Source: Romanomermis culicivorax (Eukaryota > Nematoda > Enoplea > Mermithida > Mermithidae). Taken from it: 64,000 nt of DNA. The first letter of the stretch is position 1; the number at the start of each line of letters is the position of its first letter. Below the pieces are notes generated by a model, which had not been told where the DNA came from, did not search any database, and was given only the letters and a program-made list of their open reading frames with translations. The stretch lies in NCBI GenBank assembly GCA_963922205.1, contig CAWUHX010000144.1:62001-126000 (forward strand), in the 5' to 3' direction. This document shows positions 1-64,000 of the stretch, piece by piece. The position numbers and the translations under genes are program-made.

Positions 1-3000
1 CATTTTCATACTTTTCGGAGGAGATTGTGTTTTCAAGATTTGTTGTTCAAAGTGAGAAAAAATAACGTAGAAGTCGTGCATGTCGTCTTTATTGTAAGCA
101 GCTTCGACCAGTTTCATAGGTTCGATTTTGTCCTCAGCGTCAACGCTATGGATGTACCTAAAAATGCAAATCATCAACAGGAAATTTTACACCAGGTACG
201 AAACAGCCGGAGACACGGGTACATATACTTTTTCTTCAAGTGCTTCAGAAAAATGAAACCGGAAAACAAGTACTATTTCACATTTTTGCATTCTCTTCTA
301 GACTATAACAATGTGTCGTTGAAAAACAGAAGCATTTTCTAAAAATGCTTTCAAATGATGAATCCGGAAAGCAAGTACTATTTTATATTGTTGGTATTTC
401 CTGGTAAAGTCGTACGACAATGGATTTGAAAATTTGTGCCACCAACACTCAATTAACCTCACAAATTTCTGATTAAAATGTTCTGCAGTTTTATTGCATA
501 TTGTAGAAGATTTCCAACTCGCCGCACATTTGTGTCATTTTTTCATCTCATTTCAGACGCATTTTATAAAAAGACAGACTAGGTGATTGCGCTACAGATT
601 TTGGCAACTCCGTGACAAATTACTTGCACATTTCCGTGGTACAAAACTAACTATCAAACAAAAACAAAAAAAATCACACGTGAAAATTTCCAAATGCTAC
701 ACCTCCTACCTCAGTGCTTCTAATACTAATTGCTTCGATAACAATATTTCCACAATTTCTTCCACTGAGGAGGAACTCTAAAAAACATAAACTTTGTTAA
801 ACATTTCAGGACAGTTTGGGGTTGTTCTTTACAGATAACAATTGCATGGCTAATTGGAGAGCCGGGGGATACTTGCCTTCAAGCGATAACAGCAAGAAAG
901 CCTGAAATGACATAAAAAAGACTACAAGCGACTCAAAACATGATCTCGCGTGATAAAATTTACAATATTTAGTGTCAGAAATATGATTCAAAAAATAACA
1001 TAGACTATTCGCAGTATAATTTTTGGACAAATGCTTTGTGTTCAGTTACCGAGTTTTTATTATGGAATTAGGAGAGCTATACAAAGGTTATTTTTACCAT
1101 GGGTTTTGAATCGGTAACGACATCGTTCCGAATCAACTGACTAAGACGATCAAATTGTTCAGATTTGATCAAGCTTGTAACTAAAAGTTCTTGAATGTAA
1201 CTTTGAACGGGGATGTGGGCCACTTCGAGAGACAAAACATATTCGAATAGTATGTCGATGAACCAATTTAATTCAATTTTCTGTAAATAGAAGAAAAACA
1301 TTATAAGCAAGCATACATGTAACTCAGCCCCGAGGTCTGGGGGCGGAGAATGTCCGGCCACTTTTCTGAAGCTGGGGGTCACCGATTCACCAACATTTTA
1401 CGGAATGGGTCCCTGAAAAAAAATTCGACTTTTCGCCAAAAAGTCCGAAAAACGGTTCGAAAAATAGTAATTTTCGTTCAAAAAATAGTAAAAAATGCAT
1501 TCAGGTGCGAAGCGCCGAGAAAATTGACATTTTTGCCAATTTTTTGTTCTGAAATTGGCATTTTTCATCAAAAAATTGACATTTCTCAGTATTTTTCTAA
1601 CCAACGGTAGGAGGCTATGGCTACCATATGGCTAGACATTGGATTGGCAAATCCTGTGACGCGATCGCCCAATGGTTAGCCAAATGGCTGACGATTTCTG
1701 GGTGGGGAGGGTTTCATGGAATTTCCGCTATGAGACAAAATCTCTATCTCAATTGGTCAAAGTATACATAAAGCTTTTTTCAGATAATTTTCAACTTTCT
1801 TGCAAATACTCGTTTCAAATTAAAATTAAAATCCGTATTGAATTTAATTTTAGTTCCTCGCATAATCACCGATTTTAAGAAACAAAAAATTGTTGAATCT
1901 TAAAAGGTATAGAATGCATACCGGCGGAGTAATATAATCATTATCGAAAAATTCACCTTGTTTTCTGACGCCGGGAATAATACATTAGTATACATATCTG
2001 ATTGCTCAATCCGCTCCTTGGGATTCATAATGGATTTCTGAAAAATTTAAGTCGCGGACACTCGAAACAATGAGATATATAACGAAACGAAATTTTCCAA
2101 TCAGAAATAAATTTAACTCTGTCATTTTCATTTCTAGAATGTCTTGAATTATTTCTCCACTGTAGCCAATTGACTTGAAAACATTGGTCGCAAAATCTTT
2201 CACCAATCAAATTAAAAGTTCAAAATCTAAGAAAAACACTTTCCAGTTGAAACCTTGCATAATTTAAACTTACACTGACGACTATATTTCCAAGTTCTGC
2301 GATCTTTTCGTCGCAAGGATTGATCAGCTTCCATATGGCTAACGCATCGTCTAAACTGAGAGATTTTTCGAGTAAAAATGAGGTTAGAACGTTCAAGATC
2401 ACATTTTTCGCGTTAGAGCGTCTTAAAACGAAATCCACTCCGACGGGCTTAAAAGTTTTTTTTCTTCAAATAATGAGTCGACAAATCAAACACATTTTCT
2501 TCCAGTTTAACCTTGTAAATAAAATTTCGTAACGATGATTCGAGGTTCAATTCGACGAACCACATGCAACCTATATTGTGAAAAATATAAAATCTATCAC
2601 CAATATTCAATTCTATCTACATGATCAGAAAATAAAAATTATCAGTAGGGTTGTAACAAAGCCCCGGTTCGGGGGAAAGCCTACAAAAAATTAGTACTTT
2701 TGATAGCATAACAAGCTCGATTTATAATAAAATTGAAGTTTAGACTGTGACAAGTAAATATTCAGTAGTTAGTTTGACAGTAATACTTCTAGGAATCACT
2801 AAATTCATGTTCTATTTGGATAAAAGTTTAAAAGTTTTCATTATATCCGGAACTGCACTTCAACTTCAGTTGATTTTTTCAGAAAACGTACAATTATATT
2901 AGCTATTCATTATTACTGATTTGCCTAAACTTCAGCATACATGTCAAAACATGTTTTCAAATTACCTAAGTAGTGTGCAAGAAGTTAGAGCTGAAGCGAA

Positions 3001-6000
3001 TTCAGATTCGAGCCACAGTCATTCACTATGCAAAAGTGGCAAAGAGAATGAGGATGTTGACAAAGTTGTTATTTGGGAAAATGGTGATTTTTGATTTTTC
3101 ACCACAATTTTGTGATATCTCCAACTTTCTTCTCGAGCATTTTTCAAAAGTTTCTCCCTTCCAGTCATTAGCATGCATGCTAACGTCCAAAAATTTCCAT
3201 TAGCAAGGCTCTAGTTCCATTAGCACCATGCTAAAAAAACCCTGCAGATGAATCGATACAAGTTCACGTATGCAATGCAGTTTCTTCGGGAAAAGAATGA
3301 GTTTCCTAATTTTTAGTAATGACAATTATCTTAAAAATTTAATTTTTTTGTCTGCATCATATCCTATCTAACCTATCAATCAATGCAGTATCATAGCTGA
3401 CATGAAATAAAAAGAAAAAGAATCACCTTAAAAATTTTTCGATGTGATACATGAGGTATGGTACCACTAGTGACGTATATGTTAATACGTTATATGTCTG
3501 CCCCGGCCCCGGCTAAAATGTCTGCCCCGGGACAACCCTAATTATCAGTGAATTGAAAGTTTAAATATGTAGATGAACAAAAGCCGGCATGCATTATACC
3601 AACTCTGTTATCAGAATATTCACGTAAAATCAAATTAAACATTATTTGGCAATCTAAATCACACTAGCACAAATCAAAAATCGTCTATGATCAAAATTTT
3701 AGTTCATCAATTTGTGGCTGGTCTAGAAGACGGATTTAAGCTCTGAATTAAATCATCCGGCGTATACTTTTTAGTTTCCAAGTCAACATAGATACTTCAA
3801 TGGAATTTACCTATTTTTGCATCAATTATAATATTCGGTTGGAAAAGCACCCACGTCGGAGCATCTTAACACGAAAAAAAATTTTCAGTTGAACAAAATT
3901 GAAATAAATGATCCAAAACAACATCAAATAGAAACAGGTTTAATGCAGTTCGAAGCCTTGATCTGTTTCGAATTTGAAGTATGATTAGACATTTGCTCGT
4001 GATTTGTATACAAAAATAATTTCTCATCATAGAAGAAAAAGTCAAATAAACTCACACAATTCCACATCCGCATTTTTATCCGCTAGTGAAGAATAATAAA
4101 TCGATGACGAATCATAAACTGGTCTAATGTATTCAGGATTAAGATCATGTTCGATTACATCGACGCGCTCAATATCAAATATTAAAGAAGTCTAGAAAAT
4201 ATGAAAAGATCGATCTCGCGATCACTATACCTTTTGACAAAATTTTACTTTAGATTCTTGTTGATGTACAACGACCAGATCGTCGATTATATGAACGGCA
4301 AATTTTCCTTGAGAACCAAGGACTAAAGTGTGAGATTTCTCAACGCTATTCGGTAAACTGCTATTCGACCTGGAACATACAGTCAGTATAATAGAACAAA
4401 CAAAAATTGTAACGATGAAATTGTTGGACTCTACAGTAAAACCGGAACGTTTTATAACTTTATATCTGTCAAAATATAATTTTGTGGGTCAGAAATCATG
4501 ACTACAAAAAGTGGGTGATTCATCACGTACATATTAAGCTTGTAAAGCCAAATTTCAGCGCCCGCATTATTTCGTCCTCTAGGCACGTGTCTTAGTACTA
4601 GAGCAAAGATTTCATCATACCTGAAAAATATGAATGCTTTCTAGACTCAAGACTTTAAGTCAAGGAAATGTGAAGGGAAAGTGTATGCCAACGATGGAAA
4701 ATTATTAGATTTCCGAAGATTTGTAATTTCATTCAAACCCCAAAAACTCTGTAGTGAAAGAACTCCGTCCGACTTCTGATTTAGCAAAAATTATTCAAGA
4801 ATTTGGCGTTCCATCACGGTTCTTTGGAAACAGAAGGCTGATTAATGTTTGACAATGAAAAAAGTTTTTGCTGGTTGGAGAATCCAAATTTTTTTGCCTA
4901 ATTTTGGACCTTGACAGTATACATCTTAAAACTCATATGATTTTTGCTGTTTGGCCCAAATTTACGGAATGGTTGATTCCTCACTGACTCTTTTGGTTCT
5001 AGCTGATTAAATAGCACTACCTGACTGCTTGAAAACATATAGAGACATTGCCCACGTCTGAATTCGACACTTACAATTGTACAACTGAAACATCCCTGTC
5101 CAGCAGGGCTAATTTTGACATTGGGACGGCGAATCCAAGGTCAACTTCAAATTTAACCAACTTGATCAATGTGCCAGTCTGAAAAACGATAACAATAAGG
5201 ATCCGGCGTATTGCACAATTTAATGTAACGTTACGTGCCTGAATCGCAAATGGCTGCAAAACTGTTCCAGGTAAACCGCACGACAAAATCAGTATTTGCA
5301 ACTCCGGCTATAAAATGAGCCATACATCGAATAACGATTCTAATACGTTTTTCCACATTCAGTAGGTAAAAAAGTACTAATAAATAAATGAACGAACCAA
5401 ATCTTCATTTTTAAGATGAAAAAATAAAAAATCTTGAAGGATATGTGAGTTTTGAGGATGTAGAAGAATTTCTTCCCATGTTTAAAATACATTTTCAGCA
5501 CATATTTTTCATATCTTCGAAGAAAATTTTGTTTTTGCAGGTGTAGCTTACACTCATTGTCATTTCATAACAACAACACTTACAGAATAGACGTACCAGT
5601 TTGTACTAATGTTGAATGTCCTAATCGAACGGAGACTACGCTTTTCGGGTACGACCTACAGTACCAGCACGACACTTTTTAAATATTGAAGATATCGAAA
5701 AAATAAAAATAAGAGTCAAGCCAACCTGATAAAGTTCCAAACCGCGATCAGTAATGAATAACATTTCGCCGCTAAATGTCCATTCAATACCGATAATTTG
5801 CGTATCTTTGCCTTTGCAAGATTGAGCGTATTCAACTATATTCGAACTATCCGATTGAACATTGGTAAATTCCTGTCAAAATATACACGATCTTTAGAAA
5901 CGAGAATTTTCATAAATCAATAAGAATCGCGAAGAATGTTGTAAAGAATTACAGTTTTGATCAAGAGTATTTATAGAGTTATCATTTGAAAAAAATTGGA

Positions 6001-6809
6001 TATTAGTTCAATATTAAAACTATAACTATCTTATTCACGTTAGAAACTTATCGAAGCTCGAATTTCAATCAGCTGACTAAAACTTTCATAAAGCATTTAT
6101 CATTTATAAGATAATTACTACGGTGGTGGACGAACGTTGAACGGCTACGACTTTCGAATCAGGCGATAGTTTGATAGAGTAAATGCATCCTTTCTCATTC
6201 AACCTAGAACAATTTTGAAACAACGGTTAGCTAATCTAGAATTTGCATTTGAAATTTCATTAAGAAATACAGAATAGGATTGAATGTCTAGTCCAACAGC
6301 ACAAAGTTCAAAATTTCCATTCAAGTCTTTCTGACTGACCGCATACCAAAGAGCCACAAAACGTCAATTAAAATTTTTAATTTCGATATTGTCTTGATAT
6401 AATACTCATAGCAAATTTATTGTGATTAAAGGATCAGGGTGGAAATCTGTCGTGGTTCCTAAAAAATTCTTCTATTCAATATGTTGGTTAAAGATTTCAG
6501 CCAAGAAAGCGATAGGAATATACCAAAAGTCAAGGAAGTTCAATACATAAGTATAATGTAACTCGAATCTATCCAATTTTTAACCTGAATGACAAAATAT
6601 CGTCCGAATCGGGTCCTTTGGCCGTAACCAGAGTATATCCCAATTTATGATTAGTCGTAAACACCTTGAAAAAATACAGTATACTAATGGAATAAATTTT
6701 CAAAAAAGCTCACTTTCTTGTTGACATTATCATAAAAAACGTTCGACGATTTGTTAACCGGCTCAAAATGGACACATTTTTCGCCGATCGTGAGTACTTG
6801 AGCCGGCAT
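1..6809 (-). CDS. RMC1: RMC1 (C18orf8/Mic1) orthologue, regulator of MON1-CCZ1, C-terminus off the left edge
   Basis: Subunit of the metazoan Mon1-Ccz1 complex, the guanine-nucleotide exchanger that activates Rab7 on late endosomes. Exons read on the minus strand: 6714-6809 (ATG at 6807-6809, [19 protein letters not shown]), 6585-6664, 6119-6203, 5726-5872, 5584-5655, 5239-5307, 5075-5178, 4531-4620, 4231-4369, 4056-4191, 3732-3864, 2274-2463, 1957-2037, 1098-1280, 833-901, 710-777 and 1-157. Reading phases agree across the junctions. Family landmarks seen are PEKRSL, a TVLQPF segment, [62 protein letters not shown] and a final FEQQ segment. The N-terminal half is the beta-propeller region; the C-terminal half is the helical Mic1 domain. 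Roughly 20 residues are probably missing beyond base 1. An in-frame TGA lies in exon 3732-3864 and one intron appears to use a GC donor (see findings). Intron 2464-3731 holds a hAT-like element and intron 1281-1956 another repeat. An extra small exon near 2100-2210 is possible but unsupported. Confidence 0.9.
1312..1722 (+). repeat. Family A repeat, copy 1 (CATACATGTAA end)
   Basis: About 410 bp in an RMC1 intron. It starts with CATACATGTAA and contains a C/G-rich stretch, GCGAAGCGCCGAG, repeated AAATTGACATTTT units, and GGCTACCAT near GCGATCGCCCAATGG. Two similar copies occur at about 26.8-27.2 kb (same orientation) and 47.6-48.0 kb (inverted). No clear target duplication was found for this copy. 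Confidence 0.75.
2646..3540. mobile_element. hAT-like non-autonomous element in an RMC1 intron
   Basis: 895 bp bounded by TAGGGTTGT and its inverse ACAACCCTA and flanked by a perfect 8-bp target duplication ATTATCAG (2638-2645 and 3541-3548). 8-bp duplications and TAGGGTTG-type ends are typical of the hAT superfamily. Both ends are rich in CCCCGG motifs. Near 3160-3245 it holds TTAGCATGCATGCTAA and GCTAAAAAAACCCTG, which look like the end of another element. No transposase frame was seen. Confidence 0.85.
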
Positions 6810-6917
6810 TCCTCAATATCAAACCTAAGAAAATATTCTATTTTTAACGGTTACATATACTATTGGAAAATAAAACCACGAAATTATGCAAAACATTCAA
6901 GATATAATAAAACCATG

Positions 6918-6923
6918 TTTATT
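6918..6923 (-). terminator. Polyadenylation signal AATAAA downstream of ABHD16A
   Basis: AATAAA on the minus strand, about 245 bases past the ABHD16A stop and about 110 bases before the RMC1 start codon. Its position suggests that ABHD16A has its own 3' end. Confidence 0.4.
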
Positions 6924-7165
6924 TCTAGACGCATGCGAAGCTGGACGACAGCAAACCGCTAAGGTCGTGAAAACACGAGAACACGGACTAGACATACATA
7001 TATGTAGGTTGATTTCGGAAGTTTCGAAAATTTGAAAAATCTGAACATCATTAACATAACAAATTCGTAATTTTGAACTTATTTTAAGCAAATTCACCCT
7101 ACGAACCAAAAAACGCACTTCAAAGTAATCAAATTCATGAAGATCATCTTTCAATTGAATTACAG

Positions 7166-10100
7166 TCAGTTATTTAAAACAACATCCCAGGGATGATACG
7201 GTATTTTGAGGAATGTCACCGTCAAAGGGACGCAATGCGTAGCGTCAAAATCGCTCATGTAAAAATCTATCAAATAATACGATAAAGCCTTTTTTGTTTT
7301 CTGATCGAAATCTAAACCAAATTCGCTCGGAAATGCAACCGTTTGATTGGGTCGTCCGAAATAATTTGTCAACAGGTTAATACAATCCTCGGCGTTATAT
7401 TCGTTAATTTTTTGGAGAGCGCGATCTTGAGACGACAGCGCGATCCAATCGAAAGTATTATCGTTGTTTTTGTCATTGAAAATATGTGGATATCTAAAAA
7501 CTAATTCGATAAATGAGAATTTTCAAAAAAATAATACCATGATTTTTATATTTGTACTTTCTCAATAAGTAATTAACCAGACCTGTCAAGTTCTTGCTGA
7601 TCAATCAGAAAAAGTAAAAAACGTGTACAGAAAAATATGTATGTGCTTAATTTGTATACTGTTTCTAGAAATCAGCACGGAGTTCAATCAAAAGTCATTT
7701 AGGACCAAAATTGTTCCTCAGAAAGAACTTTTGCCAAAGCATTAGTGTCATGGGAGAAGTATCGGTACTGGTAAAAGGCCACACTGGGACATTACTGGCA
7801 AAACTGGGACATTACTAGTAAAATATTATCAAGAAATACTGCCATTTTCTTGAACTTGAGTAAAGAATGTTTTGAAGATAGAAGATCGAGAACTGTCTTA
7901 TAGCGTAAAGGCCGGTTCACACGGCGACATTCTGCGCAACATATACCCGACATACATGTCGCGACATATACGCGACATACGTATATTAAGTAAAATCGTC
8001 AGGTGTGAAGGGGCACGACATAAGCCCGACATATAAGCGACATACACCCGACATACAGTTTGCTTTTTCGCTCAGCCGGCTATTTTAGCCGACATACAGC
8101 GCGACATTTGGTACTATTTGTGTGCTTGGTCCATGTAATCGTGACAGGCGCAAAAAGAACTCGTCGTCCAAAGGTAGGAAAAGACCAAGAATAGCAACAG
8201 ACTTCCTTTTCGACACCGAAAAATAATACTGAGGTGGAAAATGTCGCATTGTATGTCATATCATATGTCCCACATATATGTCGCACGTGCGAACATCTTA
8301 ATGTTGAGACATTTTTGGAAAAAGCATATACGTCGCAACATGTATGTCGGGAGAAATGTTGCCGTGTGAACCGGGCTTAAGAAACTTCATAGTTTAAATT
8401 CTTTCCGGAATAAGTTTTGTTCACAAACCATTTCAAGATTTCTGGATCAAATGTATACAGTTTTACCTGAATCTAAGAAAGCTTTGCAAAAGAAAATTTA
8501 TTCTATTCGATCGTCGTTGATTTTGTGCATTCGAGTTATCCGTAACGATAATTTCTTCTTGAGAACGTCGAACGAAAGAAATCGGGCCGCTGTATTGTTT
8601 AATTTGATCACCGATGTGCAAATTGAAGTGCATTTTTATAACGTCCCGAACCACCGTTTCTAGTCCTGAAGGCATCGTGTGCAGCGCCAACGGTAGCACA
8701 TCGTCGAAAACCGCGTCTAAAATCATGCCGCGAAGATCGGGATAATTCATACCTGAAACAGTGGAATAAGCAGTTGATGAATCAAACTACATTTTGATTC
8801 AGATTTTACAATCCGTCTATTCATTTCACCCAAGCTTCTGATTGATTAGAATCGGGTTCTTTTTTGAAGCTCATCATAAAGAAAAAGAGTGATGTAACAA
8901 GTTTCAACGGCATTTTAAAATTCAACGACATCAACAACATAATGTGTAAAATATGACTTATTGGGGGAATGAGAGAAAATGAAAATTCTGTGGTCGACTT
9001 ATTACATGAATTTAATTGAGTCTTACCTAGCCAAGTGGCTGTAAATCCACCAATTGACCAGGCCACAACCACAGTTTCGTGGGCCGGGAAGCCTAAACGA
9101 TGGGCAGCAAACTGCATGACGACGTCGATGGCTGCGCATTCATTTTCGGGGAACGGATCACCGGTACTGCCGCCGAAACCTGGATGATTCCATCCCAATA
9201 CGCTGTAGCCTTCAAATGAAATGCAATCATAAGAGTTGACGAAATCTTAATCAATATAACAGTAGATTTAGATTCGAAAATCAGATATGTGATTTGGTCG
9301 CTTGCAGAAGTGTAACAATGTCACAAGGTAAATTTTAAAAATTTGAAACCGCGTTGAAAATAGATCTTTTTAATCTTGTAAACTTATTTAAATTTCGCAA
9401 AAATAATCTGAACTTTGAGAATCTTTTACAGAACGGTCTGATTTTCTAAGCACAATTCGTTAAATGAAAAAGCGAGTCAGTTTAAAATTTGTTCGTCCTA
9501 AAAAGTGTGGGATTCTGGGCAAAAAACTTCGAAATCCGCAATCCAAAATTTTTAATGAAAAATAATCGTCACTTTTGCTTACCCGCCTCCAATACGGCCG
9601 CCAAAATGCCGACTTCGTAAAATCCGGCATTGCCTTCGCAAGTGACAACTAGAATATTACCGCGCGAAAATCGTCGATCGTTTCTACGATCGACGAACAT
9701 CGTATCGATCGTATCGTTACACGACGATATCAATTTATTCCGTTGGCCGCCCAATTCGGCGACCAGACGCGATCGGCCAGCCAACAATTGTTGACTAACC
9801 GACGACTGTACCATTTGTAGACTACCGGGATAGACCAATCGACGAGCGATCACATTCGCAACGAAAGAAGCCAAATATTTTCGGAATGAAAAGGGTAAGG
9901 AAGAAGCTGCAAGAAAATTAAAATTATACGATAGCAAGCGATTGAGGAAATTTGAAAATTTCAGTTCAACAGAAAAAATAGTAATTAGTCTCATTCGAAT
10001 GATAAACATTCTACTATATTTAGAATTTATAACCAACTCAAGTTATGATCACACTTATTATTAGTGATGTCGTGGTGCTTGGGAACCTGCGCCACTGCCA

Positions 10101-11392
10101 CTTCCTCTATAAATTTCAAAAATAGATGAGTTTAAAAGGTTATAAATCCCGCCCAATGTCACATACTGGAATCAATTGTATCCAAAACTTTACCCGTAAT
10201 ATTGAAGTCTTCCAAAGCTATCACAGAAGACTTTGTTCCATATTGACTATTTTGTCGAACTGACCTAGAAACTGGTATATGCCCAAATGACTGGCCACAA
10301 ATCAATAATAGAACAAATTGAACAATGCTCTAAGGTGTTGATAAGACAACAAATTACGAGCTGATAATCAAACTTTTACATTGAATATGAATTTTTTATT
10401 TACCGACATTGCTAGTCACATGCGCTTATGAGAATTTCTCTTTTATAGGGCAATGATGTGCGTGCACTATAAAAGTCATCAGTTGCAAAAAATATTTGCA
10501 ACTACTTTACAGCAGAATTCTCCCCAGAATTTATCGACTATTCTGGACTCTATTAAAAATAATACACGCAAAGCGAAATAAATCAATTGTTGCCCAGCTG
10601 TGCCAGTCCATCAGTGGAGTTCCAACAAACGAAATTGCGACTTATGATTTTAGATTTTCTTTGGTTATGGTAATGTGCCAGACATGAAGGAACGGCCTTT
10701 ATCATAGCTGTAAGAATTCCGACCATTTGAGGGAGAGCGGTGGGATTCGAGGGGATAATACGATTTGAGGGAGGTTTTGGAAGTTGGGGCACACCCCCAA
10801 TGCCCCAACTGCAGGCATGGTCTTTCTTACCACAGTCAAAAATACTCCTGAAATGAGTCATCGAGATTTATGTGTTAGCATTGCGTAGTGTAGCTGAACA
10901 TGTTACATTTCACCAAAAAATTCGAAAATTACCAACGTCCATCATTTGATAATCGTTAGGGATATATTTTCTGGCACGTAGGTTCGTCGTTGAATATTCA
11001 TAATCGACCGGCCAATGATCAAAATCAAAATCGTAGCGTCTCAATAATTGCCGATTTTTCCCATTGATACTGTCGGCCAAAATTAACGAAAAATCTAAAT
11101 ATTTCTTGCTGAAATTTCGACCCAAACCGCGTATTAAAAAGGCTACGCCGTAAATTAATATCAACCAAACGCCGTATTTTTGCACCGTTTGAAATGAGCG
11201 ATCGAAGCCAGATCGATAACAGTAGATTAAAATTATGGGCCACAATCTTTTACCCAATGAAAAACCGCTACCGACAGCAGACATGATCTTTTGACCAACG
11301 GTTTCGGCTAAATTCGCTTCATAAGATTTGACGACTCCTTGATTGATGACCAAAAAAACTTCTGGTCCGAAGAATCTTTTTATGAAGTTCAT
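7166..11392 (-). CDS. ABHD16A: ABHD16A (BAT5) orthologue, phosphatidylserine lipase-type alpha/beta hydrolase
   Basis: Five exons: 10933-11392, 9583-9906, 9027-9209, 8467-8752 and 7166-7493, with matching phases, giving about 527 residues (human about 558). ABHD16A is a membrane serine hydrolase that makes lysophosphatidylserine from phosphatidylserine. The N-terminal exon has two hydrophobic stretches (around LWPIILIYCY and YGVWLILIYGVAFLI), fitting the family's membrane anchor, then the conserved DFDHWPVDYE. Exon 2 carries RRLVYPGS, DTMFVDRR and CEGNAGFYEVG. Exon 3 has GWNHPGFGGSTG and the nucleophile elbow AWSIGGF, with Ser as catalytic residue. Exon 4 has DAVFDDVLPLAL and VRRSQEEII. The last exon ends in FDATHCVPL, with the likely catalytic His. 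The stop codon is at 7166-7168. The intron between 7493 and 8467 carries a MITE. No residue expected for activity is missing. Confidence 0.95.
7909..8377. mobile_element. MITE with ~24-bp terminal inverted repeats in an ABHD16A intron
   Basis: 469 bp. The left end AGGCCGGTTCACACGGCGAC matches the inverse of the right end GTTGCCGTGTGAACCGGGCT. It is flanked by TAA on both sides (7906-7908 and 8378-8380), a 3-bp duplication that suggests the PIF/Harbinger superfamily. The interior is packed with CGACATA/TATGTCG units, many pairing with each other. No open reading frame of its own. Confidence 0.85.
10702..10817. repeat. Degenerate relic of the CATACCTGTAA MITE family
   Basis: Begins CATAGCTGTAAGAATTCCGACC and ends CCCAACTGCAGGCATG, the expected end layout of the family seen intact at 34513-34748. 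G/C tracts are eroded. The flanking 8-mers GCCTTTAT and GTCTTTCT match at 6 of 8 positions. It lies in the first ABHD16A intron. Confidence 0.5.
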
Positions 11393-11512
11393 AATTCTAA
11401 AAAGAATAAATGCTGTTTTACATCTGACGAGATTACATTTTTTTGGGAAAAATATTCGTTATAAACATTGAATAATACGAAACGTTAGTAAGAAGATTGG
11501 AAAATAAAATCG

Positions 11513-11518
11513 TTTATT
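11513..11518 (-). terminator. Polyadenylation signal AATAAA downstream of SPO11
   Basis: AATAAA on the minus strand about 110 bases past the SPO11 stop and about 120 bases upstream of the ABHD16A start. Confidence 0.4.
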
Positions 11519-11627
11519 TTGTGCTGAGCGCGTAATCTCATCTCTATCGATATAAATAGCTCTACAAACACTAGAATTACATTGAATCAACAACAAAAAT
11601 TAACAAACAACAGAGTAGAAATCTGGA

Positions 11628-14600
11628 CTAATGAGATTGTGAAACAGGGGCACTTTCGAACAGGCCTGCCAGCTTTGATCGTAGATAAACTTGAGATAAA
11701 TACGAAGCTTCTAAAGAGCACAAAGCTTCGAGTTCAACTTTCAATCCTAATTCTAGCATGATTTGAAGCTAAAAAGCATAAACAATTGGGACAAATATCA
11801 CAAATTTTCAATAATTTTATTTTTCTGTAAACGGTTGGAGTATGTTTTAAAGCGTTCAGTTTTTTTTAATAATGAAAATCAAAGAATTGAATGCTTTTAT
11901 CTGAGTGTAAAAAAATTCATTTTATTACAATGCCTATCCAAAACGCAAAAAAGTTAAATTTTTTCAAAAAATTTCGTGGACTGACGTTTAGAAAATGAGT
12001 ATGCACATGTAAAAATTTAGTGACTTTTCGATAAACTTTCAATCATCAGTTTTAAAAATAAAAATTTCAAATCTGTAAACGACATTCCTTACCTGATCTA
12101 CTAAAAATCTTTCATCTGCGAATTCACTAGCTCTATCGGACATGCATCGTAATTTGGATTTTTCTCGATCAGTCAAGGCTAAATACTGATCTTTGGGAAA
12201 ATTAAGCCTGTAAAGTAGTGATAAGACGGAACTTATTCAGAGGAAAAAGTAAAGTTCGAACCTGCTAATTTCAGAAGGTAATACGCCCAGCCATTGGATG
12301 CAATTTAAATTAACATTATTGACGTTAATATCACAGTCGTTCTGGAGATAATGACGAGAAAATTGATAATCTAAAGACATATAACTGATGAAAGGGGTAA
12401 AGCTTACATTCGAAGATCCAAATCTGTACGTTAAATATATGTCAATCCCTAAAGCAAATGGAAAATAAAAAAAACTTGATGTGAATGGGGCAGCATTACG
12501 CTATGATAATGAAGAAGGATAAAAAATGAGAGCATCTCCTATCAAAAATTTAAATTTTGAGTCAGAAATACTCATTGCAACAAAGCTTGAACTTTTCCGA
12601 TTTTTGAAGATACGAATGAAAATCGTCGATATTGAATACAAATTGAGGCTAATAAAAATTCAAGGTTACGGTAAGGTAACTACGAACTTTGAATTCAGTG
12701 GAATGAATTCACGAAAGAACTTTTTGAGAATTGGATAAAACTGTGGAGTTACCCATTTTCAAATGTAGTAATGTCCGTAGTGCCATGAACTTTAAAGAAA
12801 AACTTACCGTAAGGATCTCCATCTACTAAAACGTACATTGGTATTTGTAAGGAATCGAGCAACAATTGCAGCATTTGTCGCGTAGCATAATCAGGGTAGC
12901 CCTTAGCCTACGAAATATGGATCAATCAATATGCGAACAACGATTTCTAAGAAACGAAATTTCTTACGTACGGTGATCATCATACATGGATAAAATTGCG
13001 AACAAAATTCTTCGTCTTGTAATCTTTGAAATATCGTTTCTTTTTCGACGATAAGTATAAATTTAGCGTTCGAAACAACTTCAGTTATATCGTCGACGAC
13101 AGGTGGAACTTGAGTAGGTGCGATATTGCAATCGACTGCAACGCCGTCCTTCAAACGGAACATCAAGTCACCCATTATCAGACCTTTGGTGCTCGAAAGC
13201 TATAAATTTAAGCTAATATAAAATACAATTGGTGAGCGATATGAGCTTTTTGGAAAAAATTACATGCGAGCCATAAGTAGAATAATATCTAAATCCTCAT
13301 TTTCGAAAATTAACAAGATACCGTATTGATAAAATTACCAGCAGGTATATATGACCTAACCAGAGCCCCTCATGGGGAGGAGTATGAGGGGTATATTACC
13401 CGTACCTAAAGTCCTTAAAATCGATCACTGGCTGCCTAATTTTGAGACAAAATGACGTGTTTAGTGGACATTTAGCTACACTACCCTCGCAAATTTTCAA
13501 TTTTACCCCTACCTGAAAAATCTGACCTTGGGGACCTCCGTACCTAACCTCACAAGAAGGGAAAGTCCTGACTGTAGTCTGTAAGCAGTTTTGTACCAGG
13601 TAGGAAAGAATTTGTATCCATGAGAGGGGTAGAAATGAAGATAAAAACTACCTCTAGAGAGGAAAAATAAACACGAAAAAAAGTCCGCCTATTTTTCTTT
13701 CAATAACATGCCGAAATTTAGGCATCGATTTCACGCCCAGGATTGCCTACTATGTTTGCCTAGGCAGGATCTTTCTTAGTTAGTGAGAGAAATTCCTAAC
13801 ATGCGGATAGTTTCTCCCTGATTTTATGAATGTCCTGTCTACCCGCTGATAAATTTGCTCAACCTGCAGGTAGGAAAACTACTAAACATAATCACTAAGG
13901 CTTCAGTATGTTTTTACCAAAACATGTATCGGATGAATCGGGCTGCATCATTTTATGTCACAATGGGTAAAAATTTTCTGACTTGACAAATTCCATGGTC
14001 CCACGACTAACAAAAGTGGAAACGAAGTTTGGAGGAAATCCACATATGAACCAAATTACGGGAAGTAAACCAGAGCCACGGTACGGTACAGTATGTAGTG
14101 CTAATTATCTTTTCTATTGGACAATATTTACGTCGAAATTTGCATAAATGTGGTCAATAATTATAACTTAATCTGTAATTGATATTATTGACCAAAGAAG
14201 AGTACATCAGGCAAAGCGATAGTTCTTTTGCTATACTTTAATGAAATGCCCATACTAATAGCATCATCTGTAATATTTTTCGAGACATATAACTCTGAAC
14301 TACAGAAAAGTTTAAACATTTACAGGCTAGAAATTAATGACGTCCATTACAGAGTATTCTGCGTCTAATCAAATGCATGTTCTCGAATGTTTGAATCACT
14401 AAGTAGATCAAACATAAGCGAAATTATCATTACTTATTAAGTTGACTACAAAACGTGTCATCGAAAATCCGGAGGATTTCGAAAGAAATTCACTCATTTT
14501 GAAAACACACGATCCCATTATATTATGAAATATTCGCAGGCAATCATTTTTGGAGCAGATGACATAGATTTCCTGAAGCTTTCCAACATCTTTAGGAAAC

Positions 14601-15393
14601 TGGGAAGCTCCTTACTATATTCAGTTTAACTCTGGGTTCTTGCAATAATTGACAAATCAATTTTAACGTACGGTCGAGTGTTGCACAGTCGCCAAACAAT
14701 TGCTTGTGATCGTAAAAAATCGCTCTATAAAAAATGCCAACATTAATAATCTGCACATTGGTACTGCATGCAAAAAATTGTCAAGGATTGTCGAAATCTT
14801 CTGATCTTTGATTTTCATCAGAACTAATCAGTATGATGTAACGAACAAAACTCTTTTTGGTAAACAAATTTTCGAACTTTTCTCCGTAGAATATGGAATA
14901 AAATTGACAAGGCATATCACAACTTGAACATAACTGTCGCACTAATCGAGCAGTAAATTTGAGGCTTGTTTCGAGCATGAAGTGAAAAAACAAAGGCAGT
15001 CTTTCTAAGGCCGTGCTTTTTAAAAATATTGAACAGCACAACTTCAACCTCAAAAACTATTGTGATGTTGGGATTATTGTACACTACAAATTTTACCGTT
15101 TAGACCTATGCGAACCCGCTAATAAAAGTTTATAAACGTCACATAGAACGACTATTGCACACGTAAACGTATAAATAGACCGATTTCCGGCCTCTATAGG
15201 ACAACATTCATCGAGCCTAAAAAAGTCCCTATAATATAAACTGGGAAACATACATTAAAATAAAGTATAATTTGTACCCTGCTACGTGAAGTGTCGGTCG
15301 GGGTCCAAAAATTAACGAATTCTGAAAAAATATGAGACATCTTTCGATTTTATTCAATATCCGTTCTTTAGCCATCACATCTTCCTGGCTCAT
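11628..15393 (-). CDS. SPO11: SPO11 orthologue, meiotic DNA double-strand-break transesterase
   Basis: Topoisomerase VI A-like protein that cleaves DNA to start meiotic recombination. Nine exons: 15286-15393 (ATG at 15391-15393), 15106-15191, 14616-14724, 12972-13199, 12808-12907, 12408-12448, 12262-12341, 12093-12207 and 11628-11768. Phases are consistent and the total is 335 residues (human 396). The winged-helix part contains AIFYDHKQLFGD, which keeps the conserved Tyr that attacks DNA. The Toprim part has FILIVEKETIFQRL with its metal-binding Glu, and VLVDGDPYGIDI with the acidic DxD. The C-terminus has IQWLGVLPSEISR, LTDREKSKL and SYLSQVYLRSKL. All residues expected for catalysis are present, so it should be active. 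The N-terminus is shorter than in vertebrates. Intron 13200-14615 is the longest and no gene was seen in it. The gene lies 146 bp downstream of the TRMT6 stop on the same strand. Confidence 0.95.
13330..13930. other. Less AT-rich, unclassified intron segment of SPO11
   Basis: Within intron 13200-14615. More GC than its surroundings, with several CCTACCTG, TACCTGAAAAATCTGACC and CCAGGTAGG-like units. A similar phrase (CCTAGATTTCTGACCTCGGGG) occurs near 29820-29850. It could be an old repeat; no ends were found. Confidence 0.3.
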
Positions 15394-15504
15394 CTAAAAA
15401 GGAAAAGTATTAGCTAGGAATGAGGTCAACGGAGAGCAGCTAACGCAAAAACTTCCATTATCATTGGCATGCAAATAAACGGCAACTATTATACATAAGA
15501 AAAA

Positions 15505-15510
15505 TTTATT
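15505..15510 (-). terminator. Polyadenylation signal AATAAA downstream of TRMT6
   Basis: AATAAA on the minus strand about 30 bases past the TRMT6 stop, inside the 146-bp spacer before SPO11. Confidence 0.45.
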
Positions 15511-15538
15511 GTCAAGCTATGAGAAATAGCTCAAAATG

Positions 15539-18500
15539 TCACTTTTCCACAAAAATACCCGTCAAAAGAAATCCACCGGCTACTAATTGATTCATTTCCG
15601 GGTGAGTACGGTTCGGTAAAACTTGATGAGCGCGGTAAAAATTTTCGGATAATCGTAAATTGATCGCTATATCCTGCTCTCTTAACCACGTGTAACAGTC
15701 GAGCAAAAGCTGTCAAATCGCAAGTATTTTTATTTGACGAAACGACACATGAGTTTGTGTGAATCACTTTCCGGGGGCTTCGAAAATATTTCAAAAATTT
15801 ATAGAAAATAATTAGCACTTGGAAAACTTTAAAAAGAAAAACCTCGATAAAATTGAATAAAGATATAATTCCTTACTCTGACATGCAGCGAATAAATTAC
15901 CAACGGACTAGACGGCTCCATTTTATCGGTCAAATGTTTCAAAAAAGTCAATGGATGTTGTTTACAGGCGATAATTAACGAATCAAATTTCGATTCTTGA
16001 AATATTTTGACGGCTTCTTCCCGTCTTGCCCGCAATGCTCTTCTGCGTTCGTTCGATTCGTCTTCATTGGATTTTTCGCCCGATTCTTTGATGATTGGCG
16101 ATTGCGATCTTTCACGTTTCTTTTCATTTTTGTGCTGTGAATCTTCAACTATAGTCGTCGATTCGCAATTTTCCCTCAAATCGATCGAATTATCGGCCAA
16201 GCGTTTGAAAGAAACTGGATAAAAAGTGGACATTTGCTTTTCGTCAAAATTCATAGCATTCAAGGCGGGAATGGCTTGCGCTTGATCGTTCCTATGAAAA
16301 TGGAGGCAAGCACCATTCCCGGCCAAACGCTCCAAAACGCCTCCGGTCACCAAACCGGCGCAATTTTCTACGACCAACACTTTTGTTCCCGGCTGAACGT
16401 CGGCGTAGTTCAGAATCGATGACAAATGATCCAACCGTAATCCGCAAATTTTATCCGTATCTTTGTGGTAATAAACGTGCGACAATAGGCGTACAGTAGA
16501 CTTGAATATGCAAATGACATTCGAATGTTTCTTTTTCTTTTTAGCTAAATATTTTTCTTTCGAATATTGAGTCCGATGTTCGAAATTTTTGTTATTTTTC
16601 GCTAATTCGGCTATTAAGTCGGATGGTTTGGCGCCTTGGTCCTTTAAATTTTTCACGTCAATGGCCGTCAATTTTTGTGCGTTTTCTAAGTCAATTTTGT
16701 TGTTATCTTCAACAAGCTGATCCTTAAACAAAAAATGTTGATAACTTTCTATGATCCTCCTTCCCCGCGAAAGATAATATAGTTAAGAATAAGGAAGAGC
16801 AGTTTGCAAAATCGGCTATGGTTGTAATGGCGTTGCCAGGATTTCGGTTTAGGGAGGGCACACGAGAAAAAATGGTAACAGAAAATCTATTCTCTCATCA
16901 TGGGAATTTCAGCCTATAGGTCAAAATCAAACTAGAGTAATATGAAGGTTGATCCACTTATGGGGTTGAGGTCGTTTTTTAAATTCAAAACTTTTAAACT
17001 AAGGAATTTTCTGATATTTCACATTTAGGAATTTCATTTCAGAATAATTTAACTGCAAAGCATCAGGATCAGAATGTTTGAAATTTGGTGCTTCCTTTGC
17101 GAAATAAATGCGCCATCTACGTACGCTACGCTAGATAAAAAAATTAAACATATTATACTGATTAGCAAACTGTCAGAGAGCCAACTATATAATGACAATG
17201 ACAAAGCGCCAGACGGTGTTAATATTGGTTAAGTTTGATAGCTTAAAATTGGATTTCCCAGGATCCTAGGATTGAACCTGTAAAAACAGGGAGGATACGT
17301 ATCTGGCTTGTTGGCTCCGCTACACCACTGGGATAAGCAAGAAAACAGAAAACTTTCACTTCAAAATGGAAATTAGGAAGAAAAATCGAGTTATTGCTCA
17401 ATAATAAATCTTAAAAAAGACGGCCGCGTCCGCAGGTTGTTTATTATTTGCATGAATAGCTTTTCTCCCCGAGGCGAATTTTGAAAAAACATCGGCTATA
17501 GTTTGAAGAGTTCCCGAGGTCAACCCCAGCACAAAGAGCATCATAAAGACAGAGTCGACAAGTCTTTGGCGTGTCCCCAATACAGCAAAACACACAACAG
17601 CGGAACTCAAAATAGCGAGACTCAAAACAGCGTTTCTCAAAACAGCGAAGTCCCAAAACAACGATTCTCATTATAGCGAAAGCTCAATACAGCGATTCTC
17701 AAAAAAGCGATTCTCAAAACAGCGAAGTCTCAGAATAACGATTCTTAAAAGAGCGAATCTCATTACAGCGAATAGTAAAAAGTTTTTTGCATTAGACTAA
17801 ACGCACACATATTTTTATGATAAATATGCAAATTAGGTATATTAAAATCGTTTTTGCTAGTTGAGATAGTCTATTTTTAGTTGCATTTGGCTATCTAAGT
17901 TTCACATGCTTCTGTGCTGAAGTTGCGGTAGGTATGCACGAACGGACCACTTCAAAATCACAAAAAATATCTGTCAGAGAAACATCTTTGCAAAACGTTT
18001 GAAAGAAAACAAAAATAAAAAATTATCATAAGGATTCCCGATTATGGAGCTTAATTGCAAAAAAATAAATCAATGAAATAAAGAAAACAGAATGAAATGA
18101 ATAAAATAATTAAGCATTAAAGGCAGAACAAAAAATTAATAATAAAAACGCAAAGTAAAATAATGTAATAAAAAATAGGTAAAAAAACGAAAGTACACAA
18201 CATGAAAAAAATAAAGAAAAAGAACAAAAAGCGGCTCAAAACAAGAATATAAAAGGGAATAACTCAATAAAAAAAGAAACAAAAAAGATGCATGTAAATA
18301 TGTTAATAATAAACAAACCAGAATAAAACGCTGTAATGTCGTGAATGTCATGCTGTAGAGGCATAATGTCAAAAATCTAGCGATTCGTGTCAAATTGTGT
18401 GACAAATAGCATCCACCAGATCGAAATGGAGAACCAAATAGGCCATGCGCCAAAACGTCTACCCCGCCCAATCTCAATTTTTCTATTCTAAAGATAACTT

Positions 18501-18904
18501 AATCTGTTCTGAGACTTCGCTGTTTTGAGAATCGATGCATTGAGTCTCGCTATTTTGAGTTTGCTGGATAAGGATGAAAGCAAGTCTTTATCCGCTCATT
18601 CGATACTTTCAGTAGTTGGATAGTGGCAGTGTTGTACCCTTACTTCGACTACCTTTCCATTAACCGCAGCGTCAATTCCGTTATGTTCATCGTCAATTGC
18701 GTCGTCTTCTTTAACAACAGTGTCCGCAACGGACATCCTATGAAGTTGTCCATTCTTGATTTCAAAACACGTCCCGTAAGGATGACCGACGGCGTTTTTG
18801 AAAGAAAATTTCATTTTGTGCATATGAACGACAGACGGCGTTATTTTCAAAATGCGATAGGATCGTTCGCTGCCGATTATGGCGAAATCATTGTAGGCAA
18901 TCAT
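15539..18904 (-). CDS. TRMT6: TRMT6 (TRM6) orthologue, tRNA m1A58 methyltransferase non-catalytic subunit
   Basis: Partner of TRMT61A in the nuclear tRNA (adenine-58-N1) methyltransferase; binds tRNA but has no methyl-donor catalysis. Three exons: 18644-18904, 15877-16722 and 15539-15709, each a whole number of codons, 425 residues in all (human 497). Exon 1 has YRILKITP, KNAVGHPYGTCFEI and an acidic linker. Exon 2 has KLTAIDVKNLKDQG, TQYSKEKYLAKKKKKH, VRLLSHVYYHKD, VLVVENCAGLVTGG, a Lys/Glu/Arg-rich low-complexity insert, and FDSLIIACKQHP. Exon 3 has LLLDCYTWLREQDIAINLRLSENFYR, HQVLPNRTHP and a C-terminal GGFLLTG segment, all typical of the family. The start chosen is the ATG at 18902-18904; family N-termini are slightly longer, so a short upstream extension is possible. 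The 1.9-kb intron 16723-18643 holds repeats described separately. Confidence 0.95.
16826..17330. repeat. Possible decayed DNA-transposon remnant in the TRMT6 intron
   Basis: The right end CTCCGCTACACCACTG is, inverted, the common CAGTGGTGTAGC-type hAT terminus. The left side TAATGGCGTTGCCAGG is a weak match to it. No target duplication was seen, so the extent is a guess. Confidence 0.3.
17590..17775 (+). repeat. Array of ~15-bp CTCAAAACAGCGA units
   Basis: About a dozen degenerate copies of a unit close to GATTCTCAAAACAGC in tandem, with spacing near 15-16 bases. A shorter inverted array lies at 18508-18567, making the two arms of a possible ~970-bp element. It lies in the TRMT6 intron. Confidence 0.7.
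18508..18567 (-). repeat. Inverted partner of the CTCAAAACAGCGA array
   Basis: Reads GAGACTTCGCTGTTTTGAG and GAGTCTCGCTATTTTGAG, the reverse complement of units in 17590-17775. Probable right arm of the same element. Confidence 0.65.
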
Positions 18905-19566
18905 GACTGCAATATCTGAAAATCCATAAAAATTTTAAATTTTCAATTTCGTTTTCCTGTTTGTTCGAAACCGAACAGATCATCGGCGAAACAAATACGT
19001 AATTGGTGGAGGCGCGAGTTTTGAGGAAACGATACCAAATCTTGAAAATCCATGTGCCTTAATCGGTACTCCTTCGAACATTGGAATAGTGAGAGTCAAG
19101 AGACCAACCGGATAAAACCCGACCTGACTCACAAACGAATACCAAACATTTTATCCAGCATCAAAATTTAAACCAATGACATCCGCACATCTCGGAATTC
19201 AACGAAAAGTAGACATCCCAGAGAAAGGTGGTACGGCTTCGATAAGATCCAATTGCTGGACTTCGAAATACATAATCGATTGAACAGATTATTTGGATAA
19301 AATACACAATACAGGTACAGAGAATTTTTTATTAATGATTTAACGTTCAATTATCAACAAAAAGAAATATTAGCACGTTTATAACAGGAAGGAAGAGAAG
19401 TCTAGAACGAAGACAGTAATTTTTTCATGTATCTACACAAAACATACAGATATCCACAATAATCACGTATAATATATATATATACAGTAAAACGACTACC
19501 AGTGAATAATTATTGCATTTTACTATATAAGTATAAAGAGTAAATAAAAGAAAGATAATTTGGCAC

Positions 19567-19703
19567 CAGGGCCGTGCACAAGAGGGCATCGAGGCAGCAT
19601 GCAAACAGTGTATCGCGTAAAATCAACATTTTCTGGGGCTCTTGAGTTAAAAAAATTTAGTCCGCTCCCCCCCCCCCATGAAAAAATCCTGCGCACGGCC
19701 CTG
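19567..19703. mobile_element. 137-bp hAT-type MITE
   Basis: Bounded by CAGGGCCGTGCAC and the inverse GCGCACGGCCCTG. Flanking 8-mers TTTGGCAC and TTTGGCAT match at 7 of 8 positions. It has a C-tract near its right end. CAGGGCC ends with 8-bp duplications are typical of hAT MITEs. Confidence 0.8.
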
Positions 19704-20432
19704 TTTGGCATAGATTAGAGGAACGTATCGACACGCGAAATTTGTGCATTATTCAGTTTAAATACCATTGATCTAGTTGTACAAAAATTACTGATATATA
19801 GCTCTCAATCTGAAAATAGTTTCCAAACACCCTCCGATGGAACTAGTCGCCTATTTCACTTAGTCATAATTGGTTTGTACTTGATGGTCTAAATTAGCGT
19901 GCGGAACTAGGGCGTCCGAGTTTTGTTCCGCTAATACTTCAGTTTTTTCCACTTCGAAATTTTATAAACAGCTACACTATAATCTGAGCTGCATTTCAAT
20001 TTTTTCTTCCTTACTCGAAAATTTACCAGTCGGCAGTACTCTCCCATGATCACGTACTGCGAAAACACTCTATCACAAAAAAAATTAAACTAACTACTAA
20101 ACAGTAAATGTCTAGTTTTTGAGCTCGCTATAGTTAAGCTTGATAATAAGAAGCGAAAGCTTTGTTTTCAGCATAATGTACAATTTTCGAAATTTCCAAA
20201 ACTTTCATTCTAGAGATGTAGATAGATCAGAAGTATGTCTAGTTCTAAATAATACAAGTAAATTGTCTATAATCATCTTATTTATGTTTATAACTTTCTT
20301 CGAATTTGTCGATTCTTTTGGAGTCTACCAGAAAATAATCCATGGAAACGCCAAAGTTAATTGGTTGGTTTAACATTATGCCGCACCGGTCACCCAGTGA
20401 ACTTCAACAACAAACAAAATTCTGGATCTGGA

Positions 20433-20666
20433 ACATACATGCACATAGGGGGCAGGGGGTAAACCCCCTTACCTGAGACTCTGGCCACCCCCTGGCCCAA
20501 AAAAATCGTCAAACACCCCCCTGAAATTTTTTCAAGACAGCTTTTTTGATGATTTTTGTGTATATTTTGTATGAAAAACAAGCTTTCAAAACCTTTTTTG
20601 TTTTTTTGCTCGCTGGATAACAAGTCCAAGGCTCCTCCCCCTGGAAAATTCTTGCCGTGCATGTCT
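20433..20666 (+). mobile_element. Family L repeat, copy 1 (CATGCAC ends)
   Basis: 234 bp with ends ACATACATGCAC and GTGCATGTCT. It is flanked by a perfect GATCTGGA duplication (20425-20432 and 20667-20674). It contains GGGGGTAAACCCCC and CCCCCTG tracts. A diverged inverted copy lies inside the LIMK-like gene at about 23190-23456. Confidence 0.7.
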
Positions 20667-20960
20667 GATCTGGAATATTACATGCTAAAGTAATTTCGAT
20701 ATCAAATAGGCACATTTTTGGAATTTTATCAATAGTTTTTGAGAATTTCAATTCTATTCTGTCTGAATCTCTAACAGTGGAAACAAAAAGACAGAACTTT
20801 TCTAGCCGAATAAAACTCTTCGGTGGAGTTGATGCTAAAAAACTTTCATAGTCATCAGTGCTATCGTTCTGAAACTGTCGGAATACCAATGCACATTTAA
20901 GAATATGAATGCGCGTCACATCTTCCTCAAGCTATTCCACAAGCTTTCGGTCATATTACT

Positions 20961-23900
20961 TTAATCAAAATCTTCGGCCGACGAATTACACGTTATAACC
21001 GAATCATCGCGCGATACAAAATCTTCATTAGACAGCGAATGATTGATCGCATTTTTATTAACGGCGCCGTTATTAATGTTTAGTCCGCTTTTGAGGCCAT
21101 TGATTTTTCCGTTAACTGTCGAATTCAAATGTTGATTACTGTAACCTCCTTGAGGACTAGTCGAATCGTAATAGCCCAAATCTAAACTAATTTTACGTCT
21201 ATTCAACGAAGACCATCGCGCCAGACACGAAGACGATGGTCGAGAGGCGGGAGGCGTTTTACTGTAATATTTATGGGAATTCGCCGACGATGACGACCCG
21301 TTTTTGAATTCATCATTCGATTTAATAGCCGAATTAATTTCTTTATCGCCGAGGTTTGAATTATTCGCTGAGCGACGAGCTTTGAAATGGCAATCGTTAT
21401 CATCATCGCAGAACATACTAGAGTTGCCAGTGAATGATTTAATTTCGTCGACGAATTGATCGAATTCGGAATAATCCTGCATGGCGCACGCGGCCATTAA
21501 AGCCGATATCCAATCGTAAAGCAAATCAAATGGAGGTCTAGAAAAGCGATTAAACTGAAAAATCTTTTTGGGGATTTTACGCTCGTCAAGCTTTTTTAGT
21601 TTTTGCCAAAAAGGCGTTAAGCATTTATGGCCATGAAAATTTTGTTGAATCAGAAACCTGACTGTTCAAGGCTGGAAATTAAGTTTGATGCAATTCAAAA
21701 GTGAAAAATATCAAAATTTTTCAACGATTCGCATCAGCCTTCAACTTGGATTACCTAGTATTTTCTCCAAAACTTGTCGAACTTCCAACATAGAACGTAA
21801 TTGGTTACTAAATATTTAATTCAGAAATCTGTTGCTGTATATTTGATTTACAGAAAAAATAAATTAAAAAACAATTTATGAGAAATATCCCAAATGCTTT
21901 TTCACAAGCGTTTCAAAAAGCTCAAATAAAATCGAATAACAAAACATATTACATCATGAAAATATTTCTTGCGCAAAAAGAAACATTATTGTTGACCAAT
22001 CAAAGGATACTGCTAACTTTTTCATTTTTTGCTCTATATTCAGTGTCGCTGCCTCAGTATTTATAGAATATTGCTTTGCTACATTGCTCCATTACGCGAA
22101 TAAAAGTCTTTTTCCATTTCACAACCTTTTCGGATCATTGTAATCTAATCAGAAAATTTTAATTTAAATTTGATAAAATTATATATTAAAATATTTGTTT
22201 ACAAATAAAGATCATCATAAAATAGTGCCAAATCAAAGATAATTTCCATTGTTAATCATTCCAATTATTGGTGAGCATTCTTCTATATATTAGCAATACC
22301 AATGTGTTGAAAACTTGGCTATTTTATAAACCTTCCTGAACCAACGTTTTTCGTGTGTTCAATTAAGATTGAAAATTCAATCTTCTTCAATTTTCATCAT
22401 CATTCAATCAATCAATTGAATCTTCAATAATTCAATATTCGTGAAACATAACCTGATTACCGTTCCTGAGGGTCAACGGAAGCACATTTGAGTGCTAATT
22501 CGTAAAATGGTTTCGGACAATCGGTGCATAAGATAAATTTAGTGAGAAAACTGTCGCGATCGATGCCGAAATTTTTATTCCTGGTCAAAACGTCAGGATC
22601 GACGTTACATTTGCCGATCATTTCACACAAAGTTACTCCGAATGAAAAAATGTCGGCTCTTTCGTCGTAAGATTCCTCCTACAATTAGAACGAATGCGGG
22701 GAATATAGAAAAATCGGGCCTTAGTATCAAGACTTACCCTAATCATTTCGGGAGCCATAACATAAGGGTCGCCGGCCTGTAGTCTTCTTTGACGGCTCAT
22801 TCTTTTAGATAACATTAAAGCTAAACCGAAATCGGCTACAACAGCATTGGAATATTTCTAAAGATGAACAGATTAAATTTCAATGCGAGACTATAGAGAT
22901 AAGCATGGTGTTCATTGACACTTTGGGCAGCAAGGCTGTTGAGGATTTCACTGCATTCAAAATGCTTTTGACATAATGTTCATACAATAACAATGACAAA
23001 TGCTTTCTTTAGGTACGCTGAAAACAAACAATTTTTTCGTTTAGTCATTGTTCTACGGTGATTTCAGAAAATCTCCGAATTTTATATAATAAACTTTTTA
23101 CAGAAACCCTGATACGAATCTATAGAGGATCTTTAATTTTGGCGCCAAATAATCAAAAAGACTCTGAGACATTTTTCACATAACTTATACACATCCAGAC
23201 ATGCACGACATGAATTTTTCAGAGGGGAGGGTCCTTGGACTTTCCATCGAGTGGGGTGCGATGGGTGAGCAAAAGACAAAAAAAAGCTCCGCAAGCATGT
23301 TTTTCATTCAAAATGTGCATAAAAATCATTAAAAAAGACTGGCTTTGAAAAAGTTCATGGAGGGTGTTCGACGATTTTTTTGAGCCAGGGAGGGGTGTTC
23401 AGGGTCTCAGGTAGAACGATTTATACTTCCCTTCACATCCTATGTGCATGTATGCTTACCTCTCGAAGTAAAATATTGCAACTTGTTAAATCTCTATGTA
23501 TAATACGTTTAGAATGAAGGTATGCCTAAAACACAAAATAGCATAAATATACACATTAAAATGAGAATGAAGATTCAGAGATTGATTGAATTCAAGTCAC
23601 TATGAAGATCGCCTGACAATATTGTTCAAGATATCGAAACAGAAGTGTGAGCAAAACGCAACACATGCGAATGTTGCCTAGCTGCAAAATGCCATCTCAA
23701 TTTTTTAAGTTTGATAAAATTAGTTGGCAAATCTGGAGCCTATTCATTCTTCAAACTTTTATCTTGGAATAAAAAATTTTCAAATAATATTTATTCAACA
23801 TAAACTTCAACTTATATACTCACACAGAAAGTTAATTAAATTTTACACTTTTTTGTAACTCGCAAATTGGCGTTTCAGTGTTTCAAAATTCTTAGAATCA

Positions 23901-25016
23901 TTCATTTACCATTCCGGCCGAAACGTCTTTAGCTATGGATAGTTCTTGCATCCAACTGAGAGGAACGTTTGAGTCAAGGCACGCTCGCAGAGAACCGCAA
24001 GGAATATATTCACTGACGATGTGTAGCTTTTTATCTTTGTACAAAATTCCGAGGATACCCAGTACGTTAGGATGGCACAAATTTCGCATAAAAGCAGCTT
24101 CTTGCAGAAAATCCGATTCGCCTTTTTGGTCCATTCTGTAGAGGCATTTTAAAACCATCACAGCGCCTGTTTGCTTGTGGATAACCTAAATATGAAACAA
24201 AATGATAATGAATTACGAAGGTGATCAAAAAACGAATATCTATTCCAAATCAGAAAAAATTCTTGAGTAGTTACTGTTTGAAAAAATTATAGGTAAAAAA
24301 CCTAATCTACGCGCTGTATCGAGCATTAAAGTAATTAACTAAAGGGATTTTTGACTTATTCGAGAAATAAAAGTTCAAGACGGAGAAACGTCGAAAAACT
24401 GTTTTATTCATAATAAATAGAACACTTAACTGAAAATTTGCTATGCAAATAAGTGTGACTACAACCGTTAAGTACAGATTTATTAAAGTAAGAAGAAGAG
24501 AACGCAACCACTTCCACAACAAGTTCAAAATTTTATCAAGACTATAGTCAGTCATGGCAAAAACACATACTTTGTAGACTTCGCCAAAGCAACCTTTGCC
24601 CAACAATTCCTTGGAATCAAGATCGGAAGGGTAAAACGACTGAAAGCCGCCAGGTTCGTGCATTTTGAACGAAAGTGACCTGGACAAGTCAACTTGGTGA
24701 ACATCGCTGTCTATATCGTCGGTGCTTAGAAAAAAATGCTAGATTAGAAAAATTGAATGAGAGCTCCAATTAATCAAGTTTTTTTCAATTAGGTGGCGGC
24801 ATCGTGGAAGATGAACGTCGGGAAATGCGGAGGATTGAAGAAAATTGGCATCGTCATTTTTCCAGATTCTAGGAATTTTTACCTGCCACTGAGACCACAA
24901 GGTGAGGATCGTCGACGGGACCGGCAACGTACGTCCAAGGTGCCACATTTTGAACGAATTTCGGCGCTAAAGCATAATCGATGACTATCGATAGACTTAT
25001 TATTTTCGGCATGCAT
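20961..25016 (-). CDS. LIM-kinase-like protein kinase, kinase domain only
   Basis: Seven exons: 24883-25016, 24571-24724, 23910-24185, 23460-23525, 22738-22857, 22461-22678 and 20961-21537, with consistent phases, 514 residues. The kinase domain (about residues 70-340) is closest to LIMK/TESK: LGKGCFGEVYKV glycine loop, VMVLK lysine, HPNVLGILGILYKDKKLHIVSE, HRDLTSCN catalytic loop, VVADFGLA and GDPYVMAPEMI. A LIMK-type C-lobe follows, with IFSFGVTLCEMIGK and VDPDVL. LIMK phosphorylates cofilin to control actin turnover. LIM and PDZ domains were not found: the reading frame opens at an ATG (25014-25016) preceded directly by an in-frame stop, and no Cys-rich exon was seen upstream to about 39 kb. 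The activation loop lacks the usual TVVG threonine. The C-terminal ~150 residues are Ser/Asn-rich and of low complexity. It could be a LIM-less LIMK or a TESK-like branch. Upstream exons cannot be fully excluded. Confidence 0.85.
23190..23456 (-). repeat. Family L repeat, copy 2 (inverted, in the LIMK-like gene)
   Basis: Reverse-complement relative of 20433-20666. Shared blocks include AGACATGCAC at the left, GTTCGACGATTTTTTTGAGCC, GGGGTGTTCAGGGTCTCAGGTA and a TATGTGCATGTATG right end. It ends only a few bases before the splice donor of exon 23460-23525. No clear target duplication. Confidence 0.65.
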
Positions 25017-26792
25017 TTAGCGATTCCACGGTTCCTCGATGAATTATATATTAATAACATGAGAATCCATAAATCGGAAGTGTAGGCAATCTTGAAAAAG
25101 ATATAATAAATAAGGCCAACCTAATTTGAAGCAAGTAGTCTGCCTACATTGGGCCACAAAGTCTGTTCAGAACGAAACAGACTAAAATTAAGCAAGAATT
25201 ACTGTCGTAGTAATATAAAGCCACTATAAACTAACACTAAACACTACTAAACATTTAAAACTTGAAAAAAGGAAAGAGTCCTAATTTCAACCATAAAAGA
25301 CACCATCAAAAAATTCAATAATAATAAAATGAACAATTTAAATTTGAATTTCTAAGTCTTTAACAAATTTCAAAACAAATATAAATTTGACCTGTATACT
25401 GAATTTTTTTCTACGAATCTACTCATATACATAATTCACAACAGAAAAATTATTAAAAATGTTACTCTTCATCGTTTTTTCCGAAAAGTTTCATCAATAC
25501 TGAATGTTTTGTAAATTTTCCTCACAGGTGTGCGTCAGTTCAAAATTTGACGACTTGTCGAGCTCCCAAAATTCACACAGACTATGCCCATCATACTACA
25601 AAATTATCTGCATTACTTAACTGGCATACCATATCCTTCATCACTCTAACATTTAGTGACATTCATGATTTGAAGTACAGTAGATAAAATTTACCAAAAT
25701 GATGAAGCCGCGAATTTGCGAGTTTAAAAAGTCGCAAAAAATGAACCCGCGGTTCGATGTTTCAAGCAAATGCATATTTGCCTTTATATACGGATTTCAA
25801 CATCCATTAGCCAGTATCAGTACGTGATTTCAATGGATAATCAAGGTTCATTGAGATCAGTGCTAATGCTAACAAATCTTCCATTAATTAGTGGAACGTT
25901 TTGCAAGATTTTTTGCTTAGGATAACACAGAGGTATATGGAAGAGATGGTTATTCAGCCTTTCATTTTTCCACAGGTATATTTCACTGAGGTAAAAAACT
26001 AAACTTTTTAAAATTGGCACAATTGCAGTTAGCATCGCATGTCGGATAGAAATGCCGCAAAAAAAGGAATATCATTGCTTAAAAATCAGGATCTGATTCA
26101 CAAATCCGTGATTTACGCACAAAAATTATGAAAAGTGGATGTCAGTCATGCTGCTTGCTAAAAAGATGGTAGAATTTTAGTGAATAAACCGCAGTATTCC
26201 TATCAAAATTAATGATTACACTCCTAATCATCTATTCCATAAATCATAGTTTCCAACGGAATATTTTGTCTACGAGCAACAAGCACGCATTTAATCGAGC
26301 TCTGTGGATTAGGACCGGCTTTTAATGGGTAGGATCACAACAGATCGCCAAAATTTAGGGGGTAAAAGTCGTTAGAGGAAAAAAAGTTCAAAATGTTTGC
26401 TTCAAAAATTGAAAAATTATCTAAAAATTAGGGATTGTGGTTAAATCTCCATAAAAATATGAGGCATGACAAAGACAAACTTACATATACGATCTTTTTT
26501 GTCAGTTAAAATGACTAATTTTTACGGAAAAATAAATATTTTTCCACTTTTAAATATGGGGTTGTCATATATGGCTGGCTGTCAATCGATTGGAGAATGC
26601 TGGAGTCACCGTATGGCGAGCCGTCCGCTTCATGTCCTCTGATGTAATCTAAGGATATATTTCTTGGCTTTTGTACTCTAAAGAAGTCTGCAATAATGAT
26701 TAGTGATATGCCGGAAGATGCCATTAGCCTCTTCACAAATGGATCCAAATGTATTAAGATATATTTCAACAAAACGTTGAGAGTTACCTCGC
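25017..26792. other. Non-coding spacer upstream of the LIMK-like gene
   Basis: 1.8 kb, AT-rich, no convincing exon on either strand. Should contain the LIMK-like promoter, but no specific element was recognised. Confidence 0.5.
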
Positions 26793-27234
26793 CATACTCG
26801 GGCGTCCAGGGCCCCAAGGTCTGGGGTGGGGGGGGGGGGTCGAGCCACTTTTTTGGCGCGGGGGTTAGTGATTCCCAAAATTTTGGGGGAATGGGTCTCT
26901 GAAGAAAAAAAATTGATCTTTCCACGAAAAAAAGTCATAAGGATAGTGAAAAAAAGAAATTTTTTCTAAAAAGATCGAAATAAATGCATTCATGGCGTGA
27001 AGCGCCGAGAAAATTGACGTTTTTGACCGTTTTTTGTTCAAAAATTGACATTTTTCATCAAAAAATTGGCATTTTTCAGTATTTATCCGAGCAGAAGTAT
27101 TATGGTCCCTACGGCTACCATTGGCTAGCCCTAGGATTGGAAAATCCTGAGAAGGCGATCGCCCAATGGCTAGCCATTGGTCGACGATTTCTGGGGGGTT
27201 CCCATAGCACTTCCCCCCCCCAATTACATGTATG
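26793..27234 (+). repeat. Family A repeat, copy 2
   Basis: Same family as 1312-1722, with the shared blocks AGCGCCGAGAAAATTGACG, GGCTACCATTGGCTAGCC and GCGATCGCCCAATGGCTAGC. It ends in AATTACATGTATG, the inverted form of the CATACATGTAA end. Contains homopolymer G (26825-26840) and C (27213-27221) tracts. Open frames on both strands here are not genes. Confidence 0.75.
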
Positions 27235-29966
27235 CACATAATTAATGCTACACTGACATGAATGGGATAGATAATTAAATAAATCGCTAGGTACAAGGTA
27301 TACAAAAAAGCAACAATTAACGACGATGACCGGTTTTCGTAGCCAGTCGCTACTATAAAAATTTAACAACTGATGCAAAAAGCGTGTTCACGTCAAAAAA
27401 CAAAAACCAACATGCTAATTTTATACATAGAAAACAAATATTCTAACCTAAAGCAAACGAATAAACCCTGAACTGAGTATAAAAAGTAAATAGGCGAATA
27501 TTAGTATGGATTACATGCATTCATCCATCTAGACTGGGCTTCCAACATCGGAAATATTGGGAAATTTGAAGAAACCACCCACCGAAAACACCAAATAAAC
27601 ATTTCATCGTGCGGAAGAGACAGTATCACGCGTAAAATCGACACATTCAGTAAAAATTATGCCGAATCTATATTTAAACGTTTCGTATTTTGAGAGAAAG
27701 CTTAAAAATAAGTAAAAGTTGAGGCATATCCTACTACAGTAAAAAAAAGAACCAAAGGTGAAGGAATATTATGGTTGATAAACCAGAAGAGTTATTTGAG
27801 AATAAAGAGAAATGATAATTTTCGCAAAATATCTTATACTTTCCCCAGATTGGCCGAAATAAAAAGTGGACGGAGGCAGTATTTTTTTTTGTACAAGCCT
27901 CTTTGTACATGTACAAAAATCGTCAAAAAATTTTTTTGCGAAGAAAATTCATTTATACACTAAAAAACTATGATTTTGCTTGTATTTTTGAACAAGACTT
28001 CCAGATAAGACTCGAATTCATGCCCTTCATATACAACACAAAAGTGCGCTGTATTGAAAAATGCAGATTCTGTTGCTGGAAAAAATTTTAGGTACTGACA
28101 TTATAAAATGATGAAAAAATCAATTTCTCGATCAACTATTCAAGATTCATAAGTTTCAAATTTCTTGCTCAAAGACACTTCTATGTCGAACCACCAAGAT
28201 TTTTTTCTATTCTCCGAACTCCCCCCCCCCTCCAAAAAAAGATGATTTGAGGAAAAACAGTGGATGAACAAATTAAAAGAATTGTATAACACGTGCCGGA
28301 AAATCTTCCGGTGTTTTCTGATTTTAGGGCCTAGAGAAGTAATGTGGACAAAATCTTTTCGTACTTTATACAAAGATATTAGAAAAATCTTTGAACGGAG
28401 CAAAAAAATGTTTGACTCGTATAAAAAAGAGTGGACGGAGGTCAAAGACGTCAAGTTTTTGTAGCATTAGAATTTTTGATTGGAATCATTCGCAGCGGCA
28501 GGACTTGGCATTTCACGAATCTGGTTGTTTTAAAAACATCTGTTCCGGTTAATCCAAAATTCGTGTTTTCTGTTACGGTTCTCTTTTAATTGGTCGGTGC
28601 CGTTTGATCTGATGTGCTGCAAAACGCTCTATGATAATCAAAACAAACATACGTCTTTATTTAATCATTTTTTGTGTAATTTTTTATTCATCGTATTATG
28701 ATGCAGTTCTCTTGAATGATGGTAGTCAGTAACGTGCTAATTTTAGTTACAATGATGAATGATTCATGATTTTGATTACAATGCTAAATTTTAAAAGGAC
28801 ACAAAATCCGTTGGTATGCACATAAAGATTCACCAATCATAAAAATCTAAAAAAAACAATGTTCCTATGAATAGTCCTGTTGCCGCATTAACAGTGCAGG
28901 GTAATATTTGGTTGCTGGTTGGATAATCCAAATTTTTGATTGGTTTAGCACATTGCGCAGGGTCGCGATGATTTAAGATCATTTTTAATCATTTCAATGA
29001 TGATACTCTTTGTTTAAATCACTGGTGCAGGGGCGCCCTTATTTTCTTGACATGCAGTCTGCCTAAATTTGGTGTGTGACGAGCGGGATGGGATGAGAAT
29101 GAGGTATGGGCGTTTTACCCCGGTATTAATTTTGAAAATGCATTCACCACGCTAGCAAGGATGACTTACTGCTCGAGTGATGGGAAAAAATTACTTGGAA
29201 AATTAAATCACAAAATTTTGAGAAGTGTCTTAGTGGACCCATTCAGAAGGATTGCTATTGATAATTTTTTCGAGAGTGCGTAGTCAGTTTGAGAAAAATA
29301 CGTTTAGGGTGTCCACAGTGTTGAAAAGCGTATACATACTGTATAGTTGATTCTGATATGTGAAATTGGAAAAATTGACAGATGCACAGCACCACTGGTG
29401 TTTTTGTACGAGACAAACGTTTTCGGCTCTGTTCGAAACGAAGAGATTTTATCGGTATGTTTGTCCAAAGTAGAAAGACATTTTGTGGAGATTATATGGT
29501 CCCAAAACAAAGTATATGTTGCAATTCTTTGGATTGTGCAATCCAGTCTATCCAATGTTTACTTCTAAATTGTGCTTGTTTTGAAAAAATGTTCAAAAAA
29601 GGAGGATAATGTTGAGGATTCGACGTGACGAAGGCAATTTTGGGGCATTTTGTAACGTGTACAAGTTATTGGGAAATTAAAGTGACGTGTACTTTATATA
29701 CATAGCTGTACATCTGTTGTATTCACGATATACACACCCTTCTGACGGAAAATAGCGCGTAAAAAACGTCACAGATGCAGACGGCAGAAAATATTGCCTT
29801 TATCATTTATGATTTTACACCTGCCTAGATTTCTGACCTCGGGGACGTCTGGTATGCACCCTCCCGGGAAATTTAAAGAAATTTTTCCAAAATAATGCGC
29901 AATTATGTTGCGTCGTGCTTGCATTAATGTAGAAATATAATTTCCTTGAATTACACAAGAGATCGA
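27235..29966. other. Intergenic DNA with a diverged inverted repeat pair
   Basis: No gene recognised. Plus-strand 28275-28440 and minus-strand 29380-29550 share a diverged segment (AGAATTGTATAACA... with GGGCCT/GGGACC, GTGGACAAAATCTTT, and ACTCGTATAAAAAA against CTCGTACAAAAAC). The open frames here may be old repeat-encoded sequence. Confidence 0.4.
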
Positions 29967-30110
29967 CATACCTGTAATTGGGGGAGTTGAGGGTGACCCC
30001 CCAACTTGGCCAATCCTATACCCAACCTCCAAACTTGAACAAATGGAAAAAAAGTGCATTCTGTTGCCTTTTTCGACCTCCCCTAACTGGTCGGATCTTT
30101 TACCAGTATG
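29967..30110. mobile_element. CATACCTGTAA MITE, copy B1
   Basis: 144 bp. It starts CATACCTGTAATTGG and ends TTTTACCAGTATG. Perfect 8-bp target duplication GAGATCGA (29959-29966 and 30111-30118). Contains the family's GTCGGATC and ACCCCCC blocks. Confidence 0.9.
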
Positions 30111-30224
30111 GAGATCGACTCCTAAAGTCTCTGCGATGACGAGTTGAGACTCAACTTACGTTAATCTTTCTGAAAAAAAATTTGAGGTTTTAAGGCGGTA
30201 GAACACTAAGGAATTGATTTCAAA

Positions 30225-31475
30225 TAACTCATTCTCGAACCTCGGAGATTCCATCCACATGAGAGCCGAACATAATCTTTTTTCCCTCATTTTCCACATT
30301 TTTAAAAACAAATGTGGCCACGGATGCTTTTTTTCTGCATTTGAGGAGCACATCCAAGCATCCTGATGTTTTTGGACTCAGAAACCTGCAAAAATGAGGA
30401 AAAAATTGAAAAAATTCTAGCCAGTCAAATTGAGCTGATGAATAATATATTGGCGTTCTAGCAGATGAAACCATATTAACGATAGAGTTCTCATGAATAT
30501 CTCATGAACCCCGCTATCAACATTTCTGTGGTTCCGATTAGAATTATCCAATTTTATTTATGTATTTCAAAGTCTAGCGCAGAGCGCCGGAAAAATTTTC
30601 GGATTTTCGCTTTCTAAAACACTGGAAAATGAACCTTCACAACGTTAAAAAATAGACTAAAATCAACCCGGTAACGCATAATTAATGTGTTCCTCTCTTC
30701 GGGCGCGTAGTGCCGGAAAAGTTTCCGAGTTTTTATATATTCTAAAACGCTGGAGAACGAATCTCTACAACAAATATTCCTAAATAGAAGTTCTAAAATT
30801 GGCCTCTGGTATGATGTGTTCAATCTTCGTGGTCTATAAATTCAAAATTTTATGTTGAAATCTTTTGAAAAATTCCAGGCCTCGAGAGAAAAAATTGACA
30901 GAATCGATGAAGAATCCCAATTTTCGGCGAAATACTGACTGTAAACGATTATAAAATGAGACGAGCTTAACTTGATTGATAGAAACTGTTGAATATTATT
31001 TAGTATGGGGAAATAGATATGCTACCGGCAATCATACCTGTAAGAGGTTTGACCAGTTGGGGGGCGGGTAAACCCCAAATTTTGGGGAGAGGGTCAAAAA
31101 ACCATCGAAAAAATCGAAAATTTTCTCAAAAAAGGCAAAAAAAACTTCCCCATTTTTTCGAGTTTGGGTGGTGGTTGGGTATAGGGTTGACCAAGTTGGG
31201 GGTGGGAGTCCCGACATTTGGGTATAGGGTCCAACCGAAATGGAGGTGAGCGCCCCACCCCAACCTCCCCCCAATCACAGGTATGCCGGCAACGCCTGAT
31301 AGAAAATGATGATTATTATATAGCCATGACCGGCGCGGAGCACTGTAAAATTTTGATATTGTGATCTTTTAAAGTCTACCAAAATCCATCTTCTCGGTTT
31401 TGAATTCCCCAAAAATTTTTCCCTCATTTCCTAGTTTTTTCTCAAAAGACCTCATTCGAGGAAAAAACATTGCTT
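30225..31475 (-). mobile_element. Family D element, copy D1 (inverted, interrupted by B2)
   Basis: Matches the inverse of the D elements at 31947-32925 and 60879-61889: CCACATGAGAGCCGAAC, the poly-A/T blocks around GCCACGGATGCTTTTTT, hairpin remnants near 30575, 30705, 31325 and 31535, and a final CATTCGAGGAAAAAACATTG. Termini are eroded, so the ends are approximate. MITE B2 is inserted at 31033-31285. Confidence 0.65.
31033..31285. mobile_element. CATACCTGTAA MITE, copy B2
   Basis: 253 bp. CATACCTGTAAGAGG at the left, CACAGGTATG at the right. Target duplication CCGGCAAT / CCGGCAAC, one mismatch. Inserted in family D element D1. Confidence 0.85.
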
Positions 31476-31745
31476 CGGATAGAGAGGGAATAAGAAAACC
31501 TCCCATATCAGACGAAAATCGTTAATTCCGGCGTAAAAGCGAAGCGCCGGAAAAATTTTTGAATGTTAACATCCTAGAGCGCCAGAAAATGAATGTTTTC
31601 ACTTTTTATTCAACAGAAAAAAGGATTGCTTTTTCAGATAATTTTTTTAGTCGCACAGAATAATTTTTCAGCCGCGTGAAATGCAGAAAAATTCAAATTT
31701 TCAAAAAAATTTCTAGCATTTTCCATTTTAAAGCGCATATGAAAG

Positions 31746-32987
31746 CATACCTGCTTTAAGGGGGAGGTTCGGGGGAGGAACCCCACAACCAACTTGGTCG
31801 AACCCTGTACCCACCCCCACCAAACTCGCAAAAATTGGGAAAAAAGTGACTTTTTTGGCCTTTGGGAAAATTTTCGAAATTTTCTTGACTTTTTTGGGGT
31901 TTTTCCGACTCTCTCCCCAAAATTTTCGAAATGTTGGGACCCCCACCACCGTTTTTTCCTCAAATGAGGTCTTTTAAGGAAAAAAATTTGGAAATGAGGA
32001 AAAAAATTTTGGGTATGGTTCTCATCGTGGAAAAAATTTGGGGAATTCAAAATCGAAAAGATGCGTTTTGCTGGACTTTATAAGGTCAAAATCTCAAAAT
32101 TTTCCGGCGCTTCGCGCCGGTCGGAGGTATAGTAATCATTATTTTCTATCAGGCGCGGCCGTTAGCATATCTACTTCCACTTACCAATAATCATCAACCG
32201 TTTCTATCAATGAAGTTAGCTCATCTTATTTTTAAATCGTAAACAGTCAGTATTCCGCTGAAAAAACAATTTTTCATCAATTCTCTCAATTTTTTCTCCC
32301 TTTTGGGTTTATTGAAAATGGAAATTGAAGACATCATTCTAGACTGCGATTTTAGAACTTCTATTTACGAATTTACGAATATCCATTGGAGAGATTTATT
32401 TTCAAGTGTTTTAAAATATAAAAACTGAAAAATTTTTCCGGCGCTGCGCGCCGGAATGGGGAACAAATTACAGTCGGATTTTAATTTATTTCCCAACGTT
32501 GTGAAGGTTAAATTTCCAGCAATTTAGAAAGTGAAAATCCAAATATTTTTCCGGCGCTCTACGCCGGGACAAAAATTAAATAAAATTGGATAATACTAAT
32601 TGGAACCACAGAAATATTAATATTGTAAGATAAATTCATGACAACTCTGTCATTAAAATGCTTTCTCTGCTCTTGTAGAACACCAACATATTCATCAGCT
32701 CATTTTGACTAACATAACCAGAATTTTCTCAATTTCTTCCTAATTTTTGCAGGTTTCTGAATCCAAAAGCATCAAAATGCTTGGGTATGCTCCTAAAATG
32801 CATAAAAAAGCATCCGTAGGCACATTATAAACGTTTTTAAAAATGTGGAAAATTTTTGGGAAATGAGGAAAAAAATTTTGGGTCCGGTTCTCATGTGGAG
32901 AAAATCTTCGAGGAAAAAAACGGTGACCCGCACCCCAAAATTTTGGGTTTACCCTCCCGCCAACTGGTCGGACCTCTTGCAGGTATG
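31746..32987. mobile_element. CATACCTG MITE copy B3, split by D2
   Basis: The left part begins CATACCTGCTTTAAGGGGG at 31746; the right part ends CAACTGGTCGGACCTCTTGCAGGTATG at 32987. Element D2 (31947-32925) is inserted in the middle. The flanks share ATGAAAG but with an offset, so the duplication is imperfect. Confidence 0.75.
31947..32925 (+). mobile_element. Family D hAT-like element, copy D2, nested in B3
   Basis: 979 bp. Inverted ends CACCGTTTTTTCCTC and GAGGAAAAAAACGGTG. Target duplication ACCCCCAC / ACCCGCAC (7 of 8). Contains the subterminal palindrome CCTCAAATGAGG (31958-31969), repeated TGAGGAAAAAAATTT, and internal hairpins CCGGCGCTTCGCGCCGG, CCGGCGCTGCGCGCCGG and CCGGCGCTCTACGCCGG. 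No transposase. Confidence 0.9.
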
Positions 32988-33009
32988 GAATGAAAGTGCG
33001 TCTTTGGAC

Positions 33010-34307
33010 CAGGGTTGGCGGGCATTAGGTTTTTTTGGGTTCGAAAATTTGACATTTCTGGGTTTTTCAGTTTTTGAAAAAAAATTCATTTTTTCCATTT
33101 TATTTTCAGAAATAAAGTGTATTCCTGCTTTAACAATCAAAATGAGAGTTGAGCCAACTTTAGTAACTGCAATGCAGTGTTTTCTTACACTGACATGACA
33201 ACAGAGTAGAGATGAGACCACACAACAAACAAATCAAATGCTATCGTAAATTTTCAATTCAGGAGACTTCTTAGCTTTATTCGATTCGGTTCATATGACT
33301 ATTCTGTTGAGTTGACTTATTCTAATCGAAAAGCTAAAGATTCATATACAATAAATTTAACTTATGTTTGAATTGTTTTTTGGCTGAAGTTGATTTGATT
33401 CGGTAGTTTATCTGAACATTAGGCAGATTTTACGGCCCATGAGTCACTGAGCAGTGCTGGTGAGCAATACACAGCATTACTTGTGACTGCTAAAGTCTGC
33501 TCACAGCCATCAACATTTGGTGAGATGACTTGAGCAGCCCTAAAATTTTGAGCGAGACAGCAGACCCACTGGAGAAAGAGGCAGCTGGCGGCTTTCTGGG
33601 TACAAAAATGGGACCATCAACCAAGTATTTTGGTTGAATGGCTGTAAGCAGTATGAATGTTGAAGAAAGAAACATCAAACTTTTTTTCAGCCTGCAAAAA
33701 CACAATTTGCAAGCAACTCAATGAATAAATGATCTCGGCAAGTGAATATGATGAAAAAAATACGTTTTGTTACAAAATGCTGGAGAGCGGTCAAAAATCT
33801 GCTATGCAATGTTGGTTGACGGAAGGCAAAACGTGGCTCTCGTTTCAAAAAATTGCCTTGAGAGTACGTTTTTTAAGACTATTAATGGCCAGCAAGCGAA
33901 ATTTATTTTGTCATGTTATAATCACGTGTTTTCTATTTTGGTGTCCACTGCGTCATCAGAGCGTAATTTTTCAACATTTGGCATTGTTCACAGCAAGTTG
34001 CACAATCGATTGCCATCTGGATCAGTGAAAAAGCTAGTCTTCATAAAATTCAATGCCAAAAATTTTTTTGACGGTGCATTAGTTTATAATTTCATTTGTT
34101 ATGATAAGGAATCTGTATTTTTGCTTAAAATCAGGAACAACGATATGAAAATGTTTTGCATTATGAAGAATAAAACTTTAGATATGTTGCATTTGCTTTT
34201 CTTTCATCCTTAATCTATATCCACAATTGTGAAATAAAAAAAACCCCTGATTAAACCCAAAAAAACCCAAATTCGAAATTTCGAAAATGAGTTTTTTCCC
34301 AACTCTG
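33010..34307 (+). mobile_element. hAT transposon with decayed transposase C-terminus
   Basis: 1298 bp. Ends CAGGGTTGGCG and CCCAACTCTG. Perfect 8-bp target duplication CTTTGGAC (33002-33009 and 34308-34315). The plus strand at 33767-34110 encodes STASSERNFSTFGIVHSKLH and then KLVFIKFNAK, the hAT dimerisation-domain signature. The upstream part of the frame (33500-33760) is broken by stops. This is a non-functional transposase fragment and the clearest proof of the superfamily here. Confidence 0.9.
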
Positions 34308-34317
34308 CTTTGGACAG

Positions 34318-34469
34318 CATACCTGTAATTGGGTTGGGGAACTTAGCCAACCACCCAAACCCCCCCCCCCAGTTTGGAAAAAATTCGCAAAAAAGTGCCT
34401 TTTTTGGGAAAAATTTCGACTTTTTTCGACCCCCCCCCCCCCCAACTGGTCGGACCTCTTACAGGTATG
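34318..34469. mobile_element. CATACCTGTAA MITE, copy B4
   Basis: 152 bp. CATACCTGTAATTGG at the left, TCTTACAGGTATG at the right. Perfect target duplication TTGGACAG (34310-34317 and 34470-34477). The left duplicate overlaps the CTTTGGAC duplicate of the preceding hAT element, so B4 landed immediately beside it. Carries two C-homopolymer tracts (34363-34370, 34431-34442). Confidence 0.92.
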
Positions 34470-34512
34470 TTGGACAGGAAACTCTAAAACTAATCAAAAG
34501 GGCCATCAGGCC

Positions 34513-34748
34513 CATACCTGTAAGAGGTCCGACCAGTTGGGAGAGGGGGGGGTAAATCTGAAATTGGGGGGGGGGGGAATCCGAAATTTGGGGGGAGGGG
34601 ATCGAAAAAAGTCGATATTTTTCCCGAAAAAGGCCAAAAAACATACACTTTTTTGCAAATTTCAATTTTTTCCAAGCTGGAGGGGGGTTGGAGAGGTTGG
34701 GTATATGGTTGGCCGAGTTGGGGGTCCCCCCCCCCAATTACAGGTATG
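34513..34748. mobile_element. CATACCTGTAA MITE, copy B5
   Basis: 236 bp. CATACCTGTAAGAGGTCCGA at the left, AATTACAGGTATG at the right. Perfect duplication ATCAGGCC (34505-34512 and 34749-34756). G-tracts near the left, C-tract near the right. Confidence 0.92.
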
Positions 34749-34806
34749 ATCAGGCCTCAAGTTGAACTGTGCAACCCGGATGTAAAAATTTATTTACAGC
34801 CCGGAA

Positions 34807-34995
34807 CATACCTGTAAGACCTCCGACCAGTTGGGGGGGGGGTAGAAAAAGTCGAAATTTTTCCCAAAAAAGGCCAAAAAACATACACTTTTTTGCACAT
34901 TTTTTTTTACTTTTTTCCAAACTGGGGGGAGGTTGGATGATGTTGGGTACATGGTTGGCCAAGTTGGGGGGTCCCCCCTCCCAAGTACAGGTATG
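34807..34995. mobile_element. CATACCTGTAA MITE, copy B6
   Basis: 189 bp. CATACCTGTAAGACC at the left, AAGTACAGGTATG at the right. Perfect duplication GCCCGGAA (34799-34806 and 34996-35003). Confidence 0.92.
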
Positions 34996-35544
34996 GCCCG
35001 GAATTTGGTCGCTCCGTGCAGGTTTTTTTACACACAGCAACCAAATTTGGGGCTGTGCAACCAAATTTTTTCTGCCAAGTTGCACAGTGCAACTTGAGGC
35101 CTGACCCTGACTGCTCTTCTGATTAAGTTAAAGGGTTTTCTGTCCGGAGATGCATTTTTATGCGTTCTAAAATGGAAAAAAGTGAAAAAATTTTCTGGCG
35201 CTTCGCGCCGGGTTTCAATTCATTTATGATTTTACATAGTATTCTAGTGCGCAGTTATAAAAGGTCATTCTAGGTAGTGCTTACAGGTTCCAATTATCAA
35301 CATATTATGGATAAATGTTTGATCCTGTATTGTTTGTTGACGAATTTGATGAAAACTAACATTTTTCTCGGTCATTTTTCCCAAAATTTTTTTGACCTTC
35401 TTCATAAAAATTTCAACTTTCATGTGATTAAAACATTTTGAGTGTAGAAACTTTTGCCGATTGAAAGACCCAAATTCTTGGTCGCCTGCGTAGTTTTCGA
35501 GTTTTAGTTTGTCTGACCGAAAATTTATTAAATTCACTGGGAAA

Positions 35545-36576
35545 CACTGTTTTTTTTCCACATTTGCACTATAATGTGGAAAAAAAATTTGGAATGTGGA
35601 AAAAATTTTTGAGGTCTTTCCACAAATGTGGAAGAAAAATTTGGGGTTTTCATATTGAAATAATGCATTTTGGTGCATTTTAGGGGGTCCAAATCTCAAA
35701 ATTTTCCGGCGCTTCGCGCCGGTTATAACTTTAATAATAATCATTATTAAGTAGCTCAGGCGCGGCTTTTATCATGTCTACCTTCATTTATCACTTAATC
35801 TATACTTAATAGTTTTCATCATCTTAAACGTAGTATCTCATGTTTTAATTGGTAATCTTCAACATTTTATCATAATATTTAATGAAGATTCGCATTTTTT
35901 CCTTTTTAAGAAAGATCAATACACGTCAAGTCTCTATGATTTATGATGCGATTATTTCTTTGCTAACGTAAAATCAATTCAAAAGCTTCTGGGAAATATC
36001 TTTCGGAAATGTATTACCCTTCATTCTCATATATTTTCGACCAAGTTCATGAGAGTTTACAAATAAATTACAGATTTTAAAATTTTTCAAGTAAAATTCT
36101 AGAAATTACGACTCTTGAACACAAAATTATAATCTAATTCTTGAAATAAATGTTCGGAAAAATGATTTTCCAGCATCCCAGAATGTCAATATACCAAAAA
36201 ATTTTTCGGCGCTCCGCGCCGGAAAGTACCATCTTTTTTGGGCTTTCACTTGTCATCAAAGAGGACTTGACCATTGATTTCTTGTGTAATTCAAGTCAAT
36301 TATGCTTTTGGATAGTTTGCTAGAAAATTTGTTCAACAATGCTTGTAGATTAGGCTTTTAAGTCAACATTACAATTTTTTCTCCAATTTTAATGAATTAA
36401 CTTCTCTAAAAACACCGGAAGACTTGAAAAAGCTCAAAAACAGTGCGATAAAGCGTCTGTGAGCATTTTTAAGCCAAAAAACAGATTTTAAGACGAAAAA
36501 AATTTTTTCCACATGTGGAAAAAAATTTGACCCCTTTCCACATTTGTGGAAAAAAGTTCGTGGAAAAAAAACAATG
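35545..36576. mobile_element. Family F hAT-like element, copy F1
   Basis: 1032 bp. Ends CACTGTTTTTTTTCCAC and GTGGAAAAAAAACAATG. Perfect target duplication CTGGGAAA (35537-35544 and 36577-36584). Subterminal palindromes CCACAAATGTGG (35620-35631) and CCACATTTGTGG (36538-36549), with GTGGAAAAAAATTT repeats. Internal hairpins near 35705 and 36200. No coding capacity seen. Confidence 0.92.
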
Positions 36577-36766
36577 CTGGGAAATCATATCTTCTGTCTG
36601 GGAAATAAAAGGTAAAAAGATTCATTTTCCAGCGTTCTAGAATATTGAAATCCAAAAAAAATTTTCGGCGCTACGCGCCGAACTAATTACTCTAGTCTAG
36701 TCATATTAATCTTTCCTTTTTGTCTCCAAAACTCAGAAAATTGGGTTTTAAATGCCCAAAACCGAC

Positions 36767-38819
36767 CACCGTTTTTTTTCCTCGAAGATTTTTTCCACAT
36801 GAGAACCGGACCCAAAATTTTTTTCCTCATTTTCCAAAAATTTTCCACATTTTTAAATACGCTTATAATGTGGCTACGGATGCTTTTTTATTCATTTTAG
36901 GAGCATACCCATGCATTTTGTTGTATTTGGAGTCAGAAACCTGTAAAAATGAGAAAAAAAATAAGAAAATTCTAGTTATATTAGCCAAAATGAGCTCATG
37001 AGGAATATATTGGTCTTCTACATGAGTGGGTGAAGCATGTTAACGAATAACGATAGAGTTCTCAGGAATTTATCCGCTATTAACATTTCTATGGCTCTCA
37101 TTAGAATCATCTAATTTTATTTAGTTCTTGGTCCGGCGCGGAGCGCCGGAAAAATTTTTGGATTTTCACTTTCTACAACGCTGGAAACTGAACCTTCACA
37201 ACGTTGGGAAATAAATTAAAATCCGACTCATGAAGTATCATTTGTTTCCCATTCCGGCGCGAAGCGCCGGAAAAATTTTTCAGTTTTTATATTCTAAAAC
37301 GCTGGAAAATAAATCTCTCCAACAGATATTCATGAACAGAAGTTCTAAAATCGCAGTCTAGAATGATGTCTTCAATTTCTATCTTCAATAAACGTAAAAG
37401 TTCAGGTTGCAGACGTTTAAAAAATTCCAAACATCGAGAGAAAAAATTGAGAAAATTGATCAAAAATCTCAATATTGGGCGACATAATTGACTGTTAACG
37501 ATTAGAAAATGAAACGAGCTAAAACTTGATTGATAGAAACTGTTGAGCATTAATTAGTAAGTCGAAGTAGATATGCTAATGGCCGCGCCTGATAGAAAAT
37601 AGTCAAACCCGTGACCGGCGCGAAGCCACTGTTTTTTTTTTCCCCAAATCGTGCTTTTTCGGGAAAAAAAATTCGGAAAGGGGAAAAAAATTTTGGGCTC
37701 TTTCCCCATTTGGGGAAGAAAATTTTGGGGATCGGATACAGAAAAGATGCATTTTGGTGCATTTTAGAAGGTCATAATCTCAAAATTTTCCATCGCTTCG
37801 CGCCGATTATAACTTCAATAATCATTATTATGCATTACTAACCCCTGGCGCGGCTTTTAGCATGTCTACTTTCATTTATCATATAATCTATAATAGTTTT
37901 CATCATCTTGAACGTATTATTTCATGTTTTCAATGGTAATCTTCAATATTTTATCATGATATGTAATGAAAATTCGCATTTTTTCCTTTTGAGAAAGATC
38001 AATACGTCAAGTCTCTAAGCTTTTTGATGCAATTATTTCTTTTCTAACGTAAAATCAATTTAGATGCTTCATGGAAATATCTTTCAGAAATTTATACTCT
38101 GCTTACTCATATATTTTCGACCAAGTATGAGAGTTTACAAATAAATTATACTGGTTTTAAAATTTTTCAAGTAAAATTCTAGAAATTACGACTTTTGAAC
38201 ACAAAACTCAAATCTACTTCTTGAAATAAACGTTCGGAAAATTGATTTTCCAACGTCGCAGAATATCAATACCCAAAAAATTTTTCCGGCGCTACGCGCC
38301 GGAAAGATTAACATCTCTTTTAGGTTCTCACTTGTCAACATAGAGGACTTAACCATCGATTTCTCATGTAATTCAAAGTCATTATGCTTTTGGATAGTTT
38401 GCTTGAAAGTTTGTTCCAATGCTTGTAGATTAAACTTTGAACTCGAAAATTTCAATTTTTTCCTCAATTTTGATGAATTAACGGGTCTAAAAACACCAGA
38501 AGGCTTGAAAAAGCCCAAAAACACGTAAATAAAGCGTCTGTGAGCACTTTTAAGCGAAAAAAACGACTTCGGGAAAATGGGGAAAAAAATTTTGATCCCT
38601 TTCCCCATTTGGGGAAAAGGCCCGGGGGAAAAAAAAAAACAGTGCGCGAAGCGCCGGAAAGTTTTGAGATTTTGACCCTTTTAAGTCCACCAAAACGCAT
38701 CTTTTCGGTTTGGAATTCCCCAAAATTTTTTCCTCAATGAGAACTATACCCAAAATTTTTTTCCTCATTTCGAAATTTTTTTCCTCAAAAGACCCTATTT
38801 GAGGAAAAAAAAAACGGTG
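36767..38819 (-). mobile_element. Family D element, copy D3 (inverted), interrupted by H
   Basis: 2053 bp including the nested element H. Ends CACCGTTTTTTTTCCTCG and GAGGAAAAAAAAAACGGTG. Target duplication AAACCGAC / GAACCGAC (7 of 8). Internal hairpins at about 37132, 37255, 37615 and 38645. Without H it is about 1 kb, like D2 and D4. Confidence 0.88.
37627..38644. mobile_element. Family F-like element H, nested in D3
   Basis: 1018 bp. Ends CACTGTTTTTTTTTTCCCC and GGGGAAAAAAAAAACAGTG. Perfect target duplication CGCGAAGC (37619-37626 and 38645-38652), which is the loop of a D-family GC hairpin. Subterminal palindrome CCCCATTTGGGG twice (37704-37715, 38603-38614). The interior resembles F1 but the arms are G/C runs instead of CCAC. 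Confidence 0.92.
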
Positions 38820-38974
38820 GAACCGACGCGGATCCAATGAAATACAAAAAAACTAGTTTGCGATGGTTATTCTGATAAATTTAAGCAAATTTATCGATTT
38901 TAGAACGAGCAACCAAAATTTTTCCCCAGGTGACACATTGCAACCTGGCCTGTGCGAAAAAACCTGGCTCCGCT

Positions 38975-39793
38975 CCGTGCACAAAAATCCTCCATTGCAG
39001 AAGTTGTGTTCATCATGTCAGCTCTGACTTCTAGATATTTACAGTGCATTTAATAATAGTCTGTCAACTTTCGCAACTATAATTACCTCCATAACAAAAT
39101 TCAAAATGAGTAAAACACCAAGGAGAATTTTTGTAGAACAAATAGTAACAAAATTTTACTTGTATAAAAACGGTAAAAACGACTCAGAAAAACGTTAAGA
39201 TTACAATTATATTCAAAGGAGACGCAGCGAAAACCAAGAAGGTAAGTTCAATTCGGTACACTATGATGGAAACTTAATACTGTACAAAAACGCCAAATTT
39301 CCTCTCGAGTGAAAAAATACTGAAGTCATTGAAGAAATATTATGTTCATCCGCACTCGATCTGGATTGAACTGTGTCGATACATGGGTGCTTTTTGAGCA
39401 ATTTGATCCCTTAATCAGGTAACTGAGGGAAATTCTCAGCGGCTCAGTTCACAGCTCACTGACGAAAAAACTTCATTGATTACAGTAACAAGCATACCAA
39501 CTTCTCCATATTGCATATTGCACTCAATTTCATGGGATCGCTGTATTAATCATTCCAAAATAAACGCAGTAAAATGTCCATCTTCAAATGAGTCTCACAG
39601 AAAGCTGTTCGTGCAAACAAACAACATGCGTACACGGGCACCTTCTTTCCTACCGTAACAAATGAGAACAGCCTGAGACAAGAGATTGTGGCATTGAATG
39701 CAGGTCTATTATTTCCTCGCGGCTTTAACAGATTATTTTGCAAAGCTCATTTGAAAATGAATGGACAATGGAACATATAACTTCCAGAAAAAT
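38975..39793. other. Spacer downstream of RIF1
   Basis: About 800 bp between the repeat tower and the RIF1 stop codon. No gene or clear repeat recognised; should contain the RIF1 3' untranslated region. Confidence 0.4.
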
Positions 39794-42700
39794 TTACGGG
39801 TCAGTAGAATCAGTTCTATTTTTGATCAATGAAACTACAGTATTCAAAGCACCTTGCAGACTGTCGTAAAGCTGAAACAGCTGGTTCATTTTCAGCGGTT
39901 TTGCAGCATTCAATCGCGCAATGTTGAAAGAAAAATCGTCGAATAACTCGAAATTCGGATTTACAGTTTGACTTGCAGATTCTGAAACGACTTGCTTATC
40001 CGTCGGGATTTCTGCCCGTTCTTGTTCACAGGCAATAAAATCTACATTTTCTTTTAGGGTAGCCTCAACGCTCTGTTGATTATCAATATTGTCCGGGCTT
40101 TGCAACTCGCTTTGATCAGCCGGAGCATTCATATTTATCTTGGTAGCTTCGGGCGAAAGGGATTTCGGACTTTTTTCTAAAAAACGAAATATACTTAGGC
40201 CTTGACCACGTATAAATGAGAAAAAAGGTCCACGTGGACATTGACAGTTGCTCCCAAACGATACAAAACGAAGATGTCTTCAAACATAGGAAAATCTCAA
40301 AAAACTTTTATTTTGCGTGGAATTTGACGAAGTCGTCAGAAAAAGGTTTTGATCTTTAATGTGAAAGATCGTACTTTCAATGTCAGTGATGACAGCGAAA
40401 TATTTTTGAACGGCGTGTAAATAGCTTGCTGATCACTTCTATTCCACTCAGGATAGTTGCACGTGTTGATAAATTTTATTTTAATATGCATATACATTAC
40501 CTTTTTCCTGGGCATTGTGATGATCGACAGAAGTCAAATTATCCATATGTATTATTTCAGGTGTAAGTTCTGTACACATAGGATTTAATTTACGGCATTT
40601 CTCGAATTTTTCTAACGCTGAGCGTAAAGTTTTTATTTTTGGTTGTCTAATTGGCAAATAATTGGCGTTCAATTCGGACAACTGGGCTAGATGGGCAATT
40701 GATGATATCGATTTCGATTCGAGATACTTGATGAGACTGTCACGCCTGTAAATATAGGATAAACTCAGCGAGCGATCACGATGTTGAAATTCAGAGCTGT
40801 GAATGACTCAATTCAGTAAAATCATGTTTTCTCATGATATAAATCGTCGCCATTATTCTAATCAAAACTTTAATCTATAACCGATGCAAAACTGGAATAA
40901 CAAATGAAATATCGAAAGCATATTTTTATAGTTATAAGATCCCTTTCTCAATTTAAAACTTTTAAATTTGAAAAAAAGAGAAGAAACACATATAGATGAA
41001 CGATTCGAATCAAAAAGATATACATCGATTGACGACGTTTTTATATCGCTCTCTATTCAAGCATTTTACCAGGCATCCGACACTAAATAAGGTAATATTT
41101 CTTTAACGCTCGTTTCATCGTTGACCAAAGATGGATAAACTGCTTGACTGCGAAATATTGTTGTCGATGACGCTTCTTTTGGTGAGATCATTGACGAATC
41201 ATTAGCCGACGAGGTCGAGGATTGAAGGGACGAAAAATAGTTCGAAATTTTTTGAGATCCAGCTACAGATGAGACCTAATATGAAGAAAAGAAATGTACA
41301 ATAAGCTGTACTAGACGAGAACAACTGCATGTAGATTAGTAAAATTTTTGCGGATTTCGAACTCAAACCAGAAAAAAGTCAACATCAACAATCATAAAAA
41401 GTTCAAGTCCCCGAGAATCCCGCCGCCAGACATTGTCAAGCGTATGGCTAAAAATAGTCGCGGTAAATTCTTCGTCCAAAGCATAGAATTAAAACTTCAC
41501 AGTTCCTAGTATAAAAAGCAGTTTTTTAGCCACTAAATCTTGGAAAAAGCAATGTTTTCGGTTTCACGTGCCCTAAATAGCGATAGCTTTGTGGCTTTAC
41601 AAATCGAAATTCTTGATTTTCGCACTTTTTTCATCTTTCCAGACAAAATGTCGGCCTATTTGTCCTTCGACAAGTACCCTTCTTTAACTTCCTACCGTGT
41701 CAGCAAGCAACTTAATTCCGTGTCAGGCCAGACCTCATACATAATTTTCCAGTCTGGCATCGCAAGGTGTTACATGTGCATGTGTGTAACACTGGTATTA
41801 AAAATTCCACTGGAAAGTCGATACCCTTAAATTTTATGAACATTTTCAGGCAGATACATTCCCGAAAGCTTGTTTTTGGAAGTCGTAATTCGAGGTGAAA
41901 AGTAATAATCGGAACATTTTCGACTATAAACATTTAACTAAGTTTTCAAAATAAAATACACGTACCAAAGCAAGAGTTCTCGGCGAAAACTTGTGAGCAA
42001 ATGAAGGTGGCGGTGTATTAAGCATCTCAAAATAAAAAGTACGAAAAAATTCTTTCGAAACCATTACAGTTACAATTACCGGCTTCCTGTTGAGAGATTT
42101 GGGTTTTCGTTCTGGTGTAACGGAACCAGCTCTAAGCATTCTGGGAGAAGGTCGTATTCCAAATTGATCATCCCTGAGACTCGCTTCATCCGGTGCAAAA
42201 TGAACTTTTTTCTAAAAAATAGACTGGAAAAATAAGACTAAGCTTTAAGCTACATATCAAATTTGAAGAGGTCTAGACAGATGGACAAGCAACAATACAA
42301 TAACCTGCATAAAAATTTGAGTTTGTTGGTAGTATTTTTGCGCAATGCAAAAATTTTGACAGCTGTGCAGAAACCAAAGATAAGAAATCAGCTTCTAAAG
42401 CTGGAAATTGAGTTCTGAGGAGTCTACAAAAACTAAAAAATTCCAAAGTAGTAATTTGTTGTTGAACACGTAATTCTTCAGTTCTAAAAATATCGTGCAA
42501 AAAATATTCTGAAGCGTTTCATTTTATACAGTTATTGGGAGTCGAATTATAAAAAATTTATAGCTGTTTGCATTTTTTGTTGATAATAATGAAGAGTGGA
42601 GAAGAAAACGATTTTCTTCACAGTGAGTTTTTAAAAATCTGCTATTTTGGCTCTATTATTTTGGTACAAAAAAATTATCGACGCGAAAGCTTTATGGCCT

Positions 42701-45700
42701 TTTTTGTATCGTGCAAAAGAGCTCCGCTTCATGGTGGTTAGTTGTCTTTCTAATCATAATTTTTAAAATATATGTTTTAAGGAAGGGAAATGAGAGAACG
42801 TAGAATTGAGAAGTAAGAAAACGCATACTGTAGCACTATTCGATAAATCGAACTTTTTAGAAGGTGAGGCACCGAAATCTTCGCCAGCTTGCATTAACTT
42901 CCGTTTCAAAATTCCCGTCGCAGACGGCGTCGAAGCGGGCGAAAAAACTTTGACCACGGTTATTTCGTCTGGTTCGCAAGTTTTCTCAGTGATAGCCTTC
43001 CCCTCGCATATTTGACGAGTTTCGCCGATTATCGTTAAATCGTCATCTAAATTCTCAGCGTTCTGTCTACGTTTAATGGAAAAGTCGCTGTTATTCAAAA
43101 TTTTATTTTGCGGCGTCCGGTAACCGTCCTTCGATGTCCAAGCGATCGGCGTTTTTACGGGCGTTGTTAGAGGATTTTGCTTATGAACGCTGATGACCAA
43201 TGAATGATCAACATCGTCGGACGATGTAGCCGAAACGTCGAGGTTTTTGTCTCGAACGCACGGCGGACGTTCAGTGCAAATACTTGAGCTGACTGGATCC
43301 TCATTTTCAGGAGTAAATTTTAATTCGGATGATTTATTGCCCTTCTCGTTGGTTGAAATAATAGCATCATTGGCATTGTCGGTTTTAGGGCTGTGCAAAT
43401 CATGGTCGACTTGAGTTGATGTAGAGGAACTTGTTAAACCGACATCTACAGTATCCTTGCTTATCTTAGCATCTGAAAATGATTAATAAACAATAAAATG
43501 AAACTACGACTAGGCAAGAGAACGCCAAGAAGTCCACATAAATTAACAGAAGAATGAAGAAGTTGAATAAAGTCAACTGTTATCTAAAAAACGTAACAAG
43601 CAGCATACTAGATATGACGCTTTCCACGGACTGAATCAAATTTACGGCTCGGTCGACATTATTTTCGCAACTGTCACCATCGTTTCCAACGACCGGTTCT
43701 CGATTTTCCTCTGGTGTCACAATAATACATGTTTCTTGAACATCAGCCGCACTGTTACATTCTTTTAATTTAGTCAAGTTCGTCACGAATTTACGATTTT
43801 TTATAGTTCGAGACGATAGATGAGCAGGTTGAGACGAAATTGATTCATCGTCAATGCTATTTTGTGACGATAACACCACGTTTCCGCAACTTTTCGACCG
43901 CCGGAAACCCGTCCTTTTCGCTTTTTGTAATCGTCGAGGAAAAATTTGATTTTCATCTCGTTTGGCGTTGTTGAGCATCGATTCTATGTCGGACGCGTGA
44001 AGTTTATGAATAATGACGACGGCGTCCTTGACCATTGCAGTCGAAGGAAGTTGACTATTGCAGTCGATAAGTTGGCAATGATGAGTATCTGATTTCGGTA
44101 GTTTTTCGGACGACTTCACCACATTTTCTCGGGTATCCAAAATTTCAGAGCTAAAAACGAAACCAAATCATCTCCTTGATCGTCGTACATCATGTTTGTA
44201 TTAAGCTATCAAGAATACAAGTTCCTGATTAACTTATGAATTAGCTTTTTAGCCAAGAGATCAATTCCTTTTTGCCTTTTTAGCCAGGAGACTAATCCAA
44301 CAATTATAAACTTAGATTTACTCGATTAGTTGGCTGTCGGTGGCAAACATCGCCGGGATATTCATTTTACTATTCGACCTCGAGTTTTCTTTGTTATTCA
44401 AAAACGGCATTTCTCTAAGAAATATGTGCAGATGAAACAAACATGAGAAATCATTTTAATATTTGTTCATTACTTTTTCTCCAATAGCTTCTCTTTTTGG
44501 TGATCGGTCAGCACTATTCTTTTCTTTGTTTGCTGCGGAGCGATTCGAACGTAATCATCCTAAAACCAAATTTCAACAGTTTACTCATATTTACATCACA
44601 AATCATGTCCATAAGACACTTCCTCGACACTAGGCTGACGGACATTATCCTAGATAAACCATGATTCAAAGTCAAATTATCATGTTAATTAGGGGAATAG
44701 AAAATTTCGAAAAATTCTTATCTAATAGAAAGACTTTTATGTACAGGGTGACAAAAAAAGGACACCGGTGCTGACCTTCATAACTTTGAATCGATGAAGT
44801 TTTTTGCGAGTTGCTGCAGTAGACTCCCCTATTTATCTTTGTTGTAAAACCCAAGTTGTATGCTCCTAGCCCTTATGGTTATCACATAGATAAAAATTTC
44901 TTAAAAATGATTTTTCAAAAAGTAAAAATAGTGAAATCAAAATAAAAGTTGTCCCACTGTGAAAAAGGTTTTGTAAAGTTGAATACCTTCCAAATTTGTA
45001 ATTTACGCAAAATTTAAACTCATCAGTTTCTTGTTTCAATAGGTCTGCACTTCGAAATAAAATTTTCTACTGTGTTCTGCTTACAATTGTCTTTCTCATG
45101 CATACGCAAGACTTGAATTCCAGATTCACTAATTACCGACTGCGAATCTTCCAACACCAATCTTTTTCTCGTCCTAGTTACTTTCTTTGACTTGGTACGA
45201 TTTTTACCGTCAACTTTTTCCAGCTTCGATTCACTTTTCGATACTTTTTCGTCAATTCGTTCATCATCGTCGAAAAATGTGGTGAGCTTATTTTCAGTTG
45301 CAGGTATATGAGATCGTACTTGAACTGAAGACAACTGAAAAAGTTAAATATAATTTAGTCACCTCAAAAAACAAATGTGTTCGAAAAATAATATACACCC
45401 ATTCCAGCAAAAAACAGAATTTGTCATTGTTGTTCAGAAAGTCAATGAATAAGATTGAAATGATTCCCTCGAATTTGCACTCAACATTTAAATATGTCAC
45501 TCTATTAATTACCGGTAAAATATCGTCTACAATGCACGGCGAGTCACTGTTTTGATGAAAGAATGAGCTCAAGTTGCTTTTACTCGCTGAGACCGAACTT
45601 ATTCCGGGTAAAGAAATGACTTCACGTTTCTTCAATTCCAATAAAGCCAGTCTAGAAACAAAGTATACGTTGAGATCAAAATGAAAGCCGTACGTAGTTG

Positions 45701-48700
45701 AATAGAAAGTTACTTCAAATTTTCAGGATAGTTTAAATTCTGACATTTGCCAAACGTATTATTCCAGAATTTCGAAGTAATCTGTCGTAATTTGGGATCG
45801 TCGATCGACAACAGATGATTCAAAAAAACTTCAAAGGATTGCAAAAGCTCTGTATCGAACTGAAAAATTTCTGGCTGACCGGTAACCGAATCCAACATCT
45901 GATTCATGCAATTGAAGATCTAAAATAGACAAAAAATGTATAACCTACCTCGCTCAACAAACAAAACCCTGGTATGCAAAGGCGTAGGTAAAGTTGACTC
46001 AAGAATTTTTTGCTTGATATTGCTGTAAATGCATTTCACGAGACTGAAAAGTGATGAACATCGAAAATTTTCCAACTCTCCGCACCAAAAGTCAATATCT
46101 GTTGTTTTTATGATTTTTGCACGTTGGCGACATGTGAGAAGTTTGAAAAATGTAGCTTTTATCACGCATAGTGCGTATTTGGACGAAGTAGTAAAGAAAA
46201 ACAACAAATAGAAAAAATTGGGCATTTTTAGTCAAAAATTAGAAAAAATTTTGCATCCCCCTTTAAAAATTCCAGCCTACGTCCCTACTGGAATGTGTAT
46301 GCTCAGGTTCAAAAGCTTCAAACGTTATTTAGGTAAACTTTATTTGGAGAGCTGGCTTACGAGAAAAGATCATAAAAATTTTATTCTTGGGCAGCAATGG
46401 TCAAATGTCAAAAAATATGGGCAATTATGAACATTTTCAAGTTTTTTGAGAATCTTTGGGACAAAATCGCTTCAATTCGCAACTCCAGCAGCACTGAAAC
46501 ATATTGAAATCTGTATACGCCACTGTTGAAAAATTCTTAATCTTCTGCTAGAAATTACAGAAATGAATGAACTTTTTCTGAAACAGATCAAAACTCTACA
46601 CTTACATTATTCAAACTTTTTAAGCAGAACAGCTAAAAAATGAATAACGTATAATTCAAGAAACTAGTCTTTACCTTCGAGTAGCCGGAAGATCTTTTTT
46701 CGACAAATTTTCTATTCCTTGATTTCAATTCTACAAGAACGTTGGTAAATGATACAGTCAATTTCTCTATCGTAACTTTAATGTCCACTTCCAGTCGAAT
46801 AAATTTGAATTTAATTTCCAAGCAAGTAAGAATATTTTGTAAAATCATGTCGGATGTTTTGTCGCTGCTCTAAAAAAGTGTGTTTAGTAATAATTGAACA
46901 TTCGACGCTTTTCATCACTAAAATAGAAGAAACATAACGAGACACTCGTACATGACGTCAAGAACTCTTAATAAAAACATAAAAATCGATATTATGGAAA
47001 GCTGGTTATACTCTGATTTCTACTGCCCTCCGTAAGAAGAAACTCGTAAAACCTACAAATAATCTAAAATCTTACTTCGAAGTCCAGGAAGCGAATATTT
47101 TCCGAAAATAAATTTAACAAAAAACGGAGTAAATTTGTAGAAGAAAGAATAGCAACTTTTTCGTTGGCGGTGGGATTCGCCGGCGACTTCTTCGCTAGGT
47201 GATTCATTTTCACCGGACTTAACGCCAAAAATTGTTGTTGGTTAAACGATACGTCAAGCCTCTGATTTTCCAACATAATTTTCACTATCTCCGATAATGC
47301 GAATAAAATAGGGGGCTTCTAAATATGATAAAAAATATTGTAAGGAAACATTTGCGAATGCAATAACATGTTATTTACGTTTAAACGTATTCCAGGAATT
47401 TTGACAAATAAAGCGCATAATTCTTCGATGAGCGAATTGGCACTGGCTGAAGTTGTGAGACCAGCGCATCTCAGACATTCACAAAAGATCTTCTTCCATT
47501 GAGGCACAAAGGTTTTCAGGAACTAAAATCAAAAAATGAAGCGGGTAGGCCAAATTTATGAAATTAGAAATTCTTCAAGTAGAGTACATATATGTAAATA
47601 GGCGAAGTGCTATAGAAACCCCCCCCCCGGAAATCGTCGACGCAATAGCTAGCCATTGGGCAACCCGTCCCTCAGGATTTTCCAATCCTATGGCTAGCCA
47701 TATGGTAGTCGTAAGGACCCCCATACTTTTGGTCGGAAAAATACTGAACAATCTCAATTTTTTAATGAAAATGTCAATTTTTGAACAAAAAATGGTCAAA
47801 AATGTAAATTCTCTGGGCGCTTCGCACCATAAATACATTTTTCAGTCTTTTAAGAAAAAATTAATATTTGTTGAACTTTTTCGTGAAAAAAAATCGAATT
47901 TTTTTCCATGAGAGACCCCTCCCTCAAAAATTTTGGGAATTACTGATCCGCGGCCCTAAAAAAAATTCGCCCAACCCCCCTCCAGACCTCAGGGCCCCGT
48001 TACATTTATGGAGTGCTAATGTAAAAAAAACTGATTTTCAAAGTAAGTAGTCTTGAACAACATTCTTCCTTCTAGCGAACATATATATTTATAATTATAT
48101 GACAAAAAACTAGGGCTTGGCTAGGAGGAGTGGACGATCGCCTCAACCTGACAGGCCCATTGTTCGCTGTCAAAAAGAGACACTTCGAAGACTCAAAACT
48201 TTTCGGCCGGAAATTTTTAAAAAATTTAAAAATGAATATGGACGTCGTTTTTTAAAAATTTCCAAAAATAGTCAGTGAAACTTTAAAGAATTGTTATACA
48301 TATGTATGCAATTATTTACTATAGCTTGGGTTTATCGAAAATAGTTTTTTAAGCAGATTTTTTGGGGTTTCCAGCTGGTTGACGGCGCCGTCTAGCTGAT
48401 TAAATGAAAGCATCAGTAAATCTGCAGATTGACCAGGTCTGATACGCATGTTTTCTTCAACAATAGTATTTCCAGTTCACACCAGCATGAAAAGTCTATA
48501 TGTTGGGGACAGTGTTTTTTTTTAGCCAAATGGCCTATTTTGGCTAAAAAAATTTTGGTTTGGCTAAAAAATTTTTAGAGGTTTTAGACAAATGGCTAAA
48601 AAAAATTCGAGTACTCTTTGTTCGTGAAAATTGTATCAATGACAAGAAAACATATTGTATCAATGACAAGAAAACTCCATTATATTTGCCTGTCATAACA

Positions 48701-51700
48701 GCTGCTCCATCAGAGGTGAACATGAAAATTTTTTTTTATCAATGCCAACCATTGTAACCCATTTGTCGATCGCTTCGGCGATTGAGGACGCATCACACTT
48801 TTCTATTTCATGTTCCAAATTTTTCTCCATCCATCAGACACTCAACATTGCACACATTCAGGTAAATCAATAGTAACTTAGAACTACTGACATCGGTTGA
48901 CTCATCAATGTGAATACAAACAGCGGAGGATCGTTTAAAAATTTCAAATTGTTCGTTTTTTACGGACTGGTTCAAAGCCAAAATGATTTTTTAGGTCGAA
49001 TATAAAGATCGATGCTTGCCTGGTAGCTTTAAACTTTTTCTCCTCCTTCTCCAGACATATTTCCATCCATTTTGCAGCTACTCAAGGCACGGTCAATGTG
49101 AATATCACACAACAAATGAATAAAGTCCACTTTATTTATACTCATTTCTTTCTGTAGAGATGCCAACACATTTATCATAAGACCAACGGTTTGTTCTGAA
49201 GCCTTTTTGTTTGCCGTTATCACAGCTTTCTGTAAAAAGTTAGCTTGTTATCAGATATTTATATCAGCATTTCAAAATTTCGAACAAAAATAATCGCTTT
49301 GTTCCTGAAGTAATAACATAACTCTTGAAAACACCTTACATAACCTGTTTAATATTTAAAAAACAATCAGTGTATCACGTTTGGGCGAAATGAAAACTTT
49401 AGCCTTTGGCTAAAAAAATTTTAGTCGTTTTAGCCATTTGGCTAAAGACGTCGTGCTAAAAAAAAACAGTGGTTGGGGATGTGCTTATGGCAGTAGCAAT
49501 CCCACATCCATGCAAAATTGGTGAATCGACAAAGTTACGATTCCACCAAAAAAGGGAAGAAATAGTCATTCGTGTTTACCTTCTGCAATTTTGGTGTGTC
49601 GTGGGCGAGTCGCGTCCGTTATATATTATATTGTTCTGTTTCGCCCAATAAAGGCAACGTCGACAGCCCGACACCCCAATTTGCATATTGTTAGTAATAT
49701 TATTATTTACTATTTATTTTATTATTACTTGCGCATTAAGCGGAAGGAGGGAGTCGCATTACACGGGAGCCAAGCCAAGGTAGGTCCCAGCTCCTTTGGA
49801 TATTATTGAAGTGAGTTTTGTGTATTTGTGTGAACCTTTAGGAGGCATCTGGGGAGACCCTGAGTGCCCTTCGATTGCAAGAGTTGGAGTTCCCAGTTAC
49901 TTATTAGTGACTGAAGGTTGTGTTTATTTCTGCTTGAGGACTGTTGCACTGTGTTCAGTTGATTGCAAATAGGAAGCTCCTTTGAGTGACCTACAGTAGT
50001 CAATTGAGTACAAGCCGATAGGACTCGAGTTATATTGCTGACATCTTCGGATCTAAGCAGAGAAGTAAACATAACATATATATAATGATATCATTACATT
50101 ATAGCATCAGCAAATCGATTCGCTATGTAATCAGTAGGAGAGTTTTGGTGGTTTAGATCAGAAATCACCCAATAAGAGTTTGACTCACACAGATATGTAT
50201 ACATCCCAAATGGTGACTTTTCAAAATGAACTTCGAACATATCGGGTTCATACACAACAAGGGAAACCTGGGATTTACATCATAGGATTATTTTCTGGGA
50301 AAAATGAGAACCTTAGAAAATCGGGGAAATTTGGATGGAGTTGAAAAAGACTCTTGACATCTGAATTGGCAGATGTAAGGAATTTGAATTTGCACGAGAA
50401 GAATTATTGCGGACTGGATACACGAAAAAGTTATCAGTGCTCTGACTGCCACTCTAAGGAAATGGTTTGAAATAAACCACGTGTGTCGTGGATTGACTTT
50501 CGAATTTGAGAATTCCTCCTGAAAAAAACCTGGGAAAGTCAAGGAACGTGGCGGTCTGAATAAACTCCGCATCAACATTTAAAATTATCATCTCTATTAA
50601 AGTTCGGTTGGCCTCCTCCAGATTTTTTTCCTGCTAGTGTACTGATCACTACGACCCAAAGGTCAAATTTACCTTAGCATTAGCGAATTCATCAATAAAG
50701 TGAACGAAGGGGAACAATAATAGATTGTTCACACACTCAAAGTTGTGATTTATTGCGTCACCCTGATCGATTTCGTCCTTCTGGATTAAAATTGAAAAAA
50801 TATAATGAATATATTGCATCAGTAACAGTAAGATACATCATTGAAGGGAATGGAGAGAAACAATTCATGATGCAACAAAAATCTTACACAACTTAAAACG
50901 GTTGAAGTGTATGAAAAAGCTTATGTAATTAAAATTAATTCAATTAGAGCCCAAGAGCTTCACCGCATAATGCACATTTTCTCTTATGAGAAGAATCAAT
51001 GAGTTCACTACATAACGCATGTTACTGCTGCTTGTTAAAAAGCGGGTTGAGTAATAAAAATCTAAATTGGAGCAAATATGTTGCATAAACTTCTATGGTC
51101 TTACAATTTGCAGCGTCTTGAACATGCTACTTGTCAGCACGTCCCATATCGGCGCCAAAATCGCTTTCGTCCATTTTGAATTGTTCGTCGATACAAGAAA
51201 TTTCAAAATTTCTTCCGCATTGTTTAAATATTTCATCTTCCAATCACCGCATAGAGTTGAAATTGTTTTAGTGGCCAACTTTAACCTAGATTAATAAAGA
51301 TAGTGCGTTTTTACAAAAATTAGCCAGTATAATTGCGCTACATCTTTTCGGGATTTTCGCGTAATAATTTCAGGGTGGGAGATAAAATAACCAAACTCGA
51401 TAAATCGGTTTCAAAAGTATCTCGCAGTAGAGGAACATGAATGAAACGAAAACATAAGGAATCCAGAATATTGTTGACGAGATCCTTAAACAAATAAATG
51501 CCTGAAAATATAACGGTTATCTGGACCATTGAATCGTAAGTTTACGTAAACTAATGTTTCGTCCAGATGACACTCGTCGAGGAAACTATTGAGGTGGAGA
51601 ATGTAACACTCGAGAAGGCATTGGAAGGCGGACTTTGACAACAGTTCGGCTTCATTATCTTTTATGCATTGACATATGATCGTCCATAACTTGATGACAA

Positions 51701-54700
51701 GTTTTCCATTGGAATCTTTGAAAGAATGAATAACGAAAATTATATTCCTCACTTTTCACAATAGCGAAAACAACATTCTTGATAGAATTCTAGATATTCG
51801 TGGCTCCTGCCGTAAGCCAAAATTCCTAAAACTCTCGAGGTTACGGCTTGCTTTCGACAGTCTTGGCAGTATGTGTATACACAGTGTTCATACAAAGTTG
51901 GAGAAAAAAAATTCCATGTGTTTTCCAGGTTTTCCAGGTTGACAAATAAAATTTTTCCAGGTTTTCATAATGATGAAATATACTATACTATCCTGAAGAA
52001 AAATACTGAATAATAGAAACATGTGTGAGCTAAAGTAACATCAAGAATAGAGTACTAAATCAAAAAATTTATTTCAAATTATTGCGCAACCTAGCGCCGA
52101 AAAATTTTGATTCTGAGGCCTCTAAAACGTCGGAAAATTAATTTTTCAGCACATTCTTATGCAGCTACCGATGATCAATTGTGATCTTTTCACCATTTGA
52201 TTGGTGGAAGCGTTAAAACATTTTTCTAACGTTTTCGTATATCAAGAGCCAGTAATTTACCAACCATAATTATTTATTATGATATATATACTAACGTATA
52301 AACCATAAAAAAGTGTGATAGATATTTTGCTTCGGACTCGGATATCGGTAATTAATGCAGTGCAGAGTATCGGAAAAAATTTGGATTTTGATATTCTATA
52401 TCGTTGGAAAATGACTATTTTTAATATCTATTTCCTGCCTGAAAAGTCTAATTTTTCAGTGAATTCAACATGTTTTCAGTCAGGCAAACTAAAATTCAAA
52501 AATTAATCAAGCAGCAATGAATTGAATGACTTTTTTCAGACAGAAGAACCTCTGCTATTGTCCCACGCTTAATCATTTTCCGAATGCAAAAAGTTATCTT
52601 CACGAAAGTCGAAAATTTTAAAGAACCACAAAACGATTTTGTGGGAATAATCTAGAAAAATCTAGGTTTTAGTCAAATATCTGAAAAAACAATACAAGGT
52701 CAAACATTCATCCATAACATGCTGATGTTTGAAAGCTATAAGCCAGCGTAAGCTATATAGGCGGACATTTTCCAACCGCACAACAGAAATGATAACAAGA
52801 ATCATAAGTGATTTGAAATCCGGCGCAAAGCGCCGGAAAACTTTCGATGTTTTCTTAAAAACGCGTAAGAATGCATCTACGGACAGGAAACTCACCCAAT
52901 CAGAAGGGTCGTTAGGCTCTAATTTTTATAAGCCATGTTGGCTTGTGCCCCTAAATTTTTAGGAGTCAATCAGAATTTTTAGAAGCCATGGCTCCTAATT
53001 GACCTAAAAAAACCCTGACCAGACTCGATTTTTTTTCGCTAACAAATATGAATGCTGTATATAGCCGAAGACATTTTGTTGATTAGTCTCAAATTTTCTG
53101 GCATAAATGAGGAGTTTGAATGTTTTCTTGAATATTACCCTTACAATCCAATTGAAACTTTGACCTTGACATAATAATTTAAAGGCTAAATTAAAAGTTG
53201 AAGTTGAAAAACTAAAAAAAAACGATCTCAAATACTCGATGATTTTGAGCAATTTCACTTTCAATGTGCATAGTCGAATAAGAAAACTCGCCGCAGCGCG
53301 GCGAAAAAATTTGACGATTTTCCTCTACTTTTCAACACAAAATATTTATTTTTTCCACAAAATTCCCTGTGTTTTCCAGGTTTTCCAGGTTGTGTATGAA
53401 CCCTGATATACACCGGCTAGATTAAGTTTTGGGCATTCCTCTGGTATTTCCAAGTACTGTATAAAATTATGATTTGATACATTTACCACATTATTTTTGT
53501 TGAATCTCTGACCGCTGATGTGAAAAATCGACCCAAGTTTATCACTTAGCTGATACTCTTAAATTGAGAATGCAATTATTCGATCCTTACTTGATAAAGC
53601 AGCGTAAATTCTGAGACACTGAATAAACAACCCACAGTGTTTTTCGAAAACTTTAGCTCCACTTCCAAAGGCACGACATTTGAATTCTAATAAAACAAAT
53701 TCAATAGTAATAATGTGTTGGCCCAATCCAGGCTTCATCATATTACTAAGAGGAGCGTCTGCTTCTTCGAAAACAGCGTCTTTTTCATTCGATAAAAAAG
53801 CCAGTAAGATTTTGCCCAGCAAGTTTTGGACGCAAGGGAAACAAGCCAATGACTTGTTACCAAAACCACCCGGCTTTTCTACACTTTTCAAGTATAATTT
53901 CGGGGTTTGAGGCGTAACAGGACTTCTGGCTGTAATTGTGAAGCTTTATCAAAAAGATAAATATAATAATAGAAAAAACATACGAAGGCATTTCGACTGC
54001 GGCGTTAATTTGGCTGCATCAAAAATTTCGCATTCTCCGCCAACGCAGAACCGCAGGAAAGGTAAACAGACCTGAAAATATGACACTCAAATTTTTTACT
54101 GAGGCTTCATTAATGGAAAATTGACCATAAATCTAAACCTACCAATTCAATTACCAATCTGAGAATAAAGCTCACCTGGTCAAACAATCTGGTCGAATTT
54201 TCAGAGCCAAGGCTATTGATCAACAATATCCACACCTTAACTTTTTCAAGAGCAATATTTTCCGAATCGTTGAACCGATTTACAAATAGCAAAGGTTGTA
54301 AAATTAAATTCAGGCGCTTTTCGTTCGTTAATACATCTAGTGAAAAGAAAAATCGAATACACTCATAAAAAACGACACACCAATCAATTTCACCCATTTC
54401 TTCAGCAAAAACGGCGATAAAAGTCTTCCAGCAATCGAAGGCGGTAGCTTTAATTTCGACATCATCAGATTTGAAAGCCTTTTCGATCAGCGGTAAAGTA
54501 GAGTTTAAAAGTACCGAATTCGAACGTAAAAGCTTTAAATAGTAATATGATCAAACAAAGGCACTCTTCTATAAAAACAAACCTTTCCAGTCAATTTCAC
54601 GATATTTGACCAACATCGTAACGCGTAAATACCATTTTTCTTTCCGAAAATGTCCTTGAGTCCATAAATGATCTGAAATTCAATAATTTGCTTATGAATA

Positions 54701-56453
54701 TAAACAGCTTGGTGAAGGTTGAATGTACGAAAGCATTGTTAAATTTAAATTTAGGAGAGTTGCATCATTTGAATTGATGTCAGTACTGTCGTGATTCTGG
54801 ACGAATGTTGCAAATTATTTAAGTCGAGGTTAAGCAGGAAAGTCTTCCTATAGCACTTACAGTCTTAACTAGCGGTTTCAAATAGCTGAAATCGGCGTCC
54901 TTGAGGTTCGCTGATAAAACCACGTCAAAAAATTGTAACGCTTTCTGTTGAACTTCCCACGAATTATTTATCAACAGTTTTAACAATGACGGAATCCATA
55001 GACGATGTTCTACAGACAAATCATGCCAGCATTTATCGTGAACACTATATCAAGAAAGAATCCACATAAACGAAAAAAACCCAGTCAAACTTTTCTGAGG
55101 AAAATTCCACATTCTAAAAAGCTAACCCCGATAGAAAATCAAGGACGTCCAAACACATTCCGGGCGAGGAGAATCCGTGATCTTCGACGATTTTTTCGAT
55201 GAAAAATAGAATCTTTCGGATTATCCTTTTCACTACAAGTAACGGTAATTTTTTTGACGATAAACAACGAACACAATAACGTGCCAGATTCACTTGTCGT
55301 GACATTTCGACATCGAAAAGTGCTTAAAATGAAATCTCAGTTTGGAAACAACGACAAAATATTTGACAACATAAAAATAAATAAGATGTCTATACCATCT
55401 AAAATGTTCCCCACAGCCCCTAAACTGAAATTTCTATCGTAGTCGATCATCGGCAACAAAACTGACATAAGCTTAGCTACACATTCAGCAACGGATGGGT
55501 CTTTCAGGTGATGAGCAGCATTCTCTATCAGAGCAGATAGATTCGGCTGCAGGAAGGTCAGCATCCGACTCGGCTTGTTTTCGACCGCACTGAAAGAAGA
55601 ATTTGAATTAAGGCAAATAAAAATATGATAACTTCATGATTTGCAGAATTACTTTGAAGTTCGGCGTATGAAGAGTTAGAACCCGCCCAGATATGACTTT
55701 TCAAGGTCAGTAGGAATATTTGTACCAACACGCAGTAACTTGAGCATCAAACGGTGAACCTCGTTGAGATTTACATATCCAAGAACATGTAAAATTGCGT
55801 ATCTCCATTTGGAGGTGGTCAAAGCTGGATTTATATGGTGGATAACCATTATTCACTACTTATGTATCTATTATTCACGCATTATTTCAATGTTTGTAGA
55901 TGCGTATTGCAAGCATTGAGCAACAACAAGTCACATTTATAAGGAATTTGATTGTATCTCCAAATGGTCGAATTCTCAAATATACTCGACCTGTGCCACT
56001 CTTCGAAAAAATCTGAAAAGCCTTAAAAATTTTTAAATTGTAAGTTTGCCCAAAAACTTAAAATTTTTGTTTATCAATCCTGTATGCAGCATCAACAGAG
56101 TGAAAGTCATTGTAATTATGAGTGTACGCTTTCATTTTTTGGAAAAATACATTTTTTCACCGCTCACTGAGCTTTACACATAAAATTTATGAAAATAAGC
56201 TACCGCTTCCAATTAGAACTGACTTTCCTCCGTACCCAACTAGCCGGAGCTCTTCCGAATCACGAATGACTGCTTTAGAGGCTATACGATGGAATGTGCT
56301 AAACGCTCAATATAGTACACGCTTTACAAAAAATTTTCAACATAGGCGAACTCACGAAAGTAAAGTTTCATAACTGCGCTTCAAAGTCGACGAATCGAAG
56401 TTGTCATGTTTGTTCAGCAGATCGCTTATCGCATGCTCGACCTTTGATACCAT
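39794..56453 (-). CDS. RIF1: RIF1 orthologue, replication-timing and telomere factor with PP1-docking C-terminus
   Basis: Rif1 recruits protein phosphatase 1 to late-replicating chromatin and protects DNA ends. N-terminal exons: 56356-56453 (ATG 56451-56453), 55396-55589, 55127-55322, 54861-55044, 54583-54672 and 54176-54533, with matching phases. These encode the HEAT-repeat array (WIPSLLKLLINNSWEVQQKA; YALRCWSNIVKLTGK; LEKVKVWILLINSLG). Further coding exons, ends approximate: 53980-54072, 53590-53935, 51486-51752, 51338-51510, 51107-51290, 50675-50785, 47370-47525, 47060-47320, 46665-46870, 45712-45915, 45515-45655, 45040-45335, 44475-44560, 44330-44412, 43605-44152, 42840-43470, 42060-42212, 41075-41277, 40490-40745 and 39794-40176. 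A disordered middle carries a GILKRK motif (42906-42917) and KVHF (42197-42208), matching PP1 SILK and RVxF sites. The end has AVYPSLVN, YLPIRQPKIKTLRSALEKF and a C-terminal helix, as in metazoan RIF1. Several introns carry hAT-type repeats. Confidence 0.9.
44741..44961. mobile_element. Possible mariner-type MITE in a RIF1 intron
   Basis: Left end ACAGGGTGACAAAAAAAGG and right end GTTGTCCCACTGT are imperfect inverted relatives and resemble mariner-type termini. A TA precedes the left end; the right TA is not obvious. Extent approximate. Confidence 0.35.
47587..48010 (-). repeat. Family A repeat, copy 3 (inverted)
   Basis: Reverse-complement copy of the same ~420-bp repeat inside a RIF1 intron, bounded by CATATATGTAA and TTACATTTATG. 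It carries the CTAGCCATTGGGC and TTTTTGAACAAAAAATGG blocks and C-tracts. Termini resemble those of the CATACCTGTAA MITEs, suggesting a related end type. Confidence 0.75.
48510..49471 (-). mobile_element. hAT element with transposase fragment in a RIF1 intron
   Basis: 962 bp. Ends CAGTGTTTTTTTTTAGCC and GTGCTAAAAAAAAACAGTG. Perfect target duplication GTTGGGGA (48502-48509 and 49472-49479). Minus-strand frames between 48780 and 49223 give an N-terminal helical stretch and then CIHIDESTDVSSSKLLLIYL; the DESTD motif (48892-48906) is typical of hAT transposases of the ZBED5/SCAND3 kind. Frames are broken by stops. Subterminal TTTGGCTAAAAAA repeats and the palindrome TTAGCCATTTGGCTAA lie at the ends. 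Confidence 0.9.
49480..50660. other. Unclassified RIF1 intron DNA, possibly an LTR remnant
   Basis: Part is less AT-rich (49590-49990) and contains CCCAATAAAGGC and GTGTCGTGGGCGAGTCGCG phrases reminiscent of a retroelement LTR. No paired repeat, primer-binding site or protein was identified. No RIF1 exon was recognised here. Confidence 0.25.
51880..53403. mobile_element. hAT-like element J in a RIF1 intron
   Basis: About 1.5 kb. Left AGTGTTCATACAAAGTTGG and right CCTGGTTTTCC-type repeats leading to TTGTGTATGAACCCT are inverted relatives. Flanks GTATACAC and ATATACAC agree at 7 of 8. Both ends carry tandem TTTTCCAGG units. The interior holds GC hairpins (52820, 53290) and, at 52895-53018, a smaller GGCTCCTAA-type palindrome ending in AAAAAAACCCTG. 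Confidence 0.75.
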
Positions 56454-58280
56454 AGCGCCTATTCGTAATTTGTTGACGGCGTTAATTATGCAACGGTTCA
56501 GCAAATAATTTCAAGACTGATGAGCAAGAGTTTAGGGCCAAGCCGACGTCAGAACATTTTTAACAAAAGATGTAAACTAAGGTAAGAAGAATGAACTAAT
56601 AAAAACTTGACACGCTGGCGTTGTCAGGCTTTTTGCACACAACAAACAACCAAATATCAGGCAGTGCAACCAAATTTTTCCTGTTACGTTGCACGTACAG
56701 CCTGAAAACCTTTTTGATTAGGTTGTAGGGTTTTCTGTTCGAAAATGCATTTTTATGCGTTTTTAAATGGAAATACTGAAAATTTTCTGGTTTCCAAATG
56801 ATTTATAATTTGTCGTTGCAGTCTAGTGCGCTGCTAGAAAATGTCGCACTAGCTTATGTTTAAAGCTTTTAAACATCCAACACATCCTCAATAAACGTTT
56901 CATCCAGTATTGTCTTTTGACGTACCTTTGAAGAAAATCAAGACTTTTTTCGATTATTTTCACAAAATCGTTTTGCGGTATTCGAACATGTAACTTTTCG
57001 CATTCAGACAATGAATAAAACATCATCAGTTCAGTAAAGGACAATGGCTAAAGCCCTAGCCGGTTGAAGTTGCCACTTGGCACAAATTTTTTGAGTATTG
57101 TCAAAAGACTCAATTTTTTATTTTACAGTTTAGGGTCAGAAAATTCAAAAATTTTTGAGCGCTTCGCGCCGATACAATGATTATAAAGGTGCATTCTGGT
57201 GCATTTTAGAAAGTTAAAACCTCAGAATTTTCCGGAGCTCCGCGCTGGTGATGATTGTTTTGATTATTGCTAGCTATAATCCAGTTCAGGACCGTAAGCA
57301 TGTCTATTTCACTTATTCAATAGTTGCTACCACCTAGAATGTTTCATCTCATGGTTTAGTCAGTGCATTTTGGTATCTAAAGAGAATGAAGATTTTTTCG
57401 TTTTTTTCACCAGATTTTTCTGCGGTCTCTACAAATTTTTGAACTATGTGAACATAATTTTTTTTCGTTCGGCAGATAATTGAAGCATCATCAGTTTGAC
57501 AGAGATCGCTGGTAGACAAATCGAAATTTAGGTTGCTTTTCTGATTTTTCAAATTAGATGGCATGCTTTCAATATGATTTTTTGTATTTTGTCCGACTAT
57601 GATGAAAAATGATTGAATTGAGTGCAAAATTAGACCACTTAGAAATAAATGTCGAAAAGTTTAATTTTCAGCGTTCTAATATCAAAACTACAAAAAAATT
57701 TCTGCGCTTCGTGCCAGAAGTCTTTGTCTATTTACGAATTTTGTTGTTTCGTCCAAATTTATTAAACATCAGTGACTTCAAGCTGATTGTTTAACTGGTT
57801 AGCAGGTTGAAAGCATCCGCTCCGCACATTGTTCAAGCATGAACATCATTAGGCCGGAATAATCAAATCTTGAATCACGAAATGAGTCTTGAAATGATTT
57901 ATCTTCCAAGGTTCTAGAGTATCGGCATCCGAAAATTCTTCCGGCGCGAAAAATGATTAAAATGTAGTGAGTGTATGATTCTTCATTTTAGCTATGCACA
58001 GATATGTCAGCAGTCGAATTTGTATACAATTTAGGTTTTTCTCGCTTTGGTTTTTTGTTAATTTGTTTGTAACTGTGAATTTTGATGAATTCTCATCATA
58101 ATCTGACTCAAAATTCCAAGACTTTTTTTCTATTTTTGATAAATTATACTGACTGCAGAAGTATGAATATGTTCAGAAAAGCTCAACAATGCATGGAAAA
58201 AGCATAAGATTGCATTTTTAAGCGAAAAACGATATGGCGAAAATTGCACAAAATTTTGACTTCTTTCGCTAAATGGCGGT
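56454..58280. other. Intergenic region upstream of RIF1, decayed repeats
   Basis: No gene found. 56635-56720 has a CAGGCTTTTTGCAC / CGTACAGCCTG inverted pair. From about 57100 the sequence resembles family F (GAGCGCTTCGCGCCG hairpin, GCATTTTAGAAAG, GTAAGCATGTCTATTTCACTTA). The RIF1 promoter should lie at the left of this stretch; none was recognised. Confidence 0.45.
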
Positions 58281-58311
58281 CTCCGCGACACAGTTTTTTT
58301 TGTGCCAAAAC

Positions 58312-58483
58312 CATACCTGTAATTGGAGGGTTGGGGGGGGGACCCCCCAACTTGGCCAACCATATACCCAACCCCCCCAGTATGAAAAAAATTGGCAAAA
58401 AAGTGTTTTTGGCCTTTTATGGGAAAAATTTCGACTTTTTTTCGACCCCCCCCCCCCAACTGGTCGGACCTCTTACAGGTATG
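58312..58483. mobile_element. CATACCTGTAA MITE, copy B7
   Basis: 172 bp. CATACCTGTAATTGG at the left, CTCTTACAGGTATG at the right. Perfect duplication GCCAAAAC (58304-58311 and 58484-58491). Inserted about 20 bases inside the left end of E2. Confidence 0.92.
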
Positions 58484-59279
58484 GCCAAAACATGGTTTTC
58501 GTCACAAAAAAATTCGGAATGGCGCAAAAAATTTAGGGTATTCGTGCCAAATGACACAAATTTTTTGGAATTTTTTTACAAGTCGGTTCCCTTCCAAATT
58601 ATGGTCCAAACTGGCATTTTTTGACTCCTCAAGATGCCAGCTATCCAGATCTGTTCGAAAATCCAGGCGCCCATGGCATTCAGGAACTCATTTGCATAAA
58701 ATCTGCACACAACTCACATAGTCTTTGTCACTACAGAAAAATCCTACCTACTTCAAGAATCATCAGCCTATGGACTTAATTCTTTTTTTTTGTTTGTTTA
58801 CTAGTCGACGACAATAGAAAGCAAATATAAAAAATCCATAGAGTAATACGGTGAAACACTAAAAACATTTTTGAGACGGAACAAATGTAAAAAGAAATAC
58901 ACAAGGATAGCGAGAAGAAAAAAATATCCAGAAATTAGACAAGGTTAAAAAACGGAAATAAAACAGAACGAAAGTTTCAACGTAATGTAAGTTCGAAATG
59001 AACAAACTACTGTAAAGAAAGTTCGATTAGTCTAGGAAGCGCAGATTACAAAGTGTAACGAATCGACTACCGCTACACAATTTCACCAGAAAGTATAAAC
59101 AATATATTCCTTTAAGATCCTTGATACTATTTTAACTAACAACTTCATTTGGAAGAGCCTCAACAGCACAGTCATTCAGTGTGACTAAGAACCAAAATTT
59201 TTATTTTTGGTGTTTGATTCGAACAGAAAAAATGACATTGTTGGCGCAATTTTTCAACCAAAAATTTAGGCGACGCGAC

Positions 59280-60172
59280 CAGTGTTTTTTGTGTGCTAAA
59301 ACATGGTTTTTGGCACAAAAAAAATTTGAAATGGCACAAAAAATTTGGAGTGTTTGTGCCAATTGGCACAAAAATTTTGGCTGGTCAAACATTAAATTTC
59401 CTAGATTTTTAGACGTTTTAGGGGCTGAAAATACAAGAATTTCTCGGCGCTTCGCGCCGAGTCAATGAACATAATATTTCCTATTCCTATATTTGACCCG
59501 CCCAGCGCGAACGATTTCTCTCCGAACAGTGTATTGGTATCGTTGCAGAATGACTGATGAATGAGAATAAATTCTGAATATTCCCTGTTAATTCAGTCAG
59601 ATTCGGATGAAAAACGTTGGTAATGTTGGTAATGGTACAATATTCCGACCGAAAATTTACGCAATTTTAGACTTTATTCTCTCTAGTCTTTACATTATAT
59701 AAGGTAAAGTGGGGTGACTTTGATCAGGGGTGACTTCGATCAGAGTATGGCATTTGATAACTATTTGAGATCAGCAGGTCATTTTTGCTGTGTAGCCAAC
59801 CTCACAGCACCTCAACCCCCCCCCACCCCCCAATTACAGGCATGATTTGAACTTCCTGAACAATTCTAGAATTATTTAAATTTCGTCAGCATTCCATTTC
59901 TTTTAGAGTCATCGTGAAATGTTTTCTTGCACATTTTTTTCTTATCTGACTGAAATGGTTTAGCTGAAAAATAGGTTGAGCAGAGCACGATGATTATTAC
60001 AAAAAATTAATGCGTTTTAAACGTTAACTTTTCACTAAACTTTTGGAATAAAACTTTTCCGCAGTTTTTCAGCATGTTTCTAGTAGAAAAAATTTTTTGT
60101 GCCATGGGCACAAATTTTTTTTGGCCGTTTGTGCCAATTGGTACAAATGTTCCGTGCACAAAAAAAACGCTG
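59280..60172. mobile_element. Family E hAT-like element E1
   Basis: 893 bp. Ends CAGTGTTTTTTGTG and CACAAAAAAAACGCTG. Perfect target duplication GACGCGAC (59272-59279 and 60173-60180). Subterminal palindrome GTGCCAATTGGCAC (59356-59369), with an imperfect copy at 60131-60144 and GGCACAAAAAAATTT repeats. One GC hairpin, TCGGCGCTTCGCGCCGA, near 59450. The 59.70-59.84 kb part includes a C-tract and an AATTACAGGCATG fragment of the MITE family. Confidence 0.92.
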
Positions 60173-60604
60173 GACGCGACTCTCGGCTCAGTCAGGAGAA
60201 AGCAATTAAGTCATTCTTAGTTTATTTACATTGGTGTTAAGAAGAAATTCGTAGCCGAAAATTAAGGAAAAATACAAACTGCCTGACAAATTCTGTAAAA
60301 ATGTCTGAATTGTCGCAGCATCCGATTTCTTTTCGAATCGTATACTTAAACCGTTTTCTCGATCAGTTTTTCTTATCGCACTGACGTGGTTAGATAAAAT
60401 GGAGTAGGCACGATTTTTATGCAAATTAGTGCGGTTAAAGTAATCTTTAGTTAAGTACTCACTTATGTTTTTATCAAAGTTTTGGCATATAAAATTTTTT
60501 GAAGTTTCTCAGTATACTTATGTTTTTGGGCGGAAAAAATTTTCTGTGCCATTAGCACAAATTTTTTTAGCCCTTCGTGCCAATTGGCACAGATGTCCGT
60601 GCAT

Positions 60605-60814
60605 CATACCTGTAAGAGGTCCGACCAGTTGGGGGGGGGGGGTAAATCCGAAATTTGGGGAGAGGGGGTCGAAAAAAGTCGAAATTTTTCCCCAAAAAAG
60701 CCAAAAAACATATACTTTTTTGCAAATTTTTTCCAAACTGGGGTGGTCGGGTATATGGTTGGCCAAGTTGGGAGAGGTCCCCCCAAACCCCCCCCCCCCC
60801 CAGATACAGGTATG
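60605..60814. mobile_element. CATACCTGTAA MITE, copy B8
   Basis: 210 bp. CATACCTGTAAGAGGTCCGA at the left, AGATACAGGTATG at the right. Target duplication CCGTGCAT / CCGTGCAC (7 of 8). It lies about 20 bases inside the right end of E2, mirroring B7. G-tract near the left, C-tract near the right. Confidence 0.88.
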
Positions 60815-60878
60815 CCGTGCACCAAAAAAACACTGCGTCGCGAAAAAACAGTGCGGGCGGCGGCTGCAGCCACCACGG

Positions 60879-61889
60879 CACCGTTTTTTTTCCCAAATGG
60901 GGTCTTTTGAGGAAAAAAATTTCGGAATGAGGAAAAAAATTTTAGGTATGGTTCTCATTGTGGAAAAAATTTTGGGGAACTCTAAACCGAAAAGATGCGT
61001 TTTGGCAGACTTTAAAAGGTCAAAATCTAAAAATTTTCCGGCGCTTCGCGCCGGTCAAGGATATAATTATAACTATATTCTATCAGGCGCGGCCGTTAGC
61101 ATATCTACTTCGACTTAGTAATTAATGCTCAACAGTTTCTATCAATCAAATCAAGTTAGCTCGTTTCATTTTCTAATCGTGAACAGTTTACAGTCAATTG
61201 TCGCCGAAAATAGAGATTTTTCAACAAGTCTGTCAATTTTTTCTTTCGATGATTGGAATTTTTTAAACGTTTGCAATCTGAACTTTTGCGTTTATTGAAG
61301 GTGGAAATTGAAGACATTACTCTAGAACGCGATTTTAAAACATTTGTTCACGAATTATCTGTTGGAGAGATTTATTTTTCAGCGTTTTAGAATACAAAAA
61401 CCCGAAAATTTTTCCGGCGCCGGAATGGTAAGCAAATTACACTTCAGTCTGATTTTAATTTATTTCCCAACGTTATGAAAGTTCATTTTCCAGCGTTTTA
61501 GAAAGTAAAAATCGAAAAATTTTTCCGGCGCTCCGCGCCGGACCAAGAACTAAATAAAATTAGATGATTCTAATCGGAATCACAGAAATGTTGATAGCAG
61601 ATTCATGGGAACTCTATCATTAACTTGCTTTATCCGCTCCTATAAAAGACCAATATATTCCTCATTTTGGCTAACATAACCAGAATTTTCTCAATTTTTT
61701 CCTCATTTTTGCAGGTTTCTGACTACAAATACAACAAAATGCTTGGGTATGCTCCTAAAATGCATAAAAAAGCATCCGTAGCCACATTATAAGCGTTTTT
61801 AAAAATGTGGAAAATTTTTGGAAAATGAGGAAAAAAATTTTGGGTCCGGTTCTCATGTGGAAAAAATCTTCGAGGAAAAAAAAACGGTG
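60879..61889 (+). mobile_element. Family D hAT-like element, copy D4
   Basis: 1011 bp. Ends CACCGTTTTTTTTCCC and GAGGAAAAAAAAACGGTG. Perfect target duplication CACCACGG (60871-60878 and 61890-61897). Hairpins CCGGCGCTTCGCGCCGG (about 61038) and CCGGCGCTCCGCGCCGG (about 61527). TGAGGAAAAAAATTT repeats at both ends. It aligns by eye along its whole length with D2 and with the inverse of D3. Confidence 0.95.
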
Positions 61890-61897
61890 CACCACGG

Positions 61898-64000
61898 ACG
61901 GCGCGGAATCGTATTACAGTAAACAACAACGGGGCGGCAAATATAAAGAATGTTTATTTTTCAACGTATGACTTAGGAATCAGATCGAAGTACTGAAATA
62001 GTCGAGACTACAGAAATTATAAGACAAATATGTATGCGTTCTGAGTATTTCGGCCTGAGTTTCAAGCCTTCGTACAACTTGGTTGAACTTTTTAATTTTA
62101 CAGCACCATCTCCAAGGTGTCAATCTTTTTTTGTTTCATCAGAATTGACACCATCGATTGTCATCCTCATTTTCCTATAAAATCTTTCATATAGCCTGAC
62201 TACCAACACAAACCTCAATTGGCTGTCATTTTCCAATCATTTATTTTGACCTTTAAATCGAGCTAATTGAGTTTTCGTTTTGATATTGTGGTTTTTTGAA
62301 CGGCTGAGTTTTTTACACGATATAACATCATGACACACTCTTCGATGCTTACTGCCCGACAACATAATTTCACTGCAAATAAAAACCCTATTTTCCTTTC
62401 ACATGCTTCATTTTAAGATCAACAGACCTGTTTAAATTTGCACGGTTTGCCAGAGGTGTGGGATATCAGCATTAATTTCATTAAATAATTTGGTACCGCC
62501 GACGAAAGTACCGAGCTAATTCTCGGGGACTCTTTTCCCAAATTCCCTAGTGCGTGGTCTTTAGCAACGCAAAAAAAAATTTTGGGAAAAGTCGTGCAAG
62601 GTCTGTACCCTTGTCTTGTAGCATACCTATACAGTCTTGTATGTTTTTATAATGGTCAAGCTGAATCTTAGACAGAAATTTACTACATGTAAGCAGTCTT
62701 ATAAGATGCTCGTTGGCCGATTAAAATGATCAACGATTACGTTCATTCGCTGGTTATGTAATCGTCGATTAAAATTGTGCAAGCCGCGATTATAGTCCAT
62801 TTTTTCAAATGAGCCTCCAAATGATGCGCATGCATGTAAATTATGGACAACCTGCGTACGCGACTGCCACTTTTTCTCTGACTGACTGTAGAAGCTATAT
62901 GACAACAACTTAGGAAAAGAAAATTTCGACGTGGTCATCACCCACCTACGATGAATTTTTTGGATATTTTTGTATTAAGATACTCAAAAGTGAATGGACT
63001 ATCAAAGTATAATCACCTTTTGAAACTGTCAAATATTGTCGCGGGTACTGTGAACATTCCCTACTCAAGCAGCTTAATATTTGAAAACGTCATTTGTTAT
63101 ATGAGATTTTTTATCGACACCGGCATTGACTACTCTTGCAAATTTTGCAAGATTTTATAGAAACATATTTTTACAGCTTCCTACAGCACAACTCATGCAC
63201 TCAAAACATATCGAGAAAGTTAAGCTGCAGCTGAGCTGTAGCTTAACTCTATATGTTATAAGATTATCGTTAAGGTGCAGCTCAGCTGCAGCTCAATTTT
63301 CACGATATCTTTTGTGTGTCTGAGTTAAGTTACAGCTGAGCTCCAGCTTAACGGCAATGATATAACATATAGAATGAAGCTACTAAGCTGCAGCTGCAGC
63401 TCAGCTGAAGCTCAAGTCTCTAATGAAACCGGTCCCTGCCTTTAATCAGCTGACGGACATACTAAAAAAATGTAATCGCTGATTATAAATAGTGTCCCTA
63501 ATTACTATAATATAGACCATTAGTTGGCCAACGAACATACCGGCCAAAATGCAAAACTTCCTAATTTTTATAAGTTTTCTGTCTCAAAATGTTCTAGCAA
63601 GAATTCTTGTATGAAAATTTATGAATCCAAATTATTGTCCGTTAAGACCTCTTGGCATTGTTATTTTTTTTATCGTGCTCTTTTTTCTGCTTCTTTTTGG
63701 CCTAGCTGATTTTTATTTCTTTTTTTATTTCATCCAATAATTTCTTGTAAGGAATTTGAATTTAAATCGAAGGAAGTGATGAAATTCTATAAAAATAAAG
63801 TCAGTTGGAAGTCTTTTTTCAATGATGATTCTCTTGCGATTGATAAATGTATCTGCCGGATAAAAGAACAATCTTATTTTCTCACGAGCAGTAAGAATAC
63901 AACTTCAGCAAAACGGATATGGGTATGTTTTTAGTTTGCTTTTTCCAAAATGCTTCTAAATTCAAAAATGACAAAAATAATTACTGTTGTCAGAATTGTT
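61898..64000. other. Right-hand intergenic DNA
   Basis: No gene recognised. 62700-63530 may be an element (GTTGGCCGATTAAAATGATC at the left, TTAGTTGGCCAAC at the right). A palindrome-rich block at 63200-63415 is annotated separately. Remaining open frames are short and unconvincing. Confidence 0.4.
63200..63415. repeat. AGCTGAGCTGCAGCT palindrome cluster
   Basis: At least six AGCTGAGCT / AGCTGCAGCT units in about 215 bp. The segment CTATATGTTATAAGATTATCG at about 63249 is mirrored by an inverted copy (ATGATATAACATATAG) at about 63357-63372, so the whole block can fold on itself. Probably a small foldback element. Confidence 0.6.

Follow-up and report, generated by a model that had tools for sequence, protein, structure and literature searches.

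Why does a short motif in the ends of related transposons change from family to family, at both ends together, while the scaffold around it stays the same? This question is raised by a window of 64,000 nucleotides from the nematode Romanomermis culicivorax (contig CAWUHX010000144.1, positions 62,001 to 126,000), in which several elements share one end design. The original prediction described subterminal palindromes with a constant A/T core and family-specific arms and regarded them as diversified binding sites for hAT transposases. According to the analysis below, the elements are probably non-autonomous hAT-like transposons with putative transposase-binding arrays, in which a short word is replaced in concert.

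Eight elements in the window are flanked by 8-bp duplications (five exact, two with one mismatch, one with two; 74 tip pairs were examined). Family D comprises D2 (31947..32925, plus strand; duplication ACCCCCAC/ACCCGCAC, one mismatch), D3 (60879..61889, plus strand; 80% identical to D2; CACCACGG, exact) and the oppositely oriented G (36767..38819, minus strand; AAACCGAC/GAACCGAC, one mismatch). D1 (30222..31472, minus strand), for which no duplication was recognised, is a decayed copy of this family and was excluded from word tests because of its decay. G is split by H (37627..38644, plus strand; CGCGAAGC, exact), which sits inside it together with one 8-bp copy. F1 is located at 35545..36576 (plus strand; CTGGGAAA, exact). 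S, originally listed as the 48.5-kb element, spans 48510..49471 (plus strand; GTTGGGGA, exact); in a search of the elements against the window, it matched itself only (E 1e-6). E1 (59280..60172, plus strand; GACGCGAC, exact) is contained in its relative E2 (58289..60835, plus strand; CTCCGCGA/CGTCGCGA, two mismatches), which in addition contains two short CATACCTGTA insertions. Q is a right-end remnant (58200..58288, resuming at 60844-60853, plus strand) that tentatively represents a sixth family; its left end was not found within the window.

The short inverted tips of hAT transposons have the consensus CAGNG. The left tips of the elements read CACCG, CACTG, CAGTG or CACAG and the right tips CGGTG, CAATG, CAGTG, CGCTG or CACTG, each adjoining a T/A run. 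They are close to the CAGNG type without being uniform. The 8-bp duplications have the length expected for hAT elements and, in elements with hAT-like tips, fit the setting proposed at the outset. The duplication consensus is nTnnnnAn in the Ac group and nnnTAnnn in the Buster group. Among the eight left duplication copies, T is found at position 2 in 3/8, A at position 7 in 4/8 and T at position 4 in 0/8. As neither consensus is followed, the elements were filed in neither group.

S contains broken coding fragments with a weak resemblance to DUF4371 (48547..49247, minus strand). A hand-joined piece of 94 aa resembles the end of Pfam DUF4371 (E 0.026; 14.9 bits, below the cut-off of 32.1), and a 48-aa join yielded E 0.05. 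In Pfam, a 57-aa single-frame piece and four single pieces gave no match, and two longer joins gave none to DUF4371 (one join gave only DUF3908, E 0.057, and another nothing). Matches of the S pieces to NCBIfam were weak and unrelated-looking (E 0.054 and 0.084), and none to solved structures were found. No BED finger, DNA-binding domain or intact transposase was found for D, F, H, S or E within the window, nor was any copy there recognised as autonomous. A clear Dimer_Tnp_hAT match (E 1.9e-8) belongs to a separate element at 33010-34307. In viral_contigs, neither the hAT ORF 33755-34210 nor the S protein piece has relatives, and in genome_contigs the S piece has none. For a body pattern of D, F and H, neither viral_contigs nor genome_contigs yielded a match.

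A palindrome had been postulated inside both ends of these elements. Exact palindromes at both ends are present only in H (CCCCATTTGGGG at 37704-37715 and 38603-38614) and F1 (CCACAAATGTGG at 35620-35631, CCACATTTGTGG at 36538-36549). D2 has one in the left end only (CCTCAAATGAGG, 31958-31969). It occupies the terminal L1 position, whereas F, H, S and E use an inner position, and the inner right-end counterpart of D2 reads TTCTCATGTGGA. S (TAGCCATTTGGCTA, 49431-49444) and E1 (GTGCCAATTGGCAC, 59356-59369) have an exact palindrome at one end, while S left (TAGACAAATGGCTA) and E1 right (GTGCCAATTGGTAC) are each one mismatch away. The second exact GTGCCAATTGGCAC at 60577-60590, formerly attributed to E1, belongs to E2. 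F, H, S and E have the core CA-WW-TG in their inner sites, whereas D deviates from this supposedly constant core (CATGTGG, CATCGTGG). When palindromes are defined as 12-mers composed of a 4-bp arm, four A/T and a matching arm with at least two G/C per arm, the window contains 30, eight of them in the 2,160 bp of element ends. First-order Markov resampling of the ends yielded a mean of 0.75 and a maximum of 5 in 500 resamplings; exact palindromes of 12-14 nt are above chance in the ends. The other 22 are located in the 61,840 bp outside the ends (resampled whole windows average 15.4, maximum 23 in 20). Three of them have the CA-WW-TG core (1678, 9782, 55803). Those at 1678 and 55803 were inspected and are taken as chance, because neither is adjoined by an A-tract or a tip.

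A better unit than the palindrome is the half-site, i.e. a short word plus an A-tract. All eight elements have a common end layout with 9 or 10 half-sites, and the length of the A-runs in the ends ranges from 5 to 11. D most often has the word GAGG, F has GTGG (10/10 half-sites of F1), H GGGG (8/9, with CGGG in one), S GGCT (8/10) and E GCAC (9/10 in E1). E2 has GCAC in 6/9 half-sites and other words in 3/9, and a GGCT-type A-tract at 60559. The predicted succession of arm and A-tract is found at the half-sites, but in a window search the literal GGGG-AAAAAATTT is absent and GAGG-AAAAAATTT is present once, on the minus strand. Q has GCG at four half-sites, which were chosen by eye, and automatic alignment puts a GCAC-type site at its R2. 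Arms varying within a family would tell against family-specific sites, and in D they vary in part: GAGG is found in 4/9 half-sites of D2, 4/9 of D3 and 6/9 of G. L4 and R3 are GAGA and R4 is GTGG in 3/3 copies, and L5 is GTGG in two.

Three comparisons concern the agreement between the two ends. In an alignment-free k-mer comparison, pairing left and right ends by family was the best of 120 permutations in 10/10 settings. The same word was found in 83 of 115 left-right pairs, compared to a site-shuffled mean of 18.6, and this number was reached in 0 of 20,000 shuffles; the half-site contexts were hand-picked from alignments, and agreement is therefore favoured, while the k-mer test and the MAFFT columns are independent of that choice. 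With the words masked, similarity of left and right modules within a family is 0.70, versus 0.67 at the same position and 0.62 at other positions of other families. For the words alone, the respective values are 0.89, 0.48 and 0.48 (word columns set from F1 and E1). All three agree with the original prediction that the arms are family-specific, matched between left and right and altered together. The sample contains a single sister pair, and each family contributes between one and three copies that could be used; E2 and Q were excluded from the main element sets, E2 R5 entering only a fourth set and Q none.

In the sister pair F1/H, two words can be compared half-site by half-site. Both elements can be aligned end to end, and their interiors are 11% diverged. 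The left end of H (37627..37731, plus strand) is homologous to that of F1 (35545..35649, plus strand; L1-L5) and differs in the word at 5/5 half-sites. The right end of H (38555..38644, plus strand) is homologous to that of F1 (36487..36576, plus strand; R1-R5) and differs at the 4/4 half-sites present, R1 being absent. From F1 to H, T is replaced by G at word position 2 in 9/9 common half-sites (L1-L5 and R2-R5 in the half-site table), compared to 14 of 543 A/T positions in the interior. In the automatic alignment, the marking pattern caught nine half-sites of F1 (L1-L5, R1-R4) and missed R5. Six of the nine coincide with the switched base. A shifted gap places L1 on an unchanged base, and R1 (absent in H) and R4 (shifted gap) are opposite gaps. 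The ratio of end to interior differences is 1.58 in F1/H, where gaps in the end alignment may inflate it, versus 0.42, 0.39 and 0.28 in three D pairs (p = 0.0011, 0.0008 and 0.0003, with data shared between the contrasts). Within F1/H alone, the comparison of ends and interior gives p = 0.022. This means, D ends are conserved among copies, whereas F1/H ends diverge more than the bodies. Difference density in the word columns, which were set from F1's words, is 6/20 and 7/20, and hardly lower in other end columns (24/92 and 17/66). Therefore, the F1/H case rests on the concordance of the changes and on the ends taken in their entirety.

The ends are probably ordered arrays of half-sites for the DNA-binding domain of a cut-and-paste transposase. 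In each half-site, the word of 3-4 bp varies and the A-tract after it is constant, and the inner half-sites oppose each other in pairs across the CA-WW-TG core, D excepted. The domain, possibly of the BED type, would read the word, affinity and geometry would be set by A-tract and core, and several transposase subunits might hold the array. Each family would be moved by a transposase whose domain recognises its word. If a lineage switches its transposase, selection would alter all half-sites of an element together. The earlier idea of diversified binding sites fits arms that match and change together; the BED finger or intact transposase that would complete it was not found in the window. More tentatively, and with considerable doubt, the pattern may reflect interchangeable docking, in which a word of about one zinc-finger footprint is swapped everywhere on a fixed scaffold to yield mutually exclusive families, perhaps protected from cross-mobilisation.

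The word might instead be read by an element-encoded protein that is not a transposase, e.g. an anti-silencing factor like VANC of the Arabidopsis VANDAL transposons, which belong to a superfamily other than hAT. The reader's identity is not deducible from the DNA pattern alone, and according to the available parts of one report, VANC21 and VANC6 recognise distinct short motifs that change together in related elements (PMC5735166). However, the VANC motifs described there are repeated in tandem within introns and upstream regions (PMC5735166), whereas the words found here occupy fixed positions about 110 bp or less from either tip, one adjoining each terminal T- or A-tract, which resembles hAT subterminal sites and makes another reader improbable. 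Just as improbable is a match that arose, without selection for recognition, because one end was copied or converted from the other or because an end was recently duplicated. Direct repeats are indeed formed by the modules L3-L5 on the left and R2-R4 on the right (79-87% over 44-70 bp in five of six elements compared), but the masked modules are almost as similar between families as within them, unlike the words, and the spacers of F1 and H correspond according to position, with left matching left and right matching right. A slightly smaller chance is given to recombination by which families acquired ready-made ends from unrelated elements, the different words then reflecting different ancestry. 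The lack of any match of S except to itself and the position of Q beside an E-like piece would suit such captures; half-site positions and end A-tracts can, however, be aligned across families with MAFFT, and F1 with H over the entire length. Least probable are hairpins or cruciforms whose arms covary merely to preserve base pairing, since, despite the excess of exact palindromes in the ends, L2, L3 and R5 share the family's word and the F1/H difference outside the inner palindromes, and D copies have duplications although D lacks an intact inner palindrome.

So far, family-specific subterminal motifs have been known element by element. If the reading as transposase-binding arrays is true, sibling families on one scaffold would make the splitting and independence of transposon families testable base by base, and BED-type domains would gain naturally occurring pairs of word and finger. 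The reading also concerns non-autonomous elements, as these have to follow their mobilising enzyme. In the literature surveyed by titles, abstract openings and passages, no comparable series of families with concerted words is described. The available part of PMC3942097 contains no subterminal data and, as stated there, target preference was not investigated for the Tip group. Reports available in part show that the short subterminal motifs bound by hAT transposases vary from one element to another, namely on Herves (PMC3143072), the Hermes BED finger (PMC10368747) and binding arrays of hAT-encoded proteins (PMC8097297). In Ac/Ds, non-autonomous relatives retain the tips and partly the subterminal AAACGG hexamers while their bodies differ, but the family has a single hexamer, and concerted replacement is not described in the accessible sections (PMC3260210). 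VANDAL families likewise have arrays of short motifs changing together, but these are bound by an anti-silencing protein and form tandem repeats in internal non-coding regions, as far as the passages available state (PMC5735166). The mosquito hAT element Herves has a single short motif, CGATTCAT, repeated at both ends, and its authors note that transposase-bound regions vary in sequence between hAT transposons; the excerpts concern one element and not a series of related families on a common scaffold (PMC3143072). The Hermes BED finger reads a 4-bp motif that has to be followed by AT-rich sequence, and binding of two BEDs to a quasi-palindrome is cooperative (PMC10368747, in part). Mutation of putative sites within the left end left about 70% of the activity, and therefore not every repeat need be required (PMC10368747, same passages). 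The ends found here resemble those of Hermes: a short word of 4 bp precedes AT-rich sequence, a pair is quasi-palindromic, several copies are located close to the tips, and the two ends are arranged unequally. In contrast to the AAGT of that one element, as given in the available text (PMC10368747), the word varies by family, and the inner pairs flank CA-WW-TG.

The word arrays at the ends of the related non-coding, transposon-like elements form a real and orderly feature, and the mobile DNA that bears them is of a known kind. Five half-sites are named per end (L1-L5 left, R1-R5 right); in each, a 3-4 bp word precedes an A-tract on one strand. In MAFFT alignments of the ends, the words lie between conserved columns that include the A-tracts and the CA..TG flanks of the core. 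The element F1 has GTGG at all 10 half-sites, H has GGGG at 8/9 (CGGG at the remaining one), S has GGCT at 8/10, E1 GCAC at 9/10 and E2 GCAC at 6/9. GAGG occupies 4/9 half-sites each in D2 and D3 and 6/9 in G. These three D copies carry GTGG, as in F1, at R4 (D2 and D3 also at L5), and all have GAGA at L4 and R3. From these words, family D may have changed only partway from an F-like state. In the right-end remnant Q, GCG is found at four half-sites chosen by eye; this word assignment is tentative because the automatic alignment places a GCAC-type site at R2. Upstream of Q, 57071-57186, similar to the left part of E1, adjoins 57187-57260, similar to the left body of F1, H and D. The stretch 57071-57260 is perhaps a recombinant or nested remnant.

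The window is of eukaryotic origin, as fragments match ABHD16_N, Gcd10p, protein kinase and Rif1_N. A search of all of it for CANNG-T(4+) paired with A(4+)-CNNTG at a spacing of 100-8000 bp yielded 74 pairs, 8 of them flanked by an 8-bp duplication (≤2 mismatches); by arithmetic, ~0.3 duplicated pairs are expected by chance per 74 random pairs. The duplication is exact in five of the eight elements (F1, H, S, E1, D3) and has one mismatch in D2 and G and two in E2. These target duplications are G+C-rich (43/64 bases, compared with a fraction of 0.36 over the window and 0.435 in the flanks nearby). H is nested in G and E1 in E2; therefore, the elements moved at different times. Family D comprises D2, D3, G and the decayed D1 (D2/D3 80% identical, the longer G piece 86% identical to D3). 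F1 and H are sisters with 83% identity across 1,009 columns and 90 interior differences in 791 aligned pairs. E1 and E2 are more distantly related (left 83% over 86 columns, right 68% over 343), and S matches only itself when compared with the window.

The original observation that left and right arms change together between families is supported. Using strand-merged k-mers common to left and right ends of D2, F1, H, S and E1 (one element per family), the true pairing was the best of 120 permutations in 10/10 settings, whether or not the terminal 15 bp were included; the floor of this p is 1 in 120. When words at sites hand-chosen from the alignments were shuffled among families site by site, same-word pairs (145/207 observed) fell to a mean of 32.7 and the left-right subset (83/115) to 18.6. 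Neither count was reached in any of 20,000 shuffles, and the same held for the three other element sets.

In the sister pair F1/H, the concerted difference is unusually clear. At word position 2, read towards the A-tract, F1 has T and H has G at all nine half-sites common to both. Of 543 A/T positions in the interior, 14 show a T to G or A to C change. Taken as independent events, the 9/9 switch would have a probability of ~5e-15, an overstatement because L1 and R4 needed alignment by eye. The automatic alignment, in which R1 is marked instead of R5, leaves six sites switched, one unchanged and two gapped (Fisher p 0.0002 versus other end columns). Since three of four word bases are mostly unchanged, the F1/H word columns are not clearly denser in differences (6/20 and 7/20) than other end columns (24/92 and 17/66). 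In comparisons of less related families, word columns are the denser ones, e.g. F1/S with 14/20 and 16/20 versus 26/93 and 21/68.

As to end copying as a source of the match, the L3-L5 stretch recurs directly as R2-R4, besides the inverted tips, in five of six elements compared; unlike in these, the longest left-right match in E1 is inverted. In D2, D3, F1, H and S, a 44-70 bp module common to both ends is in direct, not inverted, orientation. Words and spacers were compared in G, F1, H, S and E1 by their means. Once the word columns are masked, the likeness is 0.70 between left and right modules of one family, 0.67 between families at the same position and 0.62 between families at different positions. 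Word columns alone yield 0.89 within a family (F1, 0.73, is lowered by a one-base alignment slip) versus 0.48 and 0.48 across families. Within an element, words agree where spacers hardly do.

In the D pairs, ends are less divergent than interiors (10/180 versus 102/766, 9/179 versus 99/777 and 5/181 versus 80/808 differences). The F1/H ends are more divergent than the interior (31/172 versus 93/816, p = 0.022 alone), in a single pair whose end-alignment gaps may inflate end differences. The D pairs contrast with F1/H at p = 0.0011, 0.0008 and 0.0003, with data common to all three. Such a pattern is expected if function holds the ends within a family and a change of partner alters them.

S contains a broken reverse-strand frame that appears to resemble hAT transposases. 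Hand-joined S pieces match the Pfam domain DUF4371 with E 0.026 and 0.05, both below the cut-off; the other S pieces and joins yield no DUF4371 match. The window's clear hAT domain (Dimer_Tnp_hAT, E 1.9e-8) is in an ORF of the element at 33010-34307, whose tips are unlike those of the word-bearing elements. With the S match weak and the clear domain in another element, membership of the word-bearing elements in hAT is likely, not proven. Their eight duplications depart from both the Ac and the Buster consensus.

The separate hAT element has the tips CAGGGTTGG/CCAACTCTG and an exact 8-bp duplication, CTTTGGAC. Short CATACCTGTA...TACAGGTATG elements of 152-236 bp are located at 34318-34469, 34513-34748, 34807-34995, 58312-58483 and 60605-60814, two of them within E2; their 8-bp duplications are exact in four cases and have one mismatch in the fifth. 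A hairpin unit like CCGGCGCTTCGCGCCGG, preceded by an A/T stretch, is present in several element bodies and outside elements (e.g. 32094-32131, 35185-35222, 36655-36692 and 59434-59471).

Element-specific subterminal motifs are already known from hAT elements and not new. Judged by titles and the opening of abstracts, the literature found holds no description of a series of sibling families with common end scaffold and concertedly differing word. One main rival is that the word change accompanies a different transposon protein: in the case of Arabidopsis VANC, another transposon protein can also accompany concerted motif change (PMC5735166). For docking of the transposase itself, several hAT systems offer likenesses. 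Herves has a motif repeated at both ends, and its authors state that bound regions vary between hAT elements (PMC3143072). Binding arrays report diverse preferences among hAT-derived proteins with domains like the Hermes BED finger, and each of the four hAT-encoded proteins for which a motif was obtained has one that matches its own element's subterminal regions (PMC8097297). Maize Ds has tips and, in part, AAACGG repeats in common with Ac (PMC3260210). The Hermes BED finger reads a 4-bp motif and binds tightly only with AT-rich DNA after it; on a quasi-palindrome, binding by two fingers is cooperative (PMC10368747). From these likenesses, the half-sites are taken as putative transposase docking sites, each probably accommodating one subunit. 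The end layout described here resembles the known Hermes arrangement (PMC10368747).
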